This document shows, one piece after another, positions 1-64,000 of a stretch of DNA of 64,000 nt. The translations under genes were made by a program, and so were the position numbers. Location: positions 1 to 64,000 of the forward strand of contig NZ_JABTCF010000017.1 in assembly GCF_014596745.1 (NCBI RefSeq), in the 5' to 3' direction. Numbering within the stretch: the stretch's first letter is position 1; every line of letters starts with the position of its first letter. Origin of the DNA: Maribacter aquimaris (lineage in GTDB: Bacteria; Bacteroidota; Bacteroidia; Flavobacteriales; Flavobacteriaceae). The notes under the pieces were generated by a model. It was not told the origin of the DNA, did not search any database, and worked only from the letters and a program-made list of their open reading frames with translations.

Positions 1-106
1 AGATCGTCCTTGACTTTTTTTAAATACATATTCTTAAGGTTTTTATCAAACAGTAAGATAACGTACTTTTATAAACAAACTAAAAGCTTCCGAGGTACGA
101 GGATTA

Positions 107-237
107 GTTCAACACCGTATATAATTTATTGCTAGTTCTAGCCTATTTACGAAAATCCTCGCGGATTATTTATTCCGTTTTTATTTACTAAATTACTTGC
201 CAAACCACGCAACAAACCATATACAACAACGTTGTGC
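107..237 (+). other. attC site 1 (intact, ~131 bp)
   Basis: R'' side reads AGTTCAACACCGTATATAAT and the R' box is GTTGTGC at 231-237. The inner arms pair (GTATATAAT..ATTGC near the left, GCAAC..CATATAC near the right), as expected for a folded bottom-strand attC. It closes the cassette whose gene lies left of the window, and its R' is the 5' end of the next cassette. The centre holds the ATCCTCGCGGATTA motif shared with several other sites in this array. Confidence 0.8.
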
Positions 238-286
238 GTCACCTTAAAAAACCGAACGCTGAATGAAAAACCTAATAAAAAATTAA

Positions 287-802
287 ATGAAACATACTCA
301 AAAACATCTCGAAATTTCTGAACATAAGGACTTTTATGAGAAAAGTATTTCAAAGTTAACAGCCGAACAAAAAGTTGAATTTGAAAATTTAGTGATTAGA
401 CTTGAAAATGCTGGCGCAAAAAAACCATTAGGCTGGGCTTCAAGTGAGATAACTGAAAAAATTCCACAATTTGGACGTTTTTTAGTTCTGAAATCTTTCT
501 TTGATATTGCAAAATCAACAGAAGTGAATATTTCTATGGCAAGTGAATTTGATGAAGATATCGAAGAAAAACTTGAAGAAATTAAGGAAAAAATTGGCGA
601 AGAAAAATTATTTGACTTTTTGTTGTCATATTCCAAGGGAATGATTTATAATCTTGTTGAAATTATTGACGAGGGAAACAGAGAAATTGAGCGTGACAAA
701 ATTAGTTGGACACTTATTAAAACAGATGAAAATTCGGAACCAACTGGACAGATAATACAATCGCTTCACGAAGATTTTTTAGAATTTGAAGACGAAATAT
801 AA
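287..802 (+). CDS. Hypothetical protein, cassette 1 cargo
   Basis: 171 aa, acidic, no signal peptide and no membrane segment, so probably cytoplasmic. Residues 85-110 are Glu/Lys-rich and should be helical. I do not recognise the family. It is the only plausible gene between the R' box at 231 and the R'' box at about 810, 50 bp after the cassette start, which is the usual cassette layout. The stop is 8 bp before the attC R''. The start ATG follows an A-rich leader with no clear Shine-Dalgarno, normal for Bacteroidota. Expression would depend on read-through or an unseen promoter. Confidence 0.75.
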   Translation: MKHTQKHLEISEHKDFYEKSISKLTAEQKVEFENLVIRLENAGAKKPLGWASSEITEKIPQFGRFLVLKSFFDIAKSTEVNISMASEFDEDIEEKLEEIKEKIGEEKLFDFLLSYSKGMIYNLVEIIDEGNREIERDKISWTLIKTDENSEPTGQIIQSLHEDFLEFEDEI

Positions 803-809
803 AAGGCGA

Positions 810-1649
810 ACACACAATCGAGTGGATGGCTCCGCCATCAAATGACGGAGTGCACCCCTCACACCACCGCACATACGGGTCTCGTATACGGCGGTTCGCA
901 ATCCATCTTTTCAATCGCTCTTTACACCAATCGAAACTATTCTGTACTTTTTTAAAGGGCTACAGATTTTCTGGGGGTTGCCCATTAACGAAATTCAATG
1001 CTCCCTGAATAATTTCCAGAAGGACTGCGTTCGGTCCTTCCCCACTTGTGAGACCTATACAGCTTTCTGTAACTCGTGTCCTGTGGGTACTATGACCTCG
1101 GCTGACTTCTCCACTTAACCAACCCGTGGTTATGCCATACGCCAGCTGGCTCGTTCACTAAAAATGTCTGCTAGACATTTTCTTTACGCTCCGCCCTCCA
1201 GGTAAGAGCGTCTTCTTTCTTCTGATCCCTGCCTTATCTACTATTTCGGTTATCACTTTACGTGTTTTGGACTTTACAATGATGTGCTTGCTTATCCAAC
1301 CTAATAGCCTCATATAAGGTTCCTGTTCGTCAGTACCAGAATTTGTAGTCCTACTTTCTTCAGATGTAATCTCACGATTACCACCCTTGCAGCTTACTAA
1401 TGGTTCAAAGAGCCTGTCCTGAGCGAAGTCGAAGGGTTACCCCTGCCCATAAGGGACTTGCACCCTCTAAATGAATTAGCTACCTTTCTGTAGCTAAAAG
1501 ACGCCCATACTGGGCACACACACCGTGTATAATTAATTGCTTGGGCAAGTGCTTATTTGGAAAATTCCTTCGGAATTTTCTCGGGTTCGTTTTTGTTTAC
1601 TAAATTAGTTGCTTAACCACGCAACTAACCATACACATCAACGTTAGCA
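810..1649 (+). other. attC site 2, split by a group II intron
   Basis: Left part ends CACACA at 816 and the right part resumes ACACCGTGTATAATTAATTG at 1520; joined they give an attC start (AAC-A-CC-GTGTA). The R' box GTTAGCA is at 1643-1649. The right arm CATACAC pairs with GTGTAT on the left. The cassette 1 ends match only partly (GTTGTGCGTC versus GCGAACACACAAC), suggesting drift. Confidence 0.75.
817..1519 (-). ncRNA. ORF-less group II intron, copy 1 (IIC-attC type)
   Basis: Read on the minus strand it starts GTGTGCCCAG (GUGYG-type 5' end), has the early GGGTGCAAGTCCCTTAT segment, a middle block containing GAAGTCAGCCGAGGTCATAG typical of group II introns, then a 34-nt domain V at 863-896 with a CGC triad and GAGA-type loop, and a domain VI-like hairpin ending CCACTCGAT (AY 3' end). 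About 703 bp, so the reverse transcriptase ORF is absent. It lies antisense to the cassette gene, inserted in attC at bottom-strand TGT/T. Known behaviour: IIC-attC introns target this spot. Mobility would need an enzyme supplied from elsewhere. Confidence 0.8.
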
Positions 1650-1771
1650 AACATTACCCACATCAAAATCCGATTAATTCCTCGAGCTAACGAGTGAAAA
1701 AAGGCTGAAAAGTGGAAAATATTATTAGGTGATTATTAATAACTAAATTTGACGTTAGTCAAGATTAAAAA

Positions 1772-2845
1772 ATGAATAGAAAAATAGTACTTATATTTAT
1801 TTTAGTTGGGATATGTACTACTTTATTGAAGTGTACTCTAAATGAAAAAGAGAAAATTGGTGTCTTTGGCCATCTACAAGATGATTTTGGAAACCCGTTG
1901 GGCAACGTATCTATTTTCTATAAGAGCAATTTAACTTCTGTACAAACAGATTCCCTAGGAAATTATACAATAGATACCCCAAGAATAGTTTTTATAGAAT
2001 TTAAAAAAGAAGGCTATCAAACATTAGCCACTAAAATTGATAACTTTTCAGAATTAGGTTCTTATAATTTAAAAACAGTTATTCTAAAAAAAACGAATAC
2101 GACAGAAGTTGAATATAAAGACCTTTACCATACTACTAAACCTAAACAACAAAGTTTAAAATTGTCTGGTAACGTAATAACTATTTTTAATGACCCTATA
2201 AAAAACACAAAAGTTACGTTAATGGATAGCACCAAACACAGTACTACTTCTGAAACTCAAGAATACAATAGAGGTTTTTTCTCTTTTAGAAAATATAATC
2301 ACGAGCTTTCATTAGAAAAAAAAGGATTTAGAGCCTTAAAAATAAGCCTATATACTTATGAAGAAAATAATCCAAAAATAAGATTATTAGAAAAATCAAA
2401 TAGAAAAGGAATATCTTTAATTAATTCTAGGAACTATATTTCTTTACCCAAAACTAACCTTTTACAGAAATCTAAAAGTAAAGAAACTACCTACTTATTA
2501 GTATTTGCAGGTCGTTCTTCAACAACCGATTTTTTCTACCCAAACAACAAACATCAATTTAAAATAGAAAAAGATACGTTAATTCGTTTTGCGATTTTTA
2601 ATGAAGGCAATACCAAGTTGTGTAAAATAAAAGATACTAGCAATTATTTATGTACGGTAAAACATAAATATGGGTCTAGTTTTACAAAAGGAAATTTTGT
2701 AGAAGAAAAAGTGATTTACCCATCAGAATTATGCATCGACTGTTCTGATGAACCTTCAATCGTGGAATTAAAATTGGATACAATTGGTAGTAATTATGTA
2801 TTTGTAAATTCAAAAAATAAAAAAGGATATTATTTTACATATTAA
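1772..2845 (+). CDS. Lipoprotein with carboxypeptidase-regulatory-like N-terminal domain
   Basis: 357 aa. The N-terminus (MNRKIVLIFILVGICTTLLK then C) is a hydrophobic signal ending near Cys-21, consistent with a lipoprotein. Residues about 30-110 resemble the carboxypeptidase D regulatory-like beta-sandwich (GHLQDDFGNPLGNVSI, DSLGNYTI, EFKKEGYQTL), and a second weaker copy seems to start near residue 130 (LSGNVITIFNDPIKNTKVTL). The rest is unknown; CIDC near the C-terminus could form a disulphide. Sole gene of cassette 2, which starts GTTAGCAAAC at 1643 and ends GTTTGCTAA next to intron 2. Likely outer-membrane or periplasmic, substrate unknown. Confidence 0.75.
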   Translation: MNRKIVLIFILVGICTTLLKCTLNEKEKIGVFGHLQDDFGNPLGNVSIFYKSNLTSVQTDSLGNYTIDTPRIVFIEFKKEGYQTLATKIDNFSELGSYNLKTVILKKTNTTEVEYKDLYHTTKPKQQSLKLSGNVITIFNDPIKNTKVTLMDSTKHSTTSETQEYNRGFFSFRKYNHELSLEKKGFRALKISLYTYEENNPKIRLLEKSNRKGISLINSRNYISLPKTNLLQKSKSKETTYLLVFAGRSSTTDFFYPNNKHQFKIEKDTLIRFAIFNEGNTKLCKIKDTSNYLCTVKHKYGSSFTKGNFVEEKVIYPSELCIDCSDEPSIVELKLDTIGSNYVFVNSKNKKGYYFTY

Positions 2846-2873
2846 TAAAGAGCAAATTATGGAAATAGAAACG

Positions 2874-3733
2874 TTTGCTAATCGAGTGGATGGCTCCGCC
2901 ATCAAATGACGGAGTGCACCCCTCACACCACCGCACATACGGGTCTCGTATACGGCGGTTCGCAATCCATCTTTTCAATCGCTCTTTACACCAATCGAAA
3001 CTATTCTGTACTTTTTTAAAGGGCTACAGATTTTCTGGGGGTTGCCCATTAACGAAATTCAATGCTCCCTGAATAATTTCCAGAAGGACTGCGTTCGGTC
3101 CTTCCCCACTTGTGAGACCTATACAGCTTTCTGTAACTCGTGTCCTGTGGGTACTATGACCTCGGCTGACTTCTCCACTTAACCAACCCGTGGTTATGCC
3201 ATACGCCAGCCGGCTCGTTCACTAAAAATGTCTGCTAGACATTTTCTTTACGCTCCGCCCTCCAGGTAAGAACATCTTCTTTCGCTCAATAACTGCCGTA
3301 TCTACATAATCATCCTTTTGGTTCTCATGGGGCGTTACAATGATGTGCTTGCTTACCCAGATGAATATGCCTCTGTATACGGTTCCTGCTTGGTTTATCC
3401 TGAGCGCAGCCGAAGGGTCAGTACCGAGTTTTGTAGTCTCGCTTTCTTCAGATGTAACTTCGCAGTTACCACCCTTGCGACTTACTAATGCTTCAAAGAG
3501 CCTGTCCTGAGCGAAGTCGAAGGGTTACCCCTGCCCATAAGGGACTTGCACCCTCTAAATGAATTAGCTACCTTTCTGTAGCTAAAAGACGCCCATACTG
3601 GGCACACACAACGTATATAATTAATGGCTAGTTTTAGCTTACTTACGAAAATCCTCGCGGATTTTCTATCTGGTGTTTATTTGCTAAATTAGGTGCTTAA
3701 ACACGCCACTAATCGTATACAAGACCGTTGTAA
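2874..3733 (+). other. attC site 3, split by a group II intron
   Basis: Left exon TTTGCTA ends at 2880 and right exon ACAACGTATATAATTAATGG resumes at 3608; joined they restore TTTGCTAACAACGTATA. R' GTTGTAA is at 3727-3733. The restored R'' GTTTGCTAAC is the exact complement of the cassette 2 start GTTAGCAAAC at 1643, which fixes both the attC and the intron edges. Confidence 0.85.
2881..3607 (-). ncRNA. ORF-less group II intron, copy 2 (IIC-attC type)
   Basis: About 727 bp, near-identical to copy 1 over its first ~390 bp in + coordinates (domains V/VI and flank) and its last ~110 bp (the 5' end, GTGTGCCCAG on the minus strand), but diverged in the middle. No reverse transcriptase ORF. Domain V is at about 2927-2960. 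It carries two CCTGAGCG-AG-CGAAGG palindromic inserts (about 3397-3418 and 3503-3523) where copy 1 has one. Splicing or transposition competence is not known. Confidence 0.8.
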
Positions 3734-3788
3734 GCAATTAAAAACCAAAACTGCGGAAACCAATATTCTGAAAAAAAGCGAATTAATT

Positions 3789-4190
3789 ATGGAATTTAAA
3801 GCAGACAAAATATTTGCCGATTATGATGAAAATGAATTGCTGATTATTGCATTTTCAGGAAAAACAGGAAATGAGGATATTTATTTAATAATTCAAGATG
3901 CATTTGACAGAAAAGATGAGCAAGAAATTGAGTTAGGAATGAATACTTTTCATATTGAAATTAACGACCAATCAAGAAGTGGATATGGAGGGATTTCGGA
4001 AATAGAACTTTGGAAAAATATGTTGTCTATAAAACTCGATAAAACGGGAAAGGAAAACTTAAAAGTTGAAAACGAAATAATAAATATTGGATTGAATATT
4101 AACGAAAAGGAGTTTGTAAATTTGACTGAGAAACTGAAAGTGATATTTGAACCTGAAAAGAAAATAATAACTGCTTACAACACCGTATAA
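3789..4190 (+). CDS. Imm10-like immunity protein
   Basis: 133 aa from the ATG at 3789. An upstream in-frame ATG at 3693 lies inside attC 3, so I prefer the internal start. Residues about 45-75 (HIEINDQSRSGYGGISEIEL) and the following KLDKTGKENLKVENEI..GLNINEKEFVNLTEKLKVIF fit the Imm10 pattern of a Gln/Ser/Gly loop plus a final amphipathic helix. Imm10 proteins neutralise polymorphic toxins in the cytoplasm; no toxin is next to it here. Cassette 3 ends are perfectly complementary over 10 bases, so it is a complete mobile unit. The stop lies inside attC 4. Family call from memory of the pattern. Confidence 0.6.
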   Translation: MEFKADKIFADYDENELLIIAFSGKTGNEDIYLIIQDAFDRKDEQEIELGMNTFHIEINDQSRSGYGGISEIELWKNMLSIKLDKTGKENLKVENEIINIGLNINEKEFVNLTEKLKVIFEPEKKIITAYNTV

Positions 4191-4307
4191 AAAAAATTGC
4201 TGTTTTAGTGCTTAATCAAAGGTCGTTGCGTGTTTGTAACGTCTGATTTTCCTTCGGAAAATCCTCGCATACAAACCCGCAACTATTCTTATACATAAAC
4301 GTTACCT
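4175..4307 (+). other. attC site 4 (intact, ~133 bp)
   Basis: R'' TGCTTACAAC at 4172-4181 is the exact complement of GTTGTAAGCA at 3727. The body CACCGTATAA pairs with CTTATACAT near the R' box GTTACCT at 4301-4307. It contains the hairpin GATTTTCCTTCGGAAAATC. Confidence 0.85.
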
Positions 4308-4351
4308 GCAAGCTGAAAAAACGACCGAGGATTAAAACAAACAACTAATAA

Positions 4352-5584
4352 ATGAAAAATCTATTTTTAATCATCTTACTTTCAACAATGATATTTTCGT
4401 GTAAACAAAAAAACGAAACAAAAAAAACACTCGAAAAAAATCATACTGCAATAAATGATACATTGACTAATAACTTGCAATTAGCTTTTGATAAAGATGC
4501 GATAATCGGATTTTCAGTATCTGTGGTGGACGAAAATGGATTGATTTATGATAAAGGATTTGGGTTTACAGATATTGAGCAAAATAAGCCTTACACATCA
4601 AGTACAATTCAAAACATAGCTTCAATATCCAAAACACTTATAGGAATTTCCTTATTTAAAGCACAAGAGTTAGGTAAATTAAATATTAATGACCCAATCA
4701 ACAAATATTTGCCTTTCAAAATTGTTAATCCAAACTATCCAGAGAATCCAATTTTAATTAAACATTTGGCTTATCACACATCTTCAATTATTGACCTTGA
4801 TGAGATTTACGCAAAATCGTATGTTTTAAAAAAATCTGAACACGAAGAAAACGAAGGTGTATTTGACTATTTTAACAAACCTGAAACTAAGATTTCATTA
4901 TTAGAATTTATTCAAAATAGCTTGACCGAAAATGGAAAATGGTACTCTAAAGGGATATTTTCCGACACAAAACCGGGAGAAAAAAGAGAATATTCAAATA
5001 TAGCTGCTGCTCTTTGCGCACAGATAATAGAATCTGCAACTGGACAGGATTATCAGTCTTTTACTAAAGACTACATTTTGAAACCATTAAAAATGAATAA
5101 TTCTGGCTGGACATCAACTGATATTGATTCTACAAAACGTTCAAGGTTATTTGCAAACAAAGAGAAAATGATTGCGGAATATTCGCTTATAACTTATGCC
5201 GATGGTGGATTTCTAACATCGAGTAGCGATTTAGGTTTATTTTTATCAGAATTAATAAAAGGCTACGATGGAAAAGGCAAATTACTCAATAAAGAAAGTT
5301 ATAAAAAACAATTTGAAAAACATAATTTTTCAAATAATGGAAAGAATGAAACTTATGGGATTTTCAATGAATTTCGTGATAATTTTTTAAATGTCCAAAA
5401 TAATATGATTGGTCATAACGGCTCTGACCCAGGTGTTTTTACAGCGATGTACTTTAATCCAAAAACTAAAATCGGAAAAATAATTCTGGTAAATACCGAT
5501 ACAGATTTTACAGATAATGTATGGCCAGAAATAGAAGAAATATGGAAATCTTTATCTGATTATGAAAATGCAATGAATAAATAA
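4352..5584 (+). CDS. Serine hydrolase, beta-lactamase/PBP fold (lipoprotein)
   Basis: 410 aa. Lipobox TMIFSC puts the lipidated Cys at residue 17. The active-site SxxK is Ser91-Ile-Ser-Lys94 in NIASISKTLIG, the second motif is Tyr214-Ser-Asn, and a late MIGHNGSDPG supplies the HxG-like third motif. Class C beta-lactamase, D-aminopeptidase and esterase relatives share this set, so the substrate cannot be told. Length is normal for the family. It fills cassette 4, whose ends (GTTACCTGCA at 4301 and TGCAGGTAAC at 5590) are exact complements. One of five members of this superfamily in the region. Confidence 0.85.
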   Translation: MKNLFLIILLSTMIFSCKQKNETKKTLEKNHTAINDTLTNNLQLAFDKDAIIGFSVSVVDENGLIYDKGFGFTDIEQNKPYTSSTIQNIASISKTLIGISLFKAQELGKLNINDPINKYLPFKIVNPNYPENPILIKHLAYHTSSIIDLDEIYAKSYVLKKSEHEENEGVFDYFNKPETKISLLEFIQNSLTENGKWYSKGIFSDTKPGEKREYSNIAAALCAQIIESATGQDYQSFTKDYILKPLKMNNSGWTSTDIDSTKRSRLFANKEKMIAEYSLITYADGGFLTSSSDLGLFLSELIKGYDGKGKLLNKESYKKQFEKHNFSNNGKNETYGIFNEFRDNFLNVQNNMIGHNGSDPGVFTAMYFNPKTKIGKIILVNTDTDFTDNVWPEIEEIWKSLSDYENAMNK

Positions 5585-5592
5585 AAGCCTGC

Positions 5593-5789
5593 AGGTAACA
5601 ATGTGTATTGTTAATACGGGTTTTAGTGCTTAATCCAAAGTTTTGTGCATATTTACTAAGTCCGTCAAATCATTTTGATTTGACTTTAGTACAGAAAAAG
5701 ATAAAAGCAAACAAAATGCTTTGCCTCGTGCTAAATTGAAAGTCTGCTGACTTTCTATTCCCGCACTAACAATACACAAAACGTTAGCA
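5593..5789 (+). other. attC site 5 (~197 bp)
   Basis: R'' AGGTAAC at 5593-5599; arm GTGTATTGTTA near 5603 pairs with TAACAATACAC near 5767-5777; R' GTTAGCA at 5783-5789. Clean site, without any inserted element. Confidence 0.85.
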
Positions 5790-5803
5790 AAAATTTAAAA
5801 AAA

Positions 5804-6550
5804 ATGAAAACCTATTTATTAATAATATCTTTTAGTCTTACCTTAATTTCTTGTAATCAAAATGAGTTTGTATTTAATGCAGGAATTGGAGGCAATACTA
5901 CTATTGATTTGTTGAATAGAATTAACGAAGACGTCATTGATAAAGAGCCAAATATTGTGATAATTATGGTTGGAACAAATGATATGTTGAATTCCAAAAA
6001 AATGATTTCATATATTGAATATAAACAAAATCTGACAAGTATTATACATAAATTAAAACAAGAAAACATTAAAATTGTTTTATGTAGCCCTCCAACTGTT
6101 GATTCAATTTTCCTTTTCGAAAGACACAACAAAAAATTATTTACAGAAAAGCCAAACAAAAAACTTGATTCAATATCTAATATTATCGACAAATTATCTA
6201 CCGAAGAAAATATAAGTTTTATAGACTTAAATACTAAATTTCGTGAAATGAATATTCCAATTCATAACAATGACAATTATATACAAAATAAAAAAAACAG
6301 CAACAAAAGAGATGGAGTTCACCCAACTGAATTAGGATATTCTTTAATCGCCGAAACAATATTTTCATTTTTAACAGAAAATAATTTAATAAATCAAAAA
6401 ACGAAAATTGTCTGCTTTGGAGACTCAATCACTTTTGGTGTTGGTGCTAAAGGAGAAGGAACCTCAAATGGAACTACATATCCAGCAATTCTAAAAGAAA
6501 ATATAACAAAAACTTTTGCTAACACCGGTAACCGTTGCACAAGCCTTTAA
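5804..6550 (+). CDS. SGNH/GDSL hydrolase with circularly permuted motif order
   Basis: 248 aa with a lipoprotein-like signal (lipobox LISC, Cys-17). Motifs in order: block II NAGIGGNTT (25-33), block III GTND (57-60), block V DGVHP with Asp170/His173, and only then block I FGDSITFG with the predicted nucleophile Ser208. In ordinary SGNH enzymes the GDS block is N-terminal. Downstream of GDS the text YPAILKENI is what normally links block I to block II, so the order is a rotation rather than a loss. The last ten residues (ANTGNRCTSL) are encoded by attC 6 and the inserted MITE, which supplies the stop. Alternative: a remnant of a two-domain SGNH protein. Secreted esterase-type activity is inferred. 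Confidence 0.75.
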   Translation: MKTYLLIISFSLTLISCNQNEFVFNAGIGGNTTIDLLNRINEDVIDKEPNIVIIMVGTNDMLNSKKMISYIEYKQNLTSIIHKLKQENIKIVLCSPPTVDSIFLFERHNKKLFTEKPNKKLDSISNIIDKLSTEENISFIDLNTKFREMNIPIHNNDNYIQNKKNSNKRDGVHPTELGYSLIAETIFSFLTENNLINQKTKIVCFGDSITFGVGAKGEGTSNGTTYPAILKENITKTFANTGNRCTSL

Positions 6551-6671
6551 TCAGACATAATATCATCGATATAAGCCTCTCCAAGGGGCTTTTTTTTATG
6601 CATACCTAAAGTTACGATCCTTGTCCCTATCGCCATAGATCGACAAAGACTTTTTTCTTAACTTGTGCAAC
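6534..6671. mobile_element. attC-nested MITE, copy 1 (138 bp)
   Basis: Bounded by GTTGCACAAG and its exact complement CTTGTGCAAC. No ORF. Empty-site comparison with attC 8 (AACA|ATGTATAACC) shows the full insertion also brings NNGGTAACC on the left and AGGCACA on the right, with no obvious target duplication. Confidence 0.8.
6572..6597 (+). terminator. Terminator-like hairpin in MITE copy 1
   Basis: AAGCC..GGCTT stem followed by eight T's, in the direction that would end transcripts from the upstream cassette. The same hairpin lies at the same place in every full copy of the element. Confidence 0.7.
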
Positions 6672-6827
6672 AGGCACAATGTATAACCGCAATTACGGCG
6701 GATTCGACCACGTCCGAATCCACTCGGAATTGCTAATGTCTGCGCCAAACAGAAAATAATCGCATATTAACCCGTAACTGACGGTTATACTAGACCGTTA
6801 TGCTCAATTTCTAAAAACCGAACATCC

Positions 6828-8099
6828 TTGAAAAAAATGAACTATTTCAGACTATTACTTCTCTTATTAATTGTTTCATATTCAAATTTATTTGCTCAAA
6901 CTTATGATGGTTTTTCAAACGAGGAAATTCAGTCCGTATTTAAGCAATGGAATATGGATAATTGGGATGATGGAGGTGAAATATCTCGTTATATATTTTT
7001 AAATATGCCTGAATTTTGGACTCACGCCATAATCAATAGAGAAGGAAATGTTAAAAGCCTAAAAGAAGATTACCGCAAAGAAATCGAGGAGTTTGTTGTT
7101 ACTTCTGAATTAGGACAAATGACACTTCAAGACTATGTCAAAACTTGCGACAAAGTGGATGGTATGATAATATTGCAAGGAGACCGTATTGTATATGAAG
7201 CCTACCCAAGAATGTTTTCAAACGATAAGCATCTTTACTGGTCAGTATCTAAAGTATTTGCTTCAACTCTTATAGCAGTTTTGGAAGACAGAAAACAACT
7301 TGATGTAACAAAACCAATAGAACATTATCTACCTGAACTTAAAGGGTCTGGATGGGAAGGTGTACCCATAATTGACATTCTTGATATGGCTTCAGGAATT
7401 GATTGTCGTGAATGGGTTGATGGCGCTTTTGAAAACCCTGAAACTTGTTACTATCAATTTGAAGCAGCTCTTGGATTTCTAAAACGAACAGAAAAAACCG
7501 CAGACAATGCTTTTGAGCACATTAAAACCTTATCATCTGCAAAAACTTCTGGAGAAATATTTGAATATACTTCAGTGAACACTTTCGTTCTCTCTTGCCT
7601 CATAGAAAGAATCACAGGTCTTTCTTATGCAGAAAATATTGAGCGTGAAATTTGGCGAAAAATTGGTGCGGAATCTGATGCATTTATTACACAAACAAAT
7701 GGCACGAGTGTATCTCACGCAGGAATCAGTTCTACACTTCGAGATTTAGCTCGATTTGGCTATATGTTTTTAACCGATGGTCGTTCAGGTGATAATACTT
7801 TCGTTTCAAATGAATATTTCGATAAGATTCAAAAGCAAGGTCGTCCTCATTTGATTACTGCATACGGTTCTGAAAATTACACGCTTGATAAAGAAGCTGT
7901 TCATCACAACACCTATCAATGGGACAAAGTAATGGAAGACGGAGATTTTTATAAAGGTGGATTTAGCGGACAAGGTCTTTACATTTCACCTTCTCGCAAT
8001 TTAGTGATAGCCTTTTTTGGAACTGCCGATGATAATGGAGTTTATAACGAATTAGATGATATTTCAAGACAAATTGCTAAATCAGATATATTTGATTAA
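6828..8099 (+). CDS. Secreted serine hydrolase, beta-lactamase/PBP fold
   Basis: 423 aa from TTG at 6828; the ATG at 6837 is the alternative, but the TTG start keeps the MKKMNYF positive region of the signal peptide, which ends around LFAQ. SxxK is Ser139-Val-Ser-Lys142 in YWSVSKVFAS, followed by a FEYTSVN second motif. The N-terminal 100 residues before the catalytic domain are longer than in minimal members. C-terminal GGFSGQGLYISPS is the usual third-motif region. Periplasmic or secreted; substrate unknown. Cassette 6 ends (GTTATGCTC at 6797, GAGCATAAC at 8120) match perfectly. Confidence 0.8.
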   Translation: MKKMNYFRLLLLLLIVSYSNLFAQTYDGFSNEEIQSVFKQWNMDNWDDGGEISRYIFLNMPEFWTHAIINREGNVKSLKEDYRKEIEEFVVTSELGQMTLQDYVKTCDKVDGMIILQGDRIVYEAYPRMFSNDKHLYWSVSKVFASTLIAVLEDRKQLDVTKPIEHYLPELKGSGWEGVPIIDILDMASGIDCREWVDGAFENPETCYYQFEAALGFLKRTEKTADNAFEHIKTLSSAKTSGEIFEYTSVNTFVLSCLIERITGLSYAENIEREIWRKIGAESDAFITQTNGTSVSHAGISSTLRDLARFGYMFLTDGRSGDNTFVSNEYFDKIQKQGRPHLITAYGSENYTLDKEAVHHNTYQWDKVMEDGDFYKGGFSGQGLYISPSRNLVIAFFGTADDNGVYNELDDISRQIAKSDIFD

Positions 8100-8121
8100 T
8101 AATAGAATTGAATTAAAAAGA

Positions 8122-8482
8122 GCATAACATTGGTAACCGTTGCACAAGCCTTTAATCAGACATAATATCATCAAAATAAGCCTCTTCAGGGGCTTTTTTT
8201 TATACCTACCTAAAGTTACGATCCTTGTCCCTATCGGCAATGATCAACAAAGACTTTTTTCTTAACTTGTGCAACAGGCACACAACCTATAAACAATACA
8301 GGCTTAGGGCTTTAACGCAGAAGTCTGTGTATATTTATAATGTCGCGAAATCTTTGGCCCCGAAGCGTCGGGGTCGCTTTGTACAAGAAAAAAATAAAAC
8401 AAAACCAAAAGATTTCGCTATGTGTGTGGCGCAAAGTAAACGGTAGTTTGCTCCCGTACTGTTCATAGCTAAACCGTTGGCT
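8122..8482 (+). other. attC site 7 (long form) with nested MITE
   Basis: R'' GCATAAC ends at 8128; R' GTTGGCT at 8476-8482. After the MITE the body CCTATAAACAATACAG pairs with CTGTTCATAG. The middle holds the CCCCGAAGCGTCGGGG palindrome at 8358-8373 and a second inner inverted pair (AAATCTTTGG / CCAAAAGATTT). About 361 bp in total, with no gene. Confidence 0.8.
8139..8275. mobile_element. attC-nested MITE, copy 2 (137 bp)
   Basis: GTTGCACAAG at 8139-8148 and CTTGTGCAAC at 8266-8275, with the AAGCC..GGCTTTTTTTT hairpin inside. Left junction AACA-TT-GGTAACC. Confidence 0.8.
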
Positions 8483-8516
8483 GTAATGTAAAACGACATT
8501 CCCGAAAACAAAGAAA

Positions 8517-8984
8517 ATGACCCAATCTGAACTTATAATTTTAAATTTTACAGAAATAAGGAGAAGAAGTATAAAACTTTGGAATGGACTACCTGAGAAA
8601 TATTATAATTGGAAACCTGACGAAAAAGCTATGAGTGCGTCAGAAATGATAAGACACGTTTTGGAAGCTGATTATGGATGGAATCTTATTATTAATCAAA
8701 GAGATATGACAAATTATAAAACACCTTGGGAAAACCGACCATTCATTAACGTTACTGATGAACTTGAATTTGCCGAACCTTATAGAAAAACATTTATAGA
8801 AAGTGTATGGCAATTTTCGGATACGGAATTAAACGAAACCGAAATCATTCATCCAGGGAACGGAGAAAAGAAAATACTTGGAAAATATCTATTGCGGATT
8901 GGATATCACGAATCAGTTCACGCAGGACAATTTTTGTCGTATTTAAGAGCAATGAAAATTGATAGACCAAAAATATGGGATTAA
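8517..8984 (+). CDS. DinB-like metal-binding four-helix protein
   Basis: 155 aa, no signal peptide. Three histidines fit the DinB/YfiT metal triad: His47 in SASEMIRHVLEADY and His131/His135 in GYHESVHAGQF. DinB-superfamily proteins are four-helix bundles, some acting as thiol-dependent S-transferases; the biochemical role here is unknown. The start ATG at 8517 follows AAGAAA and is 41 bp after the cassette start. Sole gene of cassette 7, whose ends (GTTGGCTGTA at 8476, TACAGCCAAC at 8993) are exact complements. Confidence 0.8.
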   Translation: MTQSELIILNFTEIRRRSIKLWNGLPEKYYNWKPDEKAMSASEMIRHVLEADYGWNLIINQRDMTNYKTPWENRPFINVTDELEFAEPYRKTFIESVWQFSDTELNETEIIHPGNGEKKILGKYLLRIGYHESVHAGQFLSYLRAMKIDRPKIWD

Positions 8985-8995
8985 AAAAACACTAC

Positions 8996-9129
8996 AGCCA
9001 ACAATGTATAACCGCAATTACGGCGGATTCGACTACGTCCGAATCAACTCGGAATTGCTAATGTCTGCGCCAAACAGAAAATAATCGCTAATTTAACCCG
9101 TAACTGACGGTTATACTAGACCGTTGTGC
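8996..9129 (+). other. attC site 8 (uninterrupted reference site)
   Basis: R'' AGCCAAC at 8996-9002, then AATGTATAACCGCAATTACG, inner stems, GACGGTTATAC and R' GTTGTGC at 9123-9129. Same body as attC 6 and attC 9 but without the MITE, so it defines the empty insertion site. Confidence 0.9.
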
Positions 9130-9242
9130 ATAATGCGAAAATCGCACAAAACATCAACATTTGAAATAAAAATGTTAACAACCGAATCACAATAATAATT
9201 AATAAAAATAATTAAATATTTACACCTTTTAACGGTATGTTT

Positions 9243-9965
9243 TTATTTGGCATCAAACCAAAAATCAACAGTTATCTTTTCCGCTGTTGAACTTGGTTCT
9301 TGTCTATTTTGACCTCTCATTCCGCCACGTCCACTTCCATTTCCTCTACGTCCGCCACCACTTCGCATCCCTTGGTTTTGACCTTGACCTCTTTCTTTGT
9401 TTATATTTCCTTCCATTTTATTTGAAACAACACCAATGGATAGTTTAGAAAAATCACTATTTTCTTTGGATAATATTTTTGTTTTTGGAATTTTAATTGA
9501 AAATTCAAATAATTGACTCGAAGCTGTATAATGGTTTTCAATCGCAATATCTAAAGTATTTAAGTCCTTATTAAACTCTTGCTTTTCTTCAAATGAACTA
9601 TATTAAGCTTCTGCAGGTAGTTTTTCAATCATACTATTTAAGTCAATAGTATTTGAGTCATTATTTCCTCGGGAACCTTGGCGAGATTGTCTTGGTTCGG
9701 TACTATAGGGATATTTTACATACACATCCTTTTTTTTCTTTCCCTTGATGTCGTAATAAACGGTAAGGCCTGTTCTAATTATTGACATAGAGGTCTTTGT
9801 GTCTGTAGTACTTATGTTTAAGTAAACATAATTGTCATCTTGTGAAACTTTATATAAAATGTTCTCATTGGATACTTGTGTTGTATCCGCGGGAAAATTT
9901 GTTGTATTTGAAGCAAAAGAATAAAGGCTTGAAAGTAGTGTAAGTAAAATCGCTAAATGTTTCAT
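9243..9965 (-). pseudogene. RGG-tailed secreted protein, broken by one nonsense codon
   Basis: Read on the minus strand from the ATG at 9965, the first 120 residues carry a signal peptide (MKHLAILLTLLSSLYSFAS) and a domain matching the intact paralog at 10426-11187 (YYDIKGKKKKDVYVKYP versus YFDVKGKKKKNVSIQYP). A TAA at 9603-9605 stops it just after LPAEA. In the same frame the homology continues without further stops (YSSFEEKQEFNKDLN, FSKLSIGVVSNK, a Gly/Arg-rich stretch, and a VDFWFDAK end) to the real stop at 9243. So this is a full-length gene with a single in-frame nonsense mutation, or a recoded or suppressed gene. Function unknown. Confidence 0.75.
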
Positions 9966-10425
9966 TTTTTGTAATTATTAGAGTTTAGAATTCTGATTTA
10001 AATATTCATACGATATAAAGACTATTCTATTTTAAAAAAGTTTAATTATTTCAAAAAAAATAAAATTCTAAGTTCCAATAACTGTAGCATAGACTTCAAT
10101 ATAGCTTCCAGCCCACAAAATCATAAAAATCTCATCGATAAAAAAAGACTTTCTGTCTAGACAATTACCCCAAACGTCTATCGGTTGATCGTAAAATATA
10201 ATAAAATTTCACCTTTGTAGTGTTACATCAATTCATTTAAAAGCTAAAATTATAGCTCATCCTTCCAGATTTTTTCAGTGTCAGTTTTCTTTTCCTCAAG
10301 GCGATGTCACTGTGAATTCCCAAAATATGGAAGTAGGTTTTATGGTTAAAGAAGTTTTGTAGCGGACTAAAATAATTAGGACTAAGAAAAACAAAAATTA
10401 ACGAGACTGAAATAAAACAATAACC
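9966..10425. other. Intergenic region between the two RGG-type paralogs
   Basis: About 460 bp between the minus-strand pseudogene and the plus-strand gene, likely holding both promoters. It contains the regulatory box at 10136-10178 and a long leader after about 10220 for the + gene. No ORF or attC is visible. Confidence 0.6.
10136..10218 (+). promoter_or_regulatory. Shared upstream box A and putative promoter
   Basis: A 43-bp block at 10136-10178 (CGATAAAAAAAGAC, then TAGACAATTA, then CCCAAACGTC) is repeated with few changes at 11339-11381. In both cases a TTTCAC(C/A)TTTGTAG motif, resembling a -7 TAnnTTTG box, follows 27-29 bp later. This suggests a common activator site with a fixed distance to the promoter. 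The regulator is not in the window. Confidence 0.6.
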
Positions 10426-11187
10426 ATGAAAATAAAATTAGCGATCCTACATTTCTTAATTTGTAGTGTTATTATTGCCCAGGATGAATCTACGTTTATG
10501 GGGAGTGAAGATAATATTGAATACAAAGCAAATTTTGATGGTAAAGATTTGTATGTAACACTACATGCAGAGTTCAAAGAGACCATGCAAGTTATGCTTC
10601 ACCGTGGGTATACAATATATTTTGATGTAAAAGGGAAGAAAAAGAAAAATGTAAGCATACAATACCCTTTAAAAACAGAGCTTCCAGAAAAAGGTACTAG
10701 GCCTGAAAGAGGTGAGCGTAGCGGAAATGGCGAGCAAAATGGTCCGGATATCAATAAAATGCTAGAAAACCTTCCAAAAACGGCAAATTATACAAGTTAC
10801 GATTCATCTCAAGATTTTAATTTGGATTTAAATAGTTTGGGAATTGAAATGAATTATAGTTATGAAGAAAGTACGGAAGTGGGTCCAATTTTAGAATTCC
10901 ATTTAAAGATTCCTGCTTCAAAGATTATAAAGGAAAATGAAGATCTCTCAAAATTATCTATTGGAGTTGTTTCTACCAAGCAAGAACAACAGGAAAACCG
11001 CTCACAACCTACTATGACAACTGGTGGTAGACAAGGTGGTCGTTCTGGAGGTGGTCGTTCTGGAGGTGGCCGTTCTGGTGGCCGTGGAGGTGCCGGAAGA
11101 GGAAATGGTGGCGGACTACCACAAGGTAATGCAACCCAACAAGAGGTAAAGTTAGATTTTTGGTTTGAACTTAACCCTAAAAAATAA
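10426..11187 (+). CDS. Secreted Gly/Arg-rich (RGG-repeat) protein
   Basis: 253 aa with a signal peptide (ILHFLICSVIIAQ). Residues 30-190 form a beta-rich domain shared with the broken paralog at 9243-9965. Residues about 200-235 are a low-complexity Gly/Arg/Ser tract (GGRSGGGRSGGGRSGG). The end LDFWFELNPKK also matches the paralog. No family recognised; extracytoplasmic by signal. The start is the first ATG after the leader. It lies inside the 2.5-kb multi-gene cassette 8, preceded by box A and followed by a strong terminator, so it is an autonomous transcription unit. Confidence 0.75.
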   Translation: MKIKLAILHFLICSVIIAQDESTFMGSEDNIEYKANFDGKDLYVTLHAEFKETMQVMLHRGYTIYFDVKGKKKKNVSIQYPLKTELPEKGTRPERGERSGNGEQNGPDINKMLENLPKTANYTSYDSSQDFNLDLNSLGIEMNYSYEESTEVGPILEFHLKIPASKIIKENEDLSKLSIGVVSTKQEQQENRSQPTMTTGGRQGGRSGGGRSGGGRSGGRGGAGRGNGGGLPQGNATQQEVKLDFWFELNPKK

Positions 11188-11209
11188 TAAGATTACGAAT
11201 ACTTATTTA

Positions 11210-11246
11210 AAAACCGGTTACTAAATTGTAACCGGTTTTTTTATTT
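11210..11246 (+). terminator. Rho-independent terminator
   Basis: AAACCGGTTAC, loop, GTAACCGGTTTTTTT: a 10-bp perfect stem and a T-tract 22 bp after the RGG gene stop. Confidence 0.85.
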
Positions 11247-11338
11247 AAAATTTTTAAATAATTCGTGATATGTGATCACTTGTAGGGGTGTGCAAAGCAA
11301 TTAATTTAACGTAAGGATGACTTGCCCAAAAATCCCGT

Positions 11339-11420
11339 CGATAAAAAAAGACGTTCTATATAGACAATTAGCCCAAACATCCATTACTTTATTAAGGTAG
11401 CATTTAGTTTCACATTTGTA
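11339..11420 (+). promoter_or_regulatory. Shared upstream box B and putative promoter
   Basis: Second copy of the 43-bp block seen at 10136 (CGATAAAAAAAGAC, TAGACAATTA, GCCCAAAC), followed by TTTCACATTTGTAG 27 bp on, directly before the TolC fragment. It implies the RGG gene and the TolC-like gene were controlled together. Confidence 0.6.
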
Positions 11421-11443
11421 GTATTAATGTAAAACACACAAAA

Positions 11444-11644
11444 ATGAAATTATATCTCATCATAGCGAGCTTTTTAATCGTGCAATTTTCAAATGCACAA
11501 GAGGCTTATAATACTTCAACACCAAAAGTGTGGTCTTTAGACGAATGTATTGCCTACGCCATAGAAAACAACATAACTGTTAAAGATGCACTTTTAAATA
11601 CCAATATTGCAGAAGTAAATTATGACAGGGCAAAATCAACGTGA
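11444..11644 (+). pseudogene. TolC-family outer-membrane channel, N-terminal fragment
   Basis: 66 aa: signal peptide (ASFLIVQFSNAQ) and then WSLDECIAYAIENNITVKDA and LNTNIAEVNYDRAKS, the opening repeat helix of TolC-type proteins (usually 430-480 aa). A stop follows and the cassette's R'' TATGCACAAC comes 8 bp later. The rest of the channel is missing, so cassette end formation appears to have captured only the 5' part of an efflux operon. Non-functional as a channel. Confidence 0.75.
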
Positions 11645-11654
11645 AAAGCACTAT

Positions 11655-11940
11655 GCACAACAACGGTAACCGTTGCACAAGCCTTTAATTAGACATAATA
11701 TCATCAAAATAAGCCTCTTCAGGGGCTTTTTTTAATACCTACCTAAAATTACGATCCTTGTCCCTATCGGCAATGATCGACAAAGACTTTTTTCTTAACT
11801 TGTGCAATAGGCACAAGGTATAACCGCAATTACGGCGGATTCGACTACGTCATAATCCACTCGGAATTGCTAAGGTCTGTGCTAAACCGAAAATTAACGC
11901 ATATTAACCCGTAACTGACGGTTATACGAGATCGTTATGG
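11655..11940 (+). other. attC site 9 with nested MITE
   Basis: R'' TATGCACAAC (11652-11661) exactly complements the cassette start GTTGTGCATA at 9123, so the whole 9123-11661 block is one cassette. After the MITE the body is GGTATAACCGCAATTACGG; R' GTTATGG at 11934-11940. Confidence 0.85.
11672..11808. mobile_element. attC-nested MITE, copy 3 (137 bp)
   Basis: GTTGCACAAG at 11672-11681 and CTTGTGCAAT at 11799-11808 (last base changed). Terminator-like hairpin at about 11711-11734. Confidence 0.8.
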
Positions 11941-11973
11941 CAAATCAACAAAAGGAGAATAAATACATTTAGA

Positions 11974-13026
11974 ATGAAAAATATTTTATTGCTAGTAGCA
12001 GTAGCAGCAATATCATTAATCGGTTGTAATCAGATAAATACCCCATTAAACAAGGTGGTACCTCAGGTAGAAATGGAGAAAATTTTCAATGAGATTAAAA
12101 CTCCGTTTAAATATGGTGTTGTTGTTCAACATCCTGATTCCACAAAAATGGTTGACAGTCCAACTATCTTTCGCAAAAACGATATCTGGTATATGACTTA
12201 CATTGTTTTTGATGGTCAAGGGTATGAAACTTGGTTATCGGAAAGCGATGATTTGCTCAATTGGGAATCTAAAGGAAAAATATTATCGTTTACAGAAAAT
12301 ACATGGGATGCCAACCAAAAAGCCGGGTACGTATCCCTTATTAATACCGATTGGGGTGGTGATTACACCGTAGAAAATTATCAAGACAAATACTGGATGA
12401 CCTACTTGGGTGGAAACACAGCTGGATACGAATCAGGCACATTAAAAATTGGCTTGGCAAATTCCACCTCTTTAACTGAAGCTGATGAATGGAATACAAA
12501 TAATCCTCCTCTTTTGTCTCCTGAGGATGAAGATGTTCGTTGGTTTGAGAACAAAACTATCTACAAAAGTTTGGTCATTCGTGATAGCAGCAAGCATACA
12601 GGACATCCCTTCGTTATGTATTATAACGCTAAGGGAGATACTGCTAACTATGAAAGTATTGCAATGGCTGTATCTGACGACATGGTTAGGTGGAAACGAT
12701 ATGGAGAAAATCCGGTTATTACGAGAGGAAAAGGCATTTGTGGTGATGCACAGATTGCTAAAATCGGTGATATTTACGTAATGTTCTATTTTGGAGCATT
12801 CTGGAAACCCGGTGCTTTTGAACGGTTTGCCTGCTCGTACAATTTAATAAATTGGACAGATTGGGAAGGAGAAGACTTGTTAGCTTCTTCAGAAGAGTAT
12901 GATAAAAAGTATGCCCATAAACCCTGGGTAATAAAATGGAATGGAGTTGTTTACCACTTTTACAATGCCGTAGGTAATAGTGGTAGAGTGATTGCATTAG
13001 CGACATCGAAAGATTTAACAAAATGA
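11974..13026 (+). CDS. Five-bladed beta-propeller lipoprotein (GH43/GH130-like)
   Basis: 350 aa; lipobox LIGC at about residue 18. The remainder shows repeated propeller-blade text: VDSPTIFRKNDIWYMTYIVFDGQGYETWLSES, YQDKYWMTYLGG, HPFVMYYNAKGD, MAVSDDMVRWKRYG and KIGDIYVMFYFGAF. This is the layout of GH43/GH62/GH130-like glycosidases and phosphorylases acting on plant or algal glycans. VDSP is a candidate for the catalytic-base blade; I could not fix the acid. Cassette 9 ends GTTATGGCAA (11934) and TTGCCATAAC (13028) are exact complements. Likely surface or periplasmic. Confidence 0.75.
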   Translation: MKNILLLVAVAAISLIGCNQINTPLNKVVPQVEMEKIFNEIKTPFKYGVVVQHPDSTKMVDSPTIFRKNDIWYMTYIVFDGQGYETWLSESDDLLNWESKGKILSFTENTWDANQKAGYVSLINTDWGGDYTVENYQDKYWMTYLGGNTAGYESGTLKIGLANSTSLTEADEWNTNNPPLLSPEDEDVRWFENKTIYKSLVIRDSSKHTGHPFVMYYNAKGDTANYESIAMAVSDDMVRWKRYGENPVITRGKGICGDAQIAKIGDIYVMFYFGAFWKPGAFERFACSYNLINWTDWEGEDLLASSEEYDKKYAHKPWVIKWNGVVYHFYNAVGNSGRVIALATSKDLTK

Positions 13027-13030
13027 CTTG

Positions 13031-13225
13031 CCATAACACAGGTAACCGTTGCACAAGCCTTTAATCAGACATAATATCATCAATATAAGCCTCTTCAAGG
13101 GGCTTTTTTTTATACCTACCTAAAGTTACGATCCTTGTCCCTATCGGCAATGATCGACAAAGACTTTTTTCTTAACTTGTGCAACAGGCACAATGTATAT
13201 AAAAAATAGGCGAAATAGTAATAAA
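13031..13225 (+). other. attC site 10, right half lost, with nested MITE
   Basis: R'' TTGCCATAAC and the MITE are intact and followed by ATGTATATAAAAAATAGGCG, but no matching right arm or R' box is seen before the next gene. The next cassette therefore lacks a recognisable 5' end: a deletion fused two cassettes. Confidence 0.65.
13048..13185. mobile_element. attC-nested MITE, copy 4 (138 bp)
   Basis: GTTGCACAAG at 13048-13057 and CTTGTGCAAC at 13176-13185; hairpin-T-tract inside. Left junction AACA-CA-GGTAACC. Confidence 0.8.
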
Positions 13226-13262
13226 TTAAAGAAACCAATGTCGACAACTTGATATTATAATT

Positions 13263-14243
13263 ATGAAATTATTCAAGAGCTTTCCAAAAATTGATTCCCA
13301 TTTTCATTCAACCTTTTACAATCCAGTTTATGAGAAAATTGCAAAAGAATACAATATAAAACTCATAAATATTAATACGAATGCTAACGTATTTCCATCA
13401 ATGAAGGTACAAGAAACTATAGCCTTAGAGTATATTTTAAAAAACAAAAAGCATTTTTCCTTTATTGCTAGTTTTGAAATGGATGGATGGGAAAATGAAG
13501 GATGGTACGAGAAAACTTTTGCTCGAATTAATAATTCGATGGAAAAAGGTGCTGTTGGAGTTAAAATTTGGAAAAATATTGGTATGGAAATTATAAAATC
13601 ATTAGATAAATCATATTTAATGATTGATGATACATTTTTTGACCCTCTTTTTAAATATTTAAGTGAAAATAGAATTCCTTTGTTAGCTCATTTAGGAGAA
13701 CCTAAAAATTGTTGGTTGCCCTTACATGAAATGACATCAAAAAGAAATAGGATGTATTACACCAATAATCCCGAATTCCATGCGTATTTACATCCAGACA
13801 TACCACACTATGAATTGCAGATACAAGCAAGGGATAATGTGTTGGCAAAGTTTCCCAGTTTGGTTTTTGTTGGTGCGCATTTAGGAAGCTTAGAATGGAG
13901 CTATGAAGAACTAGCTCTACGTTTTGATAAGTATCCTAACTTTAAAGTTGATTTGTCTTCACGTTTAGGACATTTACAATTACAATCTAAGAATAGATAT
14001 GACGATATTCGGGATTTTTTTATCAAATATTCTGACAGAATATTATATGGTACTGATGCTTATGATAACCCAGAAAAACTGACTTCTTCCCTATTCAATG
14101 ATTGGAAGTTTCTGTCAACAAACCAAAATTGCGAATCAACAGAGATAAGTAGCAGATTCAAAGGAATTGAATTACCAGAAGAATCTTTATATAAAATTTA
14201 TTATGAAAATTCAACTAAAGTATATCATAATTTAAGCCACTAA
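13263..14243 (+). CDS. Amidohydrolase-family TIM-barrel protein
   Basis: 326 aa, no signal peptide, cytoplasmic. Metal-ligand motifs of the amidohydrolase_2 group are visible: KIDSHFHS (His13, His15), IPLLAHLGEP, FVGAHLGSLEW and LYGTDAYDNPEKL with the late Asp. GVKIWKNIG corresponds to the barrel strand that often carries a Lys. Relatives hydrolyse lactones or decarboxylate small acids; the substrate is not readable. The gene ends 26 bp before the R'' box TTTTGCTAAC (14267). The cassette 5' end is missing. Confidence 0.8.
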   Translation: MKLFKSFPKIDSHFHSTFYNPVYEKIAKEYNIKLININTNANVFPSMKVQETIALEYILKNKKHFSFIASFEMDGWENEGWYEKTFARINNSMEKGAVGVKIWKNIGMEIIKSLDKSYLMIDDTFFDPLFKYLSENRIPLLAHLGEPKNCWLPLHEMTSKRNRMYYTNNPEFHAYLHPDIPHYELQIQARDNVLAKFPSLVFVGAHLGSLEWSYEELALRFDKYPNFKVDLSSRLGHLQLQSKNRYDDIRDFFIKYSDRILYGTDAYDNPEKLTSSLFNDWKFLSTNQNCESTEISSRFKGIELPEESLYKIYYENSTKVYHNLSH

Positions 14244-14269
14244 ATAATTAATAAACAGATATTAACTTT

Positions 14270-14322
14270 TGCTAACACTATGTAAAAATGCATTAAAACG
14301 CATTTTACACAAACCGTTGTAC
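14270..14322 (+). other. attC site 11 (compact, 53 bp)
   Basis: R'' TGCTAAC, then TGTAAAAATGC, an 8-nt loop region, GCATTTTACA and R' GTTGTAC. A near-perfect hairpin of about 10 bp, like the short attCs of mobile integrons and unlike the >130-bp sites around it. Confidence 0.85.
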
Positions 14323-14347
14323 TGCATTTCGCAACCAAACTAGACAG

Positions 14348-14944
14348 TTACAAATTAATCATTAAATCATTTAAAAAAGTACTGTAATTATTCAACTCAA
14401 AAGGAACATCTGCATTTTTTTCCATATCGTGAAAATGATGTGTTGCTAATAATTCCATTCCTGTAAAAGCATTCATTCTGTGAAACCCAAACATAGCACC
14501 TTCATCTACACTTTTTTGATTAAAAAATTCATTTTCTAAAGTAAATGCGGTTTTAGGCGCATTCCAACTTGTAGTAAGTATATATTTTTTTCCGTGCATT
14601 AAACCACCGGTCCCGTAATTGATGTTTGGATTTTTTCTACTTCTTCCATCACTTGAATAAATACCATTTTGATGACCTTCCGTAAAAACTTCATCTATAT
14701 ATTTTTTAAACCCAAAAGGAATTTGAAACCACCAAATTGGAGTATGATAAATCACTATATCTGCCCACTTAAATTTTTCAACTTCTTCTTTTACGTTATA
14801 ATTTTCACCTACTTGAGTAAACTTCACTTCAAATTCTTCAAGCGTATCAAAAAATGAAATAGTATTATTGAAAAGTGTTTCGTTAAATCTTCCACCAGAA
14901 TGCGCAAATGGATGACTTCCATTAATTATAAATATATTTTTCAT
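14348..14944 (-). CDS. mdaB: MdaB-type NAD(P)H:quinone oxidoreductase (flavodoxin-like)
   Basis: 198 aa, cytoplasmic. Flavodoxin-like fold: FIINGSHPFAHSGGRFNETL phosphate-binding loop, then WADIVIYHTPIWWFQIPFGFKKYIDEVF, the FMN/FAD-contacting segment typical of MdaB/NQO-like enzymes, and a TGGLMHGKKYILTTSWNAP strand. It would reduce quinones by two electrons. It is the only intact minus-strand gene inside a cassette and is divergent from the LysR gene at 15038 with a 93-bp shared promoter region, the classic arrangement for a regulator and its target. Its stop is close to attC 11. Confidence 0.8.
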   Translation of the reverse strand: MKNIFIINGSHPFAHSGGRFNETLFNNTISFFDTLEEFEVKFTQVGENYNVKEEVEKFKWADIVIYHTPIWWFQIPFGFKKYIDEVFTEGHQNGIYSSDGRSRKNPNINYGTGGLMHGKKYILTTSWNAPKTAFTLENEFFNQKSVDEGAMFGFHRMNAFTGMELLATHHFHDMEKNADVPFELNNYSTFLNDLMINL

Positions 14945-15037
14945 TTGTATCTTATTTTATTTGAGACAAAATTAAAGCAATATTTATTATTGTAAAAATA
15001 ATACATATCATACCTTTGTATCAATATTTTAATAGCT
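14945..15037. promoter_or_regulatory. Divergent mdaB / lysR promoter region
   Basis: Contains TACCTTTG at 15011-15018, matching the Bacteroidota TAnnTTTG box 20 bp before the lysR ATG; CAAAATTA at 14967-14974, the same box in reverse for mdaB; and between them the inverted repeat ATTATTGTAAAAATAAT at 14986-15002, a plausible LysR operator. Confidence 0.65.
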
Positions 15038-15940
15038 ATGGTAAATTTAGAATGGTACAGAACATTTAAAGAAATATATGAAAACGGAACTTTGACTAAA
15101 GCTTCTATTGCTTTATATTCTTCACAGCCAGGAGTTAGTGTACACTTAAATGCACTAGAAGCTTATGTTGGCAAAAAACTATTTGAACGTACTTCGAGAA
15201 AAATGATTCCAACAGAGGACGGGAAATTTTTATATGAATATATTATTGAATCTTTAAAAAAACTTGAAATTGCAGAACAGCATTTTAAAAAAACAACCCA
15301 AGAAAAAAATCCATCTCTAAACATTGGAATGTGTTCAGAAATGTTTCAACTAATTATCGAACCCGAAATTCCAAAACTAGACTTTGACCTAGTAGCTAGA
15401 TTTGGAGCACATACAGATTTAATAAAAGACCTAAACAATGGTATTTTAGATTTAGTGATAACCCCTAAAAAACAGAATGAAAAAAAATCATTAGTTGAGT
15501 ATATTCCATTTTCAAAAGAAAGAATCGTTTTAATAGCAGGAAACAAAACGAATGTAACTAAAATACAAAAACACATTACATCAAAAAATTTAAGTAAGTT
15601 AGAAGAGGAACTACTTCAAAATATCTGGTATAGTTCTTCAAATGAAATGGAACATTTTAGACGTTTTTGGTTTGAGAATTTTAATAAGAAACCTACTTTC
15701 AAACCAAACTATATTTTACCAAACATTACTTCTATTATAAGATGTTTAAACAATGGAAACGGACTTGCATTAGTTCCCGATTTTTTATGTCAAGAACAAA
15801 TTTTAAGCAACAAAATAAATTTAGTTTGGGAAGGAAAAGTAAAAACGGAAAACACCTTATATTTTGCATCAAGAACAGATTTGAAATACAAAAAGGAATT
15901 GGATACAATTAAGAATATATTTACATCAAAAATGAAATAA
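15038..15940 (+). CDS. LysR-family transcriptional regulator
   Basis: 300 aa. N-terminal winged HTH (residues 1-60: WYRTFKEIYENGTLTKASIA, SSQPGVSVHLNALEAYVGKK, LFERTSRKMIPTEDG), then a periplasmic-binding-like effector domain (residues 90-295). Normal family length. Divergent from mdaB, so it probably controls that gene through the operator between them, sensing an oxidant or quinone (inferred). Both sit in cassette 11, whose ends GTTGTACTGC (14316) and GCAGTACAAC (15943) are exact complements: a self-regulated two-gene cassette. Confidence 0.85.
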   Translation: MVNLEWYRTFKEIYENGTLTKASIALYSSQPGVSVHLNALEAYVGKKLFERTSRKMIPTEDGKFLYEYIIESLKKLEIAEQHFKKTTQEKNPSLNIGMCSEMFQLIIEPEIPKLDFDLVARFGAHTDLIKDLNNGILDLVITPKKQNEKKSLVEYIPFSKERIVLIAGNKTNVTKIQKHITSKNLSKLEEELLQNIWYSSSNEMEHFRRFWFENFNKKPTFKPNYILPNITSIIRCLNNGNGLALVPDFLCQEQILSNKINLVWEGKVKTENTLYFASRTDLKYKKELDTIKNIFTSKMK

Positions 15941-15945
15941 ACGCA

Positions 15946-16329
15946 GTACAACAATGGTAACCGTTGCACAAGCCTTTAATTAGACATAATATCATTAATA
16001 TAAGCCTCTTCAGCTGGCTTTTTTTTATGCCTACCTAAAGTTACGATTCTTGTCCCTATCGGCAATGATCGACAAAGACTTTTTTCTTAACTTGTGCAAC
16101 AGGTACAAAACCTATAATCAATAGGGGCTTCGGGCTTAATCGAAAGGTTTGTGTATTTTTATGAAGTGCGCAAAATCTTTGGCCCCGAAGCGTCGGGGTA
16201 GCTTTGGAACAAAAAAGCAAAACAATAAGCTTTAGCTACGTGCGAAGATGGAAACCGGCCAACGCGCAACTCGCCCGCTGCTGTCGCAGACGGCGTACCT
16301 CCGCACTACGCATAGCCAAATCGTTACCA
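15946..16329 (+). other. attC site 12 (long form) with nested MITE
   Basis: R'' GTACAAC at 15946-15952; after the MITE the body CCTATAATCAATAGG; CCCCGAAGCGTCGGGG palindrome at 16183-16198; right arm CGCATAGCC and R' GTTACCA at 16323-16329. About 384 bp, no gene. Confidence 0.8.
15963..16100. mobile_element. attC-nested MITE, copy 5 (138 bp)
   Basis: GTTGCACAAG at 15963-15972, CTTGTGCAAC at 16091-16100. The hairpin loop side differs (TCTTCAGCT) but the AAGCC/GGCTT stem is kept. Confidence 0.8.
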
Positions 16330-16607
16330 AATATTTTGAAAATTCTACACCACCAATGATTTGTAAGTTTTTGGCACCAAAATTGAATCAGTTTATAGAA
16401 ATAAAAATTACTGCCAATGAACAAACTTTTTTTTTACAATCTGGTATTATTTTATGTACATGCGAAAAGTACAAAGTCTTATGAATAGAAGAAACTTAAC
16501 TTGTAGACTGACGGAAACAAAAAATTTCATTGCGTCTGCACTATTTATAGTCCTCTCGCTAACAAATATTTAAAATCAACAAAATTATAACACTAAAAAT
16601 CGATACA
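16330..16607. other. Cassette leader without a gene
   Basis: About 280 bp between R' of attC 12 and the next gene. It reads partly open (a 78-aa run mostly within 16248-16484 starts inside attC) but has no coding character I trust. No -7 box is clear. Confidence 0.4.
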
Positions 16608-17162
16608 ATGAAAATTAAAATATTAATAGGAATTATGTGCTTAAACTTATTTTATGGATGCGGTTGTTCCGACGAGGAAACAATAAACTATGACTTAAAT
16701 GAATTTGAGTCTTCTCTAATTTCAATGGAGTCGCAGGATAATATTCAGTTTATAAATCAAGAGCAAGAATTGATAAATGCTAAAACTACTACCAAGACAA
16801 CCGAGAATAAAGATTTAAATTCTTCTGACAATGATAGCTGCACGGTAGTTTTAGCTGAAAGTCAAGAAAATGATTTGATAATAGAAACACTTGGAAAAAC
16901 ATTTACTACTGAAATAGAAAAGAGAGAAGATAATAAATCGCATATAGTTGTTTCTGACGGGACTCTTTTTTATGGAATTGATAATTTAGATACCGAAAAC
17001 TTAGAAGAAATAACAACAAGTTTTTCTTCAGATGGATTTGACTTCAATAATGTATTTGTACTAAATTCAGGAAGTGATTCGGGATTTGTTATTTACTCAA
17101 CTACAAAGGGAATAGAGTTTATAAAAAATGATGATGGGTCTTTTTTAAGGAGAACGGAATAA
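16608..17162 (+). CDS. Hypothetical lipoprotein
   Basis: 184 aa; MKIKILIGIMCLNLFYGCGC gives a lipobox (FYGC). The mature part is acidic and Asn/Ser/Thr-rich with no recognised domain; one more Cys lies in SSDNDSCTVVL. Likely periplasmic or outer-membrane anchored. Only gene of cassette 12 (GTTACCAAAT at 16323, ATTTGGTATC at 17168, one mismatch). The stop is 5 bp before the R'' region. Confidence 0.7.
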   Translation: MKIKILIGIMCLNLFYGCGCSDEETINYDLNEFESSLISMESQDNIQFINQEQELINAKTTTKTTENKDLNSSDNDSCTVVLAESQENDLIIETLGKTFTTEIEKREDNKSHIVVSDGTLFYGIDNLDTENLEEITTSFSSDGFDFNNVFVLNSGSDSGFVIYSTTKGIEFIKNDDGSFLRRTE

Positions 17163-17170
17163 AAACATTT

Positions 17171-17408
17171 GGTATCACAACCTTTAAACAATACAGGCTA
17201 AGGCTTTAAATGCTAAGGTCTTGTGTATTTATAAAGTCGCGAAATCTTTGGCCCCGAAGCGTCGGGGTCGCTTTTAAACAAAAAAAAGAAAAAACAAAAC
17301 CAAAAGCTTTAGCGACGTCGGCAGACGGAAACCGGCCAACGCGCCAACTCGCCCGATGCTGTCGCAGACGGCGTACCTCTGCACTACGCTTTGGCCCAAG
17401 CGTTGGCA
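17171..17408 (+). other. attC site 13 (long form, no MITE)
   Basis: R'' has changed to TGGTATC; body ACCTTTAAACAATACAGG; CCCCGAAGCGTCGGGG palindrome at 17252-17267; R' GTTGGCA at 17402-17408. It is an empty-site counterpart of attC 7 and attC 12. Confidence 0.75.
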
Positions 17409-17434
17409 ACTATTAGAAAAAACAACAACCAATT

Positions 17435-17944
17435 ATGAATAAATCAATCTTAAAAATTTTTGCATCTGCTTTTTTACTTATCATAGGATTTGTATGTGGA
17501 TCTTTATATAACAAAACTAATGATGAGCAAAAAAAAGAAATAGTAACTAGTGGCTCTGATTTTGAAATGATTCAAGAAGTAACAAACGAATTTGTAACTG
17601 CTTGGATAAATGGAGATGCCGAAGGATGTGCAAATACTTATTCTGAAAATGCTGTTTTTATGGTTCCTGACCAACCATCATATCACAGAAGAAAGGCGAT
17701 TAAAGACCGTTACGAAAAAATGTTTAATAAGCGGAATGACTCAACTCTTATAGAAATGACCGAAACAGTAAAGGAAGTAATTGTTCTTGATGATTGGGCT
17801 GTAATTAGAGGTTCCGGTTTTGAAACAAGAGATTCAGAAGGAGCAAGCGGAACATACAAATGGATTATATTGAGTAAAAAACAACCAAATGGAAAATGGG
17901 AATCTGTATGGGATATTTTTAACGATGTTGAAGACGTAAAATAA
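17435..17944 (+). CDS. SnoaL/DUF4440-like (NTF2 fold) protein with N-terminal signal
   Basis: 169 aa. A hydrophobic N-terminus (FASAFLLIIGFVCGSLY) is a signal anchor or signal peptide. Residues 45-165 match the cone-shaped NTF2-like fold: EVTNEFVTAWINGDAEGCAN, YSENAVFMVPD, KDRYEKMF, VLDDWAVIRGSGFETR and a final KWESVWDIFND. Such domains bind or turn over small ligands; no catalytic residue is diagnostic. Cassette 13: GTTGGCAACT (17402) versus AGTTGCTAAC (17946), one mismatch. Confidence 0.75.
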   Translation: MNKSILKIFASAFLLIIGFVCGSLYNKTNDEQKKEIVTSGSDFEMIQEVTNEFVTAWINGDAEGCANTYSENAVFMVPDQPSYHRRKAIKDRYEKMFNKRNDSTLIEMTETVKEVIVLDDWAVIRGSGFETRDSEGASGTYKWIILSKKQPNGKWESVWDIFNDVEDVK

Positions 17945-17948
17945 CAGT

Positions 17949-18259
17949 TGCTAACAACGGTAACCGTTGCACAAGCCTTTTATTAGACATAATATCATCA
18001 ATATAAGCCTCTTCAAGGGGCTTTTTTTTTATGCATACCTAAAGTTACGATCCTTGTCCCTATCGGCAATGATCGACAAAGACTTTTTTCTTAACTTGTG
18101 CAACAGGCACACCGTATAATAATCATGGCTTGGTTATCCCCTACTTACGAACCCCAAAGCGTCGGGGCTCGCGGATTTTCTCCCGAACCATCGGGACGGT
18201 TTTTATTTACTAAATTACGTGCTTAAACACGCAACTAACCATACACAAACACGTTAGGT
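17949..18259 (+). other. attC site 14 with nested MITE
   Basis: R'' TGCTAAC at 17949-17955; body ACCGTATAATAATCATGGC after the MITE; degenerate CCCCAAAGCGTCGGGG at 18152-18167 and CCCGAACCATCGGGA nearby; right arm AACTAACCATACAC and R' GTTAGGT at 18253-18259, a perfect GTTRRRY match. Confidence 0.85.
17966..18104. mobile_element. attC-nested MITE, copy 6 (139 bp)
   Basis: GTTGCACAAG at 17966-17975, CTTGTGCAAC at 18095-18104, terminator-like hairpin between. Confidence 0.8.
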
Positions 18260-18603
18260 ATAATTAGAAAAAGATAAATTTCAGGAACAAACAATATAAT
18301 AGTCGTACAAATCAAAATAATTGAATTAACTAAAAACCCTAACTAAAAAAATACCAACGACTTGGATTAGGAGCTAATTCTAATTTTTTTATTAGTTTTA
18401 AAACGGCATGTTCCAATCAGATAACTAATACTACATTTCGTTTAACTACTGATTGTACCTGGAGATTTCAACCCTCTTAATGATACTCAACAACCAAAAT
18501 CTGAGTGCCATTTAAAGTCATAAATTAAATACGATTCCCTATTAGGGATTATATTATTTATTTCAATCTTAACATATTAAAATCTAATTATAATGCGATT
18601 ACT
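18260..18603. other. Long gene-free leader of the transporter cassette
   Basis: About 340 bp. Around 18350-18480 a short open run (YQRLGLGANSNFFISFKT..) ends in CTCTTAA; it may be the 3' scrap of an older gene captured with the transporter. I cannot assign it. Confidence 0.35.
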
Positions 18604-19860
18604 ATGGGAATAAAAGGTCGCTTAATAATATTAAATTTCATTCAGTTTTTTATCTGGGGAGCCTGGTTAATAACAATTGCGAACTATTGGTTTGGAAACA
18701 AAGGTTGGTCGCCACAAGAATTTGGTGCCGTTTTCTCAACAATGGGAATCTCATCTTTGTTTATGCCTACCCTTTCGGGGATAATCGCTGATAGGTGGAT
18801 TAACGCAGAAAAATTATACGGAATACTTCATTTATTGGGAGGTGTAGCAATGCTATATTTACCGCAAGTTGACGATTCTACCTTATTTATTACAGTTATT
18901 TTACTGGCTATGATTTGCTATATGCCAACCATTGCTTTAATGAATTCAATTTCATACACTATTCTAAAAAACAACAAGTATGATGTAATCAAGGTATTTC
19001 CTCTTATTCGCGTTTGGGGAACCATTGGATTCATCGCAGCAATGTGGTTAACTAACTTATCAGGTTCGAAAGCGTCAGCTAATCAATTTTATATTTCAGC
19101 AGTTGCATCATTCATTTTAGCGGTTTATTCATTTACAATGCCACAATGTAAACCTCAAAACCAAGGAAAAAAAGGTGCTTCACTTATTGAATTGCTTGGT
19201 TTGAACGCTTTCAAGTTATTCAAAAGTTACAAAATGGCCCTATTCTTTATTTTTTCAATGTTATTGGGAGCATCTTTGCAATTAACTAACATGTATGGAG
19301 ATAGATTCTTATCAGAATTTGAAAAAGTACCACAATATGCTGATTCGTTCGTAGTAAAGTATTCAACAATTATCATGTCAATATCGCAAATCTCTGAAGT
19401 GGTATTTATACTAGCAATTCCATTCTTTCTAAAGAAATTTGGCATCAAAAAAGTAATATTAATGAGTATGATTGCCTGGGTATTTCGATTTGCCCTATTT
19501 GCTTATGGAGATCCTTCTGGAGGACTTTGGATGATTATTCTATCATGTATCATTTACGGTATGGCTTTTGATTTCTTTAATGTTTCAGGCTCTCTGTTTG
19601 TTGAAACACAATGTGATTCTAATATCAGATCAAGTGCGCAAGGCCTGTTCATGATGATGACCAATGGATTTGGTGCCATATTAGGATCATGGGTAAGTGG
19701 AATCATTATCGGAAATTTTTTCACAAGTAATGAGGGCGACTTTATTTGGATGGATATCTGGAATACCTTTGCTATTTATTCATTAATTATAGCCATATTC
19801 TTTGCATTCTTGTTTAAACACAAGCACAACCCTGAAGGTTTTGGAAAAATAAACAATTAA
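18604..19860 (+). CDS. NupG-type nucleoside:H+ symporter (MFS)
   Basis: 418 aa, about 12 membrane segments. The opening MGIKGRLIILNFIQFFIWGAW and the VWGTIGFIAAMWL segment are typical of the NupG/XapB nucleoside permease branch of the major facilitator superfamily. Inner-membrane uptake of nucleosides or similar compounds is inferred. Start chosen at the ATG 18604, where the first helix begins at once. It shares cassette 14 with a short ORF downstream. A transporter in a cassette is unusual in size but the cassette ends match (GTTAGGTATA, TACACCTAAC, one mismatch). Confidence 0.8.
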   Translation: MGIKGRLIILNFIQFFIWGAWLITIANYWFGNKGWSPQEFGAVFSTMGISSLFMPTLSGIIADRWINAEKLYGILHLLGGVAMLYLPQVDDSTLFITVILLAMICYMPTIALMNSISYTILKNNKYDVIKVFPLIRVWGTIGFIAAMWLTNLSGSKASANQFYISAVASFILAVYSFTMPQCKPQNQGKKGASLIELLGLNAFKLFKSYKMALFFIFSMLLGASLQLTNMYGDRFLSEFEKVPQYADSFVVKYSTIIMSISQISEVVFILAIPFFLKKFGIKKVILMSMIAWVFRFALFAYGDPSGGLWMIILSCIIYGMAFDFFNVSGSLFVETQCDSNIRSSAQGLFMMMTNGFGAILGSWVSGIIIGNFFTSNEGDFIWMDIWNTFAIYSLIIAIFFAFLFKHKHNPEGFGKINN

Positions 19861-19873
19861 GGATTTCCAAATT

Positions 19874-20056
19874 ATGGACATGCAAAAATTCAAACTTTTA
19901 TTGACCACGAGTCAAAACGAATCCGATGGAATTGTCAAAAAAATAGCCATTAGATTAAGGTGCTATGTAAAACCACCTTTCGAAGAACCAATGCTTAATC
20001 TTTTAAGAAGAAAATATCTGAATTTTAGCAAAAGTGGTTTAGAGCTTCAAGAATAA
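19874..20056 (+). CDS. Small hypothetical ORF after the transporter
   Basis: 60 aa, basic (KKIAIRLRCYVKPPFEEPML), no domain known. It starts 13 bp after the transporter stop, so it may be co-translated, and ends 5 bp before the R'' box. It could equally be the 5' piece of a longer gene cut at cassette formation. Confidence 0.4.
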   Translation: MDMQKFKLLLTTSQNESDGIVKKIAIRLRCYVKPPFEEPMLNLLRRKYLNFSKSGLELQE

Positions 20057-20061
20057 ACTAC

Positions 20062-20300
20062 ACCTAACACCGGTAACCGTTGCACAAGCCTTTAATTAGA
20101 CATAATATCATCAATATAAGCCTCTTCAAGGGGCTTTTTTTTATGCATACCTAAAGTTACGATCCTTGTCCCTATCGGCAATGATCTTCAAAAACTTTTT
20201 TTTGCCAACTTGTGCAACAGGTACAACGGCTATAACAAATAGGTCGTTAAGTGCTGAATCCATTAGCTTGGGAAGAGTATAAAACCTATGAAGCGTATCT
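20062..20300 (+). other. attC site 15, damaged, with nested MITE
   Basis: R'' ACCTAAC at 20062-20068 and the MITE are clear; after it CGGCTATAACAAATAGG looks like an attC left arm, but no R' box complementary to the next cassette's end (AGAGCACAAC at 22005) was found. Confidence 0.6.
20079..20218. mobile_element. attC-nested MITE, copy 7 (140 bp)
   Basis: GTTGCACAAG at 20079-20088, CTTGTGCAAC at 20209-20218; right end slightly diverged (TTTTGCCAACTTG). Terminator-like hairpin inside. Confidence 0.8.
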
Positions 20301-20501
20301 TTCTCAAGTATCTAGCCGAACCTCGAAATCACTCTACCCTTTAAACTAATTCATTGTTCTAAATATCTTATCTTCAAACTTAAAACCAAACATACGAGCC
20401 GAACCGTTCTGCTTCATTATGACAAGCCGATGATTGTCGAATTAACTACCTCCTAGCCCTACACCCATCCTAAAACCTCATTATTTGTAACAATAGATAG
20501 T

Positions 20502-20530
20502 TTTGAATCTACTTATTTTTACTATATTTG
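20502..20530 (+). promoter_or_regulatory. Bacteroidota-type promoter for the ATPase gene
   Basis: TTTG at 20502-20505 and TATATTTG at 20523-20530, spacing 17 bp, about 19 bp before the ATG. The best-formed promoter seen inside the array. Confidence 0.75.
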
Positions 20531-20548
20531 TTATTTTAAGATGAAAAT

Positions 20549-21997
20549 ATGGCAATGCTAAATCTTATTCCGACAGAAAAGATTATTGAACGTCTTCGTT
20601 ATGAAAATCCATGGTGGATTACGAAAGAGATACCGAACACATATAGTTCAATGTCCAAGAGATTATACTTTGAGCTCTTTTATCCATTCGTCCTCGAAAG
20701 GAGTATTAAAAGGGCTTTAGTTCTAATGGGGCCCAGAAGAGTTGGTAAAACTGTAATGTTATTTCATTGCATTGAAAATTTATTAAAACAAGGAACAAAT
20801 CCTCATAAACTATTCTTTATCGGGATTGACAACCCAATTTATGTGAATTTAAGCCTGGAGGATGTTTTAACTTTATGCAAAGATTCTTTAAACCTTGAAA
20901 ACCTAAATGGTTGTTACGTCTTCTTTGATGAAATACAATACTTGAAAGATTGGGAAAGACATTTAAAAGTATTGGTTGACTCCTATCCTGAAACTAAATT
21001 CATCGTTTCTGGCTCAGCAGCCGCAGCTTTGAAATGGCACAGTACGGAAAGTGGAGCGGGTAGATTCACTGATTTCTTATTACCTCCATTAACATTTCAG
21101 GAATATATTCATTTGAAAAAATTAGACCACTTAATATTTACAGGTGATATTCAATATGGAGACAAGGATATAAAGTATTGCTTAACTCATAATCCCAAAG
21201 CATTAAATAAAGAATTTGTCCATTATTTAAATTTTGGAGGATACCCAGAGGTTGTGTTATCTGAAAAAATACAAGGCGATATGGATAGATATGTGAAAAA
21301 CGACATTGTAGACAAAGTTCTGCTTAGAGATTTGCCAAGCTTGTATGGAATCAAAGATGTTCAGGAGTTAAATAGATTTTTTACATACATAGCTTATAAT
21401 ACTGGTAATGAATTCTCATATGAGACAATGTCTAGGGAAAGTGGTATTCAAAAGGATACATTAAAAAAATATCTAGAATATTTAGAAGCAGCATTCTTAA
21501 TTAAGGTACTAAATAAGGTTGGGGTCAATGCAAAAAGATTAAAAAGAATAACTAGCTTCAAAGTATATCTTACCAACCCATCACTTCGCACTGCTTTATT
21601 TTCCCCGATAAGTGAAACAGACCAAGAAATGGGAAACATGGTTGAAACAGCAATTCTTTCACAATGGATGCATCGAGAGCAACTAGATTTAACATATGCT
21701 AGATGGAAAGACGGCAGGAATAAAGGAGAAGTGGATCTAGTTTTGGTAGATGATAAAAATTATAAACCTGTTTGGGGAGTAGAAATTAAATGGAGTAACC
21801 GATATTTTGATAAACCACAAGAATTGAAAAGTTTAATTAAATTTTGTGATGCAAATAACCTTAAATCTGCAGTTGTCACTTCAATTGATCAAATAGGAAC
21901 GAAAGAAATACAAGGTTTGAGATTCATTTTTCTTCCCGCTTCAATATATGCATACAATATTGGAGAGATTACCCTAAAAATGAAAACTAATAATTAA
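20549..21997 (+). CDS. AAA-family ATPase with DUF4143 C-terminal domain
   Basis: 482 aa, cytoplasmic. Walker A GPRRVGKT at residues 61-68, Walker B CYVFFDEIQYLKDW near 120, sensor-like FIVSGSAAAAL near 150. The second half shows the DUF4143 pattern, ending with the PD-(D/E)xK-like core GEVDLVLVDD..WGVEIKWS. Such proteins are common, widely transferred, and poorly understood; a nuclease or DNA-linked role is only suggested by the DVDLV/EIKW motif. It has its own promoter. The end AGAGCACAAC marks the cassette's R''; the 5' boundary is lost. Confidence 0.85.
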   Translation: MAMLNLIPTEKIIERLRYENPWWITKEIPNTYSSMSKRLYFELFYPFVLERSIKRALVLMGPRRVGKTVMLFHCIENLLKQGTNPHKLFFIGIDNPIYVNLSLEDVLTLCKDSLNLENLNGCYVFFDEIQYLKDWERHLKVLVDSYPETKFIVSGSAAAALKWHSTESGAGRFTDFLLPPLTFQEYIHLKKLDHLIFTGDIQYGDKDIKYCLTHNPKALNKEFVHYLNFGGYPEVVLSEKIQGDMDRYVKNDIVDKVLLRDLPSLYGIKDVQELNRFFTYIAYNTGNEFSYETMSRESGIQKDTLKKYLEYLEAAFLIKVLNKVGVNAKRLKRITSFKVYLTNPSLRTALFSPISETDQEMGNMVETAILSQWMHREQLDLTYARWKDGRNKGEVDLVLVDDKNYKPVWGVEIKWSNRYFDKPQELKSLIKFCDANNLKSAVVTSIDQIGTKEIQGLRFIFLPASIYAYNIGEITLKMKTNN

Positions 21998-22007
21998 AAA
22001 AATGAGA

Positions 22008-22295
22008 GCACAACAACGGTAACCGTTGCACAAGCCTTTAATCAGACATAATATCATCATTATAAGCCTCTTCAAGGGGCTTTTTTTATGCCTACCGAAA
22101 GTTACGATCGATCACCCGATCGGCAATGATCGACAAAGACATTTTTCACTAACTTGTGCAACAGGCACACCGTATAAAATTAATTGCTATTTTGTGCTTA
22201 ACCAATGTCAGTTGCTTTGCTTGCTAGCTTCTGATTTTCCTTCGGAAAATCCTCGCATACAAACCCGCTACTATTCTTATACATAAACGTTAGCA
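22008..22295 (+). other. attC site 16 with nested MITE
   Basis: R'' GCACAAC at 22008-22014; body CACCGTATAAAATTAATTGC after the MITE; GATTTTCCTTCGGAAAATC hairpin; right arm CTTATACAT and R' GTTAGCA at 22289-22295. The body is close to attC 4. Confidence 0.8.
22025..22162. mobile_element. attC-nested MITE, copy 8 (138 bp)
   Basis: GTTGCACAAG at 22025-22034, CTTGTGCAAC at 22153-22162. Its interior (CCGAAAGTTACGATCGATC) is closer to the transposase-bearing relative at 41638 than other copies are. Confidence 0.8.
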
Positions 22296-22384
22296 CCAAG
22301 TGAGACAAATGTAAAATTCAGAAATAGGTAGACTAAAAATTTAATCACTTTTAGTTAAACTTATCTAATTTAATTTTTAAAAAA

Positions 22385-23878
22385 ATGAGCTTTAAAAAAC
22401 AACCAAAATCAAATGTACTATCAACAAGGATTGCAGATATATATTTAACGACACCTATCTTGTTAATTGTAATATGTTTTTGTTTACCAAATTTTGCATA
22501 TTCTCAGGAAAAAGAATCAGAACAGACATGGGAACTACCAGAACTGATGAATCCACAAGTAAATGTAAAGGTTACTGCTAAATATTCTGAAGTAAAAGAT
22601 ACTATTCCAGTTCGTGGGACACAGTATATGATTCGAGTTCCTGAAAATTGGAATGGCATTTTATTTAGCGATTTGGATTATCTGGAGTCGGCCAACTCCG
22701 AAAGGAACCTTTACCTTTTGGAACATGGTTATGCTTTGTCTGGTACCAAACGTCGCCCTGAAAGATTTTCTAAATACGATCCTGCTCACGAAATTCACGA
22801 TATTATTTCAGTACTCGATATTTTTGAACAAACCTTTGGGCAACCAAAACATGTTATTCAACTGGGATGTTCGGGAGGTGGTACTATCACACTAGCAATG
22901 GCAGAAATTCACCCTGACCGTATAGATGGGGGTATAGCTGGATGTGCTGCTACTAGCCCTTGGATGGCCAATACTCATATGGATGCACTCTTTGTATTAC
23001 AAGCCTTAATTGCTCCAGAATTGCCCATTGTTGGGCTTCCATTAAAAGGAAAGGAAATAGAAAGAGTTGAAAAAGGATGGCAAGAAGCTATAGAGACCGC
23101 ACAGCAAACCCCAGAAGGGCGTGCGCGAATTGCTTTAGCATTTACCATTGGTCAATGGCCAGCTTGGGGTGCTGCTTGGATGGATGCTTTCCCACAACCT
23201 AATGTAGGCAATGCAGATGAACTTCAGGAAAGCATGTATAAATGCTTGATGAAATTGTTACCATCTCAAAAAGCTTTTGGTACTGGTATGCTAGAGCAAG
23301 CAGGAGGCGGACAGCTGAGGTTTAACAACGGTGTTGATTATGCTGAGTATTTTAAAAATGGAAATCCCGATTATAAAATGGCTGTAGAGAAATTATACGT
23401 TCAAGCAGAGATTAAGCTGGAAGATGAACTTATGAAAATAAATGCAGCTCCTAGGGTAAATGCCGATGAGCAAGCTTTGGCGTATTGGAGCGTACCGGGA
23501 CGAACACATATTGGAGAGCCTAAAGTTCCACTTTTACGCATAAACACAAGTGGCGATGGCTTAGTATACTCAAGCATGGCACAAGGTTATGGCGAATTGG
23601 TAACTGAAAAAGGCTATGCCAAGCTTTTTCGTCAGGCCTACGTTAATAGTTGGGGACATTGCACTTTTACTTTAGGTGAATGGTTAGCCGCTATTGAAAC
23701 GATGGTACAACGAGTTGAAACAGGAGAATGGCCAAATACTGACCCTGAAACATTGAATTCTCTCGGTAAATCTTTAGATACCAAAAGTGAAGTACGTTAT
23801 TTTGAGCATCAGCCTGTTGGAAAATACAATAGAACTTGGTGTCCTTCAGTTGATGATTTCATTGATAATCCAGAGTAA
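22385..23878 (+). CDS. Secreted alpha/beta hydrolase
   Basis: 497 aa. A long n-region precedes the hydrophobic segment LTTPILLIVICFCLPNFAYS, giving export. Nucleophile elbow LGCSGGG (Ser163) lies in a typical strand-turn-helix. The acid and His are probably in LLRINTSGDGLVY and NSWGHCTF near residues 385 and 425. WNGILFSDLDY and YALSGTKRRPERF resemble the large secreted hydrolases of the tannase/feruloyl-esterase-like group, but the substrate is unknown. Cassette start GTTAGCACCA (22289) has no matching end before 25.7 kb. Confidence 0.75.
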   Translation: MSFKKQPKSNVLSTRIADIYLTTPILLIVICFCLPNFAYSQEKESEQTWELPELMNPQVNVKVTAKYSEVKDTIPVRGTQYMIRVPENWNGILFSDLDYLESANSERNLYLLEHGYALSGTKRRPERFSKYDPAHEIHDIISVLDIFEQTFGQPKHVIQLGCSGGGTITLAMAEIHPDRIDGGIAGCAATSPWMANTHMDALFVLQALIAPELPIVGLPLKGKEIERVEKGWQEAIETAQQTPEGRARIALAFTIGQWPAWGAAWMDAFPQPNVGNADELQESMYKCLMKLLPSQKAFGTGMLEQAGGGQLRFNNGVDYAEYFKNGNPDYKMAVEKLYVQAEIKLEDELMKINAAPRVNADEQALAYWSVPGRTHIGEPKVPLLRINTSGDGLVYSSMAQGYGELVTEKGYAKLFRQAYVNSWGHCTFTLGEWLAAIETMVQRVETGEWPNTDPETLNSLGKSLDTKSEVRYFEHQPVGKYNRTWCPSVDDFIDNPE

Positions 23879-24029
23879 ATCATAATTAAAGAAAAAGTAA
23901 CTTTACAGAGAAGGGAGGTGAAACAAGTTTGACTTTAATACTAAAAATATTGCCTGTGACTTCTCTGCTCCGCCCTATTTGTCATAGCATGATTGTAAGC
24001 ACAACTCCAGTTTTCCCATCTAAAATATT

Positions 24030-24069
24030 AAAGTGTGATTTTGAAATATATTCAGAATCACACTTTTTT
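24030..24069 (+). terminator. Rho-independent terminator
   Basis: AAGTGTGATT, loop, AATCACACTTTTTT: 10-bp stem and T-tract about 150 bp after the hydrolase stop. Confidence 0.85.
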
Positions 24070-24177
24070 CTGTAAAAAACTTAACGTATAAGTCATAATT
24101 TGTTTACAATTAAGAATTTGGTAAATAATAACTTCGTTATTTGAGACTTAAATTATTAATCTTAAATAACATCATTT

Positions 24178-24816
24178 TTGAAAATGAATAAAATAATATT
24201 TACAACCTGTCTTCTACTAAGTTTATTTTCATGTAAAGAAAAAACAGATACTTCAACGTCAAACGCATATAAAAATGAAGACATTGAGACTATTGACAAA
24301 CAAACAGCGACCCCAAAGTTTAGCGACCCTAATGGATGTAGCCAATACACAACACTTTACGAAGCATTACCGCATTTAGATACTTATAAAAACATGGAGT
24401 TTCGTACCATGGAATGCATGTTTCAAAAACAAAGCGAAACGGCTTCTTGGACAAGTTTAAATACGTCCTATTTCGATCCTGAATCTAAAAACAAAATGGT
24501 GGTAAACTTTTATGAAATTAATGGAGACGTTACTGTAGAAAGAGATGTAATTAATATGGTAAAAACTACTTACAATGAATTCACTAACATGGCAGATTTT
24601 TACAAAAGCAGCTTAACTATTTTTGAAAATGCATCTGTTAATATTATGGAATCCAATAGCGAAGATGAATACAGTTCTGCAACTTATTTGTGTTCGCATA
24701 AAGATAAATTTGCTCTTTTAATAAAAATTGAAATGTTGGGGCAAATGAATTTAGAAAAAGTAGATTCATTTATTAAAGACTATTTACAAGCCATATCATC
24801 TAAACCATTAAACTAA
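24178..24816 (+). CDS. Hypothetical lipoprotein, paralog 1
   Basis: 212 aa; lipobox LFSC (Cys-19). The mature part contains CSQYTTLYEALPHLDTYKNM, a central Tyr/Asn-rich beta region and a C-terminal helix VDSFIKDYLQAI. It aligns by eye with the next gene over its whole length. Function unknown; outer-membrane or periplasmic. An 8-bp gap to paralog 2 suggests one operon. No attC flanks this pair directly. Confidence 0.75.
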   Translation: MKMNKIIFTTCLLLSLFSCKEKTDTSTSNAYKNEDIETIDKQTATPKFSDPNGCSQYTTLYEALPHLDTYKNMEFRTMECMFQKQSETASWTSLNTSYFDPESKNKMVVNFYEINGDVTVERDVINMVKTTYNEFTNMADFYKSSLTIFENASVNIMESNSEDEYSSATYLCSHKDKFALLIKIEMLGQMNLEKVDSFIKDYLQAISSKPLN

Positions 24817-24824
24817 ATATAAAA

Positions 24825-25406
24825 ATGATGAAAAAACTTGTATTGGTATTTAGTGTGATTTTAGGTTTTGTTTCATGTAAGGAAAACACATCGAAACCGC
24901 TAGCTGAAAACATCCATCAAGAAGCGATAACCAGAGAAACAAAATTTCCAACAAGTGTTGTTAGTTGTGAAAAAAACAAGCATCTCTTTAATACCATTCC
25001 CCATGTTGATAAAATAGCAGATTACACTTTTAAATCCGTTGGCTGTGTTGGAAAAGCAATAGCTGTAAATTATAACGATCCCACAAATGAGTTTTATGAA
25101 TTTCAACTTAGTGTTAAAGAATTAGGAGAAAATAAAGCCATGCTTCAATATGTTAAATTGGGCTATAATACAGCCTCAAAATACAAACTGAACGGGAATG
25201 ATATTAGTGATTTACAAGTATTTGAGAATGCATCTTTAACAACTAAAAGAGAGTCTGAATATGATGATGTTTCTTATAATGCTTCGTATAAAGACAAATA
25301 CATCATTCAAATTGTAATTCGCGGAAAAGAGTTATCAAGCAAAGAACAAGTTGATAATTTCTTGAAAGAATATTTAAAAGCTTTTAAAAAGGAATTTATG
25401 GTATAA
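24825..25406 (+). CDS. Hypothetical lipoprotein, paralog 2
   Basis: 193 aa; lipobox FVSC (Cys-18). Shares with the upstream gene the order C-x-x-x-x-LFNTIPHVDKIADYTFKS..C, DLQVFENASLTT, YKDKYIIQIVI and VDNFLKEYLKAF, so the pair is a tandem duplication. Two conserved Cys around residues 46 and 65 may form a disulphide. Function unknown. Confidence 0.75.
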   Translation: MMKKLVLVFSVILGFVSCKENTSKPLAENIHQEAITRETKFPTSVVSCEKNKHLFNTIPHVDKIADYTFKSVGCVGKAIAVNYNDPTNEFYEFQLSVKELGENKAMLQYVKLGYNTASKYKLNGNDISDLQVFENASLTTKRESEYDDVSYNASYKDKYIIQIVIRGKELSSKEQVDNFLKEYLKAFKKEFMV

Positions 25407-25416
25407 AAAGTCCTAA

Positions 25417-25557
25417 TTGATTCTCATAAAAGATTTAAAAATCAATGAACCTAATCAAGTAAGGGCTTCTGACATAACTTATATTAAAGCTATAAATGGC
25501 TTTTGTTATCTAGCACTTTTTACCGATAGGTATTCACGTAAAATTGTGGGAGTATGA
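25417..25557 (+). pseudogene. IS3-family transposase (OrfB, rve domain) scrap
   Basis: In one frame it reads LILIKDLKINEPNQVRASDI then TYIKAINGFCYLALFTDRYS and RKIVGV-stop. This is the start of the IS3-family integrase core, with the first catalytic Asp in SDITYI. Only about 46 residues remain and no inverted repeats are visible. Inert remnant. Confidence 0.8.
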
Positions 25558-25561
25558 TTTT

Positions 25562-25767
25562 AAGTAATAGTCCCGCTCTGCGAAGTCTGTGACTTCGTAA
25601 CGTAAGTATGTGAGTAAGTGAAAAGAGTAAAATAGCGCAGTCGCTCTTGTCCGTTTTTACCCGAAGCGTCTGGGCTCGCGGATTTTCTTCCGAACCATCG
25701 GGATGGTTTTTATTTACTAAATTCTGTGCTTAAAACACGCAACTAATCATACACAAACCCGTTACCC
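25562..25767 (+). other. attC site 17, left side unclear
   Basis: Right half is typical (CTCGCGGATTTTC, CCGAACCATCGGGATGG, CACGCAACTAATCATACACA, R' GTTACCC at 25761-25767). Left half holds GTAAGTATGTGAGTAAGTG, which may be the pairing arm, plus a repeat unit (AGTCCCGCTCTGCGAAGTCT region) also found at 30958. Confidence 0.6.
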
Positions 25768-25837
25768 ACAATTAGACAACACATTGTAACAAAAAGGAAA
25801 AATAGCGTCTAATAGGAAAATCATCAATCAAAATCAA

Positions 25838-26956
25838 ATGTACAAGTCAATAATTTTATTTCTATTATTAGCAATTAATTTCAATCTAAAAGCACAAAAC
25901 AAACCATTTGAACCAATCGAAAACCAAGACGGTTGGAAAACCGAAAATCTACTTCTAGGAAATCGGAAAATAGAAAAAATGGATAGCCTCGTTTCTGCCA
26001 ACGAGTTCAAACAGATTTCAAGCATAGTAATTTCTCGCAAGGGAAAAGTAATTTTCGAAAATTATTACAACGAAAATAATTCTGACACAAAACATAATAC
26101 ACGTTCTGCAACAAAAACAATAACGGGAACTCTAATTGGAACATTAATTCAACAAGGTTCTATAAAGTCGGTAAGCGAAAAGGCATCTGAATTTTCAAAA
26201 GTTGAGAACTTACAAAATCCTGACAACCGAAAAGACGAAATAACAATCGAAGATTTACTTACAATGTCATCTATTTTGGAATGCGATGATTGGGACCAAA
26301 ATTCTCGTGGTCAAGAAGAAAAAATGTACATTATAGAAGATTGGGTTAAATTTTATTGGGATTTGCCAATTAAAGGATTTCCTGAATGGAAAAAGAAACC
26401 AAAAGATTCTAAATACGGAAGAAGTTACAGTTATTGTACTGCTGGTGTTGTGGTTTTAGGAGATATAATTAACAACGTTTCGGGTTCATTAGAAAAATAT
26501 GCAGAAAAGTCACTTTTTTCTAAATTAGGAATTACGGATTATCATTGGCAATTCACACCGACAGGAATTCCAATGACTGGTGGAGGACTTGGACTTAAAA
26601 GTCGTGATTTACTAAAAATCGGACAACTCTATTTGAACAAAGGAAAATGGAATAAAGAACAAATAATTTCAGAACAATTCGTTAAAAGTTCAACCGAACC
26701 TCACGCAGAAGTTGGAATGTTCGACTATGAATATGGTTATTTATGGTGGTTATCTGAATTTGGACAAGTAAATCAAAAAGACAAAGCATATTTTATGTCT
26801 GGAACAGGAGGAAACAAAATAGTTGTTTTTCCAAAATTAGATATGGTTGTTGTTTTAACAAGTACCTATTTTAACGGAGGAATGGAATCGCATAACCAAA
26901 CGACAAAACTTTTGGACGAATATATAGTTCCCGAAATAAAGAAACTGAATAAATAA
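25838..26956 (+). CDS. Secreted serine hydrolase, beta-lactamase/PBP fold
   Basis: 372 aa with a signal peptide (SIILFLLLAINFNLKAQ). SxxK is Ser90-Ala-Thr-Lys93 in NTRSATKTITG; second motif in RSYSYCTAGV; third region FMSGTGGNKIVV. This is the common single-domain class C-like hydrolase of Bacteroidota; DWDQNSRGQE is a typical loop. Periplasmic; substrate unknown. Cassette 17: GTTACCCACA at 25761, end GGGTAAC at 26961-26967 (core matches, outer bases drifted). Confidence 0.85.
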   Translation: MYKSIILFLLLAINFNLKAQNKPFEPIENQDGWKTENLLLGNRKIEKMDSLVSANEFKQISSIVISRKGKVIFENYYNENNSDTKHNTRSATKTITGTLIGTLIQQGSIKSVSEKASEFSKVENLQNPDNRKDEITIEDLLTMSSILECDDWDQNSRGQEEKMYIIEDWVKFYWDLPIKGFPEWKKKPKDSKYGRSYSYCTAGVVVLGDIINNVSGSLEKYAEKSLFSKLGITDYHWQFTPTGIPMTGGGLGLKSRDLLKIGQLYLNKGKWNKEQIISEQFVKSSTEPHAEVGMFDYEYGYLWWLSEFGQVNQKDKAYFMSGTGGNKIVVFPKLDMVVVLTSTYFNGGMESHNQTTKLLDEYIVPEIKKLNK

Positions 26957-26960
26957 CTGA

Positions 26961-27246
26961 GGGTAACACCGGTAACCGTTGCACAAGCCTTTAATTAGAC
27001 ATAATATCATCAAAATAAGCCTTTTCAATGGGCTTTTTTTCCTGCCTACCTAAAGTTACGATCCTTGTCCCGATCGGCAATGATCGACAAAGACATTTTT
27101 CACTAACTTGTGCAACAGGCACAATACCTATAATCCATTGTGTCGGATTTCCTTTCGGCTAACCAGGGCTTATTTGCCAACGTTGGTCCTAGACGGAATA
27201 GTCCTACCGACATTTTACGCAACGTATCATAGCCAAACCATTGTAA
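26961..27246 (+). other. attC site 18 with nested MITE
   Basis: R'' GGGTAAC at 26961-26967; body ATACCTATAATCCATTGTGT after the MITE; right arm CGTATCATAGCC; R' changed to ATTGTAA at 27240-27246, which should reduce recombination. Confidence 0.7.
26978..27116. mobile_element. attC-nested MITE, copy 9 (139 bp)
   Basis: GTTGCACAAG at 26978-26987, CTTGTGCAAC at 27107-27116. Hairpin loop changed (TTTTCAATG) with the AAGCC/GGCTT stem kept. Confidence 0.8.
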
Positions 27247-27275
27247 ACAATATGAACGATTTAGAGGCATCATTT

Positions 27276-27869
27276 ATGAAAAACACACACATAATGAGTA
27301 AATTATCTTGTTTGATAACCCTCTTTGGGATACTGGGCTTTCAATTGGTAAATTCACAACAGAGTGACAATATTCAGAATAATGAATTTCAATACAATAA
27401 TAAAACTTATCCTGTTTCTGAAGGGCTTGAAGAAGTTTTCAAGAAACGTAACAACCGTTCAGGAAGCCAACTAAATATCAGTGATGGAAAATTTTACCAA
27501 ACACAAATCTGGATTTCAGGAAATATAAACTACATATGGAGACCTAAGAATGCATCTATATGGTTATATGCAAAATTGTATGCACAAGGATCCGAAGGAC
27601 TTACTTCAGGTACTTATACTATAAAACCGAATAACACTGATACTGTAAAACCTATAACTTCCGATCTTCCCTTCTTTTTAAAAGGAAAATGTGCAATTGA
27701 CATAAATAACAATGGTAAACTTGACAAGGGTACTGAATTTTTCAAGGTAATTGATGGAACAATTACTTTAAATGTCGTGAGTAAGGGTTATTCCGTTGAA
27801 TTTGAATTAAAATTAAGTAATGGAAAAATTATAAAGGGAAAATTTAAAAAAGATTTCACTCAGGTGTGA
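27276..27869 (+). CDS. Hypothetical secreted protein
   Basis: 197 aa from the ATG at 27276; 27252 and 27294 are alternatives and the open frame extends back into the attC. Signal peptide MSKLSCLITLFGILGFQLVNSQ is encoded at the 27294 start. The mature part is beta-rich (QIWISGNINYIWRPKNASIWLY, YTIKPNN, FELKLSNGKIIKGKFKKDF), suggesting a jelly-roll or lipocalin-like barrel. No family recognised. It fills cassette 18, whose R'' GTTGCCA(AC) is split by intron 3. Confidence 0.65.
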   Translation: MKNTHIMSKLSCLITLFGILGFQLVNSQQSDNIQNNEFQYNNKTYPVSEGLEEVFKKRNNRSGSQLNISDGKFYQTQIWISGNINYIWRPKNASIWLYAKLYAQGSEGLTSGTYTIKPNNTDTVKPITSDLPFFLKGKCAIDINNNGKLDKGTEFFKVIDGTITLNVVSKGYSVEFELKLSNGKIIKGKFKKDFTQV

Positions 27870-27910
27870 TGGGTAAAAAAAAATATGTTTTGAGTAGAAG
27901 TTTATATACT

Positions 27911-28367
27911 GTTGCCAAATAAGTAGACGGCCGGAAGCTGTAAAGCCTACGGTGCACCCCTCACACCACCATATCCTTCGAGTGCGCTCAGAACAGGCCA
28001 CAACTGGCACGTGATAGGCTGTATGCTACGGTTCGCAATCCACCTTTTCAATCGCTCTTTACACCAATCGAAACTATGCTGTACTTTTTCAAAAGGCCAC
28101 ACATTTTCATGGGAATCGGTCACCCAATTAACAAAAACCAATGCTCCCTTCGTAACTTCCAGAAGGACTGCGTTCAGTGCTAACCTCACAGTGAGCGACC
28201 TTGCGACTTACCAATGGTTCAAGGCCACCCCTCCCCTAAGGGACTTAAACGCTATAAATAAATCCTTATATTGCTATAAGGTAAAAATGTCCATACCGGA
28301 CACACACAATGGGTATAGTGCTTAGCCCCCTGAGGGATGCTACGACACCATACAAGGGCCGTAATGC
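27911..28367 (+). other. attC site 19, split by a degenerate intron
   Basis: Left exon GTTGCCA ends at 27917, right exon ACAATGGGTATAGTGCTTAG resumes at 28306; joined they form an R'' plus left arm, which pairs with GCTACGACACCATAC. R' has become GTAATGC at 28361-28367; the far end of that cassette (TGTGCATAAC at 30154) shows it was GTTATGC. Confidence 0.7.
27918..28305 (-). ncRNA. Degenerate group II intron, copy 3 (388 bp)
   Basis: Same minus-strand landmarks as copies 1 and 2 but shortened: 5' end GTGTGTCCGG, GCGTTTAAGTCCCTTAG, the TGTAAAGAGCGATTGAAAAG segment, then a domain V that is interrupted near 27982-28012 by a palindromic CCTTCGAGTGCGCTCAG insert. The 3' AT end has also changed. 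Almost certainly dead. Confidence 0.7.
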
Positions 28368-28388
28368 ACAATTTAACACACCTAGAAA

Positions 28389-30149
28389 ATGATAGCTAAA
28401 AGATTTTTATTTATACTCTTTTTTATTTCAACCTATCAATTCGGTTTCTCGCAAGCAAATAATGTTGAGTCTTATTACATCCCAGCGGTCAATGGAACTA
28501 AGTTGGCAATGGATGTTTACTTCCCAGAAAATTACGAAAATCAAAAACTTCCTGTGCTCTTTGAATTTACCCGATACTGGAGAGGCAAAGAAGATTCGAA
28601 ATCAGGAAAGCCAATTGCTTCACTCAGAAAAGTTGACAAGTATTTTCTTGACCATGATTATATCCTCGCAAAAGTTGATGTTAGGGGAACAGGTGCTTCA
28701 TATGGAGTGCGTACAGCAGAATACACACCTACGGAAGTGAAAGATGCTTGGTTCATTGTTGATTGGGTCGTAAACCAACAGTGGTCTGATGGTAAGGTGG
28801 GAGCCTATGGTACCTCCTACTCTGGAACAACAGCCGAGCTTTTATGTGCAACGCAACACTCAGCCATTAAAGCGGTAATACCTGGTTGGTCTGATTTTGA
28901 CGTATATGAAAGTCCTAGTCGTCCGTATGGAATGCTTGCAACAAGTTTTATAGCGCCATGGAGTCAATATGTTGATTGGTTGGACCAAAATTCCGTGGAG
29001 AATCTGGGTGCCAGTGTAAGGCGTGTCGGTGAAGACTTTCCAATGGAAGCAATCAAAGAACACGAAAACAACACAATCGTATTGGAAGCTCTGACTACAG
29101 CACCATACAAGGATTCCAAATTTGGGGATTTTAAATTCGAAGAACTTGACCCCTTGCATTGGAAAAAGGAAATTTCGGAATCAAATGTACCAATGCTTGT
29201 TCTTACAAGTTGGTTGGATGCGGGTACTGCAGAAGGCACGTTATTAAGATTACAGCACTTTACCAATCCGCAGAAAGTTGTCATGATGCCAACTTCACAT
29301 GGCGGAGGTTCCCATGCCAGTCCATTTCTTGTTTCTGATAAGATGGTAGCCCCTGTTCCATCGGTTACGGAACAACTTAAACTGCGATTGGACTTCTTTG
29401 ATCATTACCTAAAGGAAAAAGACAATGGCGTTGAGGATTGGCCAACCATCAAGTACTATAATTTTGGAGAGATATCGTTTAAACAGTCTGACATTTGGCC
29501 ACCTAAGGGGCAAGAAAGAATTAAATACTTTTTAGATGCCAACGGGAAATTAAATACTTCATCATCTGATGAACATCGGGGTATAGATGAATATATCGTT
29601 GACTTTTCGGTAAGTACTGGTACAAACAATAGATGGACAACCCAAATGGGAAAACACATTCTTAACCTCGATAATCGCAATGCTACCGATTCTTTAATGC
29701 TAACTTATACAACCGAACCTGTCGCAGAACCTCTTCAAATCACAGGAACACCTGTAATTTCCCTCAGTCTGTCGTCTACACACCAAGAAGGAGCTATTTT
29801 CGTTTACTTAGAAGATGTTGACCCAAGTGGAAAAAGCACCTATATAACAGAAGGAGGGCTTTTGCTTGAACATCGAAAATTATCTAAGAATGATATGTTT
29901 GATGAGATACCGTATCATTCATTTAGGAAATCAGATGCATCACCTATGGCCATTGATAAAATAGAAGAAGTCAGCTTTAAATTACATCCAACATCCATCC
30001 TCATCAAGAAAGGACATTCTATCAGAATTGCTATTTCTGGGGCGGATAAGGACACATTTGACAAAGTTCCAACCGAAGGAATACCAACTTTGAGCATATA
30101 CAGGAATAAAACAAACAAATCTTTTTTAGAATTACCTATAGTAAAATAG
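28389..30149 (+). CDS. CocE/NonD-family (X-Pro dipeptidyl-peptidase-like) hydrolase
   Basis: 586 aa, signal peptide RFLFILFFISTYQFGFSQ. Catalytic core residues 30-330 with nucleophile motif GTSYSG (Ser143) and AKVDVRGTGAS before it; LTSWLDAGT and TSHGGGSH likely carry the Asp and His. The last 200 residues form the jelly-roll C-terminal domain of this family (VDFSVSTGTNNRW, LMLTYTTEPV). Relatives hydrolyse acyl esters or glutaryl-amides. Exported. Cassette 19: start GTAATGCACA (28361), end TGTGCATAAC (30154), one mismatch at the mutated R'. Confidence 0.85.
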   Translation: MIAKRFLFILFFISTYQFGFSQANNVESYYIPAVNGTKLAMDVYFPENYENQKLPVLFEFTRYWRGKEDSKSGKPIASLRKVDKYFLDHDYILAKVDVRGTGASYGVRTAEYTPTEVKDAWFIVDWVVNQQWSDGKVGAYGTSYSGTTAELLCATQHSAIKAVIPGWSDFDVYESPSRPYGMLATSFIAPWSQYVDWLDQNSVENLGASVRRVGEDFPMEAIKEHENNTIVLEALTTAPYKDSKFGDFKFEELDPLHWKKEISESNVPMLVLTSWLDAGTAEGTLLRLQHFTNPQKVVMMPTSHGGGSHASPFLVSDKMVAPVPSVTEQLKLRLDFFDHYLKEKDNGVEDWPTIKYYNFGEISFKQSDIWPPKGQERIKYFLDANGKLNTSSSDEHRGIDEYIVDFSVSTGTNNRWTTQMGKHILNLDNRNATDSLMLTYTTEPVAEPLQITGTPVISLSLSSTHQEGAIFVYLEDVDPSGKSTYITEGGLLLEHRKLSKNDMFDEIPYHSFRKSDASPMAIDKIEEVSFKLHPTSILIKKGHSIRIAISGADKDTFDKVPTEGIPTLSIYRNKTNKSFLELPIVK

Positions 30150-30156
30150 AACATGT

Positions 30157-30173
30157 GCATAACAACGTTGTAG
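30157..30173 (+). other. attC site 20, collapsed to R''-AAC-R'
   Basis: GCATAAC, three bases, then GTTGTAG, with nothing between. Both boxes are still complementary to the far ends of their cassettes (28361 region and about 30753), so the attC body was deleted precisely. Confidence 0.65.
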
Positions 30174-30192
30174 CACATTTGAAAAAAAAACA

Positions 30193-30801
30193 ATGAACAT
30201 CACTGAAATGACATACAAAATATCCTTTATAATTGGATTGGTTTTCTTTTTAATTGGCCAGATTATATTGTCTAAAGGAAATGATTTTGTGTACGCTCAA
30301 GAACCTATTGACTTTGCACATTGGTTTTTATTGGTTGGAGTAGTTTTACTAATTCCCCAAGTTGTTTCCTTTCCTAAAAAAATCTTTAGCCTGATTGGAA
30401 TTCCTTTAACGCTAATAGGAATTACTTGTATTATTGGAATGTGTGTATTGGACTTCATTTGGTGGAGTTTTCCAAACGAAGCAATGCGTAATGAATTCAC
30501 GAATCATATCTCGCAAGTCCCATCAATCTGGAAGCCTTTTATGAGCATAGGACCAAGCTCTAAAATTTTCAATCTTGGTTTATTGATTTTAAGTTTTAAT
30601 TACTTTCAAAACAATAAGATAGGGATAGTAATTATCTTAATAGCGAATCTAATTTTGTGGCATATCATCCCATTGCCTTTTCGACTGATTTTTGGATATG
30701 CGATAACGCTAATTGGTTTTTGTCTAATTTTCGTTCGAAGTGTAAATGAAAGCACGCTACAACAAAGAACTGAAGTGAAAAACAAACAAATACTCCCTTA
30801 A
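30193..30801 (+). CDS. Hypothetical membrane protein (about six segments)
   Basis: 202 aa, hydrophobic nearly throughout: ISFIIGLVFFLIGQIIL, FAHWFLLVGVVLLIPQVV, LIGIPLTLIGITCIIGMCVL, two or three more later. FIWWSFPNEAMRNEF sits in a loop. No family known. The cassette R'' (GCACGCTACAAC, 30752-30763) falls inside the reading frame, so the last 13 residues (QQRTEVKNKQILP) come from attC or flanking DNA and the stop may not be the original one. Confidence 0.65.
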   Translation: MNITEMTYKISFIIGLVFFLIGQIILSKGNDFVYAQEPIDFAHWFLLVGVVLLIPQVVSFPKKIFSLIGIPLTLIGITCIIGMCVLDFIWWSFPNEAMRNEFTNHISQVPSIWKPFMSIGPSSKIFNLGLLILSFNYFQNNKIGIVIILIANLILWHIIPLPFRLIFGYAITLIGFCLIFVRSVNESTLQQRTEVKNKQILP

Positions 30802-31116
30802 TCCAAGACATTGGTATTCTTGGCCCGTAGATTCATAAATCAGATTCTTTGGGTTTTTTTATGGTTGATTCCCTTTTACTTTATCCTTAATACAGAAACA
30901 TAAGTTTCATCATAAGGCCTACCGGATTTTGCAATGGCAAAGGACTGTTATAGTAGTCCCGCCCCACTCTGCCAAGTCTGTGACTTCGTAGCGTATTGAA
31001 TCCAAGTAGAAAAGAGAAGGGATTATCCTAGTTCACGAAGTCTGGGCTTCTAAGTATTCGATAACCTTATTCCTCTCTTTTGTTCTTTCTCATTATACCA
31101 TCAATTTAATGGGAAT
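30802..31116. other. Gene-free region with a shared repeat unit
   Basis: Contains at 30958-31000 the unit GTCCCGCCCCACTCTGCCAA then GTCTGTGACTTCGTAGCGTA, also present at 25567-25610. Probably the eroded left part of attC 21. No gene seen. Confidence 0.45.
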
Positions 31117-31252
31117 CGAACTTAATCCGTGTATAAAAAATTGCGTAGTTTAGTGCTTAACCTAAGTCAGTTGCATTTTTGTCTTGTCTGATTTTCCTTC
31201 GTAAAATCCTCGCATACAAACCCGCAACTATGCTTATACATAAACGTTATGT
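31117..31252 (+). other. attC site 21
   Basis: Body CCGTGTATAAAAAATTGCG, GATTTTCCTTCGTAAAATC hairpin, CCCGCAACTATGCTTATACA and R' GTTATGT at 31246-31252. R'' has drifted to CTTAATC. Same family as attC 4 and 16. Confidence 0.7.
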
Positions 31253-31269
31253 ATGACTAAAAAAAGTAA

Positions 31270-31659
31270 GTGGAATTTAATTATTCCATACAAAACGAAA
31301 AAAATATAAATAGGAACTATCTTTACTTCGTGAAATATTTATCCCTAATACTATCCATTTATATTTTGGTTCTCACGGTAAGACCATGTTGTGACGACAA
31401 CAAATGTGCTGACGACCCACACCAAACAGAACGGCTAATAAATAATCACAACCCCGATGACCATCACCAAGACGAAGACCACCGGAATACATGTTCTCCT
31501 TTTTATACCTGCGGAAGCTGTACAGGTTTCACTTTTACATCCCTTAATTTCTCCTTAAGTCCTGAGACTGTTTTAGTGCAGAATAACGTTTCAACATATC
31601 ATCATACTTTCTTTTCTGAATTTTATATTGCTATTTGGCAACCGCCAAAAATTGGTTAG
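31270..31659 (+). CDS. DUF6660-like Cys/His-rich small protein
   Basis: 129 aa. A single hydrophobic segment (YLSLILSIYILVLTV) is followed by RPCCDDNKCADD, a run of His/Asp (NHNPDDHHQDEDH) and CSPFYTCGSCTGF. This pattern fits the DUF6660 family found beside metal-related TonB receptors in Bacteroidota. The Cys and His clusters suggest metal binding outside the inner membrane. It precedes the receptor at 31746, probably as an operon. The exact start is uncertain: the frame opens at 31270 with a non-ATG codon. Confidence 0.65.
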   Translation: MEFNYSIQNEKNINRNYLYFVKYLSLILSIYILVLTVRPCCDDNKCADDPHQTERLINNHNPDDHHQDEDHRNTCSPFYTCGSCTGFTFTSLNFSLSPETVLVQNNVSTYHHTFFSEFYIAIWQPPKIG

Positions 31660-31745
31660 TGTTTTGTGTCTTATACACAAACTAATTCTTCTCGATGCTA
31701 TGCTGCATCGCCACATATTTTATCACATTAACAAATTTATCAGCA

Positions 31746-33917
31746 ATGAAAAAAATCATTATGCTGTGTATTGCAGTTATCAATATAACCGCAATATTCG
31801 GTCAAAATACACTTAACACGATCATTAGGGACAGTGAAACAAATGAAACTTTAATAGGTGCAACCGCTGTTCTACAAGGTACAACCAACGGAGTAAGTGC
31901 CGATATGGACGGAAGAATAGCATTGAAAAATATTCCAAACGGAGAACAAACAATCGTATTTAGTTATATGGGGTATAAAACCAGAAAAGAAACTTTCAAT
32001 TTTCCTATTACCGCAACAGCTCCTATTGTTATACTTCTTGAAAGCTCTGGAGAGCATTTAGAAGAAGTTGTGATTCTATCAACGCGAAGCAGCCGTACTA
32101 TTGATAATGTAGCAACAAGGGTAGAGACCATTTCAGGTGAGGAGTTGGACGAAAAAGGAAATATGAAACCGGGTGATATTAGAATGCTATTAAATGAAAG
32201 CACAGGGATACAAACACAACAAACCTCGGCTACAAGCTATAATTCTTCTATTCGAATACAAGGCCTCGACGGAAAATACACCCAGATTTTACGAGACGGT
32301 CTTCCGTTATACGCTGGGTTTTCGGGGGGTTTAAGTTTGATGCAAATTGCGCCTTTAGATTTACAACAGGTCGAAGTCATTAAAGGAGCCTCTTCCACGC
32401 TTTATGGGGGGGGTGCTATTTCGGGTTTGGTAAACCTTATTTCAAAAATGCCCAAAGAAGAACGTGAAATAAGTTTTGTAATTAACGGTACATCTGCTTT
32501 AGGGTTGGATTTAAGTGGATTTTATTCACAAAAGTTCAAAAAGTTTGGAACCACTATTTTTGCATCCTATAATTTAGGTAGTCCTTATGACCCAGCTGAT
32601 ATTGGCCTAACCGCGATTCCCAAATTCAATCGGTATACCATAAATCCAAAGTTCTATTTTTATCTAAATGAAAAAACAACTTTTAACCTTGGTTTTAATA
32701 ACACTGCGGAAGACCGCATTGGTGGTGACATAAAATATATTGAAGGTAACGGTAATAGTGTAAATGCTTACTTTGAAGAAAATAAAACCAACCGCTTTAG
32801 CACGCAATTAGGTTTTGAACGCATTGTAGATGAAAAATCGAAATTCGCATTAAAAAACAGTGTGAGTTATTATGATAGGACAATTGAAATTCCAGATTTT
32901 AAATTTTCAGGTATTCAATTAGCTTCTTTTAGTGAGGCAAACTACAATCACAAAAGCGAAAAGTCAGAATGGATAGGCGGATTAAATTTATGGACAGACA
33001 AATTCACACAAAGTGAAGTTAGTACGACCGATGCCGTGGATTATAATTACACAACAGTTGGCGCTTTTGTTCAAAATACTTGGAACGCTACGGATAAGCT
33101 TATTCTTGAAACGGGCTTACGCGGTGATTATCAAAATGAATTCGGTTTTTTTGTTCTTCCTCGAATTTCGGCTTTATACAAACTAAGCGAAAACTTCAGC
33201 ACACGACTTGGCGGTGGACTCGGTTATAAAACTCCTACTGTTTTTACTGAAGATGCTGAAAGGATTCAGTTCAAAAATGTCTTACCCCTTAATGTGGACA
33301 ACACAAGTGCCGAAGAATCTATAGGAGCAAATCTTGACGTTAATTATAAAACAGCACTTTCTGATAAATCTATCTTTACGATTAATGCTTTGTTTTTCTA
33401 TACGCAAGTGAAAGACCCATTAATTCTGGCTCCTATAGCGAATAACGCATTTGAGTTTCAACAACCCAATGGCTATATTGACACTAAAGGAGTGGAAACC
33501 AATACAAAAGTAACGTATGGGGATTTTAAACTTTTTGTGGGTTACACATATGCAGATGTAAACCAACATTACAATGGTACTAGCACAACTTTTCCCTTAG
33601 TAGCAAAACATCGCTTAAATAATGTATTAATGTATGAAGTTGAGGAAAAACTGAAAATGGGATTGGAAGCTTACTATTTTAGTCCACAAAAACTAAACAA
33701 CGGTCGCACTGGAAAACAATATTGGCTCACTGGTTTTATGGTTGAAAAATTATGGGAGAATTTCTCGATCTTCATCAATTTTGAAAACTTTATTGATACA
33801 CGTCAATCCAAGTTCGATACTATATATACAGGAACGATTACCAACCCTATATTCAACGATATCTATGCTCCTGTAGATGGTTTTGTTATTAATGGTGGAA
33901 TAAAAATAAAATTCTAA
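31746..33917 (+). CDS. TonB-dependent outer-membrane receptor
   Basis: 723 aa from the ATG at 31746 (signal MKKIIMLCIAVINITAIFGQ); an upstream in-frame start at 31695 would spoil the signal. Residues 22-110 are a carboxypeptidase-like N-terminal extension (SETNETLIGATAVLQGT), then the plug (VATRVETISGEELDEKG..VEVIKGASSTLYGGGAISG) and a 22-strand barrel ending in GGIKIKF with terminal Phe. Siderophore, metal or vitamin uptake; the Cys/His-rich neighbour favours a metal complex. It follows an attC R' (GTTATGT) but no matching cassette end was found, so cassette status is unsure. Confidence 0.85.
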   Translation: MKKIIMLCIAVINITAIFGQNTLNTIIRDSETNETLIGATAVLQGTTNGVSADMDGRIALKNIPNGEQTIVFSYMGYKTRKETFNFPITATAPIVILLESSGEHLEEVVILSTRSSRTIDNVATRVETISGEELDEKGNMKPGDIRMLLNESTGIQTQQTSATSYNSSIRIQGLDGKYTQILRDGLPLYAGFSGGLSLMQIAPLDLQQVEVIKGASSTLYGGGAISGLVNLISKMPKEEREISFVINGTSALGLDLSGFYSQKFKKFGTTIFASYNLGSPYDPADIGLTAIPKFNRYTINPKFYFYLNEKTTFNLGFNNTAEDRIGGDIKYIEGNGNSVNAYFEENKTNRFSTQLGFERIVDEKSKFALKNSVSYYDRTIEIPDFKFSGIQLASFSEANYNHKSEKSEWIGGLNLWTDKFTQSEVSTTDAVDYNYTTVGAFVQNTWNATDKLILETGLRGDYQNEFGFFVLPRISALYKLSENFSTRLGGGLGYKTPTVFTEDAERIQFKNVLPLNVDNTSAEESIGANLDVNYKTALSDKSIFTINALFFYTQVKDPLILAPIANNAFEFQQPNGYIDTKGVETNTKVTYGDFKLFVGYTYADVNQHYNGTSTTFPLVAKHRLNNVLMYEVEEKLKMGLEAYYFSPQKLNNGRTGKQYWLTGFMVEKLWENFSIFINFENFIDTRQSKFDTIYTGTITNPIFNDIYAPVDGFVINGGIKIKF

Positions 33918-34240
33918 AAAAAGATAATAAGAAAGGCAACATAAAATAACCAAGTATTCCGCCCGCCGATAGGCCAGGGTGGAATATCTTGTTGACGGAT
34001 CCGGTCTCCCTCTATAGGGAAAGCGCTCCTTCCCATTTTTGTTTGTGTTTTTTGTTTTGGTAGACTTGCCGTGTTTTTATGCCGGTTTCAGAAGTCCAAC
34101 ATATTTTTAGGGGCTTCAATGTGACTTTTTCATCAGATTGTAGCCTTACCCTTAAAACCGGACTGTTTAAAAGTTGAATTGATGAACTTTAAGTCTAGAT
34201 GGACAAAAGATAAGTTAGGACACTATCTCGGCAAACCAGC
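33918..34240. other. Gene-free junction after the TonB receptor
   Basis: About 320 bp with no ORF and no attC I can recognise. The GCCCGCCGATAGGCC and TCCCTCTATAGGGA palindromes look like mobile-element debris. The breakpoint into the decarboxylase fragment lies near 34200. Confidence 0.4.
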
Positions 34241-34915
34241 ATGGAATTAAAAGTTCAAATAAAGGATGGTTTTTGGTGGCACACCGATGCTGCCTTTGGG
34301 GGTTTAGCAGCTTGCTCCAATACCTATAAACACTTTCTAAAAGATTGGGAACATTCCGACAGTATAACGATTGACTGTCATAAATGGCTGAATGTGCCCT
34401 ATGAAAGTGCTGTTTTTCTCGTAAAGGAAGAACATCGCCTTTTACAGACAACGTCTTTTCAAAACTCCAATGCCCCCTATCTCGGAGATCCATTGGAGAA
34501 TTTCAATTACCTTAATTTTCTTCCCGAAAACTCAAGACGCCTTAAGGCATTTCCCGCTTGGTTTACCTTAAGGGCATATGGTAAGGAAGGCTATGCCTCC
34601 ATTGTAGAAAACAGTATTGGTTTGGCTCAATATTTTGGGAACAAAATAGAGGAAAGTGAATATTTTAAATTATTGGCCCCAGTTCGATTGAACAATATCG
34701 TTTTTAATCTAAAGCGTAAACCAAACCAAGATACATTGGATGCTTTTTTAAACCAATTAAACGGCTATGGCAAGGTGTTTATGACCCCTTCATTTTACCA
34801 TAACCAAAAAGGGATTAGGGCATCGTTAGTGAATTGGAGGGCGACCGAAAAGGATGTTGACTTGGTATGGGACAAAATGCACCGTATTATTAATAACATT
34901 CAGGCAACCATTTGA
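34241..34915 (+). pseudogene. PLP-dependent decarboxylase (group II), C-terminal fragment
   Basis: 224 aa equal to the C-terminal half of an aromatic-amino-acid/glutamate-type decarboxylase (usually 450-500 aa). It contains WWHTDAAFGG with the PLP-binding Asp and SITIDCHKWLNVPYESAV with the Schiff-base Lys, then RRLKAFPAWFTLRAYGKEGY and the C-terminal domain. The cofactor-cradling N-terminal part is absent; sequence before the ATG does not continue the homology. Truncated, hence likely inactive. Confidence 0.8.
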
Positions 34916-34983
34916 TAACTTTTAGCGTCTTTATAGTAATGGTTTAAATAATTAAACCATACAAATTATCAATACACCATTAT

Positions 34984-35823
34984 ATGAAAAACCATGTTAT
35001 CCTATCAATCGTATTTCTCGCTATAAGTTATATGAATGCACAAGAAAAGTCAAATGTCACAGAAGCATTGCTTATTGGAACATTTCATTATAATAATCCA
35101 GGTGGTGATGTCGTCAAAACAAAATCATTTGACATTCTTAACGAAGATTCCCAACTTGAATTGGATAAAATAAGTGCGAAAATCAAGAATTATAATCCAA
35201 CTAAAATATTTGTAGAATGGCCATATAACGAACAAAAAGAATTAGATTCTTTGTATCAGTTATATAATCAAGGTAAGTATTTCCAAAACGATAGTCTTTC
35301 TGACTTTTATTTGAAAAATGAAATATTTCAATTAGCATTTAGGGCAGCAAAAGCTAATAATCTAAAAACCATCTATGCTATTGACTACAATGAAACAAAA
35401 TTTCCATTTGATGACGTTATGAATGATATTGAAAAAAACAATCAGTCTGAACTTAAAAAAAGCATAGAAAACGGCATATCCAAACTTACAACAGAATTTG
35501 ATAATAAAATTGAATCAGAAACTTCACTTATAGAATTAACATACTATATGAATACTTATGAATTCCGAGACTTTCATAATAACCTTCATAATAACTTAAT
35601 GTTATTAGCAGGGGAGCCAGATGATTTTTCCGGACCATTTTTGACATCTGAATGGTTTAAGAGAAATCTATATATGTGGTCATTCGTTCTAAAAAACACA
35701 AAAAAGTCTGATGGAAGAATTATGATTTTGGCTGGAGCAGGTCACATAGCTATGTTTGAGAAATTTGTTAACCGTAATAGTGAATGGAAAGTTAAAGAAC
35801 TAAAAGAAGTTATGGAAAAGTAA
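34984..35823 (+). CDS. DUF5694-type secreted protein (TraB/ChaN-like)
   Basis: 279 aa with a signal peptide (ILSIVFLAISYMNAQ). The pattern EALLIGTFHYNNPGGD at the start of the mature protein, KIFVEWPYNEQ, and GRIMILAGAGHIAMFEKF near the end (Gly-x-x-His) resembles the DUF5694/TraB-like fold of possible metallo-hydrolases. Extracytoplasmic. It is followed within 4 bp by the R''-like box GGCTAAC (35828), so it was probably cassette cargo. Confidence 0.7.
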   Translation: MKNHVILSIVFLAISYMNAQEKSNVTEALLIGTFHYNNPGGDVVKTKSFDILNEDSQLELDKISAKIKNYNPTKIFVEWPYNEQKELDSLYQLYNQGKYFQNDSLSDFYLKNEIFQLAFRAAKANNLKTIYAIDYNETKFPFDDVMNDIEKNNQSELKKSIENGISKLTTEFDNKIESETSLIELTYYMNTYEFRDFHNNLHNNLMLLAGEPDDFSGPFLTSEWFKRNLYMWSFVLKNTKKSDGRIMILAGAGHIAMFEKFVNRNSEWKVKELKEVMEK

Positions 35824-35827
35824 CTAT

Positions 35828-35970
35828 GGCTAACAATGTTTTAAAAAATAGGGCATAAAGTGCTATATTTAAGGACTTGGGCATGTTTTCCAAGTCCCCC
35901 AACGCTTTTGGATATGGCTTTATGAAAAAATACAAAAAATCGAATTACTTCCATAAATTAGGCGTTTAAA
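35828..35970 (+). other. attC-like site 22 (eroded)
   Basis: R'' GGCTAAC then AATGTTTTAAAAAATAGGGC; a central GGACTTGGG / CCAAGTCCCC stem; candidate R' GTTTAAA at 35964-35970. No complementary cassette start was found upstream. Confidence 0.5.
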
Positions 35971-36022
35971 CTATATGCCGATCTATTGCCGTATTTTAGG
36001 AGGGGACAATAAAAATATAATT

Positions 36023-36829
36023 ATGAAAAGAACATTCATTTATGTAATGGTTATACTAGTGACCGTCCAATTTTCATATTCCCAGGATTCCTATACGAAC
36101 TTCAAATGGCCTGAAAAGAAAAAAGCCGCTGTCTGCTTAACATTTGATGATGGTCAAGATTCCCATCTCGATAATGCCATACCCTTACTGGACTCATTGA
36201 ATATGAAAGCAACCTTTTATTGCCCGGGAAATTCGGAAGCATTGCATAATCGCACCGCTGAATGGAGAAAGATTACCAAAAACGGCCATGAACTTGGCAA
36301 TCATTCGTTGTTTCACCCCTGTGATGGAAGTCAATTTGATTGGGTTAAACCGGAATATGACCTAAACCGATATACTTTGGATCAAATTCGAATGGAATTA
36401 TATACGGCCAATACTTTGCTTAAAGCCATTGATGGCAAAACCAATAGAACCTATGGTTATACCTGCTCAAATTTCAAAGTACAGGGTGATACGACCTTCT
36501 TAGCTGTGGTGAAGCAATTATTTACCGCCGGAAGAAGTGATGGTCCCATACCGGATACTATGGAAAATATTGATGTTAATTTTATGCCCAGTTGGTGTGT
36601 AGACAGTCCTACAGGCAAGGAATTGATTGATTATGTAAAAGAGGCTAGAAGAAAAGGGACCGTCGCCACATTCATGTTTCATAGTGTTGGAGGTGGTTAC
36701 CTAAACGTATCCAATGAAGCGCTTCAGGAATTATTGATTTATCTAAAAGACAATGAACAGGATTATTGGGTAGATACCTTTTATAATGTCACGGCATACA
36801 TAGCAAACCAATCCGTCAATATTGAATGA
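36023..36829 (+). CDS. Secreted polysaccharide deacetylase-family protein
   Basis: 268 aa from the ATG at 36023 (signal TFIYVMVILVTVQFSYSQ); the open frame begins earlier at 35975. NodB-homology motifs: CLTFDDG (Asp42/Asp43), GNHSLFHP (His94-x3-His98 metal ligands), TFMFHSVGGG near the end with the catalytic His. Family members remove N- or O-acetyl groups from chitin, peptidoglycan or xylan. Exported. Flanked by attC-like debris. Confidence 0.85.
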   Translation: MKRTFIYVMVILVTVQFSYSQDSYTNFKWPEKKKAAVCLTFDDGQDSHLDNAIPLLDSLNMKATFYCPGNSEALHNRTAEWRKITKNGHELGNHSLFHPCDGSQFDWVKPEYDLNRYTLDQIRMELYTANTLLKAIDGKTNRTYGYTCSNFKVQGDTTFLAVVKQLFTAGRSDGPIPDTMENIDVNFMPSWCVDSPTGKELIDYVKEARRKGTVATFMFHSVGGGYLNVSNEALQELLIYLKDNEQDYWVDTFYNVTAYIANQSVNIE

Positions 36830-37013
36830 ATCAGTGGAGTACGATTTTAAAACGGTTACATCAACCTATATAATTTAGACTTGCACTACCACCACATTTT
36901 AAGCCTTTTAATGCAAAATCGAATTGTGGTAGTTGAAAATTACCTTGGATGTTACGTCGCACAAATTCTATCTAAAATGGTATAAAACATTTTCAGTAAT
37001 CCAAAAAACCAAC

Positions 37014-37934
37014 ATGAAAGCCGTTGTTCACGAAAAATATGGTTCACCAAAAGTCCTTATGATAAAGGATAAAAAAAAACCGAAACCCAAAACTGATGAA
37101 ATTCTGGTAAAAATACATGCAGCTACGGTTACTTCAGGTGATATACGACTTCGGGGTTCTGATTTCCCACCTTTATTTTGGCTTCCTGCCCGATTGATAT
37201 TTGGCCTTTTTGCTCCTAAAAAGAAAATTTTGGGCCATGAATTAGCTGGAATAGTTGAGGAAATAGGACAAAGTGTTACTGAATTCAATGTTGGTGATAG
37301 CGTATTTGGAACCACGACAATGCTAAATACAGGTTCATATGCCGAATATATCTGCTTACCCCAAAAATGGAAACATGGTGTGGTTGCATTGAAACCGGAA
37401 AACCTGGGGTACCAAGAAGCTGCGGCATTACCAGTTGGAGCCATGACCGCCATGTACCTGCTGGAGAAAGCAAATTTGAAGCATGGACAAAATGTATTGA
37501 TTTATGGTGCTTCTGGAAGCGTTGGCAGCTATGCGGTCCAAATTACCAATCAGAAAGGATCAAGAGTAACAGGTGTGTGCAGCACTCCGAATTTCGGAAT
37601 GGTAAAATCATTGGGTGCTGAAAGTTTGATTGACTATACAAAAGTGGACTATTCCGATGGCAATGAAAAATTCGATATCGTTTTTGATGCTGTTGGAAAA
37701 ACATCCAAAGCTAAAGCAAAAAAGGTACTAAAGCCTGGTGGCAATTTCGTTTCGATTAAAATGCTGACCAAAGAGAGCAATGAACATATGAGGTTGATAA
37801 AGGAAATGGCTGAAAAGGGCGAATTAAAACCTTTTATAGATCGATACTACACATTAGATGAAATTGTTAAAGCCCATGAATATGTTGAACAAGGAAAAAA
37901 AAGGGGTAATGTGGTCATTTCGATTATAAATTGA
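37014..37934 (+). CDS. Zinc-less medium-chain dehydrogenase/quinone oxidoreductase-like
   Basis: 306 aa from the ATG at 37014; an earlier in-frame ATG at 36933 would add 27 residues not seen in the family. GroES-like domain (MKAVVHEKYGSPKVLM, KILGHELAGIVEEIG) then a Rossmann fold with VLIYGASGSVGSYAVQ and VFDAVGKT. Lacks the structural-zinc Cys cluster. Cytoplasmic NAD(P)H-dependent reductase; substrate unknown. Confidence 0.85.
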   Translation: MKAVVHEKYGSPKVLMIKDKKKPKPKTDEILVKIHAATVTSGDIRLRGSDFPPLFWLPARLIFGLFAPKKKILGHELAGIVEEIGQSVTEFNVGDSVFGTTTMLNTGSYAEYICLPQKWKHGVVALKPENLGYQEAAALPVGAMTAMYLLEKANLKHGQNVLIYGASGSVGSYAVQITNQKGSRVTGVCSTPNFGMVKSLGAESLIDYTKVDYSDGNEKFDIVFDAVGKTSKAKAKKVLKPGGNFVSIKMLTKESNEHMRLIKEMAEKGELKPFIDRYYTLDEIVKAHEYVEQGKKRGNVVISIIN

Positions 37935-37959
37935 AACGAACACAGGTCAATTACTATTA

Positions 37960-38072
37960 GTAATTACTTTTTTCCCCTGCCTTCCGAAATTCCACAGGGA
38001 TTACCAAGTTGGTGTGTCCTTGTATCGTAAAGTGCTAACCCCCACAACTACCCATAACCGGGACTGTTGGCG
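37960..38072 (+). other. attC-like site 23 (eroded)
   Basis: GTAAAGTGCTAACCCCCACA and ACTACCCATAACCGGGACT before a GTTGGCG box at 38066-38072 look like the right half of an attC. No partner box found. Confidence 0.4.
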
Positions 38073-38095
38073 GCAAAAAAATAACCACAATATTA

Positions 38096-39205
38096 TTGGA
38101 GAACAAAATAGAATTTATTAGGATTATCGGAGAGATTGTTGTTTTTATAATGATACTTCTTTCTGTTTTTCTATTTACGGTTAAAACAAAAAACAAACTA
38201 TCCAATAGACTTTTTGGTATTTACCTATTGGTCATAGCCTTTGACTTAATTGGTTTATTCACAAACAAAACTGTGGACTATCCCAACATCCATATTTTAA
38301 AGGTTTCCTCTAGTTTATTACAGCTACCCCTATTTTACCTATACGTATTAGCTGCTTGTTATTCCAATTTCAAGCTTAAGAAAACACACATCATACACGG
38401 CCTTTTGTTCTTGTTATTTGCCTTCATTTTTAAGATAACTGCCTTTTCCGACCAAAGTGTATTGTTTTACGAAGTGATTGGAGAGCTACAATTCCTGACT
38501 TACATCATTGCAGTATTCCTTGTTTTGAAAAAATACAAAACACTATATCTTGAAAATTACTCCAATGCAAATTATGCCATTTATAAATGGATATTCCAAA
38601 TCACGGTGTTTGCTTGTATAGCCCACTCTTTTGTACTTATAAGATGGTATTTATCCAATTCCATATACCAACAGTACATTCTTGATATCAATACCTTGAT
38701 AAGCGTTTGTGTCTTATTAATAACTATCTTTTTTGTTTTAAAGGCATTATATCAACCCGACCTTTTTACTGGTGTCAATATGCATTTAAAGCCTGTAAAA
38801 TCGATTATTGAAAAGAACACATCCAAAACGATTATTCAAAAAAGCACTTCTGAAAATCAATATCTGAAGAAACTTACTTCATTTATGGATATCGAAAAAC
38901 CATATTTGGATTTTGAGCTTACATTACAAAAACTCGCTTCACAATTAAATATTTCTGAAAAGGAATTATCCATACTGATCAATCATCATCTGGGGAAACA
39001 TTTTTTTGACTTTATAAATGAGTATCGAATAAATGAAGCCAAAATCATTTTGAAAGATCCTGATAAGGAAGACATCACTATTTTAGAAATTTTATACCAA
39101 GTAGGTTTTAATTCTAAATCGTCTTTTTACACGGCTTTTAAAAAAACCGCGAATCAAACGCCAACACAATATAGAAAAGAAGCGCTTTCCTTGAAATCCA
39201 AATAA
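38096..39205 (+). CDS. AraC-family regulator with N-terminal membrane domain
   Basis: 369 aa from a TTG start. Residues 1-220 hold about seven hydrophobic segments (IVVFIMILLSVFLFTV, LPLFYLYVLAACY, IIHGLLFLLFAFIFKI and so on); residues 260-365 are an AraC HTH_18 domain (LTLQKLASQLNISEKELSIL, ILEILYQVGFNSKSSFYTAF, TPTQYRKEAL). Such proteins are membrane-anchored sensors that bind DNA directly. It lies 80 bp upstream of the serine hydrolase at 39286, same strand, so it may control that gene. Confidence 0.8.
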   Translation: MENKIEFIRIIGEIVVFIMILLSVFLFTVKTKNKLSNRLFGIYLLVIAFDLIGLFTNKTVDYPNIHILKVSSSLLQLPLFYLYVLAACYSNFKLKKTHIIHGLLFLLFAFIFKITAFSDQSVLFYEVIGELQFLTYIIAVFLVLKKYKTLYLENYSNANYAIYKWIFQITVFACIAHSFVLIRWYLSNSIYQQYILDINTLISVCVLLITIFFVLKALYQPDLFTGVNMHLKPVKSIIEKNTSKTIIQKSTSENQYLKKLTSFMDIEKPYLDFELTLQKLASQLNISEKELSILINHHLGKHFFDFINEYRINEAKIILKDPDKEDITILEILYQVGFNSKSSFYTAFKKTANQTPTQYRKEALSLKSK

Positions 39206-39285
39206 AAATCAGTCCGACTTTCTTTATTCGGACTTTTAAAATCCCGTGTTTTTCCATTTTTGCTGAAAATCAATAAAACACAAGG

Positions 39286-40761
39286 ATGAAATTCATATAC
39301 CTACCCGTATTCGCATTATTCGCACAAATATGCTTTAGTCAAGAAAACATTCCAGAATTAAGGGGAATTGAAAATGACATAACCCTTTTGATCAAGCAAT
39401 ACAATGCTGTTGGATTATCCGTTGCTATAGTAAAAGATGATAAAATCATTTATTCCCAAGGATTTGGTTATCGGGATTTGGAAAACGAATTACCTGTAAC
39501 AACAAATACTGTTTTTCCTATAGGTTCAACCACAAAAGCATTTACAGGTTCTCTTTTGGGCATATTGGAATCTAACAATCAAGTTTCATTAAAAGACAAA
39601 CCAGCTCTCTACGTTCCTAATTTTCAGTTTTATAATGATAAAATGAACAATTTGATAACCATTGAGGATCTATTATGCCATAAAAGTGGTATTGGGAACC
39701 AAGGTACCTCAGAAGTATTTTTTCCAAACAAAGACAAATTAATTGTCGTACAACGGTTAAAACATTTAAGACCAGAAGGCGAGATTAAAAACAGCTTTGA
39801 GTATAGTAATATGGGATATACCCTTGCAGGAACTATCGTTGAACAAATAACGGGGAAAAGCTGGGAAACCAACATTCAAGAAAAAATATTTGGGCCCTTG
39901 GCCATGACAAATTCCTATACCACACTCCAGGAGATGCAACAATCAACGAATTATGCCTTACCCTATGGCTTATATAAAGGCACTATAGAAAAAGTCAAAT
40001 TCGAGGAATTTCATTCCATTAGTCCTGCCGGAGCAATCAAAAGCACCGTTAATGATATGTCCCATTGGATGTTAACATGGTTAAACGATGGTGTTTTCAA
40101 CGAGACTAAAGTGATTCCTTCAGACTATATACATAAAGCAACAAGACTTCAAAATATCAAAGGAGGGAATTATGATAAGGATGCTTTCCTATTTGGGGAT
40201 GGATTTGGATGGCGTTTAAGATCGAGCTATGGACATTACCGAATAGACCACGGAGGAAACACATTTGGTTTTAGTTCCGCTTTAATAATGTTCCCTTTTG
40301 AAAAAATAGGTGTTGTTGTTTTAACAAATCAAGATAATACGTTACTCCCACATTTGATCGCCGACAATATTACAAGAAGGTTATTTGGACTCAGTCCCGA
40401 ACCGGAATATCCAGTTAATGTCACTGAGATTTTTAAACCCAATAATGAAACCAAACCCCTTGATAAAGAGAAATTGCCAACCCATTCCTTAAGTTCGTTT
40501 TGTGGAACATATCATGCAAAAGGATTTGGAAAAATTGAGATAGTCCATGAAAATCAAAAATTGTATGCTGTTTTACCTACTTATAAATTTCTGTTGGAAC
40601 ACTTAAATACAAATTCATTTTTCTTGAAAGCGACCAATGAATTCAAGGACGTTTATAACCCACAATATACCATTCAATTCATGACCAATACAGAAGGGAA
40701 TATTTCAACATTAAAAATGTATTCACAAAAAGAACCTATTGATTTTAATAAAGAACAATAA
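39286..40761 (+). CDS. Secreted serine hydrolase with C-terminal DUF3471-like domain
   Basis: 491 aa, signal YLPVFALFAQICFSQ. Catalytic domain residues 25-370: SxxK Ser81-Thr-Thr-Lys84 in PIGSTTKAFTG, EYSNMGYTLAG, and RIDHGGNTFGFSS with the HGG third motif. Residues 395-490 form a beta-barrel-like tail (FCGTYHAKGFGKIEIVHENQ) as in DUF3471. Close relatives include D-aminopeptidase/esterase enzymes. Periplasmic. Paired with the AraC regulator upstream. Confidence 0.85.
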   Translation: MKFIYLPVFALFAQICFSQENIPELRGIENDITLLIKQYNAVGLSVAIVKDDKIIYSQGFGYRDLENELPVTTNTVFPIGSTTKAFTGSLLGILESNNQVSLKDKPALYVPNFQFYNDKMNNLITIEDLLCHKSGIGNQGTSEVFFPNKDKLIVVQRLKHLRPEGEIKNSFEYSNMGYTLAGTIVEQITGKSWETNIQEKIFGPLAMTNSYTTLQEMQQSTNYALPYGLYKGTIEKVKFEEFHSISPAGAIKSTVNDMSHWMLTWLNDGVFNETKVIPSDYIHKATRLQNIKGGNYDKDAFLFGDGFGWRLRSSYGHYRIDHGGNTFGFSSALIMFPFEKIGVVVLTNQDNTLLPHLIADNITRRLFGLSPEPEYPVNVTEIFKPNNETKPLDKEKLPTHSLSSFCGTYHAKGFGKIEIVHENQKLYAVLPTYKFLLEHLNTNSFFLKATNEFKDVYNPQYTIQFMTNTEGNISTLKMYSQKEPIDFNKEQ

Positions 40762-40767
40762 ACTATC

Positions 40768-41001
40768 GCTGCTAAGTATATAATCAATGGTTGGCCACTT
40801 TAAGGGTTACATCGAGAATCCCCATGGATTTCCCGTTCGGTTTGTATTGATTTAATTAGGCACCTAAAACCTCTAGCAATCCTTACCCCCTACCCATGGT
40901 CCAAAGCGTTACCCCATACCCCAAGGGACTTGCACCCTCAAGATTAATTAACTACTTTCCTGTAGTTAAAAAGATGCCCATGCCGGGTACACAATAGCAC
41001 T
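40768..41001. other. Eroded attC with intron fragment
   Basis: GCTAAGTATATAATCAATGG at 40770 matches the left arm of attC 3, but the R'' AAC is lost. At 40885-40992, minus strand, GTGTACCCGG, GGGTGCAAGTCCCTTGGGG and the AACTACAGGAAAGTAGTT stem match the 5' part of the group II introns. Two mobile layers, both dead. Confidence 0.6.
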
Positions 41002-41616
41002 ATGAAACAAACTATTCTTATAACAATCATATTTAGCATCGGTTTTTCAGTATTAGGTCAATCTCAAAAGGAATTCGATTCGCTAAAAATCAAATTAGGG
41101 ACGATATTTATGAAAGACCAAACTTTTAGACGTATCTATATTGAGGCGGAAAATAAGCTTGGGAAAGATTCGGATGCCTATGAATATTTTTGGGAAGTTG
41201 TGGAAACCCAAGATAAGATTCTTGAGAAAGAAGTGACACGTATTATAGATAAATATGGCTGGCTTGGGATTTCCCAAGTTGGCAGATTGGCAAATGGAAC
41301 CCTATGGAGTGTTTTGCAACACGGCAGCGTTGCCTCTAAAGAAAAGTATGCACCATTATTAAAAGCTTCTGTTTTAAAAGAGGAATCACAACCCAGTCAT
41401 TATGCCCGTCTTATTGATAGAATGTTGATTAACTCTGACCAACCTCAATTATATGGGACTCAAATTAACAATCAATCCAATGATGTTCCTACTTTCTTCC
41501 CAATCGAAAAACCTGAATATGTAAACCAAAGAAGAAAAGAAATTGGTCTAGAAGAAATTCAAAGTTTTGCTAAAGAAAGGGGACTTGAATGGAATATTGC
41601 CCAAAAAGAAAAATAA
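41002..41616 (+). CDS. DUF6624-like secreted protein
   Basis: 204 aa, signal ILITIIFSIGFSVLGQ. The mature protein opens with a long helix containing MKDQTFRRI and continues IIDKYGWLGISQVG and QHGSVASKEKYAPLLKASV, then ARLIDRMLINSDQPQLYGTQ. That order matches DUF6624, a family of unknown function. Extracytoplasmic. Followed by AACACTGGTAACC, the left edge of the IS relic. Confidence 0.7.
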   Translation: MKQTILITIIFSIGFSVLGQSQKEFDSLKIKLGTIFMKDQTFRRIYIEAENKLGKDSDAYEYFWEVVETQDKILEKEVTRIIDKYGWLGISQVGRLANGTLWSVLQHGSVASKEKYAPLLKASVLKEESQPSHYARLIDRMLINSDQPQLYGTQINNQSNDVPTFFPIEKPEYVNQRRKEIGLEEIQSFAKERGLEWNIAQKEK

Positions 41617-41637
41617 CTGTTAAAAACACTGGTAACC

Positions 41638-41963
41638 GTTGCACATGACCATAATTCCTAAAACAGAGCCCCCTATAACCACTTTTAACGACGGTTTGGT
41701 TCTTTTAGACAACCGGACAACTTCGATTCTAGGGGAAACCCACAAGTGATCTTTCAGCGCTGCAGCACCTGTTTATCCAAAAAAGGGACAAAGCAGGCAT
41801 TCCCGCCCACTTTTCACTCGTTTTTCTATAAATTTCAGGTACTTCTTCAGATTGTAGACCATGGCGGACAGGTGCATCACCTTGTTCGGCTGCATATCGA
41901 AAGTTACGATCGGTCCCTGATCGGCAATTCCGTTCTAAGACTTTTTTCGCTAACTTGTGCAAC
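41638..41963 (-). mobile_element. Longer relative of the attC MITE with a transposase remnant
   Basis: Ends GTTGCACATG and CTTGTGCAAC, flanked by GGTAACC and AGGCACA as in the MITE copies, but 326 bp. On the minus strand one frame reads GPIVTFDMQPNKV, MHLSAMVYNLKKYLKFIEKR and a stop soon after, which looks like the C-terminus of a DDE transposase of the IS1182-like kind. Sequence beside it (AAAGTTACGATC, GATCGGCAAT) is shared with the MITE. So the MITE appears to be a further deletion product of this insertion sequence. Confidence 0.65.
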
Positions 41964-42064
41964 AGGCACAAAACTTATAAACGATACAGGCTTGGGCTTT
42001 AATCTTAGGGTTTGTGTATATTTATGAAGTCGCTTAATCCAATAATTAATAACATCCAATAATC

Positions 42065-42484
42065 ATGAAATATCTGTACCTTTTATTAATGTTGACTTTT
42101 TGTTCTATAACTCATGGGCAATCCATTATCGGACAATGGGAAACCTATGATGATGAAACCCAAGCAAAAAAAGCACTTATCGAAATTTATGAAAAAAACA
42201 ATCTCTTTTTTGCCAAAATAGTTAAAAGCTATAGTAGCGAAAAAGATGCCGTTTGCGAAAATTGTAAAGGAACTAAAAAAGGAAAACCGATCAATGGTTT
42301 AGTCATTATTGAAAATATCAAAAAAGATGGGGATGAATTCAATAGTGGAACTATTCTCGACCCTGAAAATGGAAAAATTTACAAATGTTATTTAGAATTG
42401 GTAGACAATTACAAACTGAAAGTAAGAGGCTATCTTGGGCTTTCCCTTTTTGGAAGAACCCAATATTGGATTAGGAAGGAATGA
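42065..42484 (+). CDS. DUF2147-family secreted protein
   Basis: 139 aa, signal YLLLMLTFCSITHGQ. SIIGQWETYDDETQAKKALI, AKIVKSYS, CENCKGTKKGKPINGLVII, DPENGKIYKCYLEL and KVRGYLGLSLFGRTQYW are the standard DUF2147 blocks (beta-barrel, lipocalin-like). Two Cys in CENC. Periplasmic; role unknown. It sits between two MITE/IS-type ends, so it is probably an old cassette. Confidence 0.85.
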   Translation: MKYLYLLLMLTFCSITHGQSIIGQWETYDDETQAKKALIEIYEKNNLFFAKIVKSYSSEKDAVCENCKGTKKGKPINGLVIIENIKKDGDEFNSGTILDPENGKIYKCYLELVDNYKLKVRGYLGLSLFGRTQYWIRKE

Positions 42485-42509
42485 AAAACCAGGCACAATA
42501 ATGGTAACC

Positions 42510-42600
42510 GTTGCACAAGTCCATTATTCCTCAGACAGAGACTTCCATAACCGCTTTTTAAGGCGGTTTTGTTTTTTAGACCACCGTGGTACCCAGATGC
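42510..42600. mobile_element. Left end of a MITE/IS relative (copy 11)
   Basis: GGTAACCGTTGCACAAGTCC followed by CAGACAGAGACTTCCATAAC; no right end found. Interior resembles the left end of the 41638 relic (ATTCCT..ACAGAG..CCATAACC) rather than the short copies. Confidence 0.6.
42549..42577 (+). terminator. Terminator-like hairpin in IS end
   Basis: AACCGCTTTTTAAGGCGGTT stem-loop followed by TTGTTTTTT, just after the DUF2147 gene. Confidence 0.75.
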
Positions 42601-42762
42601 TTGCGGAACCTGTAAATGCCCCTTAAGGTTGTTGACTACCTACCTTAACGATCATTACCAAACCACGTATATTATGGATATATTTGAACTTACCCCCTCT
42701 ATGAACAACAAATGACAGATAGGTGACACTACTATGTCGTTATAAAAAACAAGCTACACCAA

Positions 42763-42770
42763 TAACTTTG
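42763..42770 (+). promoter_or_regulatory. Putative -7 box for the HTH-hydrolase gene
   Basis: TAACTTTG fits TAnnTTTG 19 bp before the ATG at 42790. The -33 TTTG is not clear. Confidence 0.55.
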
Positions 42771-42789
42771 CACTAACAAAAACACAATT

Positions 42790-44550
42790 ATGGAAACTCA
42801 ATCAATTGCAAAGAATTTGGTGTATCAAAGAAAGTTAAAAGGATATACTCAAGAAGAATTATCAGAAAAAACACAAGTTACCATACGTACCATACAACGG
42901 ATAGAAAAAGGAGATGTCAATCCACATCTTCAGACTATAAAATTATTGGCTGCAGCATTAAATATAGAAGTTGACGATTTATTGGTGTTAGAAAATCCTA
43001 AAGAGGAAGCTTTACTGAAAAAGTGGTTGATCTTACTCCATGGCACTCCTTTTTTAGGATTCATAATACCTTTGGCCAATATACTCTTCCCCTTATTCCT
43101 TTGGATTCATAAAAGAGAGGATAATAAGATCTACGACAGGCATGGTATAAAGATTATTAATTTTCAGATAACAATGACCATCCTCTATATATTATCAATG
43201 GTAGCGTTGTTAACAATTGAAAAATGGGGATTTTTACTTTTTATATCCGTTATACCGTTTAGCGTAATTGTAATGCTTTTTAATATCATAAAATCACTTA
43301 ATTCCCAAAAATGCTATTACCCTTTATCAATCCCATTCATTAGCGGTAAAAAAAGAAACCTATCCATAAAAATGATGGTCGTGTTGATAGGCATGGTATG
43401 TCTCACAAGTTTTTCCGACAGGGATAACCCGAATATTATCCGATTGGACGGAACGGAAATAGTCAAGGATTCCTTAACTAGGAAAATTAATCTTTTGATG
43501 GAAAACGCAAAGGTACCAGGTATGACAGTGACTGTTTTCAATGAGAATAAAACGGTATATCAAAGAAGTTTTGGATATCGGGACTTTGAAAATAAAATAA
43601 AGTTGAATGATTCAACTAACATTTATGGAGCTTCTTTTAGCAAAGCCGTTTTTTCGGTATTGGTAATGAAATTGGTGGAAGAGGGCGTTATTGATTTAGA
43701 CACGCCTTTGGAATCGTTTTTACCTAAAAAAATATACGAATTCAAGCCCGAAACAAAATGGCATGATGATTATTCTGCCTTAAAAAACGATAGTCTATAC
43801 CATAAAATAACCGCTCGAATGTGCTTAAACCACACCACGGGTTTTGCAAATTCCAGATGGTTTGAATCGGATTATCAACTCCGTGTTAACCGAGAACCGG
43901 GCACTAGATATAGTTATTCAGGAGAAGGATTTATTTATTTACAAGTCGTGTTAGAAAAATTATTAGGGAAAAACCTGGAAGAACTTGCGCAACAAAAGAT
44001 TTTCAAACCTTTAAAAATGAATCATACCAGTTATAAATGGTTATCTCGATTCGAAGAAAATTTTGCCTATGGCCATAATACATTGGGCGAAAAATATATA
44101 AAAGATAAGGACAATGAACCTCGGGGCGGAGGTACTTTAGAAACAACATCCGAAGACTATAGTACATTTTTAGAAGCTGTGCTGCAGCATAAGATCATTT
44201 CAAAAACATCATGGGATGAACTATTCAGACCTCAAATAAGAATTCGTTCAATCAAACAATTTGGACCCTTAGCCCTAAAGGATTCTACTTTAAATGACCA
44301 TATTCAATTGAGCTATGGATTAGGATGGGGAATTTTACAAACTCCCTATGGTAAGGGAGTGTTTAAAGAAGGTCATGGGAATGGATTCCAGCATTATTCA
44401 ATACTCTTTCCAAAAGCTAAAAAGGGAATTATGATTATGACCAATAGTGATCATGGAGAAAGTATCTTTAAAGAATTATTGGAATTCGCAATAAAGGACA
44501 CTTATACTCCATCGGAATGGGAAAATTACATTCCGTATAAAAAACAATAA
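42790..44550 (+). CDS. Fusion: XRE-type HTH, membrane region, beta-lactamase-fold serine hydrolase
   Basis: 586 aa. Residues 5-62 are an XRE/Cro HTH (LVYQRKLKGYTQEELSEKTQ, RTIQRIEKGDVNPHLQTIKL). Residues 75-205 hold four to five membrane segments; 80-165 resembles DUF4870 (FLGFIIPLANILFPLFLW..DRHGIKIINFQ). Residues 215-580 are the hydrolase: Ser282-Phe-Ser-Lys285, TRYSYSGEGF, EGHGNGFQHYS. Topology puts the HTH in the cytoplasm and the catalytic domain outside if the segment count is odd. HTH-DUF4870 alone is a known combination; the enzymatic tail makes a one-piece sensor plausible (inference). No frameshift seen. Confidence 0.85.
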   Translation: METQSIAKNLVYQRKLKGYTQEELSEKTQVTIRTIQRIEKGDVNPHLQTIKLLAAALNIEVDDLLVLENPKEEALLKKWLILLHGTPFLGFIIPLANILFPLFLWIHKREDNKIYDRHGIKIINFQITMTILYILSMVALLTIEKWGFLLFISVIPFSVIVMLFNIIKSLNSQKCYYPLSIPFISGKKRNLSIKMMVVLIGMVCLTSFSDRDNPNIIRLDGTEIVKDSLTRKINLLMENAKVPGMTVTVFNENKTVYQRSFGYRDFENKIKLNDSTNIYGASFSKAVFSVLVMKLVEEGVIDLDTPLESFLPKKIYEFKPETKWHDDYSALKNDSLYHKITARMCLNHTTGFANSRWFESDYQLRVNREPGTRYSYSGEGFIYLQVVLEKLLGKNLEELAQQKIFKPLKMNHTSYKWLSRFEENFAYGHNTLGEKYIKDKDNEPRGGGTLETTSEDYSTFLEAVLQHKIISKTSWDELFRPQIRIRSIKQFGPLALKDSTLNDHIQLSYGLGWGILQTPYGKGVFKEGHGNGFQHYSILFPKAKKGIMIMTNSDHGESIFKELLEFAIKDTYTPSEWENYIPYKKQ

Positions 44551-44899
44551 ACTACAGCCAATACCTATAAACGTTGCATATACCCCCATTCGTTCAAAAA
44601 AGAACGGATTCCCATGGACCCTTTGCGATGCCTTTTTTGTGCCGATCCTGAAGCGAAAAGCTTGTTTTCCATGCTTTATATGGAGGCGGGGATGTAAACT
44701 GGATACTGTCTGAAATAAACCTTAAGCATCAATTTTATTCGGACGAAATCCAAGATAAAGCTACTTGATCAATACTTCCTAAGCAAGCCCTTGGGGAATT
44801 TGACCCGTGGACAGAATTTAATTTACAGACCCGGACTTTTACAGTAAATTTGAGCCATATAAATTTTCAATCCTGCTATTACAAAACGCTTGAACAATC
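44551..44899. other. Gene-free stretch with attC debris and a -7 box
   Basis: TACAGCCAATACCTATAAAC and GTTGCATAT just after the hydrolase look like an R'' plus collapsed attC. CGTTCAAAAAAGAACG is a small hairpin. TAAATTTG at 44845-44852 fits a -7 box for the next gene. Nothing else recognised. Confidence 0.45.
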
Positions 44900-45367
44900 A
44901 TGAGTAACCTGAAAATATCCCAAGCCGAAAAAATTAAAATATTCTTAAATGAATACTATTTTGGCAATAAATCCTATAACTCCATTTTAAGAATTGTGGC
45001 AGGTCCCGTAATTCTGATACTGGGTTTCCTTATGTATATGCATGGAAACTCGAAACTTGGGATTGGCTACTCCGGTTTTATTATTTTTTACGGAATATAT
45101 TATTCGTTAAAACCCTTCATTATCATTTTTATCCAAAAATCCAGGTTCAAAAATATTGACCCAAATTACCAAATCCAATCGGACAAAATCATAATACAAT
45201 CCGGTAAAAGTAAATCTGAACTGTATTACTCTGAATTGGAAAACATATTGAAAAGGAAAACATATTTCGCATTGAAAACGAAATCGAAACAAGGCATATA
45301 TCTACCGGTTAGGATATTGGAAGCTGAAGAAATCGATATTCTCGACAGACTGAAAAAAAACCAATGA
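44900..45367 (+). CDS. YcxB-like membrane protein
   Basis: 155 aa. Two membrane segments (ILRIVAGPVILILGFLMYM, IGYSGFIIFYGIYYSLKPF) split off an N-terminal 30-residue region; the C-terminal half (YQIQSDKIIIQSGKSKSELY, LENILKRKTYFALKTKSKQG, YLPVRIL) has the beta-strand pattern of YcxB/bacterial PH-like domains. Inner membrane; function unknown. Confidence 0.65.
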   Translation: MSNLKISQAEKIKIFLNEYYFGNKSYNSILRIVAGPVILILGFLMYMHGNSKLGIGYSGFIIFYGIYYSLKPFIIIFIQKSRFKNIDPNYQIQSDKIIIQSGKSKSELYYSELENILKRKTYFALKTKSKQGIYLPVRILEAEEIDILDRLKKNQ

Positions 45368-45399
45368 ATATCGAGCAGACGGCCTTAAGCGTTAAAGTC

Positions 45400-45639
45400 C
45401 ATAGTACACTTCACGCACCACCATACATACGAATCATGTAAACGGTGGTTTATAAAGAATCTTATCGCCTCTAGTATTCCATTTCGGCCTACGTGCACTA
45501 TGCCTTCCGGAACCAAGAGGGTATCCTTCGTATCCTGGCTTTAACATTACATTTGAAACGACTATATTTATATTCGCTAAACCGAGAGTTACTAAATAGA
45601 CCAGCCAAGACCCTTGGTAATAATTTGAAAAAATCAAGC
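45400..45639 (-). ncRNA. Group II intron remnant (domain V only)
   Basis: Minus strand 45450-45417 reads as a 34-nt hairpin AACCACCGTTTACATGATTC, then GTATGTATGGTGGT, the shape of the domain V in introns 1 and 2, followed by GCGTGAAGTGTAC like GTGTGAGGGGTGCAC there. The rest is unrecognisable. Rightmost trace of attC-linked elements in the window. Confidence 0.55.
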
Positions 45640-46230
45640 ATGAAGAAATTTCAATGGTTCAATGAGCCTGATCAATGGGAAATGATAAATGATTCCTCAT
45701 TATCGATGTTCGTTACCCCCTATACCGATTATTGGAGAAAAGCGCATTACGGATTTACGGTTGACGACGGACCTTTTTGCTACTTGAACGTAGGGGGTGA
45801 ATTCGAGGCAAAAGTGAAAATCACGGGAGATTATCAAAGCAGGTTCGACCAAATGGGTCTTATGGTCCGAAAGGACGAAAAAAACTGGATCAAGACCGGG
45901 GTTGAATTTGTAGATGGGATAGTCAACCTTAGTGCCGTAGTTACCCGGAAAAAGAGCGATTGGAGTGTTGTGGCTTTACCTGAAAACCCCAAATCGATAT
46001 GGCTTAAGGTTAAACGGATCGGAGATGCTATAGAAATCTTTTATTCACTTGACAATCAAGATTATAACATGTTTCGGCTGGCTTATTTTCCCAAAAACAC
46101 CCCAGTTATGGTCGGCCTTACTGCCGCTTCACCTGATGGCGATGGATTTAATGCCTTGTTTGAGGACTTTGAGGTCATTCATCTTCCCGACTCGGAACGT
46201 AAAAAGTGGTTGAAAAACAATATGGAATAG
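45640..46230 (+). CDS. DUF1349-family concanavalin-like protein
   Basis: 196 aa from the ATG at 45640; the frame is open from 45493 but the upstream part is intron debris. MKKFQWFNEPDQWEMINDSS, TPYTDYWRKAHYGFTVDDGP, FEAKVKITGDYQSRFDQMGL, MVRKDEKNWIKTGVEFVDG and VMVGLTAASPDGDGF are the DUF1349 blocks. Cytoplasmic; possibly carbohydrate-binding, role unclear. First gene of the ordinary chromosomal flank. Confidence 0.85.
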   Translation: MKKFQWFNEPDQWEMINDSSLSMFVTPYTDYWRKAHYGFTVDDGPFCYLNVGGEFEAKVKITGDYQSRFDQMGLMVRKDEKNWIKTGVEFVDGIVNLSAVVTRKKSDWSVVALPENPKSIWLKVKRIGDAIEIFYSLDNQDYNMFRLAYFPKNTPVMVGLTAASPDGDGFNALFEDFEVIHLPDSERKKWLKNNME

Positions 46231-46292
46231 CCGACAACCAAACTTCTTGACCGTATGGATACCATGTTGGAATTTGAAAAAGAGAACTGCTG

Positions 46293-46958
46293 ATGCCGAA
46301 CCTGGAAGTAATATATGAGAACAACGATTTTATTGTTGTGAACAAAATGGCCGGACTTATCAGTGAAAAGAGTCCGTATGAGGATATAACGGTCGAAAAC
46401 CAAGTGCTTAACCACGTATCGAAAAACAAACGAAAGCCTTATGTTGGTGTCATCCATCGATTGGATCGGGTAACCAGTGGTGTATTGGTATTTGCCAAGA
46501 AAAAAAGTATCCTGGTAGAATTCAATGCGCTATTCAGTAGCCGGAAAGTGCAAAAAACATATTTGGCCATTGTGAAGAACAAGCCGCCAAAGAACCGGGG
46601 AACCCTTGTCAATTTCCTGGTAAAGAACAATCTTGAAAAAAGAGCGGACATCGTTGCATCAAAATCAAAAGACACCCAAAATTGTATGCTTTCCTATCAG
46701 GTCATCAACCAAAACGATATGGGTTACCTTCTGGAAATAAAACCGAAAACGGGGCGATTCCATCAAATAAGGGCACAATTGTCCCATATAGGCCTTCCTA
46801 TCATCGGTGATGAAAAATATGGTTCCGACCAGGAATACCTCCCGCTATCCATTTGTCTGCATGCCTGGAAAATAACCTATCAAACCGAAAGTTCCCAGGA
46901 ACAAAAGACCTTCGAAGCCCCTTTGCCCAAAAACGCTTTTTGGTCCTTTAAATCCTAG
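46293..46958 (+). CDS. RluA-family RNA pseudouridine synthase
   Basis: 221 aa. Catalytic Asp58 in VIHRLDRVTSG; FVVVNK-type strand (NDFIVVNKMAGL) near residue 12; ARS-like KTGRFHQIRAQLSHIGLPI near 165; final GDEKYG. No S4 domain, so a single-domain form. It isomerises uridines in rRNA or tRNA; the target cannot be read. Confidence 0.9.
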   Translation: MPNLEVIYENNDFIVVNKMAGLISEKSPYEDITVENQVLNHVSKNKRKPYVGVIHRLDRVTSGVLVFAKKKSILVEFNALFSSRKVQKTYLAIVKNKPPKNRGTLVNFLVKNNLEKRADIVASKSKDTQNCMLSYQVINQNDMGYLLEIKPKTGRFHQIRAQLSHIGLPIIGDEKYGSDQEYLPLSICLHAWKITYQTESSQEQKTFEAPLPKNAFWSFKS

Positions 46959-47132
46959 TGAACCTTGATTTAAAAAATCAATGGTACTATCTTGTCTTCC
47001 TGCAGATGATTTAAGTGTTTTTAATATGTTTGGTATGGAAACCAAGGTTTTACGCCTTTCGTATACGGCAACTCCCCTACACCATCCGTCAGGATATAAA
47101 CCGTAAAACCGCCATCAAAAACGACCGTACAA

Positions 47133-47891
47133 ATGAAAACAACCATGGCAAAGGAACTGAAACCCTTCTGGAGTAACTATTTCGATTTTAATTGGAAATT
47201 CGGGTTGTTCTTGATTCTTCTAATCTGTATTCCCCGGTTTATTTTGGTTTTGAATGCCAATGAAACGGCAAATTACGGATATATCGGTCTGGTCATGCTC
47301 ATATCAGCAATTGCTCCATTCCTGTTCTTGAGCAAGGACGGAAGGAAGGCTATTGGGTTGACACGACCAAAGAACCTGCACTGGTTGGCATGGGCCTTTT
47401 TAGGCGGATTGCTATTCAGTATGCTCCTCTATTTTTTGGGAGGGTTCCTCTACGGGCACTCCTTTGGGAATTGGTATGCCTATATAGGCAGATCATATAA
47501 TATCCCGACAGGAATACAACATGATGATAAACTAGTCATGTTCTCCATAATGGCCATAACCGGAATGATCTTCAGTCCGATAGGGGAAGAATTCTTTTTC
47601 AGGGGTATTGTCCATTCGAGTTTTGCGAAATCGGTTGGTGATTTCAAAGCATCGATTATTGACAGTTCCGCTTTTGCCCTGACCCATATTTCCCATTTTG
47701 GGTTGGTATACATACATGAAGAATGGAGGTTTTTGACTTTCCCGACCCTTATTTGGGTCATAAGCATGTTTTTGGTAAGTATCCTGTTCTATTTCTTTAG
47801 ACGAAGAACCTCCTCCCTATTGGGATCGGTAATTTGTCACGCCTCATTTAACCTGGGTATGATCTATTGTATTTTTTACTTTCTAAACTGA
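47133..47891 (+). CDS. CPBP-family intramembrane glutamic protease
   Basis: 252 aa, about eight membrane segments. Motif 1 Glu152-Glu153-x3-Arg157 in IGEEFFFRGIV, motif 2 FALTHISHFG with His, and motif 3 ..SVICHASFNLGMIY. Start at 47133 or the internal ATG 47148. Bacterial members are linked to bacteriocin self-immunity or prenyl-protein processing, but none is implied by neighbours here. Confidence 0.85.
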   Translation: MKTTMAKELKPFWSNYFDFNWKFGLFLILLICIPRFILVLNANETANYGYIGLVMLISAIAPFLFLSKDGRKAIGLTRPKNLHWLAWAFLGGLLFSMLLYFLGGFLYGHSFGNWYAYIGRSYNIPTGIQHDDKLVMFSIMAITGMIFSPIGEEFFFRGIVHSSFAKSVGDFKASIIDSSAFALTHISHFGLVYIHEEWRFLTFPTLIWVISMFLVSILFYFFRRRTSSLLGSVICHASFNLGMIYCIFYFLN

Positions 47892-47915
47892 TTGAATTCG
47901 GGGAACATGGAGTCT

Positions 47916-48974
47916 TTACGCTTTGAAGGTAATGGTGAAGGCGGTACCCTCGTTGACCTTACTATCCACACTGATACGGCCCCCAAGGCTAGTTACATGG
48001 TTGTACACCAAATATAGCCCCACCCCTTTGCTATCCTCATTTCCATGAAATCTTTGGTTCAGATTAAAAATCAAGTGTCCCACTTTATCCATATCAAATC
48101 CAAGTCCATTATCGGAATATACAAACGTCTTTTCCCCGTTCTTTTCTTCCGTACTGATAGAAATAACGGGTGAAACCTGTGGTTGTGCGTATTTGATTGA
48201 ATTGGTGATGAAATTCAGACATATACTTTCCATATAAGCGGAATTGAACTGTACACTTTCCAATCCTGAAAAATCTACCTGGAATTCAGCCTGCGACTTC
48301 GCGATCAAGGTGCCTATGGTTCCTTTGACTTTCCTAAGGGTAGTATCGAAAACGACCTCCTCCAAGCTGTCATTGGAATTATCGTGTACTTTAAAGGCGT
48401 CTATATAAGTATTCAGTGAATTCTTCAGTCCTTCTGCAGAAAGGCGTATAAAACTGAGTATTTCCAAAGTCTCTTCATCCCCGATTTTACTTTGATCAAT
48501 TAAATCGACCATAGAAATCAAATTATTCACTGGCGATCTCAAATCATGGGAAGTTCTATAATTCAACTGCTTGAGTTTCTCGTTGGATTGGGAAAGTTTA
48601 CTTAAATGTAAAATACGCTCGTTCTCCAATTCTTTTTTATAGGTAACATCCTTGGCGATGGCATAGATCAATCGCTCGTTATCCATAGGTATGGCCGTCC
48701 AATGGAGCCAGACAATCTCCCCGGATTTACACACATACCGATTTTCAAAATTCACCAACGCCTCATTACGCGTTAAGTTTTTTCTATTGGAAGCCGTACG
48801 CTCCTTGTCTTCCCCATAAATGAATTCGGAAATCAATTTTGATTTTAATTCCTGTTCTGAATACCCCAGTAATTGCATTAAAGCTGGATTTACATTCACA
48901 AAATAACCCTCATAATTGGCAATACAAAGGCAATCCATCGATAGGTCAAAAAAAGGTGCTAACTGGCTATACAT
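47916..48974 (-). CDS. PAS-domain sensor histidine kinase
   Basis: 352 aa, no membrane segment. PAS domain at residues 5-120 (FFDLSMDCLCIANYEGYFVN, ALMQLLGYSEQEL, NRYVCKSGEIVWLHW), H-box TSHDLRSPVNNLISM, N-box CLNFITNSIKYAQ, G-box YSDNGLGFDM and GVGLYLVYNHV. Cytoplasmic kinase; no response regulator adjacent. Its upstream flank holds an AraC-type remnant. Confidence 0.9.
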   Translation of the reverse strand: MYSQLAPFFDLSMDCLCIANYEGYFVNVNPALMQLLGYSEQELKSKLISEFIYGEDKERTASNRKNLTRNEALVNFENRYVCKSGEIVWLHWTAIPMDNERLIYAIAKDVTYKKELENERILHLSKLSQSNEKLKQLNYRTSHDLRSPVNNLISMVDLIDQSKIGDEETLEILSFIRLSAEGLKNSLNTYIDAFKVHDNSNDSLEEVVFDTTLRKVKGTIGTLIAKSQAEFQVDFSGLESVQFNSAYMESICLNFITNSIKYAQPQVSPVISISTEEKNGEKTFVYSDNGLGFDMDKVGHLIFNLNQRFHGNEDSKGVGLYLVYNHVTSLGGRISVDSKVNEGTAFTITFKA

Positions 48975-49267
48975 TGGTTTTTACGGTTTTGATAGGGTAA
49001 TTCAATGGATAACGTATAAAACCCGATGGTTATTAGTAATACACCTGTGAATTTCCAATTTGCACAAATGTAAGTGATCGCTTGAAATACCACCACCAAC
49101 ATCTTTACCCAATTTTCCAAATCAAATGTAAATAAGTTTAAAGTAAACCGAAGGCCATAGGGGGAACATTTGGCAAATAATTGGATTTTGATAAGAAATA
49201 TGGTGGTTATCGCAAAAAAATCAAGCAAAAAATCCAATATCGTCTTTTCAAATTTGTGGTTCCTACG

Positions 49268-49379
49268 AAATAGTGTATCCGTCATCCCGATGGTCCGTTT
49301 AAAGCACCGATTAAAATGGGCCACCTCATTAAAACCCAAGGCATCGGCAACCTCAGCTATCGCTATTTCATAAAATCCC
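49268..49379 (-). pseudogene. AraC-type HTH C-terminal remnant
   Basis: Minus strand reads FYEIAIAEVADALGFNEVAH then FNRCFKRTIGMTDTLFRRNH, the second HTH of an AraC regulator, with no N-terminal part in any frame beside it. A relic about 37 residues long. Confidence 0.7.
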
Positions 49380-49673
49380 TTTGATGGGGTTTAAAATCAA
49401 CATCATCCAATTTCTTGCTCCTTAGGTTGTCATAAATCCTCGGTTGGATAAAAAGTACTGCTTTTATACAACCTAGTAAACCAATCACCATAGCTCTGGG
49501 ATTCTTAACCCTCCTTTTTCTTCTTTTGATCGCATTTGCTTCATACCTGGCAGACGGACCGGTTCGGTATGTATTTCCCAATTGGATGTTAAAAACACAC
49601 AACGAAGCCCTACACAAACCCATTATCATTTATTTTTAAAAAAGCATTTCATCCAAATTTCAAAATGTAACTC

Positions 49674-50486
49674 TTGCAGAAGCGTTTAAAATCTTTACTA
49701 CCCTTATTAATGGTGTTGGCCTCATTCACTGGATTTGGTCAGAAAAACACAACGCGTTTACATGGACAGGCCAAAAGCTTTAAAAATGATGTTTCCAACA
49801 TATTGATCATCAACCTAAATTCAAAGAAATCGACGATTACCGACGCTTTGGGAATGTTCACTATTGAAGTTAAATTAAAGGATACACTTCGATTTACTGC
49901 GGTTCAATACAAAACAAAGGAAATTAGTATTACCGATTCAATCTTGCTTGAAAATCCGCTTATCGTGAATCTCGTGGAAAACGTTATCAATTTAAATGAA
50001 GTCACCGTTACGCCCTACAATCTAACCGGTAAGATTGACCTCGATATTGAAAGGCTTGCCATCAAACCCATGATTACTTCGTCATCATTGGGGTTGCCAA
50101 ATGCGAATATTGACGTAATGACCCAAAGTGAACGATTGCTTTTAGAAGCTGATCGAGGAAAATATGTTTATTATTATGGTATAGCCATGGTCATAAACAC
50201 TCATAAATTAATGAATAAAATTTCTGGGAGAACCAAATCCTTTGAGGAAATGGTCGCCCGAGATGGGAACATGGAGATCGAAAAAGAAATCATAGCCAAG
50301 TTCTCAAAGCGAACAATATCAGAAAATTTCGACATTCCCGAAACGAATATTGACGGATTTCTTACCTATTGCATGTCACAACAGGATTTTCAAACCTTAT
50401 CACAGGCAGCAAATTCGATGGAGTTATGGGAATATCTGAAGGCAAAAAGTCTTGAATTCAAAAAGTCGGACCTATTAAAGGAATAG
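49674..50486 (+). CDS. Carboxypeptidase-regulatory-like secreted protein
   Basis: 270 aa from a TTG codon; the only upstream ATG is followed at once by a stop. Signal SLLPLLMVLASFTGFG. Residues 25-110 form the CarboxypepD-regulatory sandwich (LHGQAKSFKNDVSNILIINL, TITDALGMFTIEVKLKDTLR, VNLVENVINLNEVTVTPYNL) that usually precedes TonB plugs but stands alone here. The C-terminal 150 residues are helical. Common flavobacterial type of unknown role. Confidence 0.75.
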   Translation: MQKRLKSLLPLLMVLASFTGFGQKNTTRLHGQAKSFKNDVSNILIINLNSKKSTITDALGMFTIEVKLKDTLRFTAVQYKTKEISITDSILLENPLIVNLVENVINLNEVTVTPYNLTGKIDLDIERLAIKPMITSSSLGLPNANIDVMTQSERLLLEADRGKYVYYYGIAMVINTHKLMNKISGRTKSFEEMVARDGNMEIEKEIIAKFSKRTISENFDIPETNIDGFLTYCMSQQDFQTLSQAANSMELWEYLKAKSLEFKKSDLLKE

Positions 50487-50751
50487 TATTATTTATCCTT
50501 GTTTTATTTCTATTTGGTTCCTCTTTAAATGTTCGACATAGCAAGAAGGATCATCCCGCAACTGTGGTTATAGTGCAAATTTCAATCATCCCATACCAAA
50601 TTTGTACGTTTACGGACTGGGAAACAGCCTGGACCCCACGTCCCGTGACCCAAAGTTACTCCCACTTCTTTTTGGAATCCGCCTTTTTAATATCAACTGG
50701 CATCCATTAACCTTGGTATATTCCTAAACCAAAACCATCAATCAATTACCC

Positions 50752-50759
50752 TATCTTTG
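50752..50759 (+). promoter_or_regulatory. Putative -7 box for the Dus gene
   Basis: TATCTTTG matches TAnnTTTG 17 bp before the ATG at 50777, implying a very short leader. Confidence 0.6.
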
Positions 50760-50776
50760 TCCAATTAAACAACAAG

Positions 50777-51742
50777 ATGTCCCTAACGCTGCTTTCATCC
50801 CCTTTGCAAGGTTTTACCGATTTTAGGTTTCGCAATGCCTTCAATCATTACTTTGGTGGTATCGACACCTTCTATGCACCATATATTAGACTTCATGGGA
50901 AGCTAAAAATAAAACAGTCCTATCAGAACGACCTGTCACCAGAAAACAACACCACCTTGGAGGTTATTCCACAAGTAATGACCAACGATGCCGATGAATT
51001 TATTTTTGTTGCCAAATACGTGCAAAGTTTGGGCTATAAGGAATTGAACTGGAATTTAGGCTGCCCCTACCCCATGGTCACCAAATCGGGAATGGGCTCT
51101 GGCTTAATTTGTAATCCCATAAAAATCAATGGGATTTTGCATCGTGCACACAACGAAACGGATATTTTGGTTTCCATGAAAATGAGGATGGGATACGAAA
51201 ACGCAGAGGAAATCCTGGACACCTTTCCCATATTGGATCAATATCCATTAAAGAACATCGCTATTCATGCCAGAATAGGCAAGCAACTCTACAAAGGACC
51301 CGTAGATTTGGATGCTTTTGAAAAATGTATCGGTAGCACCAAACACAAGTTGTACTATAACGGGGACATTACCAGTGTTTCCGCTTTTACAGCCATTAAA
51401 GAACGTTTTCCGAGTATTGATCATTTTATGATCGGCCGTGGTTTGATCGCCGATCCTTTTTTGCCGAGTATGATAAAGAATAACACCACGGAATACCCCA
51501 AAGACCGATGGGCCATTTTTTCGGAATTCCATGATACAATATACCAACAATACGACGCGTATCTCTCTGGACCAACCCCCATAAAAATGAAGATGTTGGG
51601 ATTTTGGGAGTACTTTTCCCAAACTACAGCCAACCCACATAAAACATACAAAGCCATAAAAAAAGCTTCAAACCCCATAAAATATAGAGCAGCGGTCAAT
51701 CAAATCATAAATACGGAAATGAAAGTAAATCGTACGTATTAA
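50777..51742 (+). CDS. tRNA-dihydrouridine synthase family
   Basis: 321 aa TIM-barrel flavoprotein. SSPLQGFTDFRFRNAF is the FMN-binding start, NWNLGCPYPMVTKSGMGSGL carries the catalytic Cys, VSMKMRMGYEN the third block, and IGRGLIADPFL the phosphate-binding loop. Reduces uridine to dihydrouridine in tRNA D-loops with NADPH. The branch (DusA/B/C) is not certain. Confidence 0.9.
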   Translation: MSLTLLSSPLQGFTDFRFRNAFNHYFGGIDTFYAPYIRLHGKLKIKQSYQNDLSPENNTTLEVIPQVMTNDADEFIFVAKYVQSLGYKELNWNLGCPYPMVTKSGMGSGLICNPIKINGILHRAHNETDILVSMKMRMGYENAEEILDTFPILDQYPLKNIAIHARIGKQLYKGPVDLDAFEKCIGSTKHKLYYNGDITSVSAFTAIKERFPSIDHFMIGRGLIADPFLPSMIKNNTTEYPKDRWAIFSEFHDTIYQQYDAYLSGPTPIKMKMLGFWEYFSQTTANPHKTYKAIKKASNPIKYRAAVNQIINTEMKVNRTY

Positions 51743-51775
51743 AAAACTTGTTGATACGATCTGCAATGGCTAAAA

Positions 51776-52759
51776 ATGCTAAGAGTTATGAAAATAAAGA
51801 TTGATGGATTTGTGCTATCGATTATAGCGGTAATAGGTTTTTCTTATATTTTTCCCCAATGGGGAATAGAAGAAAGTAAAATCCCCATCGACACGATCAG
51901 TGCCATAGGAATTGCGCTTATATTCTTTTTTTACGGACTTAAATTGAGTCCGGAAAAACTAAAAGTAGGAGTTAAAAATTGGAGGTTGCACCTTCTTGTG
52001 CAGGCATCCACCTTTTTGATATTTCCATTATTGGTTTTGGTATTCCGTCCCTTCATACAAAACGAAGAACAAGAAATCATCTGGTTGGCCTTTTTCTTCT
52101 TGGCCGCGCTTCCATCGACCGTATCCTCATCCGTGGTCATGGTTTCCATTGCAAAGGGCAATATACCCGCGGCCATTTTCAATGCCAGTATTTCCGGGAT
52201 CATAGGTGTGGCCCTAACCCCTTTATGGATGGGGTTATTTGTTCAACATGCACAAACGGATTTTGATTTTACCGATATCTATATAAAACTCTTTGTTCAA
52301 ATCATCCTACCGGTGATAATCGGAATGCTTTTACAGCGATTTTTTGGGGAATTGGCCCAAAAATATACCAAGCAATTAACCCTGTTCGATAAATCCGTTA
52401 TCCTACTCATCATATACAAAAGTTTTGCTCGATCTTTTAATGACAACATCTTCAGTTCGGTCTCCATTTTGGATTTGTTGCTTCTTGTTATTTCCGTTTT
52501 AACCTTGTTCGGCATCCTATTCTTTTTAACACGTTTCTTGGCAAAGAAAATGAACTTCAGTATCGAAGATCAAATCACCGCCCAGTTTTGTGGGACGAAA
52601 AAATCATTGGTACACGGAACGGTATTTTCCAAAATAATCTTTGGCAACATCGCTACGATCGGTATTATCCTTCTGCCCCTTATGCTGTTCCATGCCATAC
52701 AATTATTGATTATCAGTATGGTCGCCTCGAAAATGGGTGCTAAAAACAGGGAAGGGTAA
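51776..52759 (+). CDS. Bile acid:sodium symporter-family (SBF-like) transporter
   Basis: 327 aa; the ATG at 51788 is an alternative start. About ten membrane segments; GIALIFFFYGLKLSPEKLK and FFLAALPSTVSSSVVMVSIAKGN are the crossover region, and QITAQFCGTKKSLVHGTVFS the second crossover of the SBF-like branch. Substrate unknown (organic anions in relatives). Confidence 0.85.
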   Translation: MLRVMKIKIDGFVLSIIAVIGFSYIFPQWGIEESKIPIDTISAIGIALIFFFYGLKLSPEKLKVGVKNWRLHLLVQASTFLIFPLLVLVFRPFIQNEEQEIIWLAFFFLAALPSTVSSSVVMVSIAKGNIPAAIFNASISGIIGVALTPLWMGLFVQHAQTDFDFTDIYIKLFVQIILPVIIGMLLQRFFGELAQKYTKQLTLFDKSVILLIIYKSFARSFNDNIFSSVSILDLLLLVISVLTLFGILFFLTRFLAKKMNFSIEDQITAQFCGTKKSLVHGTVFSKIIFGNIATIGIILLPLMLFHAIQLLIISMVASKMGAKNREG

Positions 52760-52956
52760 CCTTACATATTTCAGTTCCCCGATAGATCTTGGAAACCAAA
52801 CGGTCGAATAGTGCAAGCCATTTCCTGTCCGAAAACAGGAAGAAAATAGAATTCGCGTAAACTGTACCTTTATACAATGGTTACAGCCCATTGCAGCCTT
52901 TCTAGAACATGTATAATAGATTAAGTAACTTCACCCCCTTAAAAGGTATTTATTAA

Positions 52957-54318
52957 ATGGCGGATTCGCTCATCCTACAATGGATCATTTTGGTGGTTTT
53001 CGGAGTTTTATTCTTCTTTATCGCACCATTTTCCAAGACAAAAAACCAATTTTTTTCGGCAGTCTCAAAAAAAGGAAAAAAGCCGGATTTAATTATTCTA
53101 ACCAGTAGTTTGGTTATTTCATGGATATTCTCCAAATCCATTACCAATGCGGCCAATTTGGGTTTGGAGTTTGGTATTGTAGGGGGTATAGGGTACGGAG
53201 TATATTACTTTTCCTTTTTAGTGGCAGGAATTGTTTTGTACCAAATGAGGGTGAAAGGCAATTTCCAAAGTATACATCACTTTTTAACTACGAGATACGG
53301 TAAACATGCCGTTATTCTCTTCTCCATTTTGATAGGTATAAGGCTGTTTAATGAAGTATGGTCCAACAGTATGGTAATTGGCAGCTATTTTGGCGAATTA
53401 GGTTCAATTTCCTACTATTTTTCCATTGCTGTTTTTACTATCATAACGTTGGCTTATGTACTAAAGGGTGGACTAAGAAGTTCTTTGCTCACCGATTTAA
53501 TTCAAACACTCTTTTTTGGATTTTTATTAATTCTGATTTTAGGGGCGATTTTACCAAACGGAAAAGAAGGTGTCCCAGAATATATGGGATCCGGTACTTG
53601 GCAATTAGACCAAGGTGTCAATTTTATTTTAGTTGCTTTTCTTCAGATATTCAGCTACCCTTTTCATGACCCTGTAATGACTGATAGGGCTTTTATCAGT
53701 GACCCCCGAACCACACTTAAGAGTTTTGTCTTTGCCTCGATCATAGGCTTTGTCGCTATCGTCCTATTCAGTTTGATCGGGGTCTATGGCCAATTTAATG
53801 GAATCGCAGGACAGGCTACGGTAGAAGTGGCAAAATCGGGAGGAATCCTTATTATGCTGGCCATGAATTTTATAATGATTACCTCTGCGAGTTCTACCCT
53901 GGATTCCGCTTTTTCCTCATTTTCAAAATTGGTGGTAAAGGATATGAACATAAAAACGGGCCACCCGGTAAAAACAGGAAGATGGATGATGTTACTCATT
54001 GCTGTCGCGGGAACAGTGCCTATATTTATGAGTCCGACCATCCTTTCCGCAACCACTATAAGTGGAACAATGGTAGTAGGCCTGGCTCCCGTTTTTCTTT
54101 TTTGGAAGGTTGAATCCTCTTATCTTTCTTTTTATCTGCCGGTAATTTTCGGGATATTGATGGGGATTGTCTTGGCTTCAGGCTATTTCCCGGAAGGATT
54201 GCATTTTTCAAACGGCAAATATGCCGATTTGCTTTCCGCCAATCTTATTGGGTTGATTGGTGCCATTATTCTTTTTTTCATCCCCAAATTATTTACTTCT
54301 AAACCGTCCTTTTCATGA
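52957..54318 (+). CDS. Sodium:solute symporter (SSS family)
   Basis: 453 aa, about 13 membrane segments. KPDLIILTSSLVISWIFSKS, YYFSFLVAGIVLYQMRVKG, GLRSSLLTDLIQTLFFGFLL and FMITSASSTLDSAFSSFSKL (the last matching the conserved Ser-rich Na+ site of LeuT-fold SSS members) support the call. Its stop overlaps the next gene's ATG by 4 bp (ATGA), so the pair is translationally coupled. Confidence 0.85.
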   Translation: MADSLILQWIILVVFGVLFFFIAPFSKTKNQFFSAVSKKGKKPDLIILTSSLVISWIFSKSITNAANLGLEFGIVGGIGYGVYYFSFLVAGIVLYQMRVKGNFQSIHHFLTTRYGKHAVILFSILIGIRLFNEVWSNSMVIGSYFGELGSISYYFSIAVFTIITLAYVLKGGLRSSLLTDLIQTLFFGFLLILILGAILPNGKEGVPEYMGSGTWQLDQGVNFILVAFLQIFSYPFHDPVMTDRAFISDPRTTLKSFVFASIIGFVAIVLFSLIGVYGQFNGIAGQATVEVAKSGGILIMLAMNFIMITSASSTLDSAFSSFSKLVVKDMNIKTGHPVKTGRWMMLLIAVAGTVPIFMSPTILSATTISGTMVVGLAPVFLFWKVESSYLSFYLPVIFGILMGIVLASGYFPEGLHFSNGKYADLLSANLIGLIGAIILFFIPKLFTSKPSFS

Positions 54319-55133
54319 TACAAAACCTAGGAACCCTAACTGGAAAAATTTTGCTTTTTGGCGGAGTCTATTCCAATTTACAAGCTTTGGAGGCATTATT
54401 GGATGTTGCCCACAACCTAAATATTTCTAGCCGTAATATGATTTGCACAGGGGATATTATCGGTTATTGTTCCCAGCCGGAGGAAGTGTGTGACCTAATG
54501 AGAAAGAACAACATTAAAACTATTGCCGGAAATGTCGAAGAACAATTGCGGGAAGGTGAAGGGGATTGTGGATGTGATTTTGAAGAAGGAACGATTTGTG
54601 ATTCATTATCAAAACAATGGTATCCGTATGCACAGCAACAAATTTCCAAATCGACCCTACATTGGTTGAAAACAATTCCAATGCAAATGAAATTTCGTTT
54701 TGCAGCCAAAAACTTTTGGGTAGTACATGGTTCTTGTTTTAATATTTCGGAATTTATTTTTAAATCAACCCCTTGGGAAGTAAAGGAAAGGAATTTCATT
54801 AAAACCAATGCGGATATTATCATTGCCGGACATTGCGGCCTACCTTTTACAGATAGCCAAGGAGATAAAACATGGCTTAATCCTGGGGTAATAGGAATGC
54901 CCGCGAATGATGGGAACACCACGGTATGGTATGCAGTGCTTGAAGAGGTAAATGGCAAAATAGAAATTTCACATCATCCTTTACAATATAATTTTGAAAT
55001 GGCTTCTACATTAATGGACAACCATGAGCTCCCAAAGGAATATTCCAATACTTTAAAAACAGGAATTTGGGATAATTGTGATATCCTCCCTGATATGGAA
55101 ACCAGTCATCAGGGAAAGGAAATCAGGTTTTGA
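54315..55133 (+). CDS. Metallophosphoesterase, atypical first motif
   Basis: 272 aa, calcineurin-like. The expected GDxHGN appears as FGGVYSNLQAL (Asp and His replaced), motif 2 is CTGDIIGY, motif 3 AGNVEEQL, then VVHGSC, AGHCGLPF (for GHTH) and WLNPGVIGMP. CGCDF plus another Cys nearby is unusual. Translationally coupled to the symporter. With motif 1 changed, metal use may differ or the enzyme may be a binding protein. Confidence 0.8.
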   Translation: MIQNLGTLTGKILLFGGVYSNLQALEALLDVAHNLNISSRNMICTGDIIGYCSQPEEVCDLMRKNNIKTIAGNVEEQLREGEGDCGCDFEEGTICDSLSKQWYPYAQQQISKSTLHWLKTIPMQMKFRFAAKNFWVVHGSCFNISEFIFKSTPWEVKERNFIKTNADIIIAGHCGLPFTDSQGDKTWLNPGVIGMPANDGNTTVWYAVLEEVNGKIEISHHPLQYNFEMASTLMDNHELPKEYSNTLKTGIWDNCDILPDMETSHQGKEIRF

Positions 55134-55423
55134 CCCAAACTTTGAAAACCGACACTTGATCTCCTTCATATATAAGAAGAGGAATTCCATAAACCCAATG
55201 TTTAGGGATTTTATCTTGGAGGGTCCAAGGAATTATATAGAGGTGTCCCGGTTAGCAGTATATTTGTAAAAAACAAACCAAAAAACGGATACAACGGAAT
55301 TTAATAGTAGGCTAAAGCCGATTTCCAAGGTTCTGGGGATACCCAAAAAACATGACCATTGACTCTCGACCATACCCCTGGAGCTTGTTTATGGATAAGG
55401 CTTTAACACCCATACCTAGTTAA

Positions 55424-56302
55424 ACAAAGAATAATATCAACCCATCAGAAATACATATTGTCCCCAAGCAATCGACCCCTATTCGACTCCAAGAATACGG
55501 TGTAGGTATTTTCGAGGCGGTTTCAACAAAATCGGCATTAAAAAAAGCCCTGAAGAAAAAGTATATTAAGGTCAATGAGGTAATTGCCACAACGGCAACT
55601 TTTATAAACGGTGGGGAATGTATCAGCTTATCGGTCATAGAGGAGCCAAGTACAAATAAAAAACTGGTCTTTCCCCTTCAAGTTTTATTCGAGGACGATT
55701 ACTTAGCGGTCATCCATAAGCCTGCGGGAATTTTAGTTAGTGGCAATAGTTTTAAAACCATTGCCCATGCCCTACCCCAAAACTTAAGGAAAAGTAACCT
55801 GCCCGATGCAACAACCCCACAACCCGTGCATCGATTGGATTTCGCAACCACTGGTATTTTATTGATTGGCAAAACGAACCAAAGCATTCGCGCCCTTAAC
55901 AAACTATTTGAGAATAAGTCGGTTAAAAAAACCTACTACGCGATTACCATTGGAGAAATGGAGGAAAGAGGGGAAATCATTTCAGCGATTGATGGTAAAA
56001 AATCACAATCGAATTATACACTTTGTGACTCCGTACCCTCTGAAAGATTCGGTAGACTCAATTTGGTGGAATTGGGACCCCGAACAGGCAGAAGACATCA
56101 ATTGCGGAAACATCTATCCCATATCGGAAATCCCATCTTGGGCGATAAGGAATACGGAATCGAAAACCTGATCTTAAACGGTAAAGGGTTGTATTTACAC
56201 GCCTACTCCTTAAAATTCATCCATCCATTTACTCATGGGGAAATGCACTTTAAAGATGGACTCCCCCAAAGGTTTAAAAAAATATTCCACACATTACAAT
56301 AG
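55424..56302 (+). CDS. RluA-family pseudouridine synthase with no canonical start
   Basis: About 290 aa if read from just after the stop at 55421. N-terminal S4-like region (EAVSTKSALKKALKKKYIKV), then LFEDDYLAVIHKPAGILVSG, catalytic VHRLDFATTG (Asp), GPRTGRRHQLRKHLSHIGNPI and GDKEYG. The whole upstream reading is clearly coding, yet it has no in-frame ATG, GTG or TTG before the GTG at 55826, which is inside the catalytic motif. Either initiation is at a rare codon (ATT/ATC/ATA around 55436-55457) or the 5' end has been damaged. Confidence 0.75.
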   Translation, partial: TKNNINPSEIHIVPKQSTPIRLQEYGVGIFEAVSTKSALKKALKKKYIKVNEVIATTATFINGGECISLSVIEEPSTNKKLVFPLQVLFEDDYLAVIHKPAGILVSGNSFKTIAHALPQNLRKSNLPDATTPQPVHRLDFATTGILLIGKTNQSIRALNKLFENKSVKKTYYAITIGEMEERGEIISAIDGKKSQSNYTLCDSVPSERFGRLNLVELGPRTGRRHQLRKHLSHIGNPILGDKEYGIENLILNGKGLYLHAYSLKFIHPFTHGEMHFKDGLPQRFKKIFHTLQ

Positions 56303-56419
56303 CGCTTTGACATACTTTGAAAGTTTGTTGAAATCAAGCTGTTTTTCATGGATCAAGAAATTTCAATACGATTCAATAATTACTAAATTTGGAGGTCATA
56401 AACCTTTCTGGAATTAATT

Positions 56420-57745
56420 ATGTGTAAAATCGACTTTTCTTTAAAGTTCCACCTTCCCTTTGTATTGTTTTTAGCTCCTTTTTTTCTTTGTAGCCAGACT
56501 ACCGAAAAAAATGGTGGCCAATGGATCGATAAAAATGAATCTGAAAATTATACCGCACGTCATGAATGTTCATTTGTACAAGCGGGAGATGCCTTTATTT
56601 TACTCGGGGGAAGGGAATCCGCACAAACGTTGGAATTGTACGATTTCAAAAATAATACCTGGAAAAAGGCGGCGAATAGTGCCCCCAAGGAATTCAACCA
56701 TTTCCAAGCCACTTTTTATAAGGGGTTTGTATGGATCATTGGTGCATTTAAGACCAATAGCTTTCCCCAGGAAATACCCGAAGAAGCCATTTGGCTATAC
56801 CACCCGCCTACCGACCAATGGATCAAGGGACCTGAAATCCCTGAAGATCGTCGACGGGGTGGTGCCGGTTTAGTCGTTTACAACGATGTGTTTTATATCG
56901 TCGGAGGTAATACCATTGGCCATGACGGAGGATATGTAAACTGGTTCGATGCCTATAACCCTAAAGACAATAGTTGGACCGTTTTGGAAAATGCCTCACA
57001 GAAAAGGGATCATTTCCATGCAGCCGTCATCGACGATGTTCTGTATGCAGCCGGCGGCAGGCAATCCGGTGGTGAGGGAGGCGTTTTCTCCCCCTTGGTT
57101 GGTGTCGTTGATATCTATGACTTTAAAACCAACAAATGGTCAACGTTGAAAAACGATTTACCTACACCGAGGGCCGCACCGGGCATTATAGTCTATAAAA
57201 AGGAATTGTATGTCATGGGGGGCGAAGGGGAAAAAAAGGGTCCGGCCTTTAATATTGTGGAAGCCTATAATCCGAAGACCGAAAATTGGACGACGAAGAC
57301 ACCGATGCATTATCCCAGACATGGTACACAGGCCATTTTATCCGGGGAAGGTATTTATATTGCTGCCGGCTCCCCTACCCGAGGTGGGGGAAACCAACAC
57401 CATATGGAAGTGTATCATAAAGACCAACCCTCAGGTGAAAAATTAATTGCTTCCGAATTGATCGTACCTAAAAAAGTAAAGATCAAACCTGGAAGCACCC
57501 AAACGATCACCGTACATAATAAAAACGGTACTACGGGCAGTTTTATCACTTCAATTGCATTGTCCGGAGCGGCAAAAAGGGATTATAAAATCCATTCGAA
57601 ATCAGCTTATTTCCTAGTGGATCCCGATGGACAATTTGATATTGTGATCGAACACCTTGGTGGGGTTTCCAAGGAAAAGGCAAGTCTTGACATCAAATAC
57701 AATGGCAACCTTAAGAAAACCATTGCGTTAGAACCAAGGGAATAG
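56420..57745 (+). CDS. Secreted kelch-repeat beta-propeller protein
   Basis: 441 aa, signal FVLFLAPFFLCSQ. Repeats of the kelch pattern (FILLGGRESAQTLELYDFKNN, YIVGGNTIGHDGG, YAAGGRQSGGEGGV, YVMGGEGEKKGPAFNIVEAY, YIAAGSPTRGGGN) build a six-bladed propeller over residues 35-335. The last 100 residues are an Ig-like tail (PKKVKIKPGSTQTITVHNKN). Periplasmic or surface; ligand unknown. Confidence 0.85.
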   Translation: MCKIDFSLKFHLPFVLFLAPFFLCSQTTEKNGGQWIDKNESENYTARHECSFVQAGDAFILLGGRESAQTLELYDFKNNTWKKAANSAPKEFNHFQATFYKGFVWIIGAFKTNSFPQEIPEEAIWLYHPPTDQWIKGPEIPEDRRRGGAGLVVYNDVFYIVGGNTIGHDGGYVNWFDAYNPKDNSWTVLENASQKRDHFHAAVIDDVLYAAGGRQSGGEGGVFSPLVGVVDIYDFKTNKWSTLKNDLPTPRAAPGIIVYKKELYVMGGEGEKKGPAFNIVEAYNPKTENWTTKTPMHYPRHGTQAILSGEGIYIAAGSPTRGGGNQHHMEVYHKDQPSGEKLIASELIVPKKVKIKPGSTQTITVHNKNGTTGSFITSIALSGAAKRDYKIHSKSAYFLVDPDGQFDIVIEHLGGVSKEKASLDIKYNGNLKKTIALEPRE

Positions 57746-57750
57746 GTCTT

Positions 57751-57873
57751 ATGGAAAAAAGTAATCTTCCATTTAAAAACATCGCATTCTGTTTTGGACT
57801 TTTTATTATGGCCATGGGTGTGGCCTTATCGGTCAAAACTGATTTAGGGTTTCCCCCATCCATGGTTGAATGA
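57751..57873 (+). pseudogene. YczE/YitT-like membrane protein, N-terminal scrap
   Basis: 40 codons starting ATG, 5 bp after the kelch gene. KNIAFCFGLFIMAMGVALSV and KTDLGFPPSMVE match the first helix and conserved ADLG loop of YczE/YitT-type proteins (normally about 200 aa); then a stop. Confidence 0.6.
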
Positions 57874-58050
57874 TAAAATCGTTTATTAGATTGAAAGGAT
57901 ACTGTCGTAATCAGTACCGGACGAGCCGAAAATTAAAATATATTTATATTGCCAAAGAGGATTGGGTTTAACTGGATATTTTTTCCGAAATTCAATCCAT
58001 CGATATGGGCGTGGAACGTCCCTTTCACGATTTGGCATCAAACAAAACCT

Positions 58051-58638
58051 ATGGATTATAAAATATTTCTTCTTCTCGTAGTACTGGGGTATTCCGCAAT
58101 AGGCCAGGAACCAAAGGTCGAATGGGATTCCGATTACCAATTAAACATCAGTGATTTTAGGGCATCGCAAACGAAAATCGATAAAAGTGTGACTTCCGTT
58201 TATGTTCAATCGGGCATCAACATAGAGTTTGCGATTCAAATGAACAATTTTGTATTCATGTTGACCAAGAATTTCAACTCCAAATTGGCATGTACCTTCC
58301 AAAAAGAAGCCGCTACCCTCATGGCGCCCGATAGTGTAAAGGCCAATCAACTGATCAAACTGGTGCAATTCGATTTTGACCTATCCGAATTATATACCAG
58401 AAAGATCCGAAAAGAACTGTTCGAGAATAAAAAAACCTTTTCCGATGTAACGTTCTTTCAGCCTTATTTTGATAAAATGATTGCGGAACGCAATGCGGCC
58501 AGTGCCAAAATATACGCTGAAACTGACTTTGGTAATAATGCGGCTCTTTTAGAGAAAGCACATAAAGAGGTTAAAAAGGAAATCCTCTTGCTCCCAAATT
58601 ATTGCAAAGATTGTAAACCCCCTAAGAAAAGAAAATAG
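58051..58638 (+). CDS. Hypothetical secreted protein
   Basis: 195 aa from the ATG at 58051 (signal MDYKIFLLLVVLGYSAIGQ); the frame is open upstream to 57949 but that part looks non-coding. Contains VEWDSDYQLNISDFRASQTK, long helices (DLSELYTRKIRKELFENKKT, DKMIAERNAASAKIYAET) and a final CKDCKPPKKRK. No family recognised; common flavobacterial style of extracytoplasmic protein. Confidence 0.7.
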   Translation: MDYKIFLLLVVLGYSAIGQEPKVEWDSDYQLNISDFRASQTKIDKSVTSVYVQSGINIEFAIQMNNFVFMLTKNFNSKLACTFQKEAATLMAPDSVKANQLIKLVQFDFDLSELYTRKIRKELFENKKTFSDVTFFQPYFDKMIAERNAASAKIYAETDFGNNAALLEKAHKEVKKEILLLPNYCKDCKPPKKRK

Positions 58639-58651
58639 AGCAACCCCTTAC

Positions 58652-60244
58652 ATGTCGCCCATGGATATAAAAAATCCAATCCTTCCCGGTTTTAATCCAG
58701 ATCCCTCAATTCTGAGGGTAGCGGATGATTACTATATTGCAACATCAACGTTTGAATGGTTTCCAGGAGTCCAGATCCATCATTCCAAAGACCTTGTCCA
58801 TTGGAGGTTGCTGACTCGGCCACTCAATCGCACCGCACAACTGAATATGGCCGGAACACCAAATTCCTGTGGGGTTTGGGCTCCTTGTCTATCCTATGAT
58901 AACGGTACTTTTTATTTGATTTATTCCGATGTCAAAACATTCAAAAGTCCGTTCAAGGATGTCCATAACTACTTGGTTACCACCGAGGATATTGCAGGCG
59001 ATTGGTCCGACCCCATTTATCTGAACAGTTCGGGTTTTGACCCTTCCTTGTTCCATGACACCGATGGGAGAAAATGGTTGACGAATGTACTTTGGGACCA
59101 TCGTAAGGACAAGGATTCTTTCGGTGGAATCATATTGCAAGAGTATTCACCCGAGGAAAAAAAACTTGTAGGCCCTATAACGAATATCTATAAGGGTACC
59201 GATATAGGACTGGTTGAAGGCTCCCATATTTATAAGCGAAACAATTATTATTATCTAATGACCGCCGAGGGTGGCACCGTATACAAACACGCTGTGACCA
59301 TGGCTCGTTCAAAGCGACTTGAAGGCCCTTATGAGGCGGATCCCGAAAATCCGGTCTTAACATCGTACAACAATCCGACTTTGGAACTGCAAAGGGCCGG
59401 ACATGCTTCCTTGGTCGAGACACAAACAGGGGAATGGTACTTGGCCCATCTTTGTGGCCGATACTTGCCTTCGAGGGGAAGGTGCATCATGGGACGGGAA
59501 ACCGCCTTGCAAAAAATGATATGGACCTCGGAAGGCTGGTTACGATTGGAATGCGGGGGAAATGAGCCCCAACTTACGGTTACCGCTCCCAATCTTAAAT
59601 CACACCCATGGGAAACAGCACCTCTTAAAGATGATTTCAACACTGAAAAGCTTGACATCAATTTCCAATTTTTAAGGGTAAAACTCGATGCCGATAGCTA
59701 TTCGTTATCCGAGCGCCCCGGGTTCTTAAGGTTGAAGGGAAGGGAATCCCTAAATTCGCACCATACACAAGCCTTGGTGGTAAGACGGCAGCAATCCTTT
59801 TTCTATACGGCCGAAACCTGTCTCGATTTCCATCCTGAAACTTTTCAACAGATGGCAGGAATTACGGCTTTCTATGATAACGAAAACTTCTATTATCTGT
59901 ATGTGACCCATGATGGGGAAATGGGAAAATGTATCGATATTATGAGTAGTGTAAAGGGTAATACCGATTTCCCCCTTTCAAATAAAATAGCCTTGGACAA
60001 CCAAAAAGAATGCTATTTACGGATCAAGGTCCGTTATGACAAATTGAATTTTCAATACTCCCAAGATGGGACCAACTGGATTTCCATTGGACCGGATTTG
60101 GACTGTAGTACGCTCTCCGACGAATTTCAGGAAGGTGATAAGGAGGCCTCCTTCACCGGAGCTTTTGTCGGTTTATGCTGCCAAGACCTATCGGGAAAAA
60201 GAAAACCGGCTGACTTCGATTATTTTGAATACCGCGAAGCCTAA
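58652..60244 (+). CDS. Glycoside hydrolase family 43 (beta-xylosidase-like)
   Basis: 530 aa, no signal peptide. Five-bladed propeller, residues 5-310: catalytic base Asp17 in GFNPDPSI, pKa-modulating Asp in SSGFDPSLFHDTDG and acid Glu in GLVEGSHIYK. Residues 330-530 are the C-terminal beta-sandwich of XynB-type enzymes (FRFLRVKLD-like, FYTAETCLDFHPETFQQMAG). Releases xylose or arabinose from short xylo-oligomers, in the cytoplasm judging from the lack of a signal. Start at 58652 or 58661. Confidence 0.9.
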   Translation: MSPMDIKNPILPGFNPDPSILRVADDYYIATSTFEWFPGVQIHHSKDLVHWRLLTRPLNRTAQLNMAGTPNSCGVWAPCLSYDNGTFYLIYSDVKTFKSPFKDVHNYLVTTEDIAGDWSDPIYLNSSGFDPSLFHDTDGRKWLTNVLWDHRKDKDSFGGIILQEYSPEEKKLVGPITNIYKGTDIGLVEGSHIYKRNNYYYLMTAEGGTVYKHAVTMARSKRLEGPYEADPENPVLTSYNNPTLELQRAGHASLVETQTGEWYLAHLCGRYLPSRGRCIMGRETALQKMIWTSEGWLRLECGGNEPQLTVTAPNLKSHPWETAPLKDDFNTEKLDINFQFLRVKLDADSYSLSERPGFLRLKGRESLNSHHTQALVVRRQQSFFYTAETCLDFHPETFQQMAGITAFYDNENFYYLYVTHDGEMGKCIDIMSSVKGNTDFPLSNKIALDNQKECYLRIKVRYDKLNFQYSQDGTNWISIGPDLDCSTLSDEFQEGDKEASFTGAFVGLCCQDLSGKRKPADFDYFEYREA

Positions 60245-60318
60245 TCGGGATTGTACCAAACTATAAGGGACCAAGGTTGAACAAACGAATGCCTATATCG
60301 TACCCTTTGCAAAAAAAT

Positions 60319-61134
60319 ATGAAGAATATCCTATCCACATTTTTTACCCTGTTCATGATTTCCCTTGGAAATGCCCAAATAATCAATGAAAATGAGTTTT
60401 CCATTGGTAAAACCATTGAAATAAATTCAAAAATATTACACGAGAACAGGACCGTGAATATTTATCTTCCCCATGGTTACGAAAGGGATACCCTAAAAAC
60501 CTACCCTGTTATATATCTATTGGATGGTTCAGTGGATGAAGACTTCATACATATTGCAGGCCTAGTACAATTCTGTTCCTTTTCATGGATAAACATACTC
60601 CCGGAATCCATCGTAGTGGGCATTGCGAATGTTGATAGAAAGAGGGACTTCACCTCCCCTTCCGATGTCGAGATCGACCAAAAGGAACTACCGACCTCGG
60701 GTAAATCGGACAAATTCATTGCATTTATCGCTGAGGAATTACAAGGTGTCATTGACGAAAAGTACAGGACAACCAACACAAAAACCCTTATCGGGCAATC
60801 GCTAGGCGGTTTATTGGCTACTGAAATCCTTTTTGAAAGACCTGGGTTATTCGATAATTATATCATCATCAGTCCGAGTCTTTGGTGGAATAATGAGAAA
60901 CTGTTGGCATATGATTTGGATAAATCATTGAAAGATAAATCCGTTTATATCGGCGTAGGCAAGGAAGGTGCGCAGATGGAAAGATTGGCCCAATCGCTAT
61001 TTTATAAGTTAACCTTGGAAAAGAAGAATGATATACAACTGTTCTTCAACCATTTCGAAGGACAGGACCATGGTGATGTATTGCATTTGGCCGTTTATGA
61101 TGCGTTTGAAAAACTTTTAAAAAAAAAGGAATAA
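60319..61134 (+). CDS. Esterase D/IroE-like alpha/beta hydrolase
   Basis: 271 aa from the ATG at 60319 (signal NILSTFFTLFMISLGNAQ); the frame begins at a TTG at 60277. Motifs VNIYLPHGYERDTLKTYPVI, YLLDGSVDED, nucleophile IGQSLGGLLATE, SPSLWWNN, and EGQDHGDVLH with the His. This is the secreted putative-esterase group related to siderophore or feruloyl esterases. Substrate unknown. Confidence 0.85.
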   Translation: MKNILSTFFTLFMISLGNAQIINENEFSIGKTIEINSKILHENRTVNIYLPHGYERDTLKTYPVIYLLDGSVDEDFIHIAGLVQFCSFSWINILPESIVVGIANVDRKRDFTSPSDVEIDQKELPTSGKSDKFIAFIAEELQGVIDEKYRTTNTKTLIGQSLGGLLATEILFERPGLFDNYIIISPSLWWNNEKLLAYDLDKSLKDKSVYIGVGKEGAQMERLAQSLFYKLTLEKKNDIQLFFNHFEGQDHGDVLHLAVYDAFEKLLKKKE

Positions 61135-61183
61135 TAAACTGCCTAATATGACAAAAGTCACATCTACATTCCAAATCCAATCG

Positions 61184-61191
61184 TACATTTG
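61184..61191 (+). promoter_or_regulatory. Putative -7 box before the thioredoxin-permease pair
   Basis: TACATTTG matches TAnnTTTG about 100 bp before the ATG at 61290; the leader between holds no further landmark. Confidence 0.5.
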
Positions 61192-61289
61192 CGATATAAA
61201 ATATAAAAAGAAGTTTAGTACATATAGCATACGGGAAAGCTACCGAAGCCTTGGCATGCCGTCTATAGGCGATAATAAAAACAATTATC

Positions 61290-61526
61290 ATGAGTAAAGT
61301 AATCAAAATTTTAGGAACAGGTTGTCCAAAATGCCAATCAATGACCGGTGTGGTCCAAGAAGTTGTCACAGCGAACAAGATAGATGCATCCATAGAAAAA
61401 GTTGAGGATATCGTAGAGATCATGAAGTTCAATGTGATGTCTACACCTGCCTTGGTCATCGATGATGTTATCACCGTAAAAGGCAGAATACCCTCAAAAG
61501 ATGAAGTATTGAAACTACTCAGTTAA
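61290..61526 (+). CDS. Small thioredoxin-like redox protein
   Basis: 78 aa. Cys12-Pro-Lys-Cys15 in LGTGCPKCQ, then MSTPALVIDDVITVKGR with the cis-Pro. Matches the MTH895/redox-active disulphide protein 2 family, which is regularly next to DUF318/ArsP-type permeases as here. Cytoplasmic thiol reductant. Confidence 0.9.
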   Translation: MSKVIKILGTGCPKCQSMTGVVQEVVTANKIDASIEKVEDIVEIMKFNVMSTPALVIDDVITVKGRIPSKDEVLKLLS

Positions 61527-61591
61527 TGTAACACAAGCCATGAACAACCAAATCAAGGCCTCATGGTTTAATGTTATAAATATGATTGACA

Positions 61592-62569
61592 ATGTTTGAT
61601 TGGATACAACATTTCGCCGATTGGCTCGTCTATGAAGTCTTCGCCCTTGGAAAGGGACAACATCTGTCAGAAGCCCTGAATTTCTTTATTTACGATACCA
61701 TAAAGATCTTGCTGCTACTTTTGACCATCATCTTTTTAATGGGAGTCGTCAATAGCTACTTTCCTATAGACCGCGTTAAAAACTATCTGTCACGAAATAA
61801 ATTGTACGGCTTGGAATACCTTATGGCAAGTCTTTTCGGGGTTGTAACCCCCTTTTGTTCCTGTTCATCGGTACCTCTGTTCATTGGTTTCGTCAGTGGT
61901 GGTATTCCCTTGGGGGTTACCTTTGCTTTTTTAATAACCTCCCCCTTGGTCAATGAAGTTGCAATTGGCTTGTTTGTAGGGCTATTTGGCATCAAAACGA
62001 CCCTTATATACGTCATTAGTGGCATTCTATTGGGAACCATTGCCGGCAGTATTTTACAGAAACTACGATTGGAACGACATTTGACCCCATGGGTCCTTGA
62101 GATTCTGGCCAATGCCCAAAGGGACCAAGATATATTCCAAGCAGAAAAACAATCTTTTAGACAACGCTTGCCTGTTATTTGGAGAGAAGCCTCCAATATT
62201 CTTAAGGGCATAATACCCTATGTGATTATCGGTATTGCGATTGGCGGATTAATGCACGGTTATATACCCGAAGGTTTTTTCGAGCAGTATATGGCCAAAG
62301 ACAATCTTTTTGCCGTACCCATGGCTACCATTCTGGCCGTACCCATGTATTCCAATGCCTCGGGCATTCTTCCCGTAGCACAGGTCTTAGTGGCGAAAGG
62401 CATTCCCCTAGGTACCGCCATCGCTTTCATGATGGGTGTCGTTGGGCTGTCTTTACCGGAGGCAATGCTCCTTAAAAAAGTAATGACCTTAAAATTAATT
62501 GCCATCTTTTTTGGCGTTGTTACCCTTTGCATTATCATTTCGGGATATGTATTCAACCTTATACTTTAA
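61592..62569 (+). CDS. DUF318/ArsP-type permease
   Basis: 325 aa from the ATG at 61592 (TTG at 61586 is the alternative). About eight to ten membrane segments; VTPFCSCSSVPLFIGFVSGG and FAFLITSPLVNEVAI is the signature of the family, with the Cys pair probably binding the substrate; the repeat AVPMYSNASGILPVAQVLVA lies in the second half. Known members export trivalent organoarsenicals or are of unknown metal specificity. Forms an operon with the thioredoxin 66 bp upstream. Confidence 0.85.
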   Translation: MFDWIQHFADWLVYEVFALGKGQHLSEALNFFIYDTIKILLLLLTIIFLMGVVNSYFPIDRVKNYLSRNKLYGLEYLMASLFGVVTPFCSCSSVPLFIGFVSGGIPLGVTFAFLITSPLVNEVAIGLFVGLFGIKTTLIYVISGILLGTIAGSILQKLRLERHLTPWVLEILANAQRDQDIFQAEKQSFRQRLPVIWREASNILKGIIPYVIIGIAIGGLMHGYIPEGFFEQYMAKDNLFAVPMATILAVPMYSNASGILPVAQVLVAKGIPLGTAIAFMMGVVGLSLPEAMLLKKVMTLKLIAIFFGVVTLCIIISGYVFNLIL

Positions 62570-62923
62570 AGTATTTCGTGGCCACCCTTAAGGGTGCCAC
62601 CATTTTAATCATCGTTTGTCTATTGGCTAGGTTTGCGGTTTATGGGACAAGTAAATCAATCCTTGTTATCGGCAACCTAAGCCTCCTACAAACGACAGGA
62701 TTTTCCATATGTCTTCCTGTATTGTGTTCCCATACAATTTAGACTAAGATCACAAAATGTAAGTGGCTAATGGTATTTCGAAAAATAGACAAGGAAAAGT
62801 GCGTACCAAATTTCCATACAAAATACCATCACTTTTACTATCTTGGTTTAGCCAAACGACAATCCCCTAAGGGTTTTCGTTTTAAAAACCACAACCAATC
62901 GATTTACCCTAACGAGCCAAAAG
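62570..62923. other. Gene-free region with a hairpin
   Basis: GTGGCCACCCTTAAGGGTGC at 62578-62597 then CACC and a weak T-rich tail: a possible terminator for the permease operon. Nothing else is supported; the short frames here overlap the permease end. Confidence 0.5.
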
Positions 62924-63565
62924 ATGAATATAAACAGTATTCCTGTTGATCTAAAAAACCTTATAAATCCGGAACAACCTGATTTTATAGTAAAGACCAA
63001 AAGAAACCACCCTAGGAAAAATGGTATTTCCATGTTATTTTTCTCCTTGTTCTGGAATGGGTTCATCAGCATATTCGTGATTGCCTTCATCGTTCCTCTG
63101 GCCAGCGGTAAAGAAGTTCATTTTAAAACCGACGATGTACCTACTTCAGGAAGTTTGGATAATTGGGAACCGGTATTGGTACCCAGTCTTATTATAGGCT
63201 TATTTGTACTGGTTGGTATTGCAATGTTGATTTGGGCATTGATCATGTTGTTCCAAAAAGGGGCATTTTTTGCCGGAACGGAAACGAGGCTTATCAAATA
63301 TAGAAATGGGAAAATCACTGTAAAGGATTGGGAACAATTTTCGGGCAACATCCAAGTAAAAAACAAGCATGGATACGGGGATCTGGAAATGGAACTACGA
63401 ACCGGGAAAATGAAAAGTCGAAATAAAGGTTCTGACAAATTCGTACCGGATATCATTTATTTATCAGGCATTAAAAATGTCTTCGATATTGAAAGGAAAT
63501 GTAGGTTACGGATCAAAGAGAACGATCCTACACCGGCCTTAGCCGTTGATAACGATATTACGTAA
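62924..63565 (+). CDS. Hypothetical two-helix membrane protein
   Basis: 213 aa. Hydrophobic segments MLFFSLFWNGFISIFVIAFI (about 37-58) and PSLIIGLFVLVGIAMLIWAL (about 88-108) with an intervening 30-residue loop, then a soluble beta-rich domain (RLIKYRNGKITVKDWEQFSG, YGDLEMELRTGKM, FVPDIIYLSGIKNVFDIERK). No family assigned. The next gene starts 19 bp after the stop. Confidence 0.7.
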   Translation: MNINSIPVDLKNLINPEQPDFIVKTKRNHPRKNGISMLFFSLFWNGFISIFVIAFIVPLASGKEVHFKTDDVPTSGSLDNWEPVLVPSLIIGLFVLVGIAMLIWALIMLFQKGAFFAGTETRLIKYRNGKITVKDWEQFSGNIQVKNKHGYGDLEMELRTGKMKSRNKGSDKFVPDIIYLSGIKNVFDIERKCRLRIKENDPTPALAVDNDIT

Positions 63566-63584
63566 ACAATTACCCTTCCAAAAA

Positions 63585-64000
63585 ATGGATAATCAATATC
63601 AGGAAACGTTCAACACCTGGAATAAGATCGCCCAGCTATATGAGGACAAATTCATGCCTATGGATTTGTACAATGCCACCTATGCCATTTTTTGCGATTC
63701 ATGGATCAAAACCGACTCCGCTGTCCTAGAAATCGGATGTGGTCCTGGGAATATTACACGCTATTTAAAAAATCACAACCCGAATTGTACGGTCACTGCC
63801 ATCGACGTCTCCAGCAATATGGTTGAACTGGCCAAAAAGAACAATCCCGACGTAGATTTTCGAATCATGGATTGCCGTAATTTACAAGAGATAGAAAACA
63901 CCTTTGATGCGATCATTTGCGGATTTACCATGAACTACCTGTCAAAAAACGATTGCCTAAAATTGATTTCCGATTGCAATGACCTCATGCAGCCGGAAGC
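63585..64000 (+). CDS. Class I SAM-dependent methyltransferase (cut by window end)
   Basis: First 138 residues. SAM-binding motif I VLEIGCGPGNITRYL near residue 47, motif II TAIDVSSNMVELAKKN, motif III FRIMDCRNLQEI and FDAIICGFTMNYL. Small-molecule or generic methyltransferase; the target is not known. The C-terminus lies beyond position 64000. Confidence 0.85.
   Translation, partial: MDNQYQETFNTWNKIAQLYEDKFMPMDLYNATYAIFCDSWIKTDSAVLEIGCGPGNITRYLKNHNPNCTVTAIDVSSNMVELAKKNNPDVDFRIMDCRNLQEIENTFDAIICGFTMNYLSKNDCLKLISDCNDLMQPE

Follow-up and report, generated by a model that had tools for sequence, protein, structure and literature searches.

What are the short gene-less repeats that recur in a cassette-like array of Maribacter aquimaris, and why does each of them sit at the same base of its site? 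The window analyzed here is a 64,000-nucleotide stretch of the genome (contig NZ_JABTCF010000017.1), and the array within it is one that we take to be comparable to integron gene cassettes or CALIN arrays. A preliminary description had proposed that a MITE occupies the attC sites of this array directly after the R'' box, or alternatively that the repeat is a spacer cassette moved by the integrase.

Counting the repeat in the window against shuffled sequence bore out all nine proposed elements in place (Table 1). With at most one mismatch, GTTGCACAAG occurs 24 times, compared with 2.95 expected and a maximum of 6 among 100 shuffles. The nine elements are 149 to 152 bp in whole length and 137 to 140 bp between the inverted-repeat ends, and with their outer tips they read GTAACC-GTTGCACAAG ... 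CTTGTGCAA(C/T)-AGG(C/T)AC. Their pairwise identity is 87.5 to 98.0% (mean, 92.3%), and one deletion junction is common to all of them. The site after R'' had been given as AAC, A, two variable bases, and GGTAACC; AAC followed by ANNG was indeed found to the left of 9/9 elements, but GGTAACC is not flank, being the last base of the duplication (see below) plus the GTAACC tip of the element. Across the genome, 17 of the 18 left ends seen are preceded by AAC and the remaining one by AAT. The site numbered attC 8, described as a like site lacking the element, was found to be so, and its fold has a z of -2.68. The pieces at 41632 to 41969 and at 42504 lie beyond the span originally described.

Table 1. 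Coordinates of the elements, element pieces, and related features in the window
Feature	Position	Strand	Details
MITE copy 1	6528..6677	+	150 bp; upstream R'' TGCTAAC; flanks ACCG / AATG
Terminator-like hairpin in MITE copy 1	6573..6591	+	Reads in cassette direction
MITE copy 2	8133..8281	+	149 bp; upstream R'' GCATAAC; flanks ATTG / ACAA
attC 8, empty attC-like site, body type A	8996..9129	+	R'' AGCCAAC, AATG, then TATAACCG
MITE copy 3	11666..11814	+	149 bp; upstream R'' GCACAAC; flanks AACG / AAGG; one change in right end (CAAT)
MITE copy 4	13042..13191	+	150 bp; upstream R'' CCATAAC; flanks ACAG / AATG
MITE copy 5	15957..16106	+	150 bp; upstream R'' GTACAAC; flanks AATG / AAAA
MITE copy 6	17960..18110	+	151 bp; upstream R'' TGCTAAC; flanks AACG / ACCG
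MITE copy 7	20073..20224	+	152 bp; upstream R'' ACCTAAC; flanks ACCG / AACG
MITE copy 8	22019..22168	+	150 bp; upstream R'' GCACAAC; flanks AACG / ACCG
MITE copy 9	26972..27122	+	151 bp; upstream R'' GGGTAAC; flanks ACCG / AATA
Longer, diverged copy	41632..41969	+	29-aa remnant of transposase C-terminus
Lone left end GTAACC-GTTGCACAAG	42504..42519	+	Preceded by AAT-AATG; no recognized right end

The origin of the elements was sought in related genomes. A search of 397 genomes with the MITE as query gave matches in 25, and in the 24 other than its own, none of the matches listed (at most two scored per genome) covered both sides; among these, left matches stopped by position 85 and right matches started at position 63 or later. 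The full-length relative is an insertion sequence of about 1.7 kb, present in other Flavobacteriaceae, with a transposase of the IS1182 family (NF033551, 359.5 bits, cut-off of 270) that has DDE domains (Pfam DDE_Tnp_1_6 and DUF772). Its tips are GTAACC-GTTGCACAAG on the left and CTTGTGCAAC-AGGCAC on the right, so that the terminal inverted repeats, GTTGCACAAG and CTTGTGCAAC, are each inset by 6 bases. The window units have both of these ends and an internal deletion, and their own transposase match is at chance level only; six further, longer copies in the same genome retain 29 to 60 aa of the transposase C-terminus. A search of this genome for a whole transposase at an E value of 1E-100 or lower found none. 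We consider it very likely (probability of about 0.9) that the elements in the window are MITEs that arose by internal deletion from an insertion sequence of the IS1182 family, which enters attC-like sites directly 3' of R''. Having kept both ends and lost the transposase gene, the MITE must have been mobilized in trans, presumably by a related transposase. Like other MITEs derived from bacterial insertion sequences, the units are short and gene-less, carry the ends of the insertion sequence, and are accompanied in their genome by longer deletion derivatives, but here nine of them lie in one array, each at the identical base of a recombination site.

The same data bear on the spacer cassette, in which an ORF-less unit running from TTGCACAAG through the end of the attC body would be moved by the integrase, the preceding R''-ANN-GGTAACC-G serving as a minimal attC. 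The ends of the element do resemble R' (GTTGCAC) and R'' (GTGCAAC), and the final copy of the array (42504) is a left end only. However, each side of the unit is one end of an insertion sequence, constant sequence extends beyond both proposed cassette limits, and among the GTAACC-tipped left ends examined, none is preceded by an ordinary attC 3' end. Whereas integron cassettes are delimited at the G|TT of successive attC sites, the unit neither starts nor ends at such limits. Together with the 4-bp duplications present in relatives, these observations disfavor the cassette model, which we regard as highly improbable.

The target site was defined with 77 distinct complete relatives, sampled via the transposase and required to have both ends 1,550 to 1,850 bp apart; 12 loci with other end types or of doubtful status (L139, L155 to L159, L173, L207, L208, L210, L217, and L219) were left out, and L157 among them is without a matching duplication. 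The junction reads AAC or AAT, followed by A, in 71 of the 77, and AAC ahead of the 4-bp flank was likewise counted in 71, of which three (L182, L205, and L206) have flanks that are not those of an attC. Other sites are occupied by five of the 77 (L135, L182, L205, L206, and L216), and L193 is an odd copy. Identical 4-bp flanks were observed in 36/71 relatives, compared with a mean of 10.6 and a maximum of 21 in 20,000 permutations. A 3-bp reading of the duplication was dropped on the evidence of the dif-like group (see below) and of L119, which carries ATTA on either side of the element and thus sets the unit at 4 bp. Among the 71 relatives whose junction is AAC-A or AAT-A, 69 carry the transposase gene antisense to their cassette, and in L138 it is in the opposite orientation; a TATA-like L'' is absent from 7/71 right flanks. 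Thirty empty sites of one body type comprised 26 with AAC-ANNG, 3 with AAT, and 1 that proved to be filled. Comparison of the sequences of filled, empty, and duplicated sites thus shows a 4-bp duplication, ANNG. The insertion sequence enters directly 3' of R'' (AAC), ahead of a mostly TATAA-like L'', almost always in the one orientation with its transposase gene antisense to the cassettes, and duplicates these 4 bp. As the parent was found at the identical base of attC-like sites in many genera, and the empty sites could be read alongside the filled ones, the earlier proposal of a MITE that targets one fixed base in several types of attC body is upheld.

The preliminary description had also noted no clear target duplication. 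This stands for the window, where the left and right 4-bp flanks are unequal in 9/9 copies, but not for the family, as described above. The mismatched flanks suggest that the window MITEs recombined with one another, which would have re-paired cassette ends and attC bodies. A related possibility, which we entertain with some doubt, is that the nine copies arose when segments of the array recombined or were copied after one or a few insertions, rather than by nine transpositions. The unequal flanks and the single deletion junction of all nine copies would be accounted for in this way, but the nine distinct cassette ends and several attC body types would require many exchanges, and no whole-block copies were observed. 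Duplication of whole attC blocks, which had been put forward as another possible origin of the repeats, was not supported, since the attC bodies and the upstream ORFs differ.

The ends in the host array resemble those of cassettes, with 9- to 10-base R' partners for 6 of 12 R'' boxes, compared with 48/951 controls; the other six have 6- to 7-base partners or none, and their cassette limits are therefore unproven. The RYYYAAC motif fits R'' in only 5/71 family sites, and no integron integrase was found in this genome above the TIGR02249 cut-off of 265 bits (the highest-scoring single match reached 74.2 bits, in an assembly that may be incomplete). The sites are therefore called attC-like by analogy. 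Between positions 6400 and 24000 there are 25 terminator-like sites, compared with 10.4 expected, and 7 of the 8 MITE copies in this stretch contain such a hairpin, copy 5 being the one without. In bottom-strand folds the terminal repeat was paired at 10/10 positions in eight of the nine window copies and at 0/10 in the copy at 11672. The MITEs would be likely to place a terminator 3' of every affected cassette, to disturb the R''/L'' core, and to provide portable homology by which cassettes could be shuffled in a genome with no recognized integron integrase.

What the transposase recognizes was considered in the light of relatives outside this group. IS1182 elements of Spirosoma, Fibrisoma, and Hymenobacter are located in dif-like Xer cores, and in a tree (in which attC was the default label for all rows other than named exceptions, and from which L136 and L169 were omitted) these clustered with the attC-targeting elements. 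The best left end was AAC-A in 54/59 rows; L212 and L134 have AAC-A at the other end, and L104, L124, and L198 have AAT. Since dif-core relatives exist and cluster with the attC group, a single IS1182 clade may prey on tyrosine-recombinase sites. We lean slightly toward a clade specialized for the cores of such sites (the attC-like R''/L'' in Flavobacteriia and the dif-like Xer sites in Spirosoma, Fibrisoma, and Hymenobacter), landing in the short spacer that separates the two recombinase arms, with the MITEs perhaps acting as terminators and as array shufflers where there is no recognized integrase.

Alternatively, the transposase may read a fold rather than the R''/L'' sequence, since attC and dif-like sites are palindromes or potential hairpins, as are other IS1182 targets. 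Some IS1182-family members target palindromes or stem-loops, and IS1272 reportedly replaces stem-loops without target duplication (PMC5678879). Related IS1182 elements also have 4-bp duplications and lie within palindromes or the loops of hairpins (e.g., L216, L222 to L225, and L173). However, insertion in the attC group is confined to a single base beside AAC, on the side of R'' and almost always in one orientation, even though further paired positions, as well as a loop, are available in an attC hairpin. The palindrome-targeting elements fall outside the attC/dif group of the tree, except for the odd rows L135 and L182. Recognition of the fold is accordingly rated as rather unlikely. The family in the window shares its transposase family (NF033551) with IS1272 and others but differs in targeting a single base position of attC-like sites with a 4-bp duplication, and in having MITE derivatives within a cassette array.

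The subterminal-looking repeats and the attC site had raised the possibility of an IS110/IS1111-type element, which was excluded by the IS1182 transposase and the 4-bp duplication. The IS1111-attC group (ISKpn4 and ISPst6) inserts at one end of attC sites and has inverted repeats inset from its tips (PMC11187229), both features that the window family shares. Whereas that group has DEDD-type transposases of the IS1111/IS110 type and forms circles, the parent identified here encodes no such transposase, having that of IS1182 instead, with a 4-bp duplication. The IS1111-attC group is the known functional counterpart, although its transposase is of another type.

Flavobacteriaceae cassette arrays gain a dedicated transposable parasite with a transposase type unlike that of the IS1111-attC elements. 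Because its relatives occupy dif-like sites, it becomes testable whether the transposase recognizes its target by DNA sequence, as a folded hairpin, or as DNA bound by a recombinase. The 4-bp footprint also provides a log of rearrangement, in that cassette exchange at R' should keep the flanks of an insertion paired while recombination within the element should not. This parasite would combine an exact target and a readable footprint with MITEs that bring a terminator to the 3' side of cassettes.

Nine units of 149 to 152 bp (outer tips included), a count far above chance expectation, occupy cassette-array sites in the window. Each reads from GTAACC-GTTGCACAAG at the left to CTTGTGCAAC-AGGCAC at the right, with pairwise identities of 87.5 to 98.0%. 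As the preliminary description had claimed, every unit follows an R''-like box, which ends in AAC and is succeeded by ANNG; on the right, four bases lead into an attC-like body that contains a TATAA-like box. The proposal that attC 8 represents the site without a unit was likewise borne out. Because the left tip of the MITE resembles R', R'' and the tip form a small minus-strand hairpin at three places. A terminator-like hairpin in the cassette direction was found in seven of the eight copies within window positions 6400 to 24000, and the terminal repeat was fully paired in 8/9 bottom-strand folds of filled sites, the fold of copy 1 placing an attC stem next to a separate MITE hairpin. Possible effects of the units are thus a terminator behind each affected cassette and disturbance of the R''/L'' core.

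Coordinates of features associated with the units
Feature	Location	Description
attC 8	window 8996-9129	type-A body without unit; reads AGCCAAC-AATG-TATAACCG
R''/MITE left-tip hairpin	window 11654-11679	minus strand
R''/MITE left-tip hairpin	window 15946-15969	minus strand
R''/MITE left-tip hairpin	window 22008-22031	minus strand
33-bp unit (L070, L260)	G000:C3:5243-5288	repeat end to repeat end, at an attC-like site; almost nothing but the two IS ends

Since a cassette starts with R' and finishes with R'', a reverse complement of R'' is expected upstream of the box. One of 9 to 10 bases was present for 6 of the 12 boxes, compared with 48 of 951 control AAC positions with a partner of at least 9 bases, part of which may be real. 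The bottom-strand fold of attC 8 was better than shuffled sequences (z = -2.68; 2 of 200 equally good). The genome of the window had no integron integrase over the cut-off (best single match 74.2 bits versus 265), and we therefore use the label "attC-like sites". One body type, searched as a pattern with up to two mismatches, matched in 182 of 359 sampled Flavobacteriaceae genomes, so that cassette arrays of these sites look very common in the family. In ten Flavobacteriaceae genomes chosen by eye (L087 to L096), tyrosine recombinases of ~375 to 390 aa were observed at distances of 1 to 13 kb from an attC or IS location. Those at L087 (233.9 bits) and L095 (220.8 bits) exceeded the cut-off of 220 for NF040815, "tyrosine recombinase/integron integrase", and both fell below that of TIGR02249. 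These recombinases are candidate integrases for the arrays.

The MITEs are internal-deletion derivatives of a longer insertion sequence. Of 397 Flavobacteriaceae genomes sampled, 37 contained GGTAACCGTTGCACAAG, spread over 35 of 237 genera, and in the stretches fetched around it 14 left ends were paired with a right end 1.66 to 1.74 kb away. In the 11 elements examined, a transposase gene, in some cases broken, lay between the ends on the opposite strand; the transposase of the full-length element belongs to the IS1182 family. The genome of the window gave no transposase match at E ≤ 1e-100, and six other copies there retain transposase C-terminal remnants of 29 to 60 aa. Of 18 left ends observed in it, 17 are preceded by AAC and one by AAT; three more exact GTTGCACAAG places carry no IS sequence, and one further is a lone right end. 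When the unit was sought in related genomes with a 151-bp MITE query, matches did occur, in 25 of 397, and in the 24 besides that of the window none of those listed covered both sides; at most two matches were scored per genome, so a whole MITE may exist elsewhere.

Relatives were sampled via the transposase (the best 80 of 145 loci, 35 of 397 genomes and 9 of 395 genomes) and their ends then read, so that the search pattern excluded the site itself. AAC preceded the 4-bp flank in 71 of 77 distinct complete copies, three of which (L182, L205, and L206) are not attC as judged from their flanks; AAT took its place in three (L104, L124, and L163), and the remainder were L135, L216, and L193. Identical 4-bp flanks were found in 36 of 71 copies (permutation mean 10.6, maximum 21, in 20,000 permutations), and the fourth base is part of the duplication, because L119 carries ATTA on both sides. 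AAC-A or AAT-A was read in 71 copies. In 69 of them the gene runs antisense to the cassette, in L138 it runs in the sense direction, and in L163 its orientation is unclear; the right flank was without a TATA-like box in seven of the 71. Empty and filled sites were also compared: of 30 readable distinct sites of one body type (loci L261 to L290 of the pattern search), 26 were empty with AAC-ANNG, three had AAT, and one was filled, and of the three exact type-A bodies in the genome of the window one was empty and two were filled. A related IS1182 element also lies inside an attC-like site on Myroides albus plasmid NZ_CP102755.1 (L226), next to aadS, blaMYO-1, ere(D), and erm(F), which are annotated as resistance genes.

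Elements tipped GTTGCAAAAG (Spirosoma, Fibrisoma, and Hymenobacter; 42 to 45% identity to the query for the five among the best 80 of 145 transposase loci) occupy dif-like cores, ATAA-N-[4 bp]-N-TTAT. TTAT stood at the expected place in 18/18 such ends (L155 and L207 being the same sequence), and one arm per locus came within 0 to 2 bases of the Xer arm TTATGTTAA. The 4-bp flanks matched in L156, L158, L159, and L229 and did not match in L155/L207, L157, L208, and L228. Some of these elements are on Hymenobacter plasmids. In a tree of 79 transposases, attC and dif-like rows grouped together (68 rows, support 100/100, including the exceptions L135 and L182), with 11 palindrome-type rows outside; the seven dif-like rows formed one group. 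A single origin of recombinase-site targeting by IS1182 transposases is likely and not proven, because the root is a midpoint for display only and the dif-like rows joined five attC rows weakly (92/55) at a junction flagged for long branches. PMC5678879 reports that IS1272 takes the place of stem-loops and makes no target duplication, and it cites some members of the IS1182 family as targeting palindromes; integrons in Bacteroidota are on record in PMC8618304 and PMC2426708. No title in the literature searched, which covered neither ISfinder nor most subscription papers, linked IS1182 to attC or dif targeting.

The initial impression that there is no clear target duplication holds for the window, where 0/9 copies have matching 4-bp flanks, and fails for the relatives. 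Exchange by an integrase at R' would carry R'', MITE, and body along as one piece, leaving the two flanks of an insertion paired. Recombination between MITEs therefore appears the simplest reading of the mismatched flanks. If so, the MITEs would serve as portable homology for cassette shuffling.
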